NCBI GenBank assembly: GCA_019635575.1
Contig: JAHBZF010000013.1
Span: forward strand, 1-44,683
DNA from: Pseudolabrys sp.
Lineage (GTDB): Bacteria; Pseudomonadota; Alphaproteobacteria; Rhizobiales; Xanthobacteraceae
Direction: 5' to 3'
DNA length: 44,683 nucleotides
Every line of letters begins with the position of its first letter. Position 1 is the stretch's first letter. The notes beneath the pieces were generated by a model. That model saw only the letters and a list, made by a program, of their open reading frames with translations. It did not search any database and was not told where the DNA came from. Positions 1-44,683 of this stretch are shown here, one piece after another. The position numbers and the translations under genes were made by a program.

Positions 1-100
1 GGCGAATGCGTCGAGCGGCAAGAACTACATCGAAACCGTCTGGGGCCGCGGCTATGTGCTGCGCGAGCCGTCCGACGACGAGGCACGCATTCCGGCCTGA
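1..100 (+). CDS. ctrA: CtrA response regulator, C-terminal end (5' truncated by window)
   Basis: The reading frame from base 2 to a TGA at 98-100 encodes ANASSGKNYIETVWGRGYVL followed by REPSDDEARIPA and a stop. This is the end of the winged-helix DNA-binding domain of an OmpR-type regulator. The VWGRGYVLREP stretch and the short acidic tail match CtrA, the essential cell-cycle master regulator of alphaproteobacteria. Only the last 32 residues are inside the window, so the receiver domain cannot be checked. A strong intrinsic terminator follows at 195-223. CtrA-type binding sites and chpT, whose product passes phosphate to CtrA, occur further along the window and agree with this call. Confidence 0.85.
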   Translation, partial: ANASSGKNYIETVWGRGYVLREPSDDEARIPA

Positions 101-192
101 CGTGGCCGGGCATTCGCACCAACGGGTTCCCTTCCCCGTGTTCGTTGCGTCTGCGTCGTCTTGATTGAGCCTAGTCGGCTCGTCCTCCCACC

Positions 193-1152
193 TCAAACCC
201 CGCCGGAAACGGCGGGGTTTTTTGCTGGCGAGGTTTTGGTCGCCCTGGGCAACAACCCCTCGCGCAGAATCCCCATGAACAGGGAGAGCGCATGCGAGGG
301 CGTTCCCTTGCGTAACATGATGCCGACGGCCGGCAGCGGCGCGCCGATCGCCACCGGCAACCGGACCAGATCGCCGGCTTTGGCATAGGCCAGCGCCGCG
401 TCGGCCGTCATCACGCCGATCAGATCGGTATCAGCCGTCAGCGCATGATTGAGCCGGATCGAGGTCGACTCCACCGCCGGCACCGGCGGCGCCAGCCCCG
501 CCGCCGCGAATTCACGGTCGATGATCGCGCGGATCGGCGCGCCTTCCTGCGGCAGGATCCACGGATAGGTCGCGAGATCGCGGAACGTCACGCGGCGGGC
601 GCGGGCCAGCGGGTGCGACGGCGCACAGACCACGCAGATCGGCAACTCCAGCAACGGCACATGCACGATCCCGTCTTCCGCCGCATGATCGTGCAGTCGC
701 CCGATGACGCAATCGAGTTCGCCGCGCAGCAGCGCGGAGAGGAGAAAGGTGCGGCTGCCCTCCTCGATCCGCACCCGCACGCCAGGCGCGCGACGCCGCA
801 ACGTCAGGAGCGCGCTCGGCAGCACGCGCGCTTCCGCCACCGGCAGGACGCCGATACGGATGCGGCCGATCAATCCGGCCGCGATCGCGGCAATGGTCTT
901 TTCGGTGTCGGCCAGATCGTTGAGCATAGTCTGCGCGCCGGCGAGCAGCGCTTGACCGCATTCGGTCAGGCTGACGCCGCGCTTGCTGCGCACGAACAGC
1001 GGCGTACCGAACATCGCCTCCAGTTCCGCGATCAGCTTGCTCACCGCCGGCTGGGTGAGATGCACCTCGACGGCAGCGCGCTGCATTGAGCCGCTGCGCG
1101 CCACCGCCGCGAACACCGAGAGATGCCGGGCACGGAGATTGCCGATCGCCAT
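193..1152 (-). CDS. LysR-family transcriptional regulator
   Basis: 319-residue LysR-type regulator. The N-terminal helix-turn-helix contains LSVFAAVARSGSMQRAAVEV and LTQPAVSKLIAELE (residues about 10-50). The rest is a periplasmic-binding-like effector domain, with a sequence style like the GbpR/CbbR branch. I chose the ATG at 1152 rather than the in-frame GTG at 1176. AGGA lies about 8 bases before this ATG, the helix-turn-helix then starts at the usual distance, and the GTG would run into the divergent operator region. The gene is divergent from the MBL-fold hydrolase/binding-protein pair starting at 1250, the usual layout for a LysR gene and its target. Its 3' end overlaps the ctrA terminator. 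Ligand unknown. Confidence 0.9.
   Translation of the reverse strand: MAIGNLRARHLSVFAAVARSGSMQRAAVEVHLTQPAVSKLIAELEAMFGTPLFVRSKRGVSLTECGQALLAGAQTMLNDLADTEKTIAAIAAGLIGRIRIGVLPVAEARVLPSALLTLRRRAPGVRVRIEEGSRTFLLSALLRGELDCVIGRLHDHAAEDGIVHVPLLELPICVVCAPSHPLARARRVTFRDLATYPWILPQEGAPIRAIIDREFAAAGLAPPVPAVESTSIRLNHALTADTDLIGVMTADAALAYAKAGDLVRLPVAIGAPLPAVGIMLRKGTPSHALSLFMGILREGLLPRATKTSPAKNPAVSGGV
195..223 (+). terminator. Rho-independent terminator after ctrA, inside the convergent LysR gene
   Basis: A perfect 10-bp stem (AAACCCCGCC at 195-204, GGCGGGGTTT at 211-220) closes on a GGAAAC loop, and the plus strand runs into six T residues (218-223). On the plus strand this is a textbook intrinsic terminator for ctrA. 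On the minus strand the same bases encode the last residues (KNPAVSGGV) and stop codon of the LysR gene, and only a short T run follows. Confidence 0.9.
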
Positions 1153-1168
1153 CCTGATAGTCCTATTG

Positions 1169-1204
1169 GTTATCACAACATAACAGAATGCAATTTTAAG
1201 TTAT
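1169..1204. promoter_or_regulatory. Probable LysR operator between divergent genes
   Basis: Three related half-sites occur in the AT-rich divergent spacer: GTTAT at 1169-1173, ATAAC at 1180-1184 and GTTAT at 1200-1204. The first pair forms an inverted repeat GTTAT-N6-ATAAC that fits the LysR-type T-N11-A box (T1170, A1182). The second pair forms ATAAC-N15-GTTAT. The position between the LysR gene and its likely target fits a combined autoregulatory and activation site. Binding is inferred. Confidence 0.5.
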
Positions 1205-1249
1205 AGATCGCTTCCGCTAGCCTCGGGGTGGATTTCACCGGAGAGAGCC

Positions 1250-2143
1250 ATGCGCGTCATCCTGCTCGGCACGGGAGCGGCCCTTCCCGATCCCGACCGC
1301 TGCCACACTTCGATCCTGATCACGCTCGCGAACGGCCGGCACTTCCTGCTCGACTGCGGCCACGGCGCGACCCGACAGTTGATGCGGGTCGACGTCAATC
1401 CGGCGGAGATCGAGCGCGTGCTGCTGACGCACCTGCATCACGACCATGTCTGCGAGCTGCCGTTCTTCGTCATCTCCGGCTGGATCCTCAGCCGCCCCGG
1501 CACGCTGCCGATCCACGGGCCGCGCGGCACGCAAACCATGGTCGGGCATCTGTTCGAGGGCGGCGCATTCGACGCCGATATCCGCGCGCGCGCCGCCTAT
1601 CCGCTACGGCAGCAGAATATCGCCGCCGTCCGTCCGCAGGTGAGCGAATACGATGTCGGTGTCGTCTATCGTGACGCCGACATCACCATCACCGCCGATG
1701 CGGTCGATCACATCCCGCCGGACGTGTCGCCGTGCTTCGGCTTCCGCATCGAGGCGGAAGGCAAGGTCGTCGTGTTCTCCGGCGATACCAAGCCATGCGA
1801 CGGCATCGCGCGGCTGGCGCAAGGCGCCGACCTCCTGATCCACGAATGCACCTTCACCGAGGATTTCATCGAGCACCGGCGCAAATCCGCCGTCGGCACC
1901 TTCGCGCATACGTCTCCGTCCGATCTTGGCCGGCTCGCCGTCAGCGCCGGCGTCAAGAACCTGATCGCGACGCATATCGGTCACGTCGATTCGACGAGCC
2001 CGGTGCTCAAGCGCACGGCCGGCAAGCATCTGCCCGTCGACAAGATGGGGCCGCACCAGATCGACGCGTTCGTCGATCAGATCCGCTCCGTTTACAAAGG
2101 CCCGCTGCGTATCGCGCATGATCTCATGCGCGTCGATCTGTGA
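1250..2143 (+). CDS. MBL-fold metallohydrolase, RNase Z/ElaC-like
   Basis: 297-residue metallo-beta-lactamase-fold protein, probably cytoplasmic (no signal peptide). It begins with the typical MRVILLGTGAALPDP strand and loop. The metal motif HLHHDH is at residues 61-66 (H61, H63, D65, H66). Later ligands are likely the histidine in DHIP, the aspartate in FSGDTKPCD and a histidine in THIGH. The layout resembles the RNase Z/arylsulfatase-like branch, where many members hydrolyse small esters or lactones rather than RNA. GGAGAGAG precedes the ATG. The next gene, a TTT-type binding protein, begins 17 bases after this stop, so the two are probably cotranscribed under the divergent LysR. A role in catabolism of an imported acid is inferred. 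Confidence 0.85.
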   Translation: MRVILLGTGAALPDPDRCHTSILITLANGRHFLLDCGHGATRQLMRVDVNPAEIERVLLTHLHHDHVCELPFFVISGWILSRPGTLPIHGPRGTQTMVGHLFEGGAFDADIRARAAYPLRQQNIAAVRPQVSEYDVGVVYRDADITITADAVDHIPPDVSPCFGFRIEAEGKVVVFSGDTKPCDGIARLAQGADLLIHECTFTEDFIEHRRKSAVGTFAHTSPSDLGRLAVSAGVKNLIATHIGHVDSTSPVLKRTAGKHLPVDKMGPHQIDAFVDQIRSVYKGPLRIAHDLMRVDL

Positions 2144-2160
2144 CCCTGGAGGACGCCCTG

Positions 2161-3135
2161 ATGATCATGCTGTCCCGCCGCAAGGCCCTGCTGCTCACCG
2201 CCGCAGCCGCGCTGTCACCAACCCTGTCGCGCGCGGCGGATTATCCAAACCGGCCGATCACCGTGATCGTCCCCTATGCCGCCGGCGGCGCGGGCGATGT
2301 CACGATCCGCCTGCTGGCACCGTCACTGGAAAAGACACTCGGGCAACCGCTGATCATCGACGCACGCGCCGGCGGCGGCGGCACGATCGGCGCACGCGCC
2401 GTCGCGAGTTCTGCCGCCGACGGCTACACGCTGATGCTCGGCGCCGCCAATAACTTCGCCATCAATCAGTTCATGTTTCCGAAGGTGAAGTTCGATCCGC
2501 TCACGGAATTCGCTCTGATCACCAAGGTCGCCGACGTGCCATCGGTGTTCTACATCCCGGCGGCCCTGCCGGTGAAAACGCTGGCCGAGTTCGTCGCCTA
2601 CGCCAAATCGCAGGCCGGCAAGCTGAGCTATGCGTCGCCGAGCGTCGGCACGACGCCGCATCTCGCGGTCGAACGATTCAAGCAGGTCACCGGCATCGAA
2701 CTGGTGCATGTTCCCTATCGCGGCGCACCGCCGGCGATGCAGGCCCTCCTGGCCAACGAAGTGCAACTCTATCTCGCCGGTTGGGGCGTCGGCCGCGCCC
2801 ATGTGGAGAGCGGCAAGGTCCGCGCCATTGCCGTCGCCGCGGAGAAGCGGCTGCCGGGCGTCGACGTACCGACCCTGATCGAAGCGGGCTATCCCGGTTT
2901 CGTCGCCTCGAACTGGTGGGGACTTGCGGCACCGAAGGGAACGCCGGCCGCGATCTGCGATCAGCTTCATGCGGCGGTCGTCACGGCGTTGAAGGATCCC
3001 GCCATCCTCGCGCGGCTGGAAACGCTCGGCTTCGTCGCGGTCGGCGACACGCCGGCGGCCTTCCTCAAAAGCGCGGAGGCGGAAGCGGCGATCTGGAAAC
3101 AGACGATCGAACGCGGCAAGCTCGCGGTCGATTGA
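2161..3135 (+). CDS. Tripartite tricarboxylate transporter (Bug/TctC) substrate-binding protein
   Basis: 324-residue periplasmic binding protein of the Bug family. A signal peptide (LSRRKALLLTAAAALSPTLSRA, cleaved before ADYPNRP) is followed by the family signature YPNRPITVIVPYAAGGAGDV and by AARPGGGG-like and SYASPSVGT-type loops. I chose the ATG at 2161 because GGAGGA at 2148-2153 is ideally spaced, and the upstream GTG overlaps the previous stop. Bug proteins usually capture carboxylates for TctAB-type permeases. No TctA or TctB gene is in the window, so this is an orphan binding protein here. It forms a pair with the MBL-fold gene upstream. Confidence 0.92.
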   Translation: MIMLSRRKALLLTAAAALSPTLSRAADYPNRPITVIVPYAAGGAGDVTIRLLAPSLEKTLGQPLIIDARAGGGGTIGARAVASSAADGYTLMLGAANNFAINQFMFPKVKFDPLTEFALITKVADVPSVFYIPAALPVKTLAEFVAYAKSQAGKLSYASPSVGTTPHLAVERFKQVTGIELVHVPYRGAPPAMQALLANEVQLYLAGWGVGRAHVESGKVRAIAVAAEKRLPGVDVPTLIEAGYPGFVASNWWGLAAPKGTPAAICDQLHAAVVTALKDPAILARLETLGFVAVGDTPAAFLKSAEAEAAIWKQTIERGKLAVD

Positions 3136-3147
3136 GGATGGGCTTCT

Positions 3148-3429
3148 TTACTTCTTAGTCGTCTTGGTGCCCTGCGCCGGCTGGTTGCGCACGCTGCCCC
3201 ACGGGTCGCTCTTGGCGACCGGACCCTGATCGCCGCGGCGGGTCGCCGCACGATATTGCTGGTCGATTTCGGCGTCGCGCCGCTTTTCCGCGTCGGTCCG
3301 CCGCGTCAGAGCCTTGTCTTCACCTTGCTGCGCCTGCGCCGACGATACCAGCCCGGCCACACTCAGGCACGGCACGGCCAGGCAGGCGATAAGACCGGCG
3401 GCAAGCATCAGACGAGCGGAACGACGCAT
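3148..3429 (-). CDS. Small secreted hypothetical protein
   Basis: 93 residues from the ATG at 3429. A signal peptide (MRRSARLMLAAGLIACLAVP..., ending at SSAQA-QQ) is followed by a short charged tail (DKALTRRTDAEKRRDAEIDQQYRAATRR) and a DPWGSVRNQPAQG end. I recall similar small proteins ending in a DPW-N/S-xR motif in Bradyrhizobium-like genomes, but no function is known. The longer in-frame ORF starting at 3516 would bury the signal peptide, so I reject that start. The gene runs convergently into the binding-protein gene ending at 3135. Confidence 0.65.
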   Translation of the reverse strand: MRRSARLMLAAGLIACLAVPCLSVAGLVSSAQAQQGEDKALTRRTDAEKRRDAEIDQQYRAATRRGDQGPVAKSDPWGSVRNQPAQGTKTTKK

Positions 3430-3454
3430 GGCAAAAACCTTTGGCAAAAACCTT
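3430..3454. repeat. Tandem 12-nt direct repeat
   Basis: GGCAAAAACCTT occurs at 3430-3441 and again at 3443-3454, immediately upstream (minus strand) of the small secreted protein start. Read on the minus strand each copy carries AAGGTTTTTGCC, and one copy supplies the probable AAGG ribosome-binding site. Probably a local slippage duplication. Confidence 0.6.
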
Positions 3455-3546
3455 GGGCGAAACCCGGAACCGGCTCCGGGACGTTCATTCTTGCGAAAGA
3501 CGCGGGGCATTTTCAAGGCCGGCTGCCAGCCTTTGACGGCCCGCCG

Positions 3547-4434
3547 TCATCCAGCCCCGCGTGGTCCCTGAACCCGGCCGGTCGCGAATTTCAGGGCCGG
3601 AACGTAAGGGCCCCGGAATGCAAACGGGTTGGGCGCGTAGAGGCCGCGCCGGCCCGGCACCGGTTTGAACTGGTCGGTCAGGCCCACCACCGTTTCCGCG
3701 GCGCCGAGCAGCAGATAGCCATCCGACGCCACCGCCCGACCGAGCCGGGTCAAGGTCGCGCTCTTGGTCGGCGCATCGAAATAGATCAGCACGTTGCGGC
3801 AGAACACCACGTCGAACGGACCGAGCGAGGTGAAATCATGCAACAGGTTGATCGGCCGGAAGCGGACCATCTCGCGGATTTCCGGAGCAATCTGCCAGCG
3901 ATCGCCGACCTGCCGGAAATATTTGACCAGCATCTGGATCGGCAGCCCCCGCTGCGCCTCGAACTGGCTGTAGATACCGGCCTTCGCCTTGTCGAGAATG
4001 TCGCCTGACAAGTCCGTGGCGAGGATATCGACCTGCCACCCCGCCAGTTGCACACCCATTTCACGCAAGCTCATGGCGAGCGAATAAGGCTCCTGCCCCG
4101 CGGCACAGGCCGCGCACCAGATGCGGATCCGCTTGCTGCCGGCGCGGCTCTTCAGCAGCGACGGCATGATCACATTGCGGAAATGATCGAATGGAACTTT
4201 GTCGCGGAAGAAAAACGATTCATTGGTGGTCATCGCCTCGACCACCGCAACCACCAGCAGATCGGGCCGGGGCTCTTTCAGCCGCCGCACCAGCTCGCTC
4301 AGGTCGGCGATGCCATGCTTGCGCATTAACGGCGCGAGTCGGCTTTCGATCAGATATTGCTTATCGTTCGACAGCGCGAGGCCCGAACGGTCCTTGAGCA
4401 GTCCCCGCAGGAAATCGTAGTCCGTGGGCATCAT
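3547..4434 (-). CDS. cheR: Chemotaxis protein methyltransferase CheR
   Basis: 295-residue CheR, which uses S-adenosylmethionine to methylate glutamates on chemoreceptors. The alpha-helical N-domain (residues about 1-70) is followed by the SAM-binding domain. Visible motifs are IWCAACAAGQEPYSLAM (motif I region) and FDVVFCRNVLIYF, the standard CheR motif. The start overlaps the cheB stop in an ATGA arrangement (two adjacent ATGs at 4434 and 4431), so translation is probably coupled. A much longer in-frame ORF reaches back to 4662 inside cheB but encodes only low-complexity Arg/Gly sequence there, so I reject it. Last gene of the cheAWYBR operon. Confidence 0.95.
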   Translation of the reverse strand: MMPTDYDFLRGLLKDRSGLALSNDKQYLIESRLAPLMRKHGIADLSELVRRLKEPRPDLLVVAVVEAMTTNESFFFRDKVPFDHFRNVIMPSLLKSRAGSKRIRIWCAACAAGQEPYSLAMSLREMGVQLAGWQVDILATDLSGDILDKAKAGIYSQFEAQRGLPIQMLVKYFRQVGDRWQIAPEIREMVRFRPINLLHDFTSLGPFDVVFCRNVLIYFDAPTKSATLTRLGRAVASDGYLLLGAAETVVGLTDQFKPVPGRRGLYAPNPFAFRGPYVPALKFATGRVQGPRGAG

Positions 4435-5600
4435 GCGCTCTGCCCCCGGAACAGCCGCACGACCGTTTCGGCGATGCCATCGAGCGGCAGAACAGCCGAG
4501 CAACTTCCCGTGGCGATCGTCTGAGCCGGCATGCCCCAGATGACGCTGGTCGCCTCGTCCTGGGCGATCATGGTGCCCCCGGCCGCGGCGATGGCTTCGC
4601 TGCCTTGCGCGCCATCCGAGCCCATGCCCGTCAAAACCACGCCGAGCGCGCCAGCACCCCACACCGCCGCACCCGATGTGAACATCGGATCGACCGACGG
4701 CTTGCAGAAATGCACCGGCGGACCGTCATCAAGCGCCGCCACCGGGCCTTCCGCTCCGCGCACGATCCGCAAGTGCCGGCCACCCGGCGCGAGATAGACC
4801 GTGCCGGCCTTGATCGGTTCGCCATCGATGGCTTCACGCACGGGACGGCCGCTGCTGCGCTGCAGATGTTCGGCCAGGATCGTCGTGAAAGTCGCCGGCA
4901 TATGCTGCGTGATCAGCACAGGCGCACGCTCCAGCGCCGGGCCGATCGCCGGGATCAGTGTACTCAGGGCCTGCGGTCCTCCGGTCGAGCAACCGATCAG
5001 GACCACACGTGGCGGCACGCAGGAAAACCCCCTCAGCCGAAACGGCGGCGCCGATGCCGGGCCGGAGACCGGGCTTGCAGCCATTTGCCCGTCATCGCGC
5101 CCGCGCAGCGGCGCGAGGATGCGTGGGCGGGAAACGGTTGCGGGCCGGACCGCGCGCGATCGCGCCCCGAGATAACGCACCTTGTCGATCAATTCGTGGC
5201 GGAACGGCAGCGACGTCGTCGTCTCGCGCGCTGTCTCCGGCTTCGGCACGTAATCGGCGGCGCCGAGCGCCAGAGCCCGCAAACTGATCTCGGCATTCCG
5301 GCGCGTCAACGTCGACGCCATGATCACCGACAGATCGGGCTTCTTCCGCAACAACAGCGGCAGCGCCGTGATGCCGTCCATGTCCGGCATATCGATGTCG
5401 AGGATCACCACATCCGGATCGAGGTGCCCGACCTGCTCGACCGCATCGCGGCCGGTGCGCAGCGCCCCCACCACCTCGCAATCGGCAGCCGCGCCGATCC
5501 AGGCAGAGAACAGTCCACGCGCGACGACCGAGTCGTCGACGATCATGACGCGGATATTGCGCCGGGCGGCAAATGCAGGACGGGAGACGGGAGCGATCAT
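4431..5600 (-). CDS. cheB: Chemotaxis methylesterase/glutamine deamidase CheB
   Basis: 389-residue CheB. The N-terminal receiver domain (residues about 16-130) contains VMIVDDS and the phosphoacceptor in VVILDIDMPDMDG (Asp68). A Pro/Arg-rich linker (about 145-190) leads to the methylesterase domain. The catalytic triad is visible: Ser205 in GCSTGGPQ, His233 in TQHMPATF and Asp329 in TGMGSDG. It removes methyl groups from chemoreceptor glutamates when phosphorylated by CheA. It lies 33 bases after cheY and overlaps cheR by 4 bases. Confidence 0.96.
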   Translation of the reverse strand: MIAPVSRPAFAARRNIRVMIVDDSVVARGLFSAWIGAAADCEVVGALRTGRDAVEQVGHLDPDVVILDIDMPDMDGITALPLLLRKKPDLSVIMASTLTRRNAEISLRALALGAADYVPKPETARETTTSLPFRHELIDKVRYLGARSRAVRPATVSRPRILAPLRGRDDGQMAASPVSGPASAPPFRLRGFSCVPPRVVLIGCSTGGPQALSTLIPAIGPALERAPVLITQHMPATFTTILAEHLQRSSGRPVREAIDGEPIKAGTVYLAPGGRHLRIVRGAEGPVAALDDGPPVHFCKPSVDPMFTSGAAVWGAGALGVVLTGMGSDGAQGSEAIAAAGGTMIAQDEATSVIWGMPAQTIATGSCSAVLPLDGIAETVVRLFRGQSA

Positions 5601-5633
5601 CGCATGAAGATTCCGGAGCTCGGTCAGCCGCGC

Positions 5634-5999
5634 TTACAGCAGACCGACCTCCTGGAACTTCGACTCGACGATGTCCTTGTCGAACGGCTTCATGATGTAT
5701 TCGTTGGCGCCTGCATGCAGCGCACGGGCGATATGCGCCACGTCATTCTCCGTGGTGCAGAACACCACCTTCGGACGATCACCGCCCGGCAGACGGCGCA
5801 GCGCCCGGAGAAATTCGTAACCGTCCATGCGCGGCATGTTCCAGTCGAGCAGAATCGCATCGGGCAGCATCGTGCGGCAGCTCGACAGCGCCTGTTCGCC
5901 GTCCTCTGCTTCAAGGATGCTGAAATCCAGCCCCTCAAGAATCCGGCGCGCGACCTTGCGGATCACGCTGGAATCATCGACCACGAGACACGTCTTCAT
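5634..5999 (-). CDS. cheY: Chemotaxis response regulator CheY
   Basis: 121-residue single-domain receiver. It has the acidic pair in CLVVDDSS, Asp52 in AILLDWNMPRMDG as phosphoacceptor, the CTTEND switch threonine region and the conserved lysine in YIMKPFD. I chose the ATG at 5999 because GAGGATAGGACA precedes it; the longer ORF (start 6035) adds a non-conserved tail. It carries the CheA phosphate signal to the flagellar motor or acts as a phosphate sink. Located between cheW and cheB. Confidence 0.94.
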   Translation of the reverse strand: MKTCLVVDDSSVIRKVARRILEGLDFSILEAEDGEQALSSCRTMLPDAILLDWNMPRMDGYEFLRALRRLPGGDRPKVVFCTTENDVAHIARALHAGANEYIMKPFDKDIVESKFQEVGLL

Positions 6000-6052
6000 T
6001 GTCCTATCCTCATGTTCCGATGCGGCGTCCCGCATCCTTGTTCACGCTTTTC

Positions 6053-6538
6053 CTATGCCGCCGTCGCCAAGCCGCCGATCTCCAGCACCTTGTCGAGATC
6101 GAGCGCGATCAGCAGCGATCCATCCAGGCGATAGATAGCCGTGCTGGCCACCGCCAGCCGCGGGTCGAGATTGGCGGGCTTCGCCTCGCATATCTCCTGG
6201 TCGAGCTTCATCACTTCGCCGATGGCATCGACCAGCAAACCATAAGACTCGCCGCGGCTTTCGACACCGATCGCCATCAGCCGCGCCGATGTGTCGGCTC
6301 GTTCGAGCCCGAGCCGCGTCCGCATATCGATGATGGTGACGATCCGGCCGCGCAAATTGAGCACGCCGGCAATCTCGGCCGGCGCCAACGGCACGCGGGT
6401 CAGGCGATCGACCACGAACACGTCCTGAACGCGCAGGATCGGCAGGCCGAACATCTGGCCGCCGATCGTCGCCGTGACGAATTCACGCTGCGCATCGAAA
6501 CCGCTGTCTGTCATCGTATCGGACATCAAACCGGTCAT
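6053..6538 (-). CDS. cheW: Chemotaxis coupling protein CheW
   Basis: 161-residue CheW that links receptors to CheA. The SH3-like fold is recognisable from FVTATIGGQMFGLPI, VLNLRGRIVTIIDMRTRLGL and a late LLIALDLDKVLEI. The start at 6538 lies 4 bases after the cheA stop; GGAGG sits about 12 bases upstream of it. An internal ATG (residue 5) is an alternative start. No chemoreceptor gene is in this window, so receptors must be encoded elsewhere. Confidence 0.94.
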   Translation of the reverse strand: MTGLMSDTMTDSGFDAQREFVTATIGGQMFGLPILRVQDVFVVDRLTRVPLAPAEIAGVLNLRGRIVTIIDMRTRLGLERADTSARLMAIGVESRGESYGLLVDAIGEVMKLDQEICEAKPANLDPRLAVASTAIYRLDGSLLIALDLDKVLEIGGLATAA

Positions 6539-6542
6539 GACT

Positions 6543-9089
6543 TTAGGCTGCCTCCGAACCGGCAGCGTGTTCCTTCAGCGCGGCGATCAGGCCGGCGCGA
6601 TCGAACTTCGCCACGTAATCATGCAGCCCGACCTCGCGGCCCCGCTCGATCGCCGCAACCGACACATGCGACGACAATGCGATCACCGGCACCGCGGCCG
6701 TCGCCGGCTCCTGCCGAACCGCTTCCGCCAATGCGAAACCATCCATCTGCGGCATGTCGATATCGGTGATGACGATGTCGACGGTCTTGCCGTCGCGCAA
6801 ATGCGCCAGCGCCTCGCTGCCGTCCGCCGCGGTGATCACGTCGTAACCGGCAGCCTGCAGCACCGGTGTCAGCATGTTGCGAAAGAACGGCGAGTCATCG
6901 ACCAGCAGCAGCGAGCGCCGCTTGTACTCACTCGCCGCAACGCTTTTGCCATGGAACCAGTCTTCGCAGGCCAGCGGCAGGAAATGCCCGACATCGATGA
7001 TCTCGGTCGCCTGTCCCTTGACCACCGCCGAACCGATCACGCCGGGCGTTTCGCTGGCGACTTCGATGTCGAGCCGCTCCTCGACGATATCGACGATCTC
7101 GTCCACCACCAGCGCCATCGACCGCGTACCGTCGGAGAACACCAGCAGCGGCTGCGCGCCCTCCGGCTTGATCGCTGCGTTGTCGCTCAGGGTCACCAGC
7201 GGCATCAGATGGCCGCGATACTGGACCATGCGCCGGCCGTTCGAGACTTCGATCGCATCGACATCGACTTCCTCGAGGCGCGTCACCAGCGATAACGGCA
7301 CCGCCTTCGGGTGCGCCGAGCCGGCGCGGAACACCAGCAGCGAGGTGATGTTGTCGGTCCGGCCGAGGTGTTCATCCTCGGCCACGTCAGCCATTCCCAT
7401 ATCGGCCGTCACTGTCGCGCCCATCATCCGGCCGATGCCGTTCGGATCGACGATCATGATCACCGCGCCGTCGCCAAGAATGGTGTTGCCGCAGAAGGCC
7501 GTGATGTGCCGCAACCGCGACGACATCGGCTTCACGACGATTTCTTCGGTGTGGAACACCTGATCGACGGCAATCCCGAAATTGCGGCCGTCGACTTGCG
7601 TGACGACGATGAATTCGCCCTTCCCGCCGCCGCGCATATCGGCGCTGTCGATGCGCAGCAGCCGGCTGAGATCGGCTAGCGGCAGCAGCTTGTTGCGCAG
7701 GCGCAGAACCGGCGTGTCCTTGATGTGCTCGATCCGGTTGTCGGAACCGTCGCGCACCTTCACCAGCTCCGCCACCGCGATCTGCGGAATCGCAAACCGG
7801 TGACCGCCGGACTCGACGATCAAAGCCGACACGATGGCGAGCGTGAGCGGAATCTTGATGATGAAGCTGACGCCCGCGCCCGGCACCGATTTGACGTCGA
7901 TCATGCCGCCAATCTGGTCGATATTGGCGCGCACCACGTCCATGCCGACACCACGGCCGGAAATCGCGGTGATCTGGTCGGCGGTCGAGAAACCGGGCGC
8001 GAAGATCAGCTTGTGCACCTGCGCATCCGACATTTTCGCCAGCGCGTCATCATTGACCAGGCCGAGCGACAGAGCCTTGGCCTTGATCCGTGCGGTGTTG
8101 AGGCCGCGGCCATCGTCGGCGACCTCGATGACGATCTGTCCGCCTTCCTGATAGGCCGACAACCGGATATGTCCCTTGGCCGGCTTGCCGGCGGCGATGC
8201 GTTCAGCGCGCGTTTCCAGCCCGTGGTCGGCGGAATTGCGCACCATGTGCGTCAGCGGATCCTTGACCAGATCGAGCACCTGCCGGTCGAGTTCGGTTTG
8301 CTCGCCGTGCAAATCCAGTTCGATCTCCTTGCCCAGTTCGTGCGCGAGGTCGCGCACGATGCGCGGCAGTTTCTGCCAGGCATTGCCGATCGGCTGCATG
8401 CGCGTCTTCATGACGCCTTCCTGCAGTTCGGCGGTGACGTTTGATAGCCGCTGCAACGGCGTCTTGAATGCGTTGTCGTCGTTCTGCCGCGCGATCTCGA
8501 GCAACTGGTTGCGGGTGAGAACCAGCTCGGACACCATTGTCATCAAATGTTCGAGCGTATCGACGGTCACGCGGATCGACTGGTTGGCGACGCGGCCGGC
8601 CGCAGCATCGTCGGCCGCTTCTTCGACCACGGCAGGGTGCGGCTCGCTGACGGCCGTTTCAGGTTCGATTGCAGTCGGAAGAGCGACGGCCGCCGTAACG
8701 ATCGACGGATCGGCGGCGCTCGCCGCCATCCGTTCCAGTTCTCCGATCAGGTCGCCGTCGCCACCGGGTGGCTCCTGCTGATCGTGCTCGAGCCCGGCGA
8801 GAATGAGCTTCAGCCGATCGATGGTCGCAAGGATCAGCGTCACGGCCGCTGCGGTCGCGGGCGCGCCGTCGCGAAACTTGCCCATCAGGGTTTCGGCGGC
8901 GTGCGACAGCGCTTCGAGCCGCGGCAACCCGAGAAAGCCGCAGGTGCCTTTGATGGTGTGAACGAGGCGGAAGATATTCGCGAGAATCTTGGCGTTGTTC
9001 GGCTCCTGCTCGAAGCGCACGAGTTCAACGTCAACGACATCGAGACTCTCGTGAGTCTCGGTCAGAAATTCCCGCAGCAAATCGTCCAT
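6543..9089 (-). CDS. cheA: Hybrid chemotaxis histidine kinase CheA with C-terminal receiver
   Basis: 848 residues. The order is: HPt domain with phospho-acceptor His44 in RLVHTIKGTCGFLG; a short acidic/Ala linker (about 125-175) where a P2 domain would be; dimerisation helix (SIRVTVDTLEHLMTMVSELV); HATPase domain with HMVRNSADHGLE, DDGRGLN and GRGVGMDVV motifs; a CheW-like regulatory domain; a second CheW-like segment (SLLVFRAG..., ELV-like core about 570-700); then a receiver domain with LLLVDDSPFFRN and Asp776 in VITDIDMPQMDG. Such CheA-receiver fusions occur in alphaproteobacteria and may act as phosphate sinks. First gene of cheAWYBR; a perfect CtrA box lies about 170 bases upstream. Confidence 0.95.
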   Translation of the reverse strand: MDDLLREFLTETHESLDVVDVELVRFEQEPNNAKILANIFRLVHTIKGTCGFLGLPRLEALSHAAETLMGKFRDGAPATAAAVTLILATIDRLKLILAGLEHDQQEPPGGDGDLIGELERMAASAADPSIVTAAVALPTAIEPETAVSEPHPAVVEEAADDAAAGRVANQSIRVTVDTLEHLMTMVSELVLTRNQLLEIARQNDDNAFKTPLQRLSNVTAELQEGVMKTRMQPIGNAWQKLPRIVRDLAHELGKEIELDLHGEQTELDRQVLDLVKDPLTHMVRNSADHGLETRAERIAAGKPAKGHIRLSAYQEGGQIVIEVADDGRGLNTARIKAKALSLGLVNDDALAKMSDAQVHKLIFAPGFSTADQITAISGRGVGMDVVRANIDQIGGMIDVKSVPGAGVSFIIKIPLTLAIVSALIVESGGHRFAIPQIAVAELVKVRDGSDNRIEHIKDTPVLRLRNKLLPLADLSRLLRIDSADMRGGGKGEFIVVTQVDGRNFGIAVDQVFHTEEIVVKPMSSRLRHITAFCGNTILGDGAVIMIVDPNGIGRMMGATVTADMGMADVAEDEHLGRTDNITSLLVFRAGSAHPKAVPLSLVTRLEEVDVDAIEVSNGRRMVQYRGHLMPLVTLSDNAAIKPEGAQPLLVFSDGTRSMALVVDEIVDIVEERLDIEVASETPGVIGSAVVKGQATEIIDVGHFLPLACEDWFHGKSVAASEYKRRSLLLVDDSPFFRNMLTPVLQAAGYDVITAADGSEALAHLRDGKTVDIVITDIDMPQMDGFALAEAVRQEPATAAVPVIALSSHVSVAAIERGREVGLHDYVAKFDRAGLIAALKEHAAGSEAA

Positions 9090-9100
9090 GGAATTGCCTA

Positions 9101-9151
9101 GAGCGTTTTCGAGCGCCTTGGACTCGCGTGAAGAAAACGCGACAAATCAAA
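9101..9151 (+). repeat. Dispersed intergenic repeat, copy A
   Basis: This block starts GAGCGTTTTCGAGCG, continues GCGTGAAGAAAACGCG and ends ACAAATCAAA. The GCGTTTTC and GAAAACGC ends can pair. A second, longer copy occurs in the opposite orientation at 12117-12174. From memory, elements of this type are abundant in Bradyrhizobium-like genomes. Copy A lacks a few internal bases present in copy B (the GGATACCGG part). It lies in the leader of cheA. Confidence 0.75.
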
Positions 9152-9259
9152 TACCTGTTGCAAGGCGCAGGCCGCCCGGCCGCCTCCTGCCGGAAGCGGT
9201 CCCAGTGTGTCGGGGAAGGGTTTACTTTTGGTTGCGGCAGGGACGCCGACGGCGCCAGG

Positions 9260-9274
9260 TTAACCGGCCGTTAA
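9260..9274. promoter_or_regulatory. Perfect CtrA-binding box upstream of cheA
   Basis: TTAACCGGCCGTTAA matches the CtrA consensus TTAA-N7-TTAA exactly. It continues as TTAAC on both strands, so it is nearly palindromic. It overlaps the TAA stop codon of chpT and lies 171 bases upstream of the cheA start (minus strand). CtrA is known to control motility genes in alphaproteobacteria, so direct control of the che operon is a reasonable inference. Confidence 0.7.
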
Positions 9275-9955
9275 CGGCACGCTTGGCGCGGTATCCGAGG
9301 CCGGCGCACCGGTCGACACGGCGGCGACGCGGACCGCCTCGCCGTCCAGCGCCATCGACAACGCGAGCGCGCAATCCTTCGCCAGCAGCCCGGCATAGAA
9401 CGGCTGGATCTTGTGGGCATCGACCGGCTGCTCGGGGTTCAGCTCGGCGGTCAGCAGCGGCGGGATCGCCGCCGGCACCTTGGCATTGGTGCCTGTGCAG
9501 GTGACGGAGAACCCGTCGCCTTCCCCGGCGACAACCATTTTTCCGCCGCGGGGGATGGACTGGGCTGCGATCAGCATCATGTTCAGCAGCAGCTTGACCC
9601 GGTTCTTGGGCAACAGCGCGCGCGGCACCGCCCATTCGATCCTGGTCTTCTCGTCCTCGAGGAAGCCGCGGGTAATCGTCTCCGCATCGCCGGTGTCGAT
9701 CTGCGCGCCGGCCGAACCGGCGGCGCCGAAGGCGATCCGGCAGAACTGCAGCTTGGCCGAGGCGGTCCGCGCGCTCTTCTTGATCAGGTCGAGCGCGAAC
9801 TGCTTGGTTTCCTCGTCCTTTTCCTCTTCCAGCACCTCAAGCCCATTGACGATGGCGCCGACCGGACTGATGAGATCGTGGCAGACCCGCGAACACAGCA
9901 GCGCCGCGAGGTCGAGGGCGGGCATCGTGGGCTTATCCGACACGGGCGAGGACAT
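9260..9955 (-). CDS. chpT: Histidine phosphotransferase ChpT
   Basis: 231 residues. The N-terminal dimerisation helix carries CSRVCHDLISPVGAIVNGLE, with His26 as the phosphorylated residue; the C-terminal part is a degenerate HATPase-like fold (LLNMMLIAAQSIPRGG). This is the ChpT pattern: ChpT receives phosphate from CckA and passes it to CtrA and CpdR. The start at 9955 follows GGAG at about 9 bases. A longer in-frame ORF continues antisense through cysQ and is an artefact. ChpT lies directly upstream of cheA and only 9 kb from ctrA, so the phosphorelay end-point and a chemotaxis target lie close together. Confidence 0.9.
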   Translation of the reverse strand: MSSPVSDKPTMPALDLAALLCSRVCHDLISPVGAIVNGLEVLEEEKDEETKQFALDLIKKSARTASAKLQFCRIAFGAAGSAGAQIDTGDAETITRGFLEDEKTRIEWAVPRALLPKNRVKLLLNMMLIAAQSIPRGGKMVVAGEGDGFSVTCTGTNAKVPAAIPPLLTAELNPEQPVDAHKIQPFYAGLLAKDCALALSMALDGEAVRVAAVSTGAPASDTAPSVPLTAG

Positions 9956-10081
9956 GGACACAATCTCCGGACAAAAGGGCCGCATGCCGGCCGAATCATC
10001 GATCCGGCCATCATCGCCGCCTGATACACCGCAGCCGGACAGCCGCCAATGCCGCCGGCCGTCCGCAAATCCAGGCCGCCC

Positions 10082-10882
10082 ATGACCCCTGCCGAAGCGA
10101 CCCTGCTGCTGAACGACCTGACCGCCATCGCCAGCCGCGCCGCCGACGCGATCCGCGCCCGGCCGGCCGCGACCGTCGCGCATACGCTCAAGGCCGATCA
10201 GTCTCCGGTCAGCGTCGCCGACGAGGCGGCCGAAGCGGTGATCCTCGACGGGCTCGCGCGTCTCGTGCCCGACATCCCGGTGATCTCGGAGGAGGCCTAT
10301 CAGCGCGCCGCGCCCGCAAGCCTGCCACCGACCTTCCTGCTGGTCGATCCGCTCGACGGCACCCGCGAATTCCTCGCCGGCCGCGACGAATTCGCCGTGA
10401 ATATCGGCCTGATCCATGACGGCACCCCGATCGCCGGCGTGATCGCCGCCCCCGCGCGCCGCCTGATCTGGCGCGGCGCGGCGCAGCGGGCCGAACGCGC
10501 CACAGACCATGGCGACGGCCGCATCGGCGACGTGACCGCGATCCACGCCCGGCCCTGGCCGGCGCAGGGCGCGATCGCCACCGTCAGCCGCTCGCATCTT
10601 GATCCCGAGACGACAGCCTATCTCGCCAAGCTGCCGGTCACGCGCGCGGCGTCCGGCTCGGCGCTGAAATTCTGCGTCATCGCGCAAGGCGACGCCGATC
10701 TCTATCCGCGCTTCGGACCAACCTGCGAATGGGACATCGCCGCGGGTCACGCGATCCTCGTCGCGGCCGGCGGCGCGATGACCGACGCGAGCGGTCGGCC
10801 GTTGCGCTACGGGGATCTTGCGGCACGGCTGCGCGTGCCGGGATTTCTGGCCTGGGGCGATCCGGCCCGCGCGGCGGTATGA
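10082..10882 (+). CDS. cysQ: 3'(2'),5'-bisphosphate nucleotidase CysQ (inositol monophosphatase family)
   Basis: 266 residues from the ATG at 10082 (an in-frame ATG at 10049 is possible). Family motifs: SVADEAAE (Asp47), ISEE (Glu70, Glu71), the metal-binding LVDPLDGTREF (Asp89, Asp92) and late CEWDIAAGHAIL. The DPLDGTREF form is typical of CysQ, which hydrolyses 3'-phosphoadenosine 5'-phosphate (PAP/PAPS recycling) with magnesium. It is divergent from chpT with about 125 bases between them. No sulfate-assimilation gene is adjacent, so the substrate assignment rests on sequence only. Confidence 0.9.
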   Translation: MTPAEATLLLNDLTAIASRAADAIRARPAATVAHTLKADQSPVSVADEAAEAVILDGLARLVPDIPVISEEAYQRAAPASLPPTFLLVDPLDGTREFLAGRDEFAVNIGLIHDGTPIAGVIAAPARRLIWRGAAQRAERATDHGDGRIGDVTAIHARPWPAQGAIATVSRSHLDPETTAYLAKLPVTRAASGSALKFCVIAQGDADLYPRFGPTCEWDIAAGHAILVAAGGAMTDASGRPLRYGDLAARLRVPGFLAWGDPARAAV

Positions 10883-10889
10883 CAGACGC

Positions 10890-11387
10890 TCAGTACGCGA
10901 GCTGATGCCGCACGCCGGGCCACTGCTGGTCCGCGTCGGCGACGAACCGCGCCGGATCGCGCAGAAACGCGTCACGCGCCGCGGCGCTGTAAAACAAATA
11001 GAGATGCTGATCCCGCACCAGCCAGATCAGCGGATGGCCAGGGACCGAGGTGCCCCGCGCCAGCGCCACCGGATCGTAGCCGCCGTAGCGCGGCATATAG
11101 ACCATCGGGTCTGCGGCAAACGCCGCCCGGTTGCCGGAATTGCGGAAGCGCCAGACGACGCCGTCAAAGCTGCGCTCCAGCGTCGGCAAACCCATCACCG
11201 GCATCTTGTCGGTGAAGTAGGCCACCGGGTCATAGCCGCTGATGGCGAGACCGGACCGCTCGTCAACGACGATGCGGTCATTGGCCGACCCGCCCGCGGG
11301 ACATAGGGCCATGGTCAGGAGAGTGGCGGCAAAAGCCCACACGCGCTTCCGTTGCCGCCGTCCTGCCATCATAGTCATCCACGACAT
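10890..11387 (-). CDS. Exported YHS-domain protein
   Basis: About 165 residues. After MSWMTMMAGRRQRKR comes a hydrophobic signal segment (VWAFAATLLTMALCPAGGSA) and then a YHS domain: ISGYDPVAYFTD, RFRNSGNRAAFAADP, YMPRYGGYDPVALARG. The YHS fold is often linked to metal binding and redox proteins. The ATG at 11387 has no clear Shine-Dalgarno; the ATGs at 11378-11369 are alternatives. The long upstream extension to 11645 runs antisense to eipA and is rejected. Convergent with cysQ, divergent from eipA. Confidence 0.8.
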   Translation of the reverse strand: MSWMTMMAGRRQRKRVWAFAATLLTMALCPAGGSANDRIVVDERSGLAISGYDPVAYFTDKMPVMGLPTLERSFDGVVWRFRNSGNRAAFAADPMVYMPRYGGYDPVALARGTSVPGHPLIWLVRDQHLYLFYSAAARDAFLRDPARFVADADQQWPGVRHQLAY

Positions 11388-11421
11388 GTCTCGATTCGAT
11401 GCCGGACCGTAATGCCGGCGG

Positions 11422-11437
11422 TTAAGCAACCGGTTAA
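11422..11437. promoter_or_regulatory. Imperfect CtrA-like site upstream of eipA
   Basis: GTTAAGCAACCGGTTAA contains two TTAA half-sites, but they are 8 bases apart instead of the consensus 7. The site is 68-83 bases upstream of the eipA start, in the divergent spacer. In Brucella abortus eipA is a CtrA-controlled gene, which makes the site worth noting, but the spacing is off by one. Confidence 0.35.
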
Positions 11438-11504
11438 ACGAGACGCTGCGACACGGCACCTTGTGACACCGCAACTCGTTACACCGCATTTTGGGGGACA
11501 TTGC

Positions 11505-12089
11505 ATGCGCGGCTTTCTTCGACTGGCAATCCTGACCGTTTTGTCCGTCGCGCTCACCACCGGCATCGCCGCTGCCCAGAACGGCCCGCCCCGCCAGAAC
11601 CGCGGCGACACATTCTCCCCCGGCGAAGTGATCCGCGCCGGCCACCGTTTCTTCGGCGGCGTCAGCCAGGGTCTCGCCGAACTGGTCGAAAAGGCCGCGT
11701 CACGCTGGGGCCAGCCGAACGGCTATATCCTCGGCCAGGAAGGCAGCGGCGCCTTCATCGTCGGCCTGCGCTACGGCGACGGCACGCTCTACACCAAGAA
11801 CGCCGGCGATCGCCGGGTGTTCTGGGAAGGCCCGTCGATCGGCTTCGATGCCGGCGGCGACGGCGCGCGGACCATGATGCTGGTCTATAACCTGCCCGCC
11901 ACCGACGCGATGTTTCAGCGTTTCGGCGGCATCGACGGCTCTGCCTATTTCGTCGGCGGCCTCGGCATGACCGCGCTGACGGCCAACAATATCGTGGTGG
12001 TGCCGATCCGCACCGGCGTCGGCCTGCGGCTCGGGGCCAATCTCGGCTATCTCAAATTCACCCCGGACAAGACCTGGAACCCGTTCTGA
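11505..12089 (+). CDS. eipA: Envelope integrity protein EipA-like, DUF1134
   Basis: 194 residues. A signal peptide (MRGFLRLAILTVLSVALTTG, cleaved near AAA-QNG) precedes the DUF1134 domain: GHRFFGGVSQGLAELVEKAA, GYILGQEGSGAFIVGLRYG, LGMTALTANNIVVVPIRTG, LGANLGYLKFTP. Start chosen at 11505, where GGGGGA precedes the ATG by 6 bases. In Brucella, EipA is a small periplasmic beta-barrel-like protein needed for envelope stress resistance. A hairpin and T-run at 12102-12121 follow the stop. Confidence 0.85.
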   Translation: MRGFLRLAILTVLSVALTTGIAAAQNGPPRQNRGDTFSPGEVIRAGHRFFGGVSQGLAELVEKAASRWGQPNGYILGQEGSGAFIVGLRYGDGTLYTKNAGDRRVFWEGPSIGFDAGGDGARTMMLVYNLPATDAMFQRFGGIDGSAYFVGGLGMTALTANNIVVVPIRTGVGLRLGANLGYLKFTPDKTWNPF

Positions 12090-12101
12090 CACCGGCCGAA
12101 T

Positions 12102-12121
12102 CCGCCACCGGCGGCGTTTTT
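12102..12121 (+). terminator. Intrinsic terminator after eipA
   Basis: CCGCC (12102-12106), ACC loop, GGCGG (12110-12114), then CG and a run of five T (12117-12121). It lies 12 bases after the eipA stop. The stem is short but GC-only. Confidence 0.6.
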
Positions 12122-12174
12122 GATTTGTCGCGTTTCTTCACACGAGCCGGTATCCGCGTCGCTTGAAAACGCTC
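12117..12174 (-). repeat. Dispersed intergenic repeat, copy B
   Basis: On the minus strand this begins GAGCGTTTTCAAGCGACGCG, continues GATACCGGCTCGTGTGAAG and ends AAACGCGACAAATCAAAAA. It matches copy A (9101-9151) over most of its length, with extra internal bases. It lies between the eipA terminator and the coiled-coil gene. Confidence 0.75.
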
Positions 12175-12298
12175 CAATCGCTCGTATTGTCGCAAAAGGA
12201 TTTAGGTTAACGACCGCTATCGCTGGAGTTGCGATGGCGGTTCGTGCATTGTTTTAGCCTCACTCACCCCTTGCCTGTGTGAAACGGAGGCGTCGCCT

Positions 12299-13588
12299 AT
12301 GGTTGAACCGATCATGTATTTCGGGATCGGCTTCCTCGTGGCCGCCCTGATCGGATTGATCGTCGTGCCGCTGGTGCATGGACGCGCGGTGCGCCTCACC
12401 ATGCAGCGGCTTGAAGCGGCAACGCCGTTGTCGATGGCCGAGATTCAGGCCGACAAGGACCAGTTACGCGCCGAATTCGCGATGTCGACGCGACGCCTGG
12501 AAATGAGCGTCGAGCAGCTCAAGAACAAATCGACCAGCCAGCTTGCCGAACTCGGCAAGAAGGCCGACGCCATCAACCGCCTCAAGGCGGAGATCGGCGA
12601 AAAGTCAGCGACCATCTTCGCGCTCGAAGCGCGCGACAAGGCGCTGCGCGATCAGTTGCGCGCGACCGAAGAGGAATTCGCGGTGAAGACCGCCGGCGTG
12701 CTCGATGCCGAGCGCGGCTTGAAGGACAAGGAAAGCGAACTCGCGCGCGTGGTGGGCCAGCTCGACGAACGCTCGTCGCTCGCCGATGCGCAGAAGATCG
12801 AGATCGTCGCGCTGCGCACCCAGGTCGAAGCGATGAAGGAGCGTCTGGCCGACGCCGGCAGCGAGCTCAAGGCCACTGAAAACCGCATGGAAGCGGAGCG
12901 GCTCGAACTCAAGGCGGCGACCGACGAACTCGGCGCAGAGCGCGACCGCGCTTCCAATCTCGGCAACCGCGCCGACGAACTGGAACGCCAGCTTGTCGCC
13001 CAGAGCACCGAGGCGGAAATCCTCGGCCGCCGCGCGCAAGATCTCGAAACCAAGCTGCAGGAGCAGGGCCGCCTGCTCGCCGCCGGCGATGCCGAGCTCA
13101 AGCATCTGCGCTCCGAGGTCGACACCGCGCGCAAGACCGAGATCGACCTGCGCAGCGCCATCGCTGAAATCGACGGCCGTTCCTCGTCGCAGACCGACGT
13201 GCTCAAGACCGAGAAGGCGCAGCTTGCGTCGCAACTCGAACGCGTCACCGACGAACGCGACCGCCTGCAAAACGACATGCTGCAGATGAAGCGCGACACC
13301 GAACAGGCCTGGGCGTCCGAGCGCGTCGAGAACTCGCTATTGCGTGAGCGCATCAACGACGTCGCCGCCGAAGTGTCCCGCCTCGCCTCCGCGCTCGAAG
13401 GGCCGAACTCGCCGATCGATGCGATCCTGGCGGCGGAAACCGCGCGCAGCGAAACCCCTGCCGTCGCGGCCGCGACCCCGGTGTTCGCCGAGGCGCCGGC
13501 GGGCTCGGGCAACCTCGCCGACCGCATCCGCGCGTTGCAGAACGCCGCCTCGCGCCTGCCGTCGAACGAGCCGACGACCCGCAACTGA
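12299..13588 (+). CDS. Membrane-anchored long coiled-coil protein
   Basis: 429 residues. One N-terminal transmembrane segment (IMYFGIGFLVAALIGLIVVPL, about residues 5-25) is followed by a heptad-rich Glu/Lys/Leu/Ala coiled coil from about 45 to 370, then a Pro/Ala-rich tail (PAVAAATPVFAEAPAGSG) and a short helix (NLADRIRALQNAASRL). GGAGG lies 8 bases before the ATG. No enzymatic motif. It resembles large uncharacterised coiled-coil proteins of Rhizobiales; a scaffold or envelope-spacer role is a guess. Confidence 0.85.
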   Translation: MVEPIMYFGIGFLVAALIGLIVVPLVHGRAVRLTMQRLEAATPLSMAEIQADKDQLRAEFAMSTRRLEMSVEQLKNKSTSQLAELGKKADAINRLKAEIGEKSATIFALEARDKALRDQLRATEEEFAVKTAGVLDAERGLKDKESELARVVGQLDERSSLADAQKIEIVALRTQVEAMKERLADAGSELKATENRMEAERLELKAATDELGAERDRASNLGNRADELERQLVAQSTEAEILGRRAQDLETKLQEQGRLLAAGDAELKHLRSEVDTARKTEIDLRSAIAEIDGRSSSQTDVLKTEKAQLASQLERVTDERDRLQNDMLQMKRDTEQAWASERVENSLLRERINDVAAEVSRLASALEGPNSPIDAILAAETARSETPAVAAATPVFAEAPAGSGNLADRIRALQNAASRLPSNEPTTRN

Positions 13589-13614
13589 TTGATGACAAAA
13601 TCGATTCTGGCTGC

Positions 13615-13644
13615 TTGACACCGCAGGCGCGGCATCCCTATATC
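13615..13644 (+). promoter_or_regulatory. Promoter of tRNA-Val
   Basis: TTGACA (13615-13620) and CTATAT (13638-13643) are 17 bases apart. The tRNA begins 20 bases downstream. A near-consensus housekeeping promoter. Confidence 0.75.
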
Positions 13645-13663
13645 GCGCGGCCGCACGTCGAGC

Positions 13664-13738
13664 GGGCGTTTAGCTCAGCGGGAGAGCGTTCCCTTCACAC
13701 GGGAGAGGTCGTAGGTTCAATCCCTACAACGCCCACCA
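13664..13738 (+). tRNA. tRNA-Val (anticodon CAC)
   Basis: 75 nt including an encoded CCA. The acceptor GGGCGTT pairs with AACGCCC (13728-13734). The D-arm is GCTC...GAGC, the anticodon stem TTCCC/GGGAG encloses loop TTCACAC (anticodon CAC), and the T-arm is GTAGG-TTCAATC-CCTAC. A hairpin terminator follows at 13767-13787. Confidence 0.97.
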
Positions 13739-13766
13739 TTCCTTCGACAGCTTGATCCGCATCATG

Positions 13767-13787
13767 GCCCGCATATCGCGGGCTTTT
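13767..13787 (+). terminator. Terminator after tRNA-Val
   Basis: GCCCGC (13767-13772), ATATC loop, GCGGGC (13778-13783), then TTTT and a second T-run a few bases later. A good intrinsic terminator 29 bases after the tRNA. Confidence 0.75.
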
Positions 13788-13987
13788 CCGTTTTGGAAAT
13801 CCTTGTTGGAACAACTCTTGTCCAGCAAGCAAAAGCAGAAACCGGAATGGACAGCCCGCAGGATTACTCCGCGCGGCAAAAATCGCACGACGCACTCTTA
13901 CCGACTCGCATGCTGAGGAAAGCTTCGTCAAATCAGCCTTGCTACGTCGCTCGGAGGCTTTGCTGATTGTGACCACGCTGCGGCCAG

Positions 13988-14491
13988 CTATGGCGAAATA
14001 TCAATATTAGCGCCCACGATCCGTCGCGCCCGTCCATTTTGATCCCGAGTTACCGAACCATGAGCTTGTATCCAATGAATCACACCACTGGTCTTGCGAA
14101 CCCGGAATCCAAACTGAAACTCCCCTCCCGTTCGCTTGCCGTTCGAAAGAGCTTGCTGAACGCCGGGAAGATCATCTTGGTGGATTTGCAAAAGGCAGCG
14201 TGTTTCGGAAACGCCTTCGAGGCATTCCTCGTCAGTCAATTCGAACAATGCCGCGGTCGTTCTATCGACATGACAAAGTTTTGCCGCCAAATCCCACTCC
14301 CACAACCCGACATTGATGTCGGGCGAGTCAACCGACTGGAGTACTCTCCGAGTGCCGAGTTGCTGCTGCGCTTCCAATTGCGCGATATTGAGCAAGTAAC
14401 TCAGCATTCCATAGCCAGAGCGCTTGGTGATCTCCGATAGGCTGCCGCAAATCTGTTCGACATACTCCAAGGTTGGTTGAAGCCGACCCAT
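13988..14491 (-). CDS. PAS-domain protein without output domain
   Basis: 167 residues from the ATG at 14491, chosen because GGGGAG precedes it by about 8 bases (an ATG at 14509 is also in frame). The first ~50 residues are helical (LEYVEQICGSLSEITKRSGY, MLSYLLNIAQLEAQQQL). The rest is a PAS_3-like fold: INVGLWEWDLAAKLCHVDRT, DDLPGVQQALSNGKRTGGEF, FRVRKTSGVIHWIQAHGS and a RIVGANIDIS end. No kinase, cyclase or DNA-binding domain is attached, so it may sense a ligand and act on a partner protein. Divergent from the 65-residue ORF at 14665. Confidence 0.8.
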   Translation of the reverse strand: MGRLQPTLEYVEQICGSLSEITKRSGYGMLSYLLNIAQLEAQQQLGTRRVLQSVDSPDINVGLWEWDLAAKLCHVDRTTAALFELTDEECLEGVSETRCLLQIHQDDLPGVQQALSNGKRTGGEFQFGFRVRKTSGVIHWIQAHGSVTRDQNGRARRIVGANIDISP

Positions 14492-14664
14492 AGCCCCGTC
14501 TCCCCGCATCTTCCTCGAATCGACCCTAGTTTTCCAACATGCGGAATTTAATTCAAATAGTAGTCAGTGGGTATTTTTCCCCTAAAGGTTGTATCGGATC
14601 AAAAATTTTGCTACACGCCCGCTCCATAATAATTCAGCGGCGCAATAATGCATTTTGAGCAGCG

Positions 14665-14862
14665 ATGCAGGACACTGACAATCAGCCGTCTGCGGGCGAA
14701 GGGTTACGGTTGCAAACCGCCTTTGCAAAAATTTCCAACGCCCAACAACGACGTATAGTTATTGAACTGGCCGAGCAATTTGCCGGGTCGACCGAGCAGT
14801 TCGTCGAAGCAAGCGAGTTGCAAAAACAGCTTGCCGATAAGCCAATAGAGTTAGGACGCTGA
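14665..14862 (+). CDS. Small hypothetical protein, 65 residues
   Basis: Mostly helical by eye, with the central stretch LQTAFAKISNAQQRRIVIEL followed by AEQFAGS. Similar short proteins with a QRR-x-I/V-EL-x-E core occur in Bradyrhizobium-like genomes, as far as I remember, without known function. It is divergent from the PAS gene with a 173-base AT-rich spacer, so a functional pairing is possible. No clear ribosome-binding site was seen. Confidence 0.5.
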   Translation: MQDTDNQPSAGEGLRLQTAFAKISNAQQRRIVIELAEQFAGSTEQFVEASELQKQLADKPIELGR

Positions 14863-14911
14863 CTATCTCAGCCTCCTGTCGGTAGCGCGAAGAAGCGTCT
14901 CAGCGATTCCG

Positions 14912-14965
14912 AACGGTTCCTTGTTTTAACCCGCCCGGAGAGGAACCGTTAACCATAGCCAGGTT
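14912..14965 (+). promoter_or_regulatory. Inverted repeat and possible EcfG-type promoter with CtrA half-site
   Basis: AACGGTTCCT (14912-14921) and AGGAACCGTT (14941-14950) are perfect inverted copies 19 bases apart. Within the right arm, GGAAC (14942-14946) is followed 16 bases later by GTT (14963-14965), close to the general-stress sigma EcfG pattern GGAAC-N16/17-CGTT. TTAACCAT (14949-14956), a CtrA half-site sequence, lies between. All upstream of the 55-residue ORF. Function inferred only. Confidence 0.35.
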
Positions 14966-14971
14966 AGGCAT

Positions 14972-14994
14972 CGGGAACTCAAAGGGAGTTCCCG
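14972..14994 (+). promoter_or_regulatory. Hairpin that holds the ribosome-binding site of the 55-residue ORF
   Basis: A perfect 9-bp stem (CGGGAACTC at 14972-14980, GAGTTCCCG at 14986-14994) closes on AAAGG. The purine-rich AAGGGAG (14982-14988) that should bind the ribosome lies in the loop and right arm, and the stem ends directly at the ATG (14995). Such a structure could block translation until opened, by heat or by a factor. Confidence 0.5.
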
Positions 14995-15162
14995 ATGGAA
15001 AAAACGCTCCTCGACAGTTTTCGCCGTCAGCTCACGATCCTCGAAGCCTTCGAGCGCGAACTGCTCGACGTGGTGCGTTCGCTCAATCATGAGCATGCGC
15101 CGTCCTCCATGACGATCCGCGCCATGTCCGGCTATGCCCTTGCGGGAACGCTGCGCGACTGA
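14995..15162 (+). CDS. Small hypothetical protein, 55 residues
   Basis: The ATG at 14995 and TGA at 15160-15162 give MEKTLLDSFRRQLTILEAFE, then RELLDVVRSLNHEHAPSS and MTIRAMSGYALAGTLRD. The first 30 residues form a clear amphipathic helix pattern. It has a purine-rich ribosome-binding site, a designed-looking hairpin and promoter-like signals upstream, which argue for a real gene. The antisense ORF over the same bases has no such support. Function unknown; too short for domain assignment. Confidence 0.55.
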   Translation: MEKTLLDSFRRQLTILEAFERELLDVVRSLNHEHAPSSMTIRAMSGYALAGTLRD

Positions 15163-15305
15163 TCCCGGCCGCCCGCACATCGCCCACGACGGATAAACCA
15201 TCTCCCGCCTCCTTGTTTTGGGCCAGCGGCAGGCGCCGCAGCATCGCTGTCGCGCTGCTCAAGGCGGCGTGTCCGCCCCATTCCGGTCCGGCCTAAAACC
15301 TGCTA

Positions 15306-15329
15306 GTTTAATTGTATATACAATTAAAC
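15306..15329. promoter_or_regulatory. Perfect 24-bp palindrome, probable repressor operator
   Basis: The arms are GTTTAATTGTAT and ATACAATTAAAC, without spacer and without mismatch. The core TGTATATACA fits TGTA-N2-TACA, a pattern recognised by some GntR/HutC-family regulators. It ends 15 bases before the DUF1330 start codon, between promoter region and ribosome-binding site (GGGAGGGG), a position typical for repression. No regulator gene is adjacent. Confidence 0.65.
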
Positions 15330-15344
15330 AGGGAGGGGTTGCCC

Positions 15345-15626
15345 ATGCCGGTCTTCATCGTCTCACGCGTCGATATCCCGGAGCCGCAGGCGCTGGCGCG
15401 CTACATGGCCGACGCGCCGGCCACCGTCGAAGCCTATGGGGGTCGCTACATCGTGCGATCCAATCAGGTCGAGCCGCTGGAAGGCGATACGACCTGCGAT
15501 CGCGTCGTGGTTCTCGAATTCCCGGACGGCGACCGCGCGCGCGCCTGGTACCATTCGCCGGAATATCGGCCGCTGCGCGATCTGCGGCAGCAGAACGCAA
15601 GCGCCAGCATTCTGCTGGTGCAATGA
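15345..15626 (+). CDS. DUF1330 family protein
   Basis: 93 residues with a ferredoxin-like alpha/beta (dimeric alpha-beta barrel) pattern: MPVFIVSRVDIPEPQALARY, APATVEAYGGRYIVRSN, VVVLEFPDGDRARAWYHSPE, YRPLRDLRQ and a SASILLVQ end. These features are those of DUF1330, a small cytoplasmic family without a settled function. The start at 15345 has a strong GGGAGGGG. The upstream palindrome suggests tight control. Convergent with the CDF exporter. Confidence 0.88.
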   Translation: MPVFIVSRVDIPEPQALARYMADAPATVEAYGGRYIVRSNQVEPLEGDTTCDRVVVLEFPDGDRARAWYHSPEYRPLRDLRQQNASASILLVQ

Positions 15627-15665
15627 CATCGGCCTTGCGCGAAAGCGCATAACGGCCGCAGGCGA

Positions 15666-16649
15666 TCAGACGACCTGCGCCGGCTCCAGCGGGCAGGTCC
15701 GTTCGCCGCGCTCGATCTGCAGGGTCGGATGCACGATGCCGAAACGGTCGCGCAGCTCCACGGCGAGGCGGAACAACACCGCGTCGCCGGGGTGCCCGTC
15801 CGGCATGACCAGATGCGCGGTGAGCGCGATCTCGGTGGTGCTCATCGGCCAGATATGAAGATCGTGCAGGCCGGTGACGCCGTGTTCAGCCAGCAGAAAC
15901 CGGCGTACCTGATCGACGTCGATCGCCGCGGGCACGCCGGCGAGCGACATCGTCACGCTCTCGCGCAGCAAGCGCCATGTCTGCCAGACGATCACGACGA
16001 CGATGACGAGGCTCACCGCCGGATCGATCCATTCCCACCCGCTGGTAATCATCAAGAGCCCGGCAATGACGACGCCGCCCGACACCGCGGCATCGGCGAA
16101 CATGTGCAGATAGGCGCCTTCGATATTGATGTCGCCGGAGCGGCCGCCGGCGAACAGATAAGCGGTGAAGCCGTTGATCAGGATGCCGATGCCGGCGACA
16201 ATGATCACCGTTACACCGGCCACCGGCTCGGGATAGAACAGCCGCCACGCCGCTTCCCACGCAATCACGCCGACCGCGAGCAGCAGGAACAGCGCATTGA
16301 ACAGCGCCGCGAGAATCGACGAATTGCGCCAGCCATAGGTGAAACGGTCGCTTGGCTGCCGGCGCGACAAGGTCGCGGCGCCCCACGCCACCAGCAGACC
16401 GAGCACATCGGACAGGTTGTGGCCGGCATCGGCGAGCAGCGCCATCGAATTGCTCCACAGGCCGTAACCGGCCTCGATGGCGACGAAGGCCGTGTTCAGC
16501 GCGATGCCGATGGCGAAGGCGCGGCCGAAATCCTTCGGCGCATGCACATGTCCCGGCCCATGCGAATGCGCCCCGCCGTGAGAGTGATCATGAGAATGAT
16601 CGTGCGACGACTGTCCGGGTGTCCCGTGCGCGTGATCGTGTTCTTGCAT
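15666..16649 (-). CDS. CDF family zinc/cation exporter (CzcD/ZitB type)
   Basis: 327 residues. A His-rich cytoplasmic N-terminus (HDHSHDHSHGGAHSHGPGH) is followed by six predicted membrane helices and a C-terminal ferredoxin-like domain. Metal-site motifs are HNLSD (ADAGHNLSD) in the second helix and HMFAD in the fifth, the HxxxD pairs typical of zinc-transporting members. It exports zinc, and perhaps cadmium or cobalt, in exchange for protons. I chose the ATG at 16649 over the GTG at 16655 because GGTGGGA lies directly before it. Confidence 0.93.
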   Translation of the reverse strand: MQEHDHAHGTPGQSSHDHSHDHSHGGAHSHGPGHVHAPKDFGRAFAIGIALNTAFVAIEAGYGLWSNSMALLADAGHNLSDVLGLLVAWGAATLSRRQPSDRFTYGWRNSSILAALFNALFLLLAVGVIAWEAAWRLFYPEPVAGVTVIIVAGIGILINGFTAYLFAGGRSGDINIEGAYLHMFADAAVSGGVVIAGLLMITSGWEWIDPAVSLVIVVVIVWQTWRLLRESVTMSLAGVPAAIDVDQVRRFLLAEHGVTGLHDLHIWPMSTTEIALTAHLVMPDGHPGDAVLFRLAVELRDRFGIVHPTLQIERGERTCPLEPAQVV

Positions 16650-16693
16650 TCCCACCCGTGCCGCTCGCCATGAAGCGCCCCGAGACGCGCGCG

Positions 16694-16924
16694 TCAGGAG
16701 CGGCGCGCGCGCGGAGGCCGGCGCAGGGGGATCACGTCGGCCGAGCGGTCGGTCCGGACGCTCTTGCGCAAGGCATCCCTGAGATTGGCCGGACGCCCAT
16801 GCTTCTTCAAGAGGTCGTTGAACGCCTCGTCGGCCAGTTCCTGGAACGTCATCATGCGATCCTCGCCGAGGATCCGCAGCTCCGACCAGGTCTCATCGTG
16901 GATTTGAATGCGCTTGCCGACCAT
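16694..16924 (-). CDS. Small protein with ribbon-helix-helix-like N-terminus
   Basis: 76 residues from the ATG at 16924 (an ATG at 16969 adds 15 weak residues). MVGKRIQIHDETWSELRIL begins like a ribbon-helix-helix strand, followed by MTFQELADEAFNDLLKKHGR, which fits the two helices, and a basic tail (LRRPPRARRS). It could be a small DNA-binding regulator. The gene follows the two-helix membrane protein closely on the same strand and may share its transcript. Confidence 0.6.
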   Translation of the reverse strand: MVGKRIQIHDETWSELRILGEDRMMTFQELADEAFNDLLKKHGRPANLRDALRKSVRTDRSADVIPLRRPPRARRS

Positions 16925-16979
16925 ACCCGCCAACGTTCGCGGCCCCGCCGCTGTTCCGTTGGCCGGCATGCCGCCGCGA

Positions 16980-17192
16980 TCAGGCCTGGGCGGCGTCGGT
17001 TTCCTTGCCGATCAGCCAGCGTTCGGTGATGAACACCGCGATCGGCCACATCACCACCAGCACCGAGAAGAACAACGCGAGCGCGATCGGCAGGCTGAAA
17101 GTCGGCACGACCGAATCGAGATAGAGCCCCAGTTCGACAGCGGCGATCTCGCCGACGATCACGAGCAGCGCATACACAACCATCAGTCGCAT
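16980..17192 (-). CDS. Small membrane protein, two predicted helices
   Basis: 70 residues from the ATG at 17192, preceded by GAGGA at 9 bases. Two hydrophobic segments: MVVYALLVIVGEIAAVELGL and SLPIALALFFSVLVVMWPIA, with a charged C-terminus (ERWLIGKETDAAQA). Function unknown. The longer ORF from 17240 adds residues without support. Confidence 0.65.
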   Translation of the reverse strand: MRLMVVYALLVIVGEIAAVELGLYLDSVVPTFSLPIALALFFSVLVVMWPIAVFITERWLIGKETDAAQA

Positions 17193-17308
17193 GAAGAAAT
17201 GTCCTCGGTCCTTGGTCTGAAGACAGGAGGGCTGCGACAAGCTGTCCCGGCAAGTAAATTCCCCATAAACTTCCTGGGCTTGGGGATTATCAGCCTACCC
17301 GACAGCAA

Positions 17309-17335
17309 AACGGCCGCTGCGAGGCAGCGGCCGTT
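17309..17335 (-). terminator. Terminator after the outer-membrane protein gene
   Basis: A 12-bp perfect stem (AACGGCCGCTGC, loop GAG, GCAGCGGCCGTT). On the minus strand it is followed by a TTTT run, so it ends the transcript of the barrel protein gene whose stop is at 17362. Confidence 0.8.
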
Positions 17336-17361
17336 GGCCAGGAAGAACAGTTGTACGGCGG

Positions 17362-18069
17362 TCAGAAGCGGTAGTTCAGACCGGTGCGCAGCACATGGGT
17401 GCGGCCGCTGCCCGAGATCGCGGTCGTGCCGGGCGGCACCGGCACCGAATCGGGGGTGCCCGCATAGAGATATTCGAGCTTGGCGGTCCAATTGCCCCAC
17501 AGCGCGAATTCCGCACCGCCGCCGACCACATAGGTCCAGTAGGTGCTGGACGCGCTGAACGGGCCGGTGGTGGACACGATGCCGTCGAGCGTGGCCTTGC
17601 CGTAGGCGGCGCCACCGGTGGCGTAGACCATCCAGCGATCGAAGGCGTAGCCGATGCGGCCGCGGACTGTTCCGAACCAGGGGTTCTTGGCGGTCCCGGT
17701 AAAGGTGGTGGCGCCGGCGGAGCCGTTCACATCGCCCTTGCCGCCCGACGCCTGGAAGTCGGTTTCGACGCCGAACACGAATGCGCCGGTCTGCCAGTTA
17801 TAGCCGAGCTGGACACCGCCGAGGATGCCGTTGCCGCTGGCCGAATAGGGTCCGGAGCCTGCCGCGCCCATGGAGATGGTGCCGCTGCCGCTCGACCAGC
17901 CGTAGCCGACGTTCAAGCCGCCGTAGAACCCGGACCAGTCATAGGCCGCCGGCACGTAAGGCGCATAGGGAACGCCCTTGACCGGCAACGGGCGGGCGAG
18001 GTCGGCGGCGAACGCCGAGGGGGACGCAAGTACCGCCGCTGCTACAAGGGCGTAGGTCGTCATGCGCAT
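17362..18069 (-). CDS. Outer-membrane beta-barrel protein, Omp25/Omp31-like
   Basis: 235 residues. A signal peptide (MRMTTYALVAAAVLASPSAF, cleaved after AFA) is followed by ADLARPLPVKGVPYAPYVPA, the usual proline-rich start of these proteins. Then come DWSGFYGGLNVGYGW and alternating beta strands (GVQLGYNWQTGAFVFGVETD, GRIGYAFDRWMVYATGGAAY), ending in VLRTGLNYRF with a C-terminal phenylalanine as needed for barrel insertion. GGAGGATGACC precedes the start. An imperfect CtrA-like box lies at 18117-18132. Terminated by the hairpin at 17309-17335. Confidence 0.92.
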   Translation of the reverse strand: MRMTTYALVAAAVLASPSAFAADLARPLPVKGVPYAPYVPAAYDWSGFYGGLNVGYGWSSGSGTISMGAAGSGPYSASGNGILGGVQLGYNWQTGAFVFGVETDFQASGGKGDVNGSAGATTFTGTAKNPWFGTVRGRIGYAFDRWMVYATGGAAYGKATLDGIVSTTGPFSASSTYWTYVVGGGAEFALWGNWTAKLEYLYAGTPDSVPVPPGTTAISGSGRTHVLRTGLNYRF

Positions 18070-18116
18070 GGTCGGTCATCCTCCGTGGAATAGTTAACAT
18101 TCCTACGAAGAGCCGG

Positions 18117-18132
18117 TTAACAACGCGCTAAC
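18117..18132. promoter_or_regulatory. CtrA-like box upstream of the Omp25/31-like gene
   Basis: On the minus strand GTTAGCGCGTTGTTAACC gives TTAG-N7-TTAACC, one mismatch from the TTAA-N7-TTAACC CtrA consensus. It lies 48-63 bases upstream of the start codon, a plausible promoter position. In Brucella, Omp25 levels depend on CtrA. Confidence 0.45.
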
Positions 18133-18170
18133 GTTCAGGCTGTAACGACGGAAAATACAATCCGCGTCCG

Positions 18171-18560
18171 TCAATTCCGGCGCGCGGGTTCCCGCGACAG
18201 GCTCTTGGCGGCCAGTTCGCCCAGATACTCCTGCCAGTAGGCCTCATGATGGGCGCCGAGGTCGCGCAGATAGTCCCAGCTATAGATGCCGGTGGAGTGC
18301 ATGTCGTCGAACATCAGCCGCACCGCGTAATTGCCGACCGGCAGGATCTCGAGGATCATCACGTCGCGCTTGCCGCCGACGGTCTGCCGCTCCTCCGGCG
18401 AATGCCCCTGCACTTCCGCGCTCGGACTTTTCACCCGCAGATATTCGGCCGGCAGGTCGAACCGCTCGCCGTTGTCATAGGCCACCGTCAAGGTCCGGCG
18501 ATCCTTGTGCAGGCGCATTTCGGTCGGCCAGGGCACGGTGTTTGTGGTCATGATCGACAT
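18171..18560 (-). CDS. DUF971 domain protein
   Basis: 129 residues. Core: WPTEMRLHKDRRTLTVAYDN, FDLPAEYLRVKSPSAEVQGH, ILEILPVGNYAVRLMFDDMH, STGIYSWDYLRDLG. This is DUF971, the same domain as the N-terminus of gamma-butyrobetaine hydroxylases, found alone in many bacteria and sometimes linked to Fe-S assembly. The start could be 18560 or the ATG three codons later. The gene lies 23 bases after the iorB stop on the same strand and could be cotranscribed with iorAB. Confidence 0.85.
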   Translation of the reverse strand: MSIMTTNTVPWPTEMRLHKDRRTLTVAYDNGERFDLPAEYLRVKSPSAEVQGHSPEERQTVGGKRDVMILEILPVGNYAVRLMFDDMHSTGIYSWDYLRDLGAHHEAYWQEYLGELAAKSLSREPARRN

Positions 18561-18583
18561 TAGGCACGAAGCCGCGAGCGCGG

Positions 18584-20149
18584 CTAGTGGCGTAATGTCG
18601 TAGTCGCTTCGTCCGCGAGGAAACTGTCGACGGTGGCGATCGCCCCGGTCAACGCGGTGCCCTCCTCGTCGGCCAGCGCCGCCTGCCGCAGCCGGCGCGT
18701 CCAGTCGGCCGCGTCAGAGCGTCCGGCGAGACGCTGCGCCGCCGCCAGCGCGCGATCGAACTTGGACAGGCCCCGCGCGTGCGTATCCGAATAGCCCTTC
18801 ACCAGCCGGCGAAGCTGCAGCATCTCCACCGCCAGCGCATGATCATGCGCGGCGGCCGCGCGCACCGCGGCAAGCCAGTGATCGCGATGCGCGACCTCGC
18901 GCTTGTGGCGCAGCGAACCGCGCCGGAAGCGGCGCATCCCGCCGAGGATATAAAGCGGCAGAAACCAGCGGATGGTGCCGGTCTGCACGCGGCGGCCCTT
19001 GTTGACCACGCGATCGAGCGCGCGGAACAGACGCGGCCGCGCCTCGATCCACTCGCCCAATCCGGCGGGAAGCGTGCCGGCGACCTCGTCCATGCGCGGG
19101 TGCATGAACTCGGTCATATAGACCAGTTGCTCGTCGGCCACGGCAACTTCCGCACGCACGCGCGCGAATCGCGTAGCGCGGGTCTTGAGATCGGCGACGC
19201 GGATGACGTCGTCATAGGCCATCGCCGTGGCGATGTATTTCGCCGCCGCATCCAGCAGCCCGGAATTGCCGTCACGCGAAAACGGCTTCAGGCCGGCAAT
19301 CAGATCGAGATACTCGCCGCCATAGGCGACGTCCTGAAAATCGACGACGCGGCGCAAGCCGGCCGCGAGCATGCCGTGCGCAGCGGACGGAAATTCATTC
19401 CGCGCGCGCGCCACCAGCGCATCGAAACCGGCGTGGCCGATCGGCGCCAGCGCCGGCGCGACCTTGATATCCGTCACCGGCGGCGGCATCACCGGTGCAG
19501 TGGCAGCCGCCGTCGCATCGAAACCGGCGGCAAAGGCGCGCAGACTGCCAGCCACGCCGACACCCGCCGCGCGGATCGTCTCCTCATAGGCTTCGCGTGC
19601 AAACGGCAAGGTGCCGGATGCCGCCAGCGCGCCGAACAGCACGGCGGAAATCGCGCTGCCGGTCTGCTCCGCGATCTGCGCCATGTCGAACGCGATGAAT
19701 CGTCGGGCCGCGACCTGCGCCGCCTCGAACACCTTGTCCGGATCGCCGATACCGTCGCCCGGCGCGATCTTCTCCTGCACCGCGAACGAGCGGTGCGACG
19801 AGGCGATCAGCGTCGTCTGCTCCGGCGTTACCAGCCCGCGCAAAATCGCGCGGCCGGCTTCCATCAGCTCGGCGCCGACCACCACGTCGACATGACCGGG
19901 TTCCGGCATCAGCGACAACACCGGCTGCACGCCGTCGGGCCGCGCCTTGATCATCTCGACATAATAGATCGTCGCGCCGGTGCGCTGCGCCACGCCAGGG
20001 ACCGAGGTCGACTGAGCGATGAAGCCCTGGCTTTCCGCGAGCGCGACGATCCAGTCCATCAACACGCCGCCGCCCTGCCCGCCCATGGCCAGCACGGCGA
20101 CGGAGATCGGCTTGGTGGAGACGCCGGAGATCGGAGTGAGTGCGTTCAT
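18584..20149 (-). CDS. iorB: Indolepyruvate ferredoxin oxidoreductase, beta-type subunit (long form)
   Basis: 521 residues. The first ~200 are the 2-oxoacid:ferredoxin oxidoreductase gamma-type domain (VAVLAMGGQGGGVLMDWIVA, STSVPGVAQRTGATIYYVEM, PEPGHVDVVVGAELMEAGRA). The remaining ~300 are a helical Arg/Ala-rich domain, as in the long IorB proteins of proteobacteria (DUF6537-like). With IorA it converts aryl-pyruvates to aryl-acetyl-CoA with reduction of ferredoxin. It starts 4 bases after the iorA stop, so the two are translationally linked. Confidence 0.88.
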   Translation of the reverse strand: MNALTPISGVSTKPISVAVLAMGGQGGGVLMDWIVALAESQGFIAQSTSVPGVAQRTGATIYYVEMIKARPDGVQPVLSLMPEPGHVDVVVGAELMEAGRAILRGLVTPEQTTLIASSHRSFAVQEKIAPGDGIGDPDKVFEAAQVAARRFIAFDMAQIAEQTGSAISAVLFGALAASGTLPFAREAYEETIRAAGVGVAGSLRAFAAGFDATAAATAPVMPPPVTDIKVAPALAPIGHAGFDALVARARNEFPSAAHGMLAAGLRRVVDFQDVAYGGEYLDLIAGLKPFSRDGNSGLLDAAAKYIATAMAYDDVIRVADLKTRATRFARVRAEVAVADEQLVYMTEFMHPRMDEVAGTLPAGLGEWIEARPRLFRALDRVVNKGRRVQTGTIRWFLPLYILGGMRRFRRGSLRHKREVAHRDHWLAAVRAAAAHDHALAVEMLQLRRLVKGYSDTHARGLSKFDRALAAAQRLAGRSDAADWTRRLRQAALADEEGTALTGAIATVDSFLADEATTTLRH

Positions 20150-20153
20150 GCGA

Positions 20154-22304
20154 TCAGGCCAGAGCCGGGCGACGCCGTTCGCGGCGACGCTGCAGGAAGC
20201 CGATCACACCGGCGCGCAAGCGCGCCATGAAGCGGTCGAAACCTGTGGGGTTGTAGACGATATCCGCCCGATAGAAGGACGGGCAGAGCACGGCCGCCTC
20301 GGAGACCTCGCCGCAATTGCCGCAGCCCACGCAGGAATTGTCGATGGCTGCGACCGGATCATCCTTCAGGGGATCATCGGTATGTTTCACCGACAGCGAC
20401 GGGCAGCCCGAGAGGCGAATGCAGGCATGATCGCCGGTGCAGACATCCTCATCGACCCCGAAACGCTCGCGCACCATGCGCTGGCCCGCCTTGACCGCCT
20501 TGTTGAACTGCGGTTTCACGCGCCGTTGCTTGTTCAACATGCATTCCGACGAGGCGACAATGACCTTGGGCCCACGTTCCGACGTCGTCAGCGCTTCTTT
20601 CAGGGTATCGCGCATCTTGGCGACGTCATAGGTCCGGTCGATCTGGCGCACCCATTGGACGCCGATGCCCTTCACCGCGTCAACGATCGGATGCTTCGTC
20701 GATCGTTCAGGATTATCGGCGCGCGAAGACAAAATATCCTGCCCACCGGTGGCGGCGGCATAGTGATTGTCGACGATCAGGATCACGCCGTCCTGCTTGT
20801 TGTAGACGGCGTTGCCGACGCTGGTGGAGAGGCCGTTGTGCCAGAAGCCGCCATCGCCCATCACGGAGATCGGGCGTTTGTCGGCCTCCACATTGAAGGC
20901 GGAAGCCGAGGCCGGCCCCAGCCCATAGCCCATGGTTGTCGCGCCGATATTGAAGGGCGGCAGGATGGAGAAGAGATGGCAGCCGATGTCGGCCGAGACG
21001 TGATGCTGGCCGAGTTCCTTCTCGACCAGTTTCATCGCCGCGAAGATGGGCCGCTCGGGACAGCCGGTGCAGAAGCCGGCAGGCCGCTGCGGCACGACAT
21101 CGGCAAGGGCCTTGATCTCGTCGCTCGCCATGATCGACGGATTGTTGGAGGCGCGCACCTGATCCGGCAGCAGGTCCGGCGCGGCTTTCGAGAGGAAGCT
21201 GCGCATGCCGGTCGCCAGCACCACTGCCGTATATTCGCCGCCGATCGGCAGCACGTCCTTGCCGTGGATGCGAGCCGGCACATCGGCGACGCGCAAAATC
21301 TTGTGCAGCGCCTGCTCGATGTAATCGGGCTGACCTTCCTCGACCATCAGCACCGCGCTCTTGCCTTCGCAGAACGCGACGATCTCGTCGTCGATCAGCG
21401 GATAGGTGACGTTCATCACGTAGAGCGGAATGCGCGAGTTGCCCCACACATCGGCGAAGCCGAGATCCTGCAGCGCGCGGATCACGCCGTTATACATGCC
21501 GCCCTGCAGGATGATGCCGAGATGGCTCACATCGCCCGGCATCGTCTCGTTGAGCTTGCGCTCCTTGATGAAGGCGACGGCGGCGGGCCAGCGCTGCTCG
21601 ATCTTTTCTTTCTCGTGCACATAGGCCGCCGGCGGCAGCACGATACGGCTGGTGTCGCGTTGCGGATTTTCCAGCGCCTGCTTCAGCGTATAGGCGGGCC
21701 GCTTGTTGTCCTTGGCGATGAACCGGCCGTGCACATGGCAGGCGCGGATACGCACCTCCAGCATCACCGGGGTGTTCGATGCTTCGGAAAGTTCGAACCC
21801 GTCTTCCACGGCCTTGACGATGCTTTCGAGATTCGGCCGCGGATCGAGCAGCCAGATCTGCGACTTCATCGCGAACGCGTGCGAGCGCTCCTGCATGATC
21901 GAGGAGCCTTCACCGTAGTCCTCGCCGATGATGATCAGCGCACCGCCCTTGACTCCACCCGAGGCGAGATTGGCGAGCGCATCGGACGCCACATTGGTGC
22001 CGACGGTCGATTTCCAGGTGACGGCGCCACGGATGGGATAGTTCACCGAGGCCGACAGCATCGCACCGGCCGCCGCCTCCGAGGCCGAGGTCTCGAAATG
22101 CACATCAAGGTCGGACAGGATGCCCTGGGCATCCGACAACACGTCCATCAGATGCGAGATCGGAGCGCCCTGATAGCCGCCGACATAGCCGACGCCGGAC
22201 TGCAACAGCGCCTTGGTGATCGCGAGAATGCCCTCGCCGCGAAATTCCTCGCCGGCGCCGAGCTTGAGATCCTCAACTTCCCGGGCGAATGAACGCTCCG
22301 CCAT
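20154..22304 (-). CDS. iorA: Indolepyruvate ferredoxin oxidoreductase, alpha-type subunit
   Basis: 716 residues from the ATG at 22304 (GGAG seven bases upstream; the ORF to 22355 is rejected). N-terminal pyrimidine-binding domain with GNEAIARG-equivalent RGEGILAITKALLQSGVGYV and YQGAPISHLMD. The thiamine-diphosphate domain shows CTGCPERP, ADIGCHLFS, MGYGLGPAS and MGDGGFWHNGLSTSVGNAVY with later VDNHYAAATGGQ. A C-terminal iron-sulfur part has CTGDHACIRLSGCPS and CVGCGNCGEVSEAAVLCPSF. It forms the complex with IorB for aryl-pyruvate oxidation in amino-acid degradation. Confidence 0.93.
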   Translation of the reverse strand: MAERSFAREVEDLKLGAGEEFRGEGILAITKALLQSGVGYVGGYQGAPISHLMDVLSDAQGILSDLDVHFETSASEAAAGAMLSASVNYPIRGAVTWKSTVGTNVASDALANLASGGVKGGALIIIGEDYGEGSSIMQERSHAFAMKSQIWLLDPRPNLESIVKAVEDGFELSEASNTPVMLEVRIRACHVHGRFIAKDNKRPAYTLKQALENPQRDTSRIVLPPAAYVHEKEKIEQRWPAAVAFIKERKLNETMPGDVSHLGIILQGGMYNGVIRALQDLGFADVWGNSRIPLYVMNVTYPLIDDEIVAFCEGKSAVLMVEEGQPDYIEQALHKILRVADVPARIHGKDVLPIGGEYTAVVLATGMRSFLSKAAPDLLPDQVRASNNPSIMASDEIKALADVVPQRPAGFCTGCPERPIFAAMKLVEKELGQHHVSADIGCHLFSILPPFNIGATTMGYGLGPASASAFNVEADKRPISVMGDGGFWHNGLSTSVGNAVYNKQDGVILIVDNHYAAATGGQDILSSRADNPERSTKHPIVDAVKGIGVQWVRQIDRTYDVAKMRDTLKEALTTSERGPKVIVASSECMLNKQRRVKPQFNKAVKAGQRMVRERFGVDEDVCTGDHACIRLSGCPSLSVKHTDDPLKDDPVAAIDNSCVGCGNCGEVSEAAVLCPSFYRADIVYNPTGFDRFMARLRAGVIGFLQRRRERRRPALA

Positions 22305-22607
22305 GTCAAACTCCACGCGCGCCCGACCCGCCTTTCGGACGGGTCCACAGCACATTTATCACGCAGCCGGGCTTCTGCGAATTATTTTAAGCATAAAGGA
22401 TTTGCCGTCAACGACAGCCTGCCGGGCCGTCCCGGCGGCTCACAGCCCCGGACGTTCCGGTCCGCAGGAGCATCTCAAGGTCCGATGCCCGGCCGATGCT
22501 CTTTATATATGGGAGTGGCAGCCCAAAAGCCCAACCGGTGCCGGCCGCACCCAAGGCGGCCCTCCGGATCGCGAGACAAGGCTCGCGATCCGGGAACGGG
22601 CACTCCG
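22305..22607. other. Intergenic region with one strong hairpin
   Basis: 303 bases between iorA and the NMT1-type gene. I see one perfect 12-bp inverted repeat (CCGGATCGCGAG at 22564-22575, CTCGCGATCCGG at 22582-22593, loop ACAAGG). It lies after the stop of the binding-protein gene but without a T-run, so it may be a weak terminator or RNA-stabilising stem. An AT-rich stretch around 22378-22400 could hold the iorA promoter. No ORF is convincing. Confidence 0.6.
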
Positions 22608-23630
22608 TCAGTTGAACTTCAGATCCGCCGCGCTCGGCAGGAACGACGCATCAAAGATGTCGGCGGCTTTCGGCTTCGCGTTCTTGAACGTATAGGTCAA
22701 AGCGATCTGATCGACCGCCTGATCGAACCGCGCATTGTCGATCCGGCCGAAGCCGTTCTTGCGGGTCTCATCGGTGACGATGTTGTCCTTCAACACCATC
22801 TGAAGCCGCTCCAGCTCGACGCTCTTCTTGGCGACCCCGTTGCGCTTCATGATCGACTCGATGGCGGCATCCGGATCCTTGACCGTGTCCTTCAACCCCT
22901 TGGCGAAGGCGACGAGAAACTTCCGGACCGCATCCGGATGTTCCTTGGCGAAATTCGTGTTCACCATGATCACGTTGCCATAGAGCTTCACGCCGTAGTC
23001 CGACATCAACATGATGACGATGTCGTTCGCCGGAACGCCGCGCTCCTTCAGATTGATCGCATTGAACGAGAACGCGGCAATCGCATCGACCTGCCCTGCC
23101 GCCAGCATCGGCTCGCGCACGGGGAATCCGATGTTGTCGACCGTCACCTTCGACGGATCGATGTTGTTAGCCTTCGTGAAGATATTCCACTGCGCATAGG
23201 CGGCATCCGCCGACGGAGCGCCGAGCCGTTTGCCGACAAGATCGGCCGGCTTTGCGACGCCGCGCGATTTCAGACTGATGATGGCGAACGGCGGCCGGTC
23301 GTGCACGAGAAAGACAGCCTTCACCGGCGCGTTTGGATTGGCGTCGAGGAACTTGATGAGAGAGTTCATGTCGCCCGACGCCATATTATAGACGCCCGAC
23401 GCAACACGGTTGATCGGCTCGAGCGAACCCGCCGCCGTATCGATGGTGACGTCTAGTCCCTCCGCTTTGAAATAGCCTTTGTCGAACGGCACCAGAAACG
23501 GCGCCATCTGTCCGTCGAATTTCCAGTCGAGTGAAAACTTCACCGGCGTTTGCGCCTGCACAGCGCTTGTCGCAGCCAGCAGCAATCCGGCAATCAGACC
23601 GGCAGACAGCTTCGCAGAGAGAGTCAACAT
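22608..23630 (-). CDS. NMT1/THI5-like ABC substrate-binding protein
   Basis: 340 residues. A signal peptide (LSAGLIAGLLLAATSAVQA, cleaved before QTPVKF) precedes an NMT1/THI5-type binding fold: VKFSLDWKFDGQMAPFLVPF, KGYFKAEGLDVTID, RVASGVYNMASGDMNSLI, VGKRLGAPSADAAYAQW, GQVDAIAAFSFNAINL. This family binds pyrimidine precursors, riboflavin, nitrate or sulfonates. GGGGATC precedes the ATG. No permease or ATPase of this type is adjacent. It is divergent from the hydantoinase gene, which suggests uptake of a related cyclic amide, but this is inference. Confidence 0.9.
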   Translation of the reverse strand: MLTLSAKLSAGLIAGLLLAATSAVQAQTPVKFSLDWKFDGQMAPFLVPFDKGYFKAEGLDVTIDTAAGSLEPINRVASGVYNMASGDMNSLIKFLDANPNAPVKAVFLVHDRPPFAIISLKSRGVAKPADLVGKRLGAPSADAAYAQWNIFTKANNIDPSKVTVDNIGFPVREPMLAAGQVDAIAAFSFNAINLKERGVPANDIVIMLMSDYGVKLYGNVIMVNTNFAKEHPDAVRKFLVAFAKGLKDTVKDPDAAIESIMKRNGVAKKSVELERLQMVLKDNIVTDETRKNGFGRIDNARFDQAVDQIALTYTFKNAKPKAADIFDASFLPSAADLKFN

Positions 23631-23680
23631 CGCGATCCCCTTTCACGGTTGTTCGACACTTACAGACTCACTCGAAAAGA

Positions 23681-23696
23681 TTGATGCAGACATCAA
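23681..23696. promoter_or_regulatory. Inverted repeat in the divergent hydantoinase/binding-protein spacer
   Basis: TTGATG-CAGA-CATCAA, with perfect 6-bp arms. It lies 51 bases upstream of the binding-protein start (minus) and 81 bases upstream of the hydantoinase start (plus), so one regulator could control both genes. It does not match the ATCGG-N5-CCGAT element found further right. Confidence 0.4.
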
Positions 23697-23776
23697 GCAA
23701 TCGAGTATATCATTCACCTCATTCCAGCCTCGGCACATCCATCGAACGCGAGCAGATCAGAGAACTGGTTGCAAAC

Positions 23777-25165
23777 ATGTCATCCAAAATCGCTGCCGAT
23801 CTTGTAGTCAAAGGCGGCACGGCGCTGATACCCGGCGTCGGCCGCATGCGCGCCGACATCGCTGTCGCCAACGGAAAGATCGTCGCGCTTGGCGAGAATC
23901 TGTCGGGCGAAACGGTTGTCGATGCGTCCGGAAAGCTGATCATCCCCGGCATCTTCGATCCGCATACGCATATCGGCAATGAACGATCGTTCGACGAGGA
24001 AGCCGAGACCGAAACGCGCGCTGCCATTCTCGGCGGCGTCACCACCATCGGCATTTTCATCCGCAGCTTGCAGGACTCCTACCTCAAGCATCTGCCGGGT
24101 TTCCGGAAGGCGATGGATGAAAAGAGTTACGTCGACTCGATCTTCCATCCGCAGCTTTTCAACGACGAGCAGATTTCCGAGATCCCCGTCTACGTCCGCG
24201 ATTACGGCATCCGCTCGTTCAAATTCTACATGTCCGGCCTGCCGGGGATCGTGAACTCGGTCCCCGACGACATGCTGCTGCGCGGCTTCAGGGCAGTGGC
24301 TGCGGTCGGCCCGGACGCAATCACCTGCGTGCATTGCGAGACCGGCTCGCTGATCGCGGCCGCGCGCACCGCATTGCAGGAGAAACCCGACGGCACGCTG
24401 GCCGACTGGACACTCGCTCACCCGCCGGAAGCGGAAGCCCTCGCGATCCAGACCGCGTTGTACCTGGCGCAGGTTGCCGGTGCTCATCTTTATGTCGTGC
24501 ATCTCTCGAGCAGCGATGGTCTTGAGGTCGTGCGGCAGGCGCGGCGACAGGGATTGAATTTCACCGTCGAGACCACGACGACGTTTCTCGGCATCAACGA
24601 TCGCGATCCGAACGGATTTCTTGCAAAAGCCGTGCCGCCGGTTCGTCCTCCCTCGCATCAGGAGGCGCTCTGGCAGGGCATCGCCGAAGGCTCGATCAAC
24701 ACGATCGGCACGGACAACACCTCGCGCACCCGCGGCGGCAAGAAACCGGAGGCCGGTCTGCACGGCTCGCGGCCGGGATTGCCGTTGCTCGGGACGCATC
24801 TTCCAGCGCTGCTGCATTTCGGCCGGCAACACGATATCCCGCTCGAAACGCTGATCGACGGCGCCACGCGTGCGCCGGCGCGCGTGTTCGGCCTTTACCC
24901 GCGCAAGGGGACGATTGCCGTGGGCTCGGATGCCGACCTTGTGGTGGTCGATCTCGATCTGGAGAAAACCGTGCGCGCCGAAAACCTGCGCGGCATGTCG
25001 GATTTCTCGCCGTTCGAGGGAAAGACGCTCAAGGGCTGGCCAGTCGTCACCATCAAGAACGGCGTTGTGATCGCGCGCGACGGCGAGATTGTCGACAAAG
25101 CCAATGGCCGGTATCTGCTGCGCGCGCCTCAGGCGGCGCCGAACGTCGCCTGGATCAAGCGATAG
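23777..25165 (+). CDS. Hydantoinase/dihydropyrimidinase-family amidohydrolase
   Basis: 462 residues from the ATG at 23777. The binuclear metal site is complete and placed as in dihydropyrimidinase: His63 and His65 in DPHTHIG, Lys149 (expected carbamylated lysine) in SFKFYMSG, His186 in CVHCETG, His242 in VVHLSS and Asp313 in IGTDNTSR. It opens cyclic amide rings (dihydropyrimidines, hydantoins or related). Family members usually have SDH or TDH at the last motif; here Asp313 is followed by Asn. The ribosome-binding site is weak. A longer in-frame ORF from 23531 runs through the divergent promoter and is rejected. Convergent with the amidase. Confidence 0.92.
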   Translation: MSSKIAADLVVKGGTALIPGVGRMRADIAVANGKIVALGENLSGETVVDASGKLIIPGIFDPHTHIGNERSFDEEAETETRAAILGGVTTIGIFIRSLQDSYLKHLPGFRKAMDEKSYVDSIFHPQLFNDEQISEIPVYVRDYGIRSFKFYMSGLPGIVNSVPDDMLLRGFRAVAAVGPDAITCVHCETGSLIAAARTALQEKPDGTLADWTLAHPPEAEALAIQTALYLAQVAGAHLYVVHLSSSDGLEVVRQARRQGLNFTVETTTTFLGINDRDPNGFLAKAVPPVRPPSHQEALWQGIAEGSINTIGTDNTSRTRGGKKPEAGLHGSRPGLPLLGTHLPALLHFGRQHDIPLETLIDGATRAPARVFGLYPRKGTIAVGSDADLVVVDLDLEKTVRAENLRGMSDFSPFEGKTLKGWPVVTIKNGVVIARDGEIVDKANGRYLLRAPQAAPNVAWIKR

Positions 25166-25230
25166 GATGAAACCGAAGGGCTCGTTCGTCGCGCTTCGAT
25201 GACGATGCCCCATGCCGATCTCCCCGATCG

Positions 25231-26640
25231 CTATCCGGCGAATGTCGGCCAGCCGACCGGCGCGCGGCGCTGCACGAGTTTTGACAGACCGAGGATGCGC
25301 GGTTCGGAAAAACGCGGACCGACGATCTGCAAGCCGACCGGCAGGTTCGCAGCGGTCTTCCCGCACGGGACGGACCCGGCGGGGAAACCGACCATCGTGA
25401 CGAGGAAGTTGGACGCAACCCAGTCGATATAGTTGTCCAGGCGCTTGCCGCCGATCAGATCGGGAAAGTTCTTCACGACCGGATAAGGCGTCACCGGCGC
25501 GGTCGGCGTCAGCAGGAAATCGTAACGCGACAGGAGATCGCGGAATTTCCTCAAGCACTTCTCGCGAACTGCTTCCGCCTTGGCGATATCTTCGACCGTC
25601 AGCTTGAGGCCATCGCGGATATTGCCGGCTAGGTTCGGACCGAACTCCGGCAGCATCGCCATGCGCTCGAGCTGCTGCCCGACCATCCACTGGCCGCGCA
25701 GCACCTTGTAAGCGTCGATCCCTTCGGAGACGTTGAACGTGATCTCCTCGACGGCCGCGCCGTCGTCCGCGAGACGCTTCGCCGCCGCGCGGCAGAGATC
25801 GTCGACATCCTTGTCGACGCCGAGGCCGGAAATGTCCGAGACATAAGCGACGCGCAGACCCTTGGCATCGTCGGTGCGCTGCACCTCGGCGAGCGCGCTC
25901 GACCACGGCGGCATCGCCGATGCCGGCCACAACGGGTCGAGTCCGACCATGCCATCGAGCATCAGCGCCGCATCCTCCGCCGAGCGCGCCAGCGGTCCAT
26001 GCACCTGACCGGTGTCCCACGGCAGGCGCATGCCTTCGTTGGGAATGAGATCGCCGGTGGTGCGAACCCCGACGATGCCGCAGAACGAGGCCGGAATGCG
26101 CACCGAGCATCCGAAGTCGGTGCCGTGCGCGATCGGCACCATGCCGCTCGCCACCGCGACCGCCGAGCCGCCCGACGAACCGGCGGGACTCAATTCCGGA
26201 TTCCACGGATTGCGCGTGGCGCCGAACAGCGCGTTGACGGTGTTGGCGCCGGTCGCGAACTCCGGCACGTTGGTCTTTCCGAGGATGATCGCGCCCGCGC
26301 GGCGCAGGCGCGCGACCACCGCGGCATCCTCGTCCGGCACGAAATCCTTGTAGAGCGGCGAACCGTAGGTTGTCCGGATGCCGGCCGTCAGGGTGACATC
26401 CTTGATCACCACCGGCAGGCCGTGCAGCGGCCCGAGCGTTTCATTGTTTAGAACGGCGGCCTCGGCGGCCTTTGCGGCTAATCGCGCCTTGTCTTCCGCC
26501 AGGGTGACAATCGCATTAAATTTCGGATTCTGGACCGCGATGGTCTCCAGATGCGCATCAAGCACCTCGACAGGAGAGACGTCTCTCTGCTTGATACGGG
26601 TCGCCAACTCGACTGCGGAGGTGCGTGAGACATTCATCAT
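25231..26640 (-). CDS. Amidase-signature family amidohydrolase
   Basis: 469 residues from the ATG at 26640. The catalytic Ser-cisSer-Lys triad is complete: Lys80 in LPVVIKDV, Ser155 in SPAGSSGGSA and Ser179 in HGTDFGCSVRIPA (Cys178 replaces the common Gly). It hydrolyses an amide or ureido-acid. AtzE, AtzF and allophanate hydrolase belong to the same family, so a downstream step after ring opening fits. No AtzG-like small partner is seen. Divergent from the LysR gene, with the shared operator (26693-26735) between them. The extended ORF to 26706 overlaps that operator and is rejected. Confidence 0.9.
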   Translation of the reverse strand: MMNVSRTSAVELATRIKQRDVSPVEVLDAHLETIAVQNPKFNAIVTLAEDKARLAAKAAEAAVLNNETLGPLHGLPVVIKDVTLTAGIRTTYGSPLYKDFVPDEDAAVVARLRRAGAIILGKTNVPEFATGANTVNALFGATRNPWNPELSPAGSSGGSAVAVASGMVPIAHGTDFGCSVRIPASFCGIVGVRTTGDLIPNEGMRLPWDTGQVHGPLARSAEDAALMLDGMVGLDPLWPASAMPPWSSALAEVQRTDDAKGLRVAYVSDISGLGVDKDVDDLCRAAAKRLADDGAAVEEITFNVSEGIDAYKVLRGQWMVGQQLERMAMLPEFGPNLAGNIRDGLKLTVEDIAKAEAVREKCLRKFRDLLSRYDFLLTPTAPVTPYPVVKNFPDLIGGKRLDNYIDWVASNFLVTMVGFPAGSVPCGKTAANLPVGLQIVGPRFSEPRILGLSKLVQRRAPVGWPTFAG

Positions 26641-26692
26641 GAGGCTTCGGCACTCCGGTTTTCGGCACAAAGCTTTTCGCAGCCGGCCGGAC

Positions 26693-26735
26693 CTGTCCAA
26701 CAACAATTGATGATGCGGCTATCGGGCCGCCCGAT
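26693..26735. promoter_or_regulatory. Shared LysR-type operator, copy 3 (amidase/lysR spacer)
   Basis: CTGTCCAACAA at 26693-26703 and the inverted repeat ATCGG-GCCGC-CCGAT at 26721-26735. The spacing between the two parts is identical to copies at 35013-35055 and 42877-42919. Outside the conserved blocks the copy has diverged (29 of 43 positions match copy 2). The repeat fits T-N11-A. It faces the amidase gene (minus) and also overlaps the region upstream of the lysR start, a classic layout for target activation plus autoregulation. Confidence 0.65.
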
Positions 26736-26770
26736 GGCTGCCCCCGATTCCACCCTTGAACGGACGAGAA

Positions 26771-27688
26771 ATGGCATCCCAGATCGAGCTTTGGATGGAG
26801 ATCAGGCAGATTCGCTACGCGCTTGCCGTCGCCAGCGAACGCAGCTTCACCAAGGCCGCCAATCAGCTCAACATCACCCAGTCGGCGGTGTCCGAGCAGA
26901 TCAAGCTGCTCGAGACCCGCATCGGCTTTGACCTGTTCCGCCGCACCAGCCGGGGCATCGAGCAGACCGAGCGCGGCCGGATGTTTCTCTACGAGGCCGA
27001 GCACGTCTTTTCCGACCTGATGAAGCTCGGCGATGTGGCTCGCCGCCTGAGCGGCGCCGATGTGGAATCCCTGGTGCTCGGCATGGGATCTGGCCTCGCG
27101 CCCGCGCTGATCCCGTGTCTGTTTCCGCGGTCACCCTTCCCGTCCAATCTTCATCTGGAAATCCGCACCACGCCGACCCGGCTGGTGTTCGATGCGCTGT
27201 GCGAAGACAAGATCGACCTCGGGCTCGTGGTCGATGTCGGACCGGACCGCGTGCCGACCGGCCTGGTCGGAACGCCGCTGCTGACGCTGGATTTCACCTT
27301 GATCCTGCCCAAGGCGCATCCGCTGGCCGAAGAAGGCCGCGCCATCGACATAGCCATGCTCGCGCATGAGCCGATCATCATGAACGAGTTGTCGATCGGC
27401 TATGGCCAGATCGTCCACAAGATGTTCACCGATCTGGGGATCCAACCGCGGATCCGCGCCATCGTCGACAACGTCGAGACCATCAAGATGATGGTGCAGA
27501 CCGGAACGGGGATCGCGATCATTCCGACCGGATCGGCCGACGACGCCATCAAGCTCGGCTTGATCGAGCAGCGCCCGATCGGCAATGCCGCGACGATGAC
27601 GATCAGCGCCTATCACTCGCGGCAGGCGCTGTCCCGCCGCAAGAAAACCCTGATCAACTGGCTGCTGCAACCGGCCGGCAAAGCCTGA
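26771..27688 (+). CDS. LysR-family regulator, likely controller of the catabolic island
   Basis: 305 residues from the ATG at 26771 (a TTG at 26756 is also in frame). The helix-turn-helix covers about residues 10-60: IRQIRYALAVASERSFTKAA, NQLNITQSAVSEQIKLLETR. An effector-binding domain follows (LVLGMGSGLAPALIPCLF..., DKIDLGLVVDVGPDRVP, NVETIKMMVQTGTGIAIIPT). It is divergent from the amidase with operator copy 3 in between. The same element upstream of operons A and B suggests it also controls the barbiturase-like and molybdenum-hydroxylase operons. The effector is unknown. Confidence 0.9.
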   Translation: MASQIELWMEIRQIRYALAVASERSFTKAANQLNITQSAVSEQIKLLETRIGFDLFRRTSRGIEQTERGRMFLYEAEHVFSDLMKLGDVARRLSGADVESLVLGMGSGLAPALIPCLFPRSPFPSNLHLEIRTTPTRLVFDALCEDKIDLGLVVDVGPDRVPTGLVGTPLLTLDFTLILPKAHPLAEEGRAIDIAMLAHEPIIMNELSIGYGQIVHKMFTDLGIQPRIRAIVDNVETIKMMVQTGTGIAIIPTGSADDAIKLGLIEQRPIGNAATMTISAYHSRQALSRRKKTLINWLLQPAGKA

Positions 27689-27724
27689 GCCTGGTGCCAC
27701 GGATCATCCTCAATCCGCGTCGGC

Positions 27725-27750
27725 GGCGAGCGGCGCAATCGCCGCCCGCC
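27725..27750. terminator. Hairpin between convergent lysR and LVIVD genes
   Basis: GCGGCG-CAAT-CGCCGC at 27730-27745, extended by four further pairs (27725-27728 with 27747-27750) across one mismatch. It sits in the 76-base convergent spacer and could serve both strands, although no T-run follows on either. Confidence 0.4.
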
Positions 27751-27764
27751 CTCATCACCACAGG

Positions 27765-28877
27765 CTAAATCCGCTCGAGGATATAGAAGCCGCGCGAGCG
27801 GTCGATCAGATAGATCAGCCCACGTGAATCGTAGCAGACGTCGTTGCTCTGCACGCGCGTGGCCCCTTCCGGCACCGGCGGCATGAATGAAGCGACCTGC
27901 TTCGGTGCATGCGGGTTGGCGATATCGACGATCCGCAAGCCGCGCGCGAACCAGGCGATCGGAATCTCGGTGCTGCGGATATCTTCGCAGAACTGATGCA
28001 GACCGGTGTAGTCCTCTTTCGGCAAACCGTCTTCATCCTCGACCTGGAAACTCGCAAACGGCATCGGCCGGGTTTCATCGGTGATATCGACCAGCCACAG
28101 GAACGACGGCGATGTCGGACCGGCCAGCCGACCCACATCCTCGTCCGCGACCAGCATGACGCGGCGGCCGCGCAGCAGGAACGGCACCGGCAGCGCCGTG
28201 TGCGTCGGCCACGGAAACGGCGGACTCCAGTCGAGACCGGAGACGAACTTCGGCTTGGTCATGTCATCGATGTTGAGAATGACAAAACCGCCGTGCCAGT
28301 AACTGGTATAAAGGCGATTGCCGACGCGCATCGGATGATGACAACGATGGTCCGTGCCCTTCCAGGTCGGCGTTTCACCGCCCGCCGCCCATTGGCCCGG
28401 CATCCACCACCGGCCGACTTCTTCCGGCTTGTCGGGCTTCGCGAAATCGATGATCTGGACGATGTTGCCGAGATACCCGTCCATTTCCGGAGAGCCATAG
28501 ACATAACGTCCGTCGAACGTGAAGCGGTGCATGCCCCGCGTCTGCCACGTCGCGATATGCCGCGGTTTCGACGGTGTTGAGACGTCGAAGACTTCGAGGC
28601 CGCCCTTGAAATCCGGGTCCTTGCGACCGATCGGGTAAACCTCCCGGTTGACCAGCATCACGTCGTTCTCGACGCGAACCTTATGCGACAGCGTTTGTTC
28701 CGGGGTTTTGACCTCGGCAATCAGACGCGGCTTGGAAGGATCGCTGATATCGACAATCGACGTTCCGTTCGGCGGCTTGATGTGGCCGACATAAGCGGTG
28801 TTCTTGTTGACCACGATCTGCCCGCCGCCGGGGCAATCGAAGTAACCGACGATGCGCAATCCATCGATATGAGACAT
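27765..28877 (-). CDS. LVIVD-repeat beta-propeller protein, operon A copy
   Basis: 370 residues, no signal peptide, so cytoplasmic. Repeats with SIVDISDPSKPRLI, LEVFDVSTPSKPRHIA, VQIIDFAKPDKPEEVGRW, FVILNIDDMTKPKFV, LRIVDIANPHAPKQVAS mark beta-propeller blades of the LVIVD type. Six histidines (H32, H65, H117, H181, H226, H294) line up with six in the paralogue at 35901-37133. Such His sets in the centre of a propeller often bind a metal, as in SBP56-like proteins, so this may be a metalloenzyme rather than a scaffold. GGAG precedes the ATG by 8 bases. Last gene of operon A, 59 bases after the CodA-like gene. Confidence 0.85.
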   Translation of the reverse strand: MSHIDGLRIVGYFDCPGGGQIVVNKNTAYVGHIKPPNGTSIVDISDPSKPRLIAEVKTPEQTLSHKVRVENDVMLVNREVYPIGRKDPDFKGGLEVFDVSTPSKPRHIATWQTRGMHRFTFDGRYVYGSPEMDGYLGNIVQIIDFAKPDKPEEVGRWWMPGQWAAGGETPTWKGTDHRCHHPMRVGNRLYTSYWHGGFVILNIDDMTKPKFVSGLDWSPPFPWPTHTALPVPFLLRGRRVMLVADEDVGRLAGPTSPSFLWLVDITDETRPMPFASFQVEDEDGLPKEDYTGLHQFCEDIRSTEIPIAWFARGLRIVDIANPHAPKQVASFMPPVPEGATRVQSNDVCYDSRGLIYLIDRSRGFYILERI

Positions 28878-28936
28878 TGATCAAACTCCAGATCGTTTTT
28901 GTTGTTGGTTCTGCAGACGGCCGAGCGCCGTCCGTA

Positions 28937-30199
28937 TCAGTTGTCCTGCCAGTGCAACTTCCGCTCGGTGACCGTTTCGGCGACGACACGTCCATTCTTG
29001 ACGACGAAAAGCCGATCGGCCTGCTGCGTGATCGCATCGGCGGCCGACGTCGCGTCCAGGATCACCAGATCGCCGAGGCAGCCGGGCGTCATGCCGTAAT
29101 CGTCGAGCCGCAACAGCTTCGCCGCGTTGCGCGTCGGCATGGCGAAGGCTTCCTCAATCTCAGCCGGTTGACTGAGGTGTGCGGCATGCGCGGTGATGAG
29201 CACCACTTCCAGCGAATCCGCACGGCCGAACGGATAGAACGTGTCCTTCACGCAATCCTGCCCGAACGACACGTTCACGCCTGCCGCGAGCAACTCCTTC
29301 ACACGCGTGATCCCGCGCCGAATCGGTTGTTTGTCGGTGCGACCCTGGAGCATCAGGTTGGTGGCCGGATTTGTGATCATGTTCATGCCCGCCTCCTTGA
29401 CCAGCGCGATCACGCGGGCGGCATAATCGTCCGGATAGGCAGCGAGCGCACAGGTGTGGCCAGAGGTAACTCGCCCGTGCCAGCCGCGCTCGATCGTCAT
29501 CCGCGCGAACATTTCCAGGGTCCGCGCCTGCGGGTTGTCGGTTTCGTCGACGTGCATATCGACGTCCGCATCGTATTTCTGCGCGATGTCAAAGGCGATG
29601 CGGATATGCTCGCGACTGTCCTCCGGCGACGCTTCGTTGAACGGCATGCCGCCGACCACGTCGGCGCCCATTTCCATCGCCTCGTACAGCAGCTTCTCGG
29701 TTCCCGGATTCTTGAGGATGCCCTCCTGCGGGAACGCGACGATCTCCAGATCGATCAGGCCGGCGTAACGCCGCCGCGCCTCCAGCACGCCCTCCAGCGG
29801 CTTCAATCCGCCGATATTGTCCACGTCCACATGCGAGCGCATGCGGGTGACGCCGTTGGAGACCGCGGAGCGGATGACACGCCCGGCCCGCCCGACAATA
29901 TCCTCGACGGTGTAGCGCTTCTTACGCTCCCAGATGATCTCGATCGCTTCCGACAGCGTGCCGGAGACGTTAACGCGAACGTCCTCATTGATGAGCGCCT
30001 TGTCGAGATGAATATGCGGCTCGACAAAACCCGGTATCGCCATCTTGCCCTTGGCATCGATCACGCGCGCGCCATCCGCCATCTTCGCCTTGCCGGCATC
30101 GACATAGCGGCCGCCCGCGAAGGCGAAATCCTGCGGCTTGTCCTTGCCCCACGGGCGCGCATTCTTGACGATGAGATCGACGGGAGCCTGTTCAGTCAT
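28937..30199 (-). CDS. CodA/AtzC-like amidohydrolase (cytosine-deaminase family)
   Basis: 420 residues from the ATG at 30199 (a GTG at 30208 overlapping the ATPase stop is also possible). The active-site layout parallels E. coli cytosine deaminase: His62 and His64 (PHIHLDKA), Gln158 (FPQEG), His216 and Glu219 (DMHVDET), His248 (SGHTC) and Asp315 (FGQDCVKD). The residue after the metal-binding aspartate is Cys316, whereas E. coli CodA has a second Asp that influences substrate choice, so the substrate may not be cytosine. AtzC of the s-triazine pathway belongs to the same group. Sixth gene of operon A. Confidence 0.88.
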   Translation of the reverse strand: MTEQAPVDLIVKNARPWGKDKPQDFAFAGGRYVDAGKAKMADGARVIDAKGKMAIPGFVEPHIHLDKALINEDVRVNVSGTLSEAIEIIWERKKRYTVEDIVGRAGRVIRSAVSNGVTRMRSHVDVDNIGGLKPLEGVLEARRRYAGLIDLEIVAFPQEGILKNPGTEKLLYEAMEMGADVVGGMPFNEASPEDSREHIRIAFDIAQKYDADVDMHVDETDNPQARTLEMFARMTIERGWHGRVTSGHTCALAAYPDDYAARVIALVKEAGMNMITNPATNLMLQGRTDKQPIRRGITRVKELLAAGVNVSFGQDCVKDTFYPFGRADSLEVVLITAHAAHLSQPAEIEEAFAMPTRNAAKLLRLDDYGMTPGCLGDLVILDATSAADAITQQADRLFVVKNGRVVAETVTERKLHWQDN

Positions 30200-30204
30200 C
30201 GCTA

Positions 30205-30972
30205 TCACCCACGAAACCGGCCGAGGAAATTGCGCAGCCGCTCGCTGCGCGGATTGCCGAAAATCTCCGACGGCGGACCCTGCTCGACGATTTCGCCATC
30301 GGCCATGAACACCACGCGATCCGCCACCTCGCGCGCGAACGCCATTTCGTGCGTGACGACGAACATGGTCATGCCGTCGCGGGCGAGGCCCTTCATCACC
30401 CCGAGCACCTCGCCGACCAGCTCCGGATCGAGCGCCGAGGTGACTTCATCGAACAGCATGACCTTCGGCTCCATCGCCAGCGCACGGGCGATGGCGACGC
30501 GCTGCTGCTGACCGCCCGAAAGTTGCGAGGGATAGGCTTCGGCCTTGTCGGCCAGACCAACCTTTGTCAGCAGTTCACGCGCCTTGTCGCGCGCCTGCTG
30601 CGCGGGAATTTTGCGCACGCGCACCGGCGCCTCGATGATATTCTCGATCACCTTGAGATGCGGGAACAGGTTGAACTGCTGGAAGACGATGCCGATCGCG
30701 GTGCGCGTCGCGTTGAGCTTGTGATCGGCGACCTTGACCATCGAGCCGTCCGACCGCTTCTCGTAACCAACCAGCATACCGTCGATCCAGACTTCGCCGG
30801 GACCATAGGGTTCGAGAAAATTCAGACAGTTCAACAACGTGCTCTTACCCGACCCGCTCGGGCCGATGACGCACACCACCTCGCCGGGCTCGACGGTCAT
30901 GTCGATACCCTTGAGGACGTGGAGCGGACCGTATGATTTGTGCAGTCCGGAGACGCGAATGAGATGCGACAT
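30205..30972 (-). CDS. ABC transporter ATP-binding protein, polar amino-acid type
   Basis: 255 residues from the ATG at 30972, two bases after the binding-protein stop. Walker [10 protein letters not shown] at 37-45, Q-loop in [10 protein letters not shown], signature LSGGQQQR at 151-158, Walker [12 protein letters not shown] around 173-182, switch His in VTHEM. Closest in style to GlnQ/HisP. It drives import by the permease at 33104-33757. The ORF extension to 31107 runs into the binding-protein gene and is rejected. Confidence 0.95.
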
Positions 30973-30974
30973 GT

Positions 30975-31766
30975 CTACTTTCCCGCCTCGCCGAACCACT
31001 TGACCTTGAGCGCATCCAGCTCGCCGCTGGCCTTCAGCTTGGCGAGGATGCGATTGACCTCCGCCAGCAAGGCCGTCTCGCTCGGATTCACGTTGATCCC
31101 GACCCATCCAGCGTCGTACGTGCCCGTGACCCGCACCCGCTTGAAGTTCTTGTGAATGAGATATTGCAGCGGCGGCAGATTGCTGATGATCGCATCGATC
31201 CGGCCGATTTCAAGGTCGCGCAAAGCGAGCATCAGCGTGTCGTAGGTTTTCACTTCCTTGACGCCATTGACGCTGCGCGCTTCCCGCTCGCCGGTGGTGC
31301 CGAGCTCGGCGCCCAGTGTCAGGCCGGCCAGTTGATCCTTGGCCTTGAGGTTGGTCCTGTCGTCGCGGACGGCGATGGCCACCGCCGTATCGTAATAGGA
31401 ATTGGAGAAAGCCACCTGCTCGGCGCGCGCAGGCGTATGTGTCATCGCCGAAATCAGGAGATCCACTTTTCCGCTTTTCAGCGCCGGGATCAGCCCCTTG
31501 AAATCCACCACCGAGATATTGGCCTTCACGCCCATTTCGCGGGCGACGAGATTCGACAGATCGATATCGAACCCGACCAGCGTCGCCCCTTCCTTGAACT
31601 CGAACGGCGGATAGACACCTGAATTGGCGATCTTCACCTCGCCGGCCTTCTTGATCTGCTCGAGGGCGTCGGCACGCGCGCCATCGATCGAAACGCTGGA
31701 GAAAACAGCGGCCGCCATCAGCGCGACAGCCAATCCGAGCCTGCTCATTGATCCTGTCGTCGGCAT
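30975..31766 (-). CDS. ABC substrate-binding protein, family 3, operon A copy
   Basis: 263 residues. A signal peptide ([20 protein letters not shown], cleaved after ARA) precedes a family-3 binding domain: [78 protein letters not shown]. It captures the substrate in the periplasm for the permease at 33104. A paralogue is in operon B (38205-38999), while permease and ATPase occur only here. The start may be the ATG at 31766 or at 31748. It lies 6 bases after the preceding amidohydrolase. Confidence 0.92.
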
Positions 31767-31772
31767 GCGTCC

Positions 31773-33107
31773 TCACATATATTTTTTCTGTTGGAAGGCG
31801 CGGAATTCATCCGCTTCGCGCAGCAACGCCTCTTCATCGAACGTCTGTATTTTTCCGTTCCGGACCACCACCCGGCCGTCGATGACGACATGGCGGGCGC
31901 GAATCCCCGCTCCGGCGAACACGATCTGCTGGTGCACGTCGTTGAGCGGGTGCAGGCGCGGATCATTTCCCTCGAACACGACGAGGTCGGCCTTCTGGCC
32001 GGGAGCGATCCTGCCGACATCCTCCATGCCGAACCGTGCCGCTGCCGTGCCGGTGGTCATGGCGAGGATATCGGGCGCGGTCGGCCGCGGACTGACCCCG
32101 GACGTTCCGGGCAGCAGGCTCGCCAGCTTCATCACCTCGAGCATGCTCTGGCTGTCGTTGCTGGCGGCGCCATCGGCGCCCAGCGTCACGGCAATGCCGC
32201 GCTCCAGCATCTCCGGGATCGGCGCGACGCCGCTACCGAGCCGCAGATTGCTCACGGGGTTGTGCACCACCGTGACATCGTGGCCGGCGAGCAGGCTGAG
32301 ATCCACGTCATCGACCCAGACGCAATGCGCCAGGCTCAACCGCCTGTCGAGCAACCCCAGGGAATCGAGATGCCTGATGCTCGAATGACCGTAGATTCCG
32401 TTGGCCTCATGGCGCTGCGATTGATTTTCGTCGACGTGCATCTGCATGAACAGATGACGGTCGGCCGCAATCTCCCCCACCCGCCGAAGCAGCGCGTCAG
32501 TGCAGCGGTGCGGCGCCGAGGGCGCCAGCATGACGGTGATCAGGCTGTCCGGATCATGCCACGTGTCGATCGCGGCACCGAGAAGTTCGGAAATATCGCC
32601 GCCCTTGTCCGTGACCCATGCGGGAACGGACCGGTCGCGCACCATGATCGCGACCGCGCACCGCATCCCCGCCTCGCGATAGGCTGCCACGGCCGCTTCG
32701 ACGGCCTCAAGCCGCATCGGCGTCTGCCGGAAGTGATCGACCACCGCCGTCGTTCCCGAATGCAGCATCTCAGCGCAACCGAGCAGCACCGCGACGCGAA
32801 TCTGCTCCGGGGTGAGTTGATCGAGCGGCGGCCAGACCGCGCCGATCCAGTCCTCATAGATGATGCGGTCGACGACGCCGCGCGCCAGCGTCTCCGGCGA
32901 ATGACAGTGCGAGTTCAACAGGCCCGGCATGACGATGCCGCCGGATGCGTCGAGGGTGTCGCCTCTGACATCGGAGCCGCCGGCCGAGGCGATCAGCCCG
33001 CCCTCGACCACCACATTCTCCCGCATCAGCACCCGCGTCGACGCATCGAGCGTCGCAACGATGCCATTGGCTACGGTCAGCGGCATGTTGCGAGTTACCG
33101 AGGTCAC
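31773..33107 (-). CDS. AtzB/TrzA/SAH-deaminase-type amidohydrolase
   Basis: 444 residues. Metal site: His67 and His69 (NSHCHSP), His224 with Glu227 (QMHVDEN), His261 (LAHCVWVDD), Asp312 (LGADGAASND), plus the family motif HNPVSNLRLGSG. These belong to the ATZ/TRZ group, which removes amino or alkylamino groups (or halide) from s-triazines, adenosine derivatives and other N-rings. The start is a GTG at 33107 overlapping the permease stop in GTGA; the ATG at 33086 is an alternative. Third gene of operon A. The exact substrate cannot be read from sequence. Confidence 0.88.
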   Translation of the reverse strand: MTSVTRNMPLTVANGIVATLDASTRVLMRENVVVEGGLIASAGGSDVRGDTLDASGGIVMPGLLNSHCHSPETLARGVVDRIIYEDWIGAVWPPLDQLTPEQIRVAVLLGCAEMLHSGTTAVVDHFRQTPMRLEAVEAAVAAYREAGMRCAVAIMVRDRSVPAWVTDKGGDISELLGAAIDTWHDPDSLITVMLAPSAPHRCTDALLRRVGEIAADRHLFMQMHVDENQSQRHEANGIYGHSSIRHLDSLGLLDRRLSLAHCVWVDDVDLSLLAGHDVTVVHNPVSNLRLGSGVAPIPEMLERGIAVTLGADGAASNDSQSMLEVMKLASLLPGTSGVSPRPTAPDILAMTTGTAAARFGMEDVGRIAPGQKADLVVFEGNDPRLHPLNDVHQQIVFAGAGIRARHVVIDGRVVVRNGKIQTFDEEALLREADEFRAFQQKKYM

Positions 33108-33757
33108 GGGATAGCGAACCGCTTTTCGAGGCGGGAGACGAACCAGATCATCGGCAGCGTCATCATCAGATACATGAGAGCGACGCCGGCAAACGGGCTG
33201 AACGTGTTGGCCTTCCAGGTCATGACCTCGAGGCCGGACCGCAGCAGTTCGCTGAGCGCGATGGTCGAGACCAGCGCCGTATTCTTGAGCAGCGTGATCG
33301 ATTCATTGGTGATCGGCGGCAGCACACGGCGCACCACCTGCGGCAGGATGATCCGGCGCATCGCCAGGCCGTAGGACATGCCGAGCGAGCGCGCCGCGCG
33401 CATCTGTCCCCGGTCGATCGACTGGATACCGGCGCGGATGATCTCGGCCACATAGGCCGCGTTCGTCACCGCCAGCGCGATCACCGCGACGGTGAACGCG
33501 GACAACTGGAGACCGGCGGACGGCAAGCCGTAATAAAGGAACATCAGCGTGACCAGCAGCGGGATGCCGCGCATCGCGGTGGTGTAAGCCGCCGCCAGCT
33601 TGCTGGTCACCGGATTGGCCGAGACGCGGCCAAGCGCCACGAACAGGCCGAGCGCCAGACCGATCGCCACCGAGATGATGGTGAGTTGAATGGTCAGCCA
33701 GGCGCCGCCGAGGAGCGCGGGGATCGCTTCAACGAAAATATCCCACTGGAAATCCAT
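33104..33757 (-). CDS. ABC transporter permease, HisM/GlnP type
   Basis: 217 residues with about five hydrophobic helices. It has the amino-acid permease start (LLGGAWLTIQLTIISVAIGL) and the EAA loop (YVAEIIRAGIQSIDRGQMRA, ARSLGMSYGLAMRRIILPQV) that contacts the ATPase. Only one permease is present, so it probably works as a homodimer. GGAGGG lies 5 bases before the ATG. It follows the barbiturase-family gene after 75 bases that contain a hairpin, and overlaps the next amidohydrolase by 4 bases. Confidence 0.94.
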   Translation of the reverse strand: MDFQWDIFVEAIPALLGGAWLTIQLTIISVAIGLALGLFVALGRVSANPVTSKLAAAYTTAMRGIPLLVTLMFLYYGLPSAGLQLSAFTVAVIALAVTNAAYVAEIIRAGIQSIDRGQMRAARSLGMSYGLAMRRIILPQVVRRVLPPITNESITLLKNTALVSTIALSELLRSGLEVMTWKANTFSPFAGVALMYLMMTLPMIWFVSRLEKRFAIP

Positions 33758-33780
33758 AACCGCCCTCCGTTGGCCGTCAC

Positions 33781-33803
33781 GCCGCCCCGCTATGCGAGGC
33801 GGC
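33781..33803 (-). other. Hairpin between barbiturase-family gene and permease
   Basis: GCCGCC-C-CGC, loop TAT, GCG-A-GGCGGC: nine pairs with one C/A mismatch. It lies in the only sizeable gap of operon A's first half. No T-run follows, so partial termination or protection of the upstream mRNA is more likely than full termination. Confidence 0.45.
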
Positions 33804-33832
33804 GCCCCACCCGAATTGTTCCAACCCGGACG

Positions 33833-34927
33833 TCACTCACCTGCGTCGATGATAGCAATAACCGGGCCACCGCCATGCGGTCCCTGGTGCATGGCGTCGA
33901 CCGAGACGAACACCGCCGGGTCGCCGATCGCCGCCGCCGCGACGCCGCCCACCGCCGCCTTGGAATGGCGATGGTGATGCACATCGGAATCGTCGAGCAT
34001 GATCTGCCGCCGCCCGCGCAGCTTCGCGCGGTGGTCCGCCTCGCACTTCATGAAGCAGTTGACCAGCTTGCCGTTGAGATCGCTGGCGCGCGGACGCTCC
34101 GGCAGCGACAAGCCCGCATCGCGGATCGCGTCGTAGATGCCGTCGATGTCCAGCGCGTCCTTCATCACGCTATGACCGATCTTGTAGCGCCCGCCGGCGC
34201 CCGCCTTGTTGCCGAGCAGCACGATCTGCGCGCAGTCGAGCTCCACGCCCGACGAGCACGACGCCACCGAGGAATACAGGTCGAGATTGCGGCAGATCTC
34301 CTCCGCCTTCGGCATCGAAATCTCGCCGAGCGCGACGGCGATGCCGAGGCCGGTGGTGCCGTTCGACACGCCCATCGATTCATGCACCTCGCAGAACACG
34401 TCGTGGCCGCGCGACTTCGCATCGTGGATCGTGTCGATGGTCAGCAGCGGCGTCTTGGTCTGGACGTAGTGCACGTCCTTCGGATCGGTGATGCCGGCGT
34501 CCTTCATGGCGCGGCGCACGCCTTCCGCCACCTTCTCCACCATCGCCGGACGGCCGATGTCTTCCGGCAGGATCTGCGGGCTCAGCGCCGTGCCGAGCAC
34601 CAGCCGCGGCGCATTCCCGCTGGCCTTCTTCTTCGTGCGCGCGAACACCGTCGCGTGCGGGGTGATCACGCCGTCGCAGCCGCCCGACCACACCATCGGC
34701 ACCTGGCGGATGTCTTCCTCGCTGCGCGTGCCGTGCCTGGCCAGCACCGCGCGGAACGCCTGGTCGGCGAGAATGCGGGTGAAATCGTTGACGCCGCCGT
34801 TGCCTTCCGTTTTGCCGATAACGGCCACCACCTCGTCCGCCGCGAACTGGCCCGCGCGGATGCACGCCTCCAACCCGGAAGCGTCGGCAACACTCTTGAT
34901 CTCAACCTTGGCGACTTCGATGGTCAT
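33833..34927 (-). CDS. Ring-opening amidohydrolase, cyanuric acid hydrolase/barbiturase (AtzD/TrzD) family
   Basis: 364 residues from the ATG at 34927 (AGGA 8 bases upstream), the normal length of this family. Three homologous units each show the expected Lys and Ser: Lys39 ([10 protein letters not shown]) with Ser81 (VWSGGCDGV), Lys158 (VQTKTPLL) with Ser226 (ASCSSGVEL), Lys294 (CFMKCEADH) with Ser342 (FVSVDAMHQ). The end [13 protein letters not shown] is typical. Family members open cyanuric acid to carboxybiuret or barbiturate to ureidomalonate; which applies here cannot be decided by eye. First gene of operon A, behind operator copy 1. The neighbouring molybdenum hydroxylase favours a barbiturate-type substrate made by oxidation of a pyrimidine. 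Confidence 0.92.
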
Positions 34928-34955
34928 TGCGCAATCCTGTTCCACAAACAACATC

Positions 34956-34981
34956 GTCGTCGCGCGGTGCGCGCGGACGAC
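34956..34981 (-). other. Leader hairpin of operon A
   Basis: GTCGTC (34956-34961) pairs with GACGAC (34976-34981), and GCGC with GCGC inside, with one bulged G and a 5-base loop. It lies between operator copy 1 and the barbiturase-family start codon, so it would be in the 5' leader RNA. Confidence 0.4.
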
Positions 34982-34988
34982 CTCATGG

Positions 34989-35057
34989 CAATCCTCAAAA
35001 GATATGCCGTGAGTGTCCAACAGTGTTTGCTTATGTGCACATCGGCAAATCCGATCC
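34989..35057. promoter_or_regulatory. Shared LysR-type operator/promoter element, copy 1 (operon A)
   Basis: A 69-bp block that aligns without gaps to 42853-42921 (56 of 69 bases identical by my count; 40 of 44 from TGTCCAACA onward). It contains TGTCCAACA, then TGTTTGCTTAT and the inverted repeat ATCGG-CAAAT-CCGAT (35041-35055), which fits T-N11-A. On the minus strand TTGGAC (complement of 35015-35020) could be a -35, which puts the repeat centre near -63, where LysR-type proteins normally bind. It lies between operon A and the divergent gene at 35140. Confidence 0.75.
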
Positions 35058-35139
35058 TCGGATTCCCTGCATTGTGCGATGCGAAAACAAGGGTGCCGCG
35101 TCAGGTCACGCTGCCGCCAAGAGCAGCACATGTCCCGGC

Positions 35140-35904
35140 ATGATTGCAATCAATAGCGAGCCGCGCGATGAAGCACCTGCGATCCTCGCGATGGCCGGAT
35201 ACATGCAACAGAACAGCGAACGCGAGCAAACGGAACCGGTGTCGGTGGTCATCGGCCTGACGACCGCCCCCCGTTCTCGCGACGATATCGTCGGCCCGAC
35301 GGTGCGGATCGAACCATCCTCGCGCAAGCCGCTGCGGCTCAACAATGCCGGCCTCAACCTGCACGGCAAGACGGATGCGGCCGACGCGTTCGCACGGATC
35401 AGGGAGTATCTTCTGGCGCTATGCGGACCGTGGTCGCGACAGCACCATGCGTTTCTCGACGCCTATTTCACGTTCATCGACGCACAATGCGAACAGCATC
35501 GTGCGGAGTTGAACGACGCGCTCGCCGCGTTCGGATCGGTCTACCACTACCGCGATTTCCGGTTCTCCGCGTGGGTTCCGCTGCCGCTGGCCGTGGTGAA
35601 CACATCCGGCGAGCAATCCTTACCGCGATCCGATTTTCTGTTCTGGTCCGGCATGGAATTCATCGCCGTCGAACTGTGCGGCCACACCTCTCGCTCAAAC
35701 GCCCGCGCTCGCGATCTCGCGCTGTTGCAACAGGCGGGCATCAGGATTGTCGACATTCATCTCGGTGCGTTGCGTGCCAACCCCGACGCGCTATTCACTT
35801 CGGTATTTCCGGCGGAATTCTCCCGCTTCTGGGCCGGCGAGCGCTTCCCGAGCGGCCCGGTGAAACCGGGCAACGCCCGCTTCGTCCTCACCCCGCAGTC
35901 TTAG
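35140..35904 (+). CDS. Uncharacterised protein divergent from operon A
   Basis: About 254 residues from the ATG at 35140; starts at 35191 or 35203 are also possible and none has a good Shine-Dalgarno. I do not recognise the protein. The middle is helical and aromatic-rich ([39 protein letters not shown]). The C-terminal part ([20 protein letters not shown] followed by [19 protein letters not shown]) vaguely recalls the DUF559/Vsr-like nuclease fold, with D...ExC where ExK or ExD would be expected, so catalysis is doubtful. Its last 4 bases overlap the end of the convergent LVIVD gene. Codon use looks like its neighbours. Confidence 0.65.
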
Positions 35905-37133
35905 ATATCGGCCTCCAGGATATAAAGGCCACCGGTAAACCGGTCGGCCGCATAGACGATCTGTTGCTCGTCAACGTAGACGTCATTGATCTGCGCCGCG
36001 CCAGCGGGCGAGCCCCTCGGTGCTTCCGGCACGAAGTGAGCGATTTCCGTCGGCTGCAGTGGATCCTCAATGTTGTAGACGCGCACGCCACCATTGAAGA
36101 TCGCCGAGAAGATGATCGTTTCGGAGCGAAACGACGGACCCGGCCGGTTCTCGTGCAGATTGTGCGAGCCGAACCGGCCGCCGCGCTGGGCAAACTCCGC
36201 CACCGGCGGCATCGGCAAGGTGCCGATCGGCACCGGGTTATCTTCCTTGCGGAGATCGACAAGCCAGGTGAGCTTCGGCCAATCCTCGCCACCGTCACGC
36301 ACGCATTCGTCGGAGATCACCAGCAGGTCGCGCTCGATCAGCGGCAACACCGTGTGCATGAAGCCGTTGAACGGCGGCGACGGATTCCACTGCGAGACCG
36401 GCTTCGGCCGGCTCATGTCGGAGATGTCGAGAATGACCATGCCGCCGTCGAGATAGGCCACATAGGCGCGATCCGGACGCTCCGGATACACGTTCGTATT
36501 GTGCGCGCGAAACCCGCTGTCGAATTTCGGATGCCGTGGCGGCGGCGGTGCATCGTCGCCCTCGCGCGTGCCGGGCAACCACCATCGGCCGACCTCAAAC
36601 GGCTTGGTGGGATTGGCAACATCGATGCAGCGATAGAACTGACAATCGAGCCGGTTGCGCGGAACGAAATCCGGCGCGCCGCCGGCGAAGTGGATATAGC
36701 GTCCGTCCACGAACCAGACCTGATGCACGCCCATCGAGTGCGGCCCCGAACAGTCGAAAAACGCGATGGAACGCGGGTTTTCCGGCACGCTGACATCGAA
36801 CAGCTCGATCCCCGCCGGCTCGAGGCCGTGGCCGGGATCACCGAGCCCCTTGGGCCCCAAAGTCTGATAAGCGACCGCGAGGATATCGCCGACGAGGTCG
36901 AGCGAATTGGAACGGACCTTGTTGTGTGGCAGATCGGTCTGCACGATGACGCGCGGATTCTTGAGATCCGTCACATCGACGCCGGTGAAATTCTTCGGCG
37001 GCCCCTCATGTGCCAGCCACATGATGCGTCGGCCGTTTGGCGCCGTCTGGATGATCATACCCTCGCCGATGCCGCCGAACCCGCGCAGCGGGTCCTGGCT
37101 GATCAGGCGCATGTTCTTGATCGACGAAGTCAT
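35901..37133 (-). CDS. LVIVD-repeat beta-propeller protein, operon B copy
   Basis: 410 residues from the ATG at 37133 (AAGGGA six bases upstream; an adjacent ATG at 37136 is also possible). Cytoplasmic, no signal peptide. Blades are marked by GVDVTDLKNPRVIV, IELFDVSVPENPRSIAF, CIDVANPTKPFEVGRWW, MVILDISDMSRPKPVSQW and VRVYNIEDPLQPTEIAHF. Six histidines (H42, H70, H137, H211, H260, H324) align with those of the operon A protein in shared contexts such as GxHxxxxxDGRY and HTxLP. About 40 residues longer, mostly in loops. Last gene of operon B, after the COG0523 GTPase. Confidence 0.85.
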   Translation of the reverse strand: MTSSIKNMRLISQDPLRGFGGIGEGMIIQTAPNGRRIMWLAHEGPPKNFTGVDVTDLKNPRVIVQTDLPHNKVRSNSLDLVGDILAVAYQTLGPKGLGDPGHGLEPAGIELFDVSVPENPRSIAFFDCSGPHSMGVHQVWFVDGRYIHFAGGAPDFVPRNRLDCQFYRCIDVANPTKPFEVGRWWLPGTREGDDAPPPPRHPKFDSGFRAHNTNVYPERPDRAYVAYLDGGMVILDISDMSRPKPVSQWNPSPPFNGFMHTVLPLIERDLLVISDECVRDGGEDWPKLTWLVDLRKEDNPVPIGTLPMPPVAEFAQRGGRFGSHNLHENRPGPSFRSETIIFSAIFNGGVRVYNIEDPLQPTEIAHFVPEAPRGSPAGAAQINDVYVDEQQIVYAADRFTGGLYILEADI

Positions 37134-37150
37134 CATCTGTCCCTTATTTC

Positions 37151-38122
37151 TCAGGTGCCGAGAGCGGCATCCATGGCTTTCTGCAGATCCGGCATGCACG
37201 GATCGTTACCGATGAACACCAGCCGGGTCTCTCGCGCATCATCCGGCCAATGATCGAGCACGGCCGGCGGATAAAGCGTTTTACCGACACAATGCAGAAC
37301 CACGGGACCATCGGCACCTGTGATCCTCACAAACCCCTTCACGCGCAGGATGCCATCTCGAAGCGAGAGCAGTGATTGCAGCCACGCCGCCAGCTCGCCC
37401 CACTCCACCGGATCGGTTCGCCGCACGGCGCTCGACGTGAAATGACTTTGGCCATGCGCGTGATGATGCGCCGCCACGACCGAAACGGCCGTACTCGCCC
37501 GCGCATGGGCGGCTCGCAGCAGGGCATCCGGGTCGATCCGGTCGCGCCGCACATCGTGGATCGCGGCGACCGGGTTGATGCCGGATACCAGAGCGCGCAC
37601 CGCGTCGACCTGCTCGTCCGCAACAAGGTCCGTCTTTGTGATCAGCAGACAGTCCGCAAGCGCAATCTGCCGCTGAACCTCCTCGAACCGGGACAGGTTC
37701 TCCACCACATTCACGGCATCGACTGTCACCAGCAGGCCCGCCAGCGTGAACGTGCGCAGCAATTCCCGATCATCCAGCAGCGTGGACAGGATCGGACCTG
37801 GATCGGAAACGCCGCTGGTTTCGACGATCACACGGGAAAAATGCGGAATTTCATTCAGATCCCGGCGCGAACGCAACAGCAACAGCGTGTCGCGCAGATC
37901 ACCCCGGATCGAACAGCAGATACAACCGCTGCTCAGCAGGATCGGGTCGTCGATCGCGGTCTCGATCAACGCATGGTCGACTGCGACATCGCCGAACTCG
38001 TTGACGATCACCACGGCATCCTTGAAACGCTCGTCAACAAGAACCGCGTTCAGAAGCGTGGTCTTGCCGCTTCCGAGAAATCCGGACAGCACCGTGACCG
38101 GAACAGGCCCTGCTTCAACCAC
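37151..38122 (-). CDS. COG0523 (CobW/ZNG1-like) metallochaperone GTPase
   Basis: 323 residues from a GTG at 38122. The ORF extends to a TTG at 38188, but that would make a 30-base perfect hairpin (38145-38174) coding; starting after it gives the usual short N-terminus before PVTVLSGFLGSGKTTLLNAV. Walker A is residues 14-21, the metal-binding CxCC motif is at 67-70 (SSGCICCSIRGD), followed by ETSGVSDPGP and the TKTDL guanine motif. A His-rich loop (AAHHHAHGQSH) may bind metal. COG0523 proteins deliver zinc, cobalt or iron to client enzymes. The island contains several metal-dependent amidohydrolases and the LVIVD proteins as possible clients. Confidence 0.88.
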   Translation of the reverse strand: MVEAGPVPVTVLSGFLGSGKTTLLNAVLVDERFKDAVVIVNEFGDVAVDHALIETAIDDPILLSSGCICCSIRGDLRDTLLLLRSRRDLNEIPHFSRVIVETSGVSDPGPILSTLLDDRELLRTFTLAGLLVTVDAVNVVENLSRFEEVQRQIALADCLLITKTDLVADEQVDAVRALVSGINPVAAIHDVRRDRIDPDALLRAAHARASTAVSVVAAHHHAHGQSHFTSSAVRRTDPVEWGELAAWLQSLLSLRDGILRVKGFVRITGADGPVVLHCVGKTLYPPAVLDHWPDDARETRLVFIGNDPCMPDLQKAMDAALGT

Positions 38123-38144
38123 TCTCTCGTCCGCTATCCGTTCC

Positions 38145-38174
38145 GAAAGCGACCGGGCATGCCCGGTCGCTTTC
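38145..38174 (-). terminator. Perfect 30-nt palindromic hairpin after the operon B binding-protein gene
   Basis: GAAAGCGACCGGGCA (38145-38159) and TGCCCGGTCGCTTTC (38160-38174) are perfect inverted copies. It lies 31 bases after the binding-protein stop and 23 bases before the GTPase start. On the minus strand only TTTC follows, so it is likely a partial terminator or an mRNA-stabilising stem that raises binding-protein levels above downstream genes. Confidence 0.65.
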
Positions 38175-38204
38175 TTGTTCGCAATCAACTTTCACGCCGC
38201 GGGC

Positions 38205-38999
38205 TCAAAACCACTTCTTGTCGAGCTTGTCCAGGAATCCTTCCTTCTTCAGATCGGCGAGGTGCTTGTTGATCTCGACCCGGAGATCGTCGTCTTCCTT
38301 TCGGATACCCACGGCGATAACCGCGGTGCGCCAGACCTTCGTCAGCTCCAGGCCATCCGACAATCCCTTCATGTTGTAGCGGATCGACGGCAGCGGATTG
38401 ACCACCGCATCGACGCGCTTGTTCTCGAGATCCTTCAAAGCCAGCAGGATCGTGTCGTAGGTTTTCACTTCCTTCACGCCGGGGATGTTCTCGCGCACGA
38501 ACACCTGACCGGATGTACCGATCTGCACGCCGACGACCTTGCCGTTCAAGTCCTGCGGCTCGGCGATCGCGACGCCCTTCGGCTTCGCCGCGCCGATACC
38601 AGCGTCATAATAACTGTCGCTGAAGCCGATCTGTTCCTCGCGCTGCTTGGTCCGGGTCAAGCCCGTGAACAGCGCATCGACACGGCCGGATTTGAGCGCG
38701 GCGACGATGCCCTTGAAGTCGATTTCCTGCCACTGGATTTTGACGTTCATCCGCTTGGCAATCTCGTCGGCAAGATCGATGTCGTAACCGACTGTCTTGC
38801 CGTTCACGACATACTCGAACGGCGCATAGGCCGCCGAAGTCCCGAGGGTGATGGTGCCCGTCCGCTTGATCTTCTGCAGGGTCGTCTCCGCGGACGCGGG
38901 ACCTCCCCATGACAGCGCCGCCGCCGTGATCAAGAGCCCGGCAGTCGTCAGAAAAGCCCGTCGTATCGCACCTGCACGCATGTTGTTGTCCTTTTGCAT
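38205..38999 (-). CDS. ABC substrate-binding protein, family 3, operon B copy
   Basis: 264 residues from the ATG at 38999, preceded by a very strong GGAGGAGGAACA. A signal peptide with RR (MRAGAIRRAFLTTAGLLITA, cleaved near ASA-ETT) leads to TITLGTSAAYAPFEYVVNGK, VGYDIDLADEIAKRMNVK, FKGIVAALKSGRVDALFTGL and EVKTYDTILLALKDLENKRV. It resembles the operon A binding protein and probably feeds the same permease and ATPase with a second ligand, because no other permease is present in operon B. Located 17 bases after the molybdenum subunit gene. Confidence 0.92.
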   Translation of the reverse strand: MQKDNNMRAGAIRRAFLTTAGLLITAAALSWGGPASAETTLQKIKRTGTITLGTSAAYAPFEYVVNGKTVGYDIDLADEIAKRMNVKIQWQEIDFKGIVAALKSGRVDALFTGLTRTKQREEQIGFSDSYYDAGIGAAKPKGVAIAEPQDLNGKVVGVQIGTSGQVFVRENIPGVKEVKTYDTILLALKDLENKRVDAVVNPLPSIRYNMKGLSDGLELTKVWRTAVIAVGIRKEDDDLRVEINKHLADLKKEGFLDKLDKKWF

Positions 39000-39016
39000 T
39001 GTTCCTCCTCCTGTTG

Positions 39017-41353
39017 TCAGTTTCCTTGGCTTCCGGAAGTCGCAGTCGTCGTCATACTCTCTTGCGCGGCGCGCCAAATCCGCACCGGCGTGATCGGCAG
39101 CGTGTTGATCCCGACTCCGAGCGGCGCGAGCGCGGCGGAGACGGCATTAGCGACCGTTGCCGCCACGGCGACGATACCCCCCTCGCCGGCGGCCTTGACG
39201 CCGAGCGGATTGGTGGTCGAGCGCGCGTGCTCAAGCGAGATGCAGTTGATGCTGGGAAAATCGCTGGCCGTCGGCAGCAGATAGTCGGCGAGCGACGCGT
39301 TAAGAAGCTGACCGTCTTCGTCATAAATGAATTCATCGAAGAACGTGCCGCCGAGACCCTGCACGATGCCGCCGATCATCTGCCCGTGGACGATCAGCGG
39401 GTTGATCATACGCCCGACATCCTCCACCGCCCAGTAGCCGAGAACCTTCACCCGGCCGGTTTTGATATCCACCGCGACATGCGCGACATTGGCGCCATAG
39501 CTGTAGGTCAGCTTGGTGTTGTTGAAGGCGCCCTCCACGTCGAGCGCGCGCCCATTCGCCCTCGCCGCGACGGCAAGCTCCACGAGGTTCGTCTGCCGCG
39601 TTCCATCGGCTGAAAAGAACGCACCGTCTCGCCACACGAGTTCTTCGTTCGGACTTCCGAACAGGCCGACAGCCAGCGGACGCGCCTGTTCGATGAAGAT
39701 GCGCGCCGCATCGAGGATCGCGCTGCCGCCCATCACCGCCGCGCGGCCGCCATAGGTGCCGAAACCTTCCGTCAGATCGGTGGTCGAGCCGTGAAACACC
39801 CGGACCGCTTCGGGAGCGATGCCGAGCGCATCGGCGCAGATTTGCGCAAAGGATGTTTCGTGACCTTGACCGAGCGTCGAACAACCCGTGTAGAGATCGA
39901 TCGTCCCGTCGTCAGCGAGACGCAGACGCGTGCATTCGCGCGGCCCCGCGCCGCCGCTCTCCACAAAGCAAGCGACGCCGACGCCATGATGCCACCCATC
40001 GACGACGCGACCGGAGAGCGCGCGCAACCGGTCCCATTCGCTTGCGTCGACCACGCCGTTCAAGGCCAGGGCATAGTCGCCGCTATCATAGGGCGATGTC
40101 GCACTGTTCGGGATCAGCGCGCCGGGATCGTAAGGCATCTCCTGCGCGGTCAGCAGATTGCGCCGGCGCATCTCAACCGGATCGATGCCGAGATCGCGCG
40201 CGGCGATATCGATCATGCGCTCGCGAAAGAAATTGGCCTCGAAACGTCCCGGCCCGCGAAAACTGCCGATCGGCGTCTTGTTGCTGGTGAAGACATTCAC
40301 GTCGCACACGAAATGCGGAATCCGGTAAGGCCCCGGCAGAAAAGCCGCGGTGTTCGACGGCGCCATACTGCCGTTCGTGCGCACATAAGCACCGAGATCG
40401 ACAAAGATACTGCCGGACAGAGCAAGGATCGTGCCATCGGCGCGACAGGCGATCTGCAAATCACAGTCGACCTCGCGCGCGTGGTTGGTGGCCATCAGAT
40501 GTTCGCGCCGGTCCTCGATCCACTTCACCGGACGTTCGAGCGCGCGCGCGGCGAACGGAACGATAAAGTCCTCCGGATAAAACTCGCCGCGCACGCCGAA
40601 TCCGCCGCCGATATCGACCTCGATGAGATCGATTGCCGTCTCGGGAAGACCGATCAATCCGGCGAGGATGCGGCGATTGGCGAACGCGACTTTCGCCGCA
40701 CCCCAGACGCGCAACCGCTGCTGCGCAGCATCCCATTGCGCGACCAGGCCGCGCGTCTCCAGCGGAACGCCGCTGTGACGATGGCAACGCAACCGTTCCG
40801 ACCGGACGTAGTCGGCGCCCGCAAGCACCGCCGGGTCTCCGCGTGTGACGCGATAGGACGACGCGACATTGGTGCCGGCATGTTCATGCAGAACGCTGTC
40901 GCGGTTGGCGGATGCCCAATCGGTTACGGCCGGCAGCGGCTCATAGTCCACCTCGATCCGTTCGAGCGCGTCCTCGGCCCGGTAAGGCGTATCCGCGACG
41001 ACGAACGCGACCGGCTCTCCGACATAGCGCACTTTATCGACCGCGAACGGCGGCTGCAGGAACGACCGCTCGTAGCCCGGCAGCGACGCCGCGCGCATCG
41101 GAATCAGCACCGTTGCGTCGAGATCGCGCGCCGTGAACACCGCTTTGATCCCCGGCATCGCCAGCGCGGCCGAGACATCGATGCTCTTGATCCGTGCATG
41201 CGCCACCGGACTCCGCAGCACCACGCCGTGCAACATCCCGTCGATGGTCACATCGTCGATGTAACGGCCGCGGCCCTTGAGAAAGCGCAGATCCTCCACC
41301 CGCTCGCGCGCGAGCCCGATCGCAGCCGCACGGGTTTCAGCGGATGGCGTCAT
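39017..41353 (-). CDS. Molybdenum hydroxylase, large (molybdopterin) subunit
   Basis: 778 residues of the xanthine dehydrogenase/CO dehydrogenase large-subunit family. The N-terminal a/b hammerhead domain (RFLKGRGRYIDDV..., FVVADTPYRAEDALERIEVD) is followed by the Mo-cofactor domain: VDIGGGFGVRGEFYPED (about 246-262), GSFRGPGRFEANFFRERM (363-380), TLGQGHETSFAQICADALGI and GVKAAGEGGIVAVA with the catalytic Glu724. The CoxL form I loop CSFR is absent, so it is not a carbon monoxide dehydrogenase; hydroxylation of an N-heterocycle is the better guess. It overlaps the Fe-S gene by 4 bases (ATGA). Confidence 0.93.
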   Translation of the reverse strand: MTPSAETRAAAIGLARERVEDLRFLKGRGRYIDDVTIDGMLHGVVLRSPVAHARIKSIDVSAALAMPGIKAVFTARDLDATVLIPMRAASLPGYERSFLQPPFAVDKVRYVGEPVAFVVADTPYRAEDALERIEVDYEPLPAVTDWASANRDSVLHEHAGTNVASSYRVTRGDPAVLAGADYVRSERLRCHRHSGVPLETRGLVAQWDAAQQRLRVWGAAKVAFANRRILAGLIGLPETAIDLIEVDIGGGFGVRGEFYPEDFIVPFAARALERPVKWIEDRREHLMATNHAREVDCDLQIACRADGTILALSGSIFVDLGAYVRTNGSMAPSNTAAFLPGPYRIPHFVCDVNVFTSNKTPIGSFRGPGRFEANFFRERMIDIAARDLGIDPVEMRRRNLLTAQEMPYDPGALIPNSATSPYDSGDYALALNGVVDASEWDRLRALSGRVVDGWHHGVGVACFVESGGAGPRECTRLRLADDGTIDLYTGCSTLGQGHETSFAQICADALGIAPEAVRVFHGSTTDLTEGFGTYGGRAAVMGGSAILDAARIFIEQARPLAVGLFGSPNEELVWRDGAFFSADGTRQTNLVELAVAARANGRALDVEGAFNNTKLTYSYGANVAHVAVDIKTGRVKVLGYWAVEDVGRMINPLIVHGQMIGGIVQGLGGTFFDEFIYDEDGQLLNASLADYLLPTASDFPSINCISLEHARSTTNPLGVKAAGEGGIVAVAATVANAVSAALAPLGVGINTLPITPVRIWRAAQESMTTTATSGSQGN

Positions 41354-41823
41354 GGCTTGCGATTCCCGCCGGCCGCCGCGTCGAGCACGGCCGCGACAAT
41401 CGGCACATAGCCGGTGCAGCGGCAGATATTACCCGAGAGCACGTCGCGTACCCGCTCCGCGGTCAGATCGGATTCACTGTCGATGAGCGCCTGCGCCGTA
41501 ATCAGCATGCCCGGCGTACAGAACCCGCACTGCAGGGCATGATGCTTGCGAAATGCCTGCTGCAACGGTGACAGCTCACCGTCCGGCGCAAGCCCTTCGA
41601 CGGTGACGACCTCGCAGCCATCCGCCTGCACGGCGAACATCAGACAACTCCGCACCGCCTTGCCATCGACCAGCACGGTGCACGCACCGCAGACGCCATG
41701 CTCGCACCCGACATGCGTGCCGGTGAGGCGCAAGGTATGTCGCAGAAAATCGGCGAATGTCAGCCGGGGCTCGATCTCGTGGCTTTCCGCGCGGCCGTTC
41801 ACCTGTACCGTGACGCTCGTCAT
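41350..41823 (-). CDS. Molybdenum hydroxylase, 2Fe-2S subunit
   Basis: 157 residues. The plant-type ferredoxin domain has Cys40, Cys45, Cys48 and Cys60 (GCEHGVCGACTVLVDG, SCLM). The second, four-helix domain has Cys99, Cys102 (CGFCTPGM), Cys134 and Cys136 (GNICRCTGY). All eight cluster ligands are present. It passes electrons from the molybdenum centre to FAD. It shares one base with the FAD gene stop and overlaps the large subunit start. Confidence 0.97.
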   Translation of the reverse strand: MTSVTVQVNGRAESHEIEPRLTFADFLRHTLRLTGTHVGCEHGVCGACTVLVDGKAVRSCLMFAVQADGCEVVTVEGLAPDGELSPLQQAFRKHHALQCGFCTPGMLITAQALIDSESDLTAERVRDVLSGNICRCTGYVPIVAAVLDAAAGGNRKP

Positions 41824-42701
41824 CAGGCCACCTTCTTCCTGCGACCGGATCCGGCGGCGGCGTTCAAGGCGCGCAGCATCAATGTTTCGAGCAGGGCGCT
41901 GCGATATTCCGCCGGCGCGTGCATGTCCGACTTCGGCTCACAGTCCTCGGCAGCGATCCGCGCCGCCTCCACGAGTGTGTCGACTGCAAGCAGGCTGCCG
42001 CGCAGGCAATCCTCGGCGCGCGTCAGATGCAGTGCACGATCGCCGGCGCCGAACGACACCAGCGACGCATCCGCGCAGATGCCATCCGCATCGCGGTCGA
42101 GCAGGACGATCGCGCCTGCGAGCGCGAAGTCGCCGGCGCGGCGGGCAAACTCCTCGAAACCCCAGCCGCGCCGCTCCGGCCAGGCCGGAAACTGGATGGC
42201 GACCAGCATTTCTCCCGGTTCGAGCGCCGTCTCCAGCGCGCCGCGGAAAAACTCGGCTGCCGGCACCGTTCGCATGCCGCGCGCACTGCGCAGCGAGAAC
42301 ATCGCATCGCAGGCGAGCGCCACGGCGGGAAACTCCGCCGCCGGATCGGCATGCGCGCTGCTGCCGCCGACCGTGCCGCGATTGCGGATCTGATAGTGCG
42401 CGATGTGATGCACGGCACATTGCAGCAGCGGATTGTGCCGCGCGACGGCTGTGCTGCTTTCCAGTTCATGCCAGCGCACCAACGCGCCGAGCGTCAGCCC
42501 GTCCGGCGTCACGTCGATGCGCGCAAGCTCCGATATATGATTGATATCGATCAGCAGACTGGGCGATGCCAGGCGGAAATTGAGCATCGGCACGAGGCTT
42601 TGCCCCCCCGCCAAAATCACCGCATCGTCATGGTCAGTAAGTGCGGCAATCGCTTCATCGATCGAGTGAACACGCAGATAGTCGAACGGCGCAGGCTTCA
42701 T
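41823..42701 (-). CDS. Molybdenum hydroxylase, FAD subunit
   Basis: 292 residues, CoxM-like. FAD-binding motifs: AGGQSLVPML (31-40) and TVGGSSAHADP (110-120), with the C-terminal CO dehydrogenase flavoprotein domain after about 180. It accepts electrons from the Fe-S subunit and passes them to NAD or a quinone. First gene of operon B. Its ribosome-binding site is weak (GGGGCATCGGGC before the ATG). Operator copy 2 lies 152-220 bases upstream. Confidence 0.94.
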   Translation of the reverse strand: MKPAPFDYLRVHSIDEAIAALTDHDDAVILAGGQSLVPMLNFRLASPSLLIDINHISELARIDVTPDGLTLGALVRWHELESSTAVARHNPLLQCAVHHIAHYQIRNRGTVGGSSAHADPAAEFPAVALACDAMFSLRSARGMRTVPAAEFFRGALETALEPGEMLVAIQFPAWPERRGWGFEEFARRAGDFALAGAIVLLDRDADGICADASLVSFGAGDRALHLTRAEDCLRGSLLAVDTLVEAARIAAEDCEPKSDMHAPAEYRSALLETLMLRALNAAAGSGRRKKVA

Positions 42702-42735
42702 GCCCGATGCCCCAGGCCGTCACCCCGGAGCCAGG

Positions 42736-42760
42736 AGCATCGAACGATGCTGTTGCAACA
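42736..42760. other. Two short palindromes in the operon B leader
   Basis: AGCATCG-AA-CGATGCT (42736-42751) and TGTTGCAACA (42751-42760) lie side by side, 35-59 bases upstream of the FAD-subunit start. They could be a leader stem-loop or a protein site. Neither occurs upstream of operon A. Confidence 0.35.
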
Positions 42761-42852
42761 AACAGCGATCTTCACGGCATCGATTGCCATCGCGAATCCT
42801 CGCGCTGCGATTTACATCCGCCGTCATGCGAATTTTATGAGCGACCTTCAGA

Positions 42853-42921
42853 CAATCCTCATAAGATGCCGCACGGCTGTCCAACAATGTTTGCTTATTT
42901 GCGTATCGGCAAATCCGATCC
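42853..42921. promoter_or_regulatory. Shared LysR-type operator/promoter element, copy 2 (operon B)
   Basis: A 69-bp gap-free match to copy 1 (34989-35057), with TGTCCAACA (42878-42886), TGTTTGCTTAT and ATCGG-CAAAT-CCGAT (42905-42919). This copy also has a perfect ATTTGC-N6-GCAAAT (minus strand) overlapping the main inverted repeat. TTGGAC on the minus strand (complement of 42879-42884) is a possible -35. It faces the molybdenum hydroxylase operon. Confidence 0.75.
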
Positions 42922-43354
42922 ACGCTTTGTGCGGCGCAAAAATCACGCGCCGCCACATCGTACCGGCGTCGACACCGCCAGAGCAGATCGCGTTCAACCG
43001 CGCACGCCGAAGTTGTCACGGCAGATCATCGTCTGGCCCGAGATCACACGAGCGATGAATGCGCCGCAGACGAACGATGGAGACATCGTGACGCGCGAAG
43101 ACCGCACCGCGGATGAAACTTCGTTGCACTCTTTATGAGCACACACAGCCTCTTCGGCTATGCGTAGCAGCGCAGGCCCGTGCAACGACGACAACCGCGT
43201 AACGCCGGTGACGGACACAAACCGTCCTCCGGTCGGGGATCGGCCGGCTATCGCCGTGTCGGATCCGGGCTGATCCGCGTCAGCAACCATCCATGAACGG
43301 CCGCTCCGCGCGAGCGAACGCAGCCTGAAAACAAGCATAAGTCTTTGAAATGAT
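42922..43354. other. Intergenic region without convincing gene
   Basis: About 430 bases between operator copy 2 and tRNA-Glu. Short overlapping ORFs exist on both strands but have no good start signals or recognisable protein features. I see no promoter or RNA structure that I would defend. Confidence 0.55.
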
Positions 43355-43429
43355 TGGCGCTCCCTACGAGAATCGAACTCGTGTTTCAGCCTTGAGAGGG
43401 CCGCGTCCTAACCGCTAGACGAAGGGAGC
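43355..43429 (-). tRNA. tRNA-Glu (anticodon CTC)
   Basis: 75 nt on the minus strand with encoded CCA (complement of 43355-43357). The acceptor GCTCCCT pairs with AGGGAGC, the anticodon loop is CTCTCAA (anticodon CTC), and the T-arm is ACGAG-TTCGATT-CTCGT. The sequence follows the common bacterial tRNA-Glu closely. Confidence 0.96.
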
Positions 43430-43440
43430 GTCGGGGCCTG

Positions 43441-43468
43441 AAATAGCCGTGTTCCGGCGGGGGCGCAA
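43441..43468 (-). promoter_or_regulatory. Possible promoter of tRNA-Glu
   Basis: On the minus strand TTGCGC (complement of 43463-43468) and CTATTT (complement of 43441-43446) are 16 bases apart, ending 11 bases before the tRNA 5' end. Moderate match only. Confidence 0.4.
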
Positions 43469-43507
43469 GCGCGTTCCCACCCCCTCTCCTCCCGCCGCCG
43501 CGCGGGA

Positions 43508-44683
43508 TCAGCGTCGCAGGATACCACCGAGCGCGCCGCGCACGATCGCCCGGCCGACGGTGCCACCGAGCGATTTCCCCAGCACCGAGGACGCCACGTC
43601 CGCCGCGATCTTGCCGCCGACCCGCGTGGTGATCGAGCGGGTGATCTCGCGAGTGACGATTTGCCCGGTGCTCAGGCGCTCGCCGCGCGGACGGCTGGTG
43701 CCGAAGATGGAACCGAGCGCGCCGCCGACCTTGCTGAAGAAACCGCCCTCGCCTGCCGCCTCACCGGGCGGCGCCGCCGTCTGCTGGGTGCGCTTCTGCA
43801 GAATCTCGTAAGCGGATTCGGAATCGACCGCGGTGTCGTACTTGCCCTTGAACGGGCTCGCAGCGATCGCCGCCTGCCGCTCGGCCTCGGTGATCGTTCC
43901 GAGCCGCGCCGACGGCGGGCGGATCATGGTGCGCTCGACCACCGACGGCACGCCGTTGCCTTCGAGGAACGAGACCAGCGCCTCGCCCTTGCCGAGTTCG
44001 GTGATCACCTGCGCGGTATCGAGGTCCTTGTTCGGACGGAACGTGTCGGCCGCCGCCTTCACCGCCTTCTGGTCGCGCGGCGTGAACGCGCGCAGCGCAT
44101 GCTGCACGCGGTTGCCGAGCTGCGCCAGCACTGTGTCCGGCACGTCGAGCGGATTCTGCGTGACGAAATAGACGCCAACCGCCTTGGAACGAATGAGCCG
44201 CACCACCTGCTCGATCTTCTCCAGCAGCGGCTTCGGCGCATCGTTGAACAACAGATGCGCTTCGTCGAAGAAGAACACCAGCTTCGGCTTGTCGAGATCG
44301 CCCGCCTCCGGCAGCTTCTCGAACAGCTCCGACAGCATCCACAAGAGGAAGGTCGCATAGAGCCGCGGATTGTTGATCAGCTTGTCGGCGGCGAGGATGT
44401 TGACGATGCCGCGACCGTCGCGATCCTTGCGCATGAAGTCATTGATGTCGAACGCCGGCTCGCTGAAGAAATTCTTGGCGCCCTGGTTCTCCAGCACCAG
44501 CAGTTGCCGCTGGATGGTGCCGACCGTCGCCGGCGAGACATTGCCATAGGTTTTTTGCAGATCGCCGGCGTTGTCGGCGATGAAGCCAAGCATCGCGCGC
44601 AGGTCTTTAAGATCGAGCAAGGCAAGCCCCTGCTCGTCGGCGACGCGGAAGGCGATGTTGAGCACGCCTTCCTGCGTGTCGTT
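43508..44683 (-). CDS. HerA-like/DUF853 (YjgR) ATPase, C-terminal part (5' truncated by window)
   Basis: The frame is open from the window edge ([12 protein letters not shown]...) to a TGA at 43508, 391 residues. It contains the Walker B motif [12 protein letters not shown], an [20 protein letters not shown] motif and [16 protein letters not shown], as in the DUF853/YjgR family related to HerA helicases. A Gly/Ala-rich tail ([36 protein letters not shown]) ends the protein. The Walker A part is outside the window. Cellular role poorly known. Confidence 0.9.

Follow-up and report, generated by a model that had tools for sequence, protein, structure and literature searches.

Three copies of a promoter element in the window, the whole stretch of 44,683 nucleotides of Pseudolabrys sp. 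DNA that was analysed, are very likely LysR-type activator promoters of one regulon, as judged from sequence comparison with related genomes. The LysR control circuit is ordinary in kind, well supported and larger than first claimed: the initial annotation had proposed three sites and about 14 genes, and the genome contains five sites in front of at least 22 genes (counted by strand and spacing). The element would provide an operator code for a conserved lysR-hyuA-hyuB locus, often accompanied by a barbiturase-like gene, an ABC transporter and an amidase, in one alphaproteobacterial family.

In the window, the element TGTCCAACA-N18-ATCGG-N5-CCGAT occurs in three exact copies (26694-26735, 35014-35055 and 42878-42919, read on the plus strand). 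Their identical spacing, reported by the initial annotation, is exact, TGTCCAACA and the inverted repeat being 18 bases apart in each copy; the starts given here (26694, 35014 and 42878) correct earlier ones that lay one base early. Exact TGTCCAACA and exact ATCGG-N5-CCGAT were found at these three places only, and 100 shuffles of the window gave a mean of 0.02 element matches at up to three mismatches, none of them reaching three matches. A gapless 69-bp alignment had been ascribed to copies 1 and 2, which in register are identical at only 33 of 69 positions; the description fits copies 2 and 3 (51 of 69 positions; a block of some 80 bp aligns at 82%). This long ungapped match marks copies 2 and 3 as duplicates and not independent. 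The sites and genes of the window are as follows.

Site 1, 26694..26735, minus strand: palindrome 26721-26735, -35 hexamer TGGACA 26694-26699; between the amidase gene and lysR1, directed at the amidase
Site 1 promoter, minus strand: weak -10 AAGCTT at about 26670-26675, putative start near 26663
Site 2, 35014..35055, minus strand: palindrome 35041-35055, -35 hexamer TGGACA 35014-35019, weak -10 at about 34990-34995; 5' of the barbiturase-like gene
Site 3, 42878..42919, minus strand: palindrome 42905-42919, -35 hexamer TGGACA 42878-42883, weak -10 at about 42854-42859; 5' of the Mo-hydroxylase operon
lysR1, 26771..27688, plus strand: LysR-type regulator with HTH_1 and LysR_substrate domains, candidate binder
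Amidase gene, 25231..26643, minus strand: amidase signature family, predicted target of site 1
atzD1, 33833..34927, minus strand: ring-opening amidohydrolase (PF09663), barbiturase-like, first gene after site 2
Site 2 operon, 33104-33757, minus strand: permease, named by eye
Site 2 operon, 31773-33107, minus strand: amidohydrolase
Site 2 operon, 30975-31766, minus strand: solute-binding protein
Site 2 operon, 30205-31107 (open reading frame; true start probably near 30972), minus strand: ABC ATPase, named by eye
Site 2 operon, 28937-30208, minus strand: cytosine-deaminase-like amidohydrolase
Site 2 operon, 27765-28877, minus strand: LVIVD protein
Site 3 operon, 39017..42701, minus strand: three-subunit Mo-hydroxylase, first genes after site 3
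Mo-hydroxylase FAD subunit, 41823-42701, minus strand
Mo-hydroxylase 2Fe-2S subunit, 41350-41823, minus strand: assigned by eye
Mo-hydroxylase Mo subunit, 39017-41353, minus strand
Site 3 operon, 38205-39077, minus strand: solute-binding protein, assigned by eye
Site 3 operon, 37151-38188, minus strand: CobW GTPase
Site 3 operon, 35901-37199, minus strand: LVIVD protein

Spacing and strand suggest that the genes of the site 2 operon are co-transcribed, and those of the site 3 operon presumably form a transcription unit as well. A homologue of the amidase gene is the operon's last gene in many relatives. Counterparts of site 1 (with one base change) and site 2 are present in the genome G127, and a counterpart of site 3 in G182, a near-twin of the host genome that is listed as 100% complete.

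The architecture of the promoter was examined by aligning 39 of 40 sites, one flank being cut by a contig end and near-identical genomes being kept at full weight. The conserved columns comprise the palindrome (1-15), ATC (22-24) and AAT or AAA (28-30), followed by the -35 box at columns 37-42 and the -10 box at columns 61-66, with a spacer of 18 bp and T at column 66 in 36 of the 39 sites. The -35 hexamer is of the TTGAC type in 19 of 27 sites outside the window genome, G182, G127 and G092, and is TGGACA in the sites of the Pseudolabrys genome, where the -10 boxes of all five sites are poor by eye. The TTGGAC tentatively taken as the -35 in the initial annotation is one base off register with the TTGACT of the relatives, the aligned hexamer being TGGACA. 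With the start placed by the usual spacing from the -10 box, the alignment puts the centre of the palindrome at about -65, which supports the standard LysR position suggested earlier. Three features expected of a LysR system were found here: a T-N11-A palindrome near -65, a regulator gene adjoining a regulated promoter (site 1 lies, as first described, in the divergent gap 5' of lysR1), and HTH_1 and LysR_substrate domains in the regulator.

These features suggest a mechanism in which a LysR oligomer (a tetramer in typical members of the family) would bind the 15-bp palindrome ATCGG-N5-CCGAT, centred some 65 bp ahead of the predicted start, and a second, weaker contact may be made with the downstream half ATC-N3-AAT at about -51 to -43. 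According to a published description, the LysR recognition site is a T-N11-A palindrome usually centred near -65, and the activation site overlaps the -35 box (PMC12016517). Such an arrangement fits activation by polymerase contact at a promoter with a weak -10, so that the inducer-bound regulator would help polymerase at promoters with a fair -35 (TGGACA) and a poor -10.

The tie between element and regulator was evaluated in relatives by means of a motif that came from the window alone, without the relatives' genomes, which makes the test non-circular. At E<=1e-60, LysR1 homologues were found in 29 of 296 sampled family genomes (31 matches), and 30 of the 31 loci were analysed. The motif occurred at up to five mismatches in 28 of the 30 loci versus 11.6% of Markov-resampled loci, a background that makes the stricter cuts the better test: 25 of 30 versus 1.7% of 900 resampled loci at up to four mismatches (20 of 25 outside the window genome, G182, G127 and G092), and 18 of 30 versus 0.1% at up to three. 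A scan of the family at up to two mismatches gave 29 places (reversed pattern, four); all 13 places with no or one mismatch lay in lysR/hyuA-type catabolic loci, as did six of the 16 places with two mismatches, the other 10 lying elsewhere. A pattern with one extra N, of use only as a spacing control, matched none of 296 genomes.

A generalised pattern matched at 40 places, spread over 30 of the 80 genomes chosen (reversed control, none): in 28 of 29 genomes with the LysR branch, in two of 14 that have a close barbiturase-like gene (74-84% identical) but lack a LysR match, and in none of 37 with neither, 10 of which have a distant member of the barbiturase family (42-45% identical). Since this pattern was built from the same loci, its recall there is by construction, and the independent parts of the result are the zero in 37, one additional place in G095 and four further LysR loci retrieved afterwards; the element is carried at no more than one mismatch by all four held-out loci.

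The comparison with relatives also supports the earlier proposal of one regulon over the three operons of the window. All mapped sites point to downstream catabolic genes, and the element stands directly 5' of hyuA in 23 of 24 mapped relatives' loci (L085-L108), with lysR beside it in nearly all. Relative to lysR, it follows closely after the stop codon across the wider family, but occupies the divergent gap 5' of the gene in the window genome and the three relatives closest to it. In G033 the site is 2.8 kb from lysR, yet directly 5' of hyuA, and in G171, the sole mapped locus without hyuA, it lies about 1 kb before transporter genes. Besides hyuA, the 24 loci contain hyuB (22), an NMT1-type ABC solute-binding protein (22), a barbiturase-like gene (17) and an amidase of at least 50% identity (15), counts to be read with some maps cut by contig ends, including one of the seven without the barbiturase-like gene.

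In these comparisons, the coupling of element and LysR branch across genera is strong and imperfect. No site was found in G079, whose LysR is 40% identical, and G425, outside the family, has only a three-mismatch candidate near lysR (its LysR is 48% identical to the query used there). Conversely, G185 and G149 have a site 5' of hyuA and no LysR match at E<=1e-60. They belong to the 14 genomes in which a close barbiturase-like gene was accompanied by no LysR match, from which 13 loci were examined (all except G162): the region 5' of hyuA was readable in four, with a site in G185 and G149 and none in G218 and G161; G010, G291 and G115 have no hyuA beside the barbiturase-like gene and no site at up to three mismatches; and the remaining six loci are cut by contig ends. 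Plasmids yielded no match to LysR1 at E<=1e-40, and at order level the branch was found in two of 297 genomes, the query's own included (LysR of G208, E<=1e-70).

The host assembly (3.83 Mb, 83.6% complete, 5.4% contamination) contains the parts of the element at many places, TGTCCAACA at 20 (reversed control, 17) and the palindrome at 27, and the complete element at five places with up to three mismatches (reversed control, one match). The genome scan proposed at the outset therefore yields few complete copies, and not a dispersed repeat without a tie to LysR. Contig C134 carries the two sites beyond the window. One precedes a second barbiturase-like gene, 99.6% identical to the window copy, and the other lies between hyuA and a second LysR gene, lysR2; hyuAB and an IclR-family gene are also located near lysR2. 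Both LysR loci occur on contigs of G182 itself, which argues against a binning artefact. The predicted targets are the amidase, the barbiturase-like operon and the Mo-hydroxylase operon in the window, and a hydantoinase hyuAB-GST operon and the second barbiturase-ABC operon on C134.

The single regulator envisaged initially is not supported as written, given the paralogue LysR2 with the same core helix and two sites of its own. LysR1 and LysR2 are 62% identical, with 82% identity in the DNA-binding domains and 55% in the ligand domains. All 32 aligned proteins have the core recognition helix QSA(V/I)S(E/D)Q, and its presence in G079, which lacks a site, and G425, which has only a candidate, implies that the helix alone does not predict a site. 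Both regulators probably bind one and the same sequence. It is conceivable, and rather less likely, that LysR1 serves sites 1-3 only and LysR2 sites 4 and 5 only, without a common regulon: G127 carries only the LysR1 type, with no sites other than 1 and 2, the single LysR of G092, closer to LysR2, is accompanied by sites 4 and 5 alone, and position 10 of the palindrome is G or C in the window sites and T in 30 of the 39 aligned sites. Against this, the conserved letters are common to all sites and the recognition-helix regions differ at few, mostly conservative positions, leaving no obvious sequence basis for separate specificities. The pair offers a compact natural example of paralogous regulators that meet a single operator sequence. 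More speculatively, the duplicated pair might combine one DNA code with split ligand domains, so that two ring compounds are read into five common promoters and either compound induces both precursor oxidation by the Mo-hydroxylase and ring opening by the product of the duplicated barbiturase-like gene.

Recognition of the element by another transcription factor, for instance the IclR-family regulator of C134 or a GntR-type protein reading TGT-N3-ACA, is improbable. TGTCCAACA does form a TGT-N3-ACA palindrome, and the IclR-family gene lies near LysR2, but most relatives lose this symmetry (AGTCAAAA) while keeping the -35 letters, on which ground the GntR-type reading was rejected. The IclR protein was detected (tblastn, E<=1e-20) in two of 30 mapped stretches, those of the window genome and G182, whereas a LysR gene is beside the site nearly everywhere. 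That the copies merely reflect duplication of promoter DNA, or form a dispersed repeat with no regulator, deserves hardly any weight: the block shared by sites 2 and 3 would fit, but sites 1, 4 and 5 have little in common beyond the conserved letters, the exact element was found at only eight places in four genomes of the genome_contigs collection (84,980 species), and the 37 genomes with neither LysR branch nor close barbiturase-like gene lack it. Seven of the eight places are in three Rhizobiales MAGs and one in a gammaproteobacterial MAG; the variable bases of the latter are unlike those of the other places.

As LysR-dependent promoters, the sites very probably turn on genes for degrading barbiturate- or uracil-like ring compounds. 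The closest solved structure to AtzD1 is a chain named barbiturase. At AtzD positions 195/321/325/345/346, according to PMC3758960, barbiturases (Group VI) have Asn/His/Lys/Val/Ser-or-Ala and cyanuric acid hydrolases Arg/Thr/Arg/Gly/Gly; AtzD1 has N/H/K/V/D (by eye on the alignment), four of five as in barbiturase, and H, K, V and D at the last four positions are found in all 33 homologues from the loci retrieved (these four positions being the ones covered). A cyanuric acid hydrolase and its pathway were rejected on these specificity positions, despite a score of 453.8 bits against a cut-off of 360 with the NCBIfam model CyanAcHdlAtzD. An isonicotinate or citrazinate pathway was also considered and dropped, the literature search having given nothing useful. 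The pathway is probably oxidative breakdown of pyrimidines or breakdown of another cyclic ureide, although hyuAB is more constant in the loci than the barbiturase-like gene, whose presence in only 17 of 24 makes the inference of substrate and pathway weak. The likely job would be induced degradation of a cyclic ureide such as uracil or barbiturate by oxidation, ring opening and amide cleavage, and the Mo-hydroxylase may act as a uracil oxidase.

Several known systems resemble this circuit in part. AtzR is a LysR-type regulator. In Pseudomonas sp. ADP, atzDEF is inducible, with expression requiring atzR (PMC4362333). The likeness lies in the pairing of a regulator gene with a ring-opening enzyme of the AtzD/barbiturase family of amidohydrolases; in the window that enzyme resembles barbiturase and, by its specificity residues, not cyanuric acid hydrolase, its neighbours are hyuAB, an NMT1-type ABC transporter and a Mo-hydroxylase, and there are several dispersed sites and two regulators. 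The BhbR1 promoter of Pigmentiphaga kullae H8 similarly has a 15-bp T-N11-A palindrome, of the type usually centred near -65, and an activation site over the -35, footprint-protected in that case, although palindrome and pathway differ; BhbR2 of the same strain recognises a different sequence and is described as a typical MFTF, which we read as MarR-type (PMC12016517), whereas both regulators here are LysR paralogues with one operator type. The oxidative pyrimidine pathway of Rhodococcus likewise combines a barbiturase-like enzyme, an amidase and an oxidising enzyme, but hyuAB is extra here, and position 346 is Asp instead of Ser or Ala. In the openly licensed literature searched, no description was found of the lysR-hyuA-hyuB locus or of a LysR-type regulator controlling barbiturase or hyuAB genes, an absence that carries little weight.

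In the window the locus has a derived form, with a separate promoter copy for each of the barbiturase-like gene, the amidase and the Mo-hydroxylase operon. The tie of Mo-hydroxylase operons to the locus narrows the search for the substrate of this barbiturase-like subfamily with its unusual active-site aspartate. The extra place in G095 lies 5' of an amidohydrolase-oxygenase-Mo-hydroxylase operon, and a site 5' of a Mo-hydroxylase operon in the same genome is a weaker match, missed by the generalised pattern.

The barbiturase-like gene behind the second predicted LysR-type operator (site 2) has a counterpart on another contig, and the two copies (window 33833-34928 and L018 4306-5401) share 99.6% identity across nearly the exact reading frame, and the sequences flanking it fail to align. 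As the identity is confined approximately to the open reading frame between unalignable flanks, the sequences suggest recent copying or gene conversion of this gene. Their near-identity may also be an assembly effect, because contigs of the near-twin genome G182 break at the same barbiturase-like gene.

Frames adjoining this gene and the amidase that site 1 points towards are as follows:

34927-35904, + strand: open reading frame overlapping site 2 and directed away from the barbiturase-like gene
23621-25165, + strand: dihydropyrimidinase/allantoinase-like amidohydrolase adjoining the amidase and scoring below the NCBIfam cut-offs

The former had no match in a Pfam search (E<=0.001), and an exact element scan of the window gave the amidohydrolase no exact site of its own.

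Within the site 3 operon, a perfect palindrome of 30 bases (window 38145-38174) lies in the 5'-terminal part of the CobW GTPase frame; it may be a terminator or attenuator, and the operon could therefore be split there. Another perfect palindrome (24 bases, window 15306-15329) is A+T-rich in an otherwise G+C-rich contig.

In the related genome G095, a 2OG-Fe(II) oxygenase gene (L174 7707-8762), flanked by amidohydrolase and Mo-hydroxylase genes, was observed downstream of a site. Since the 2OG-Fe(II) oxygenase superfamily includes thymine 7-hydroxylase, this oxygenase, if thymine 7-hydroxylase-like, would fit pyrimidine breakdown.
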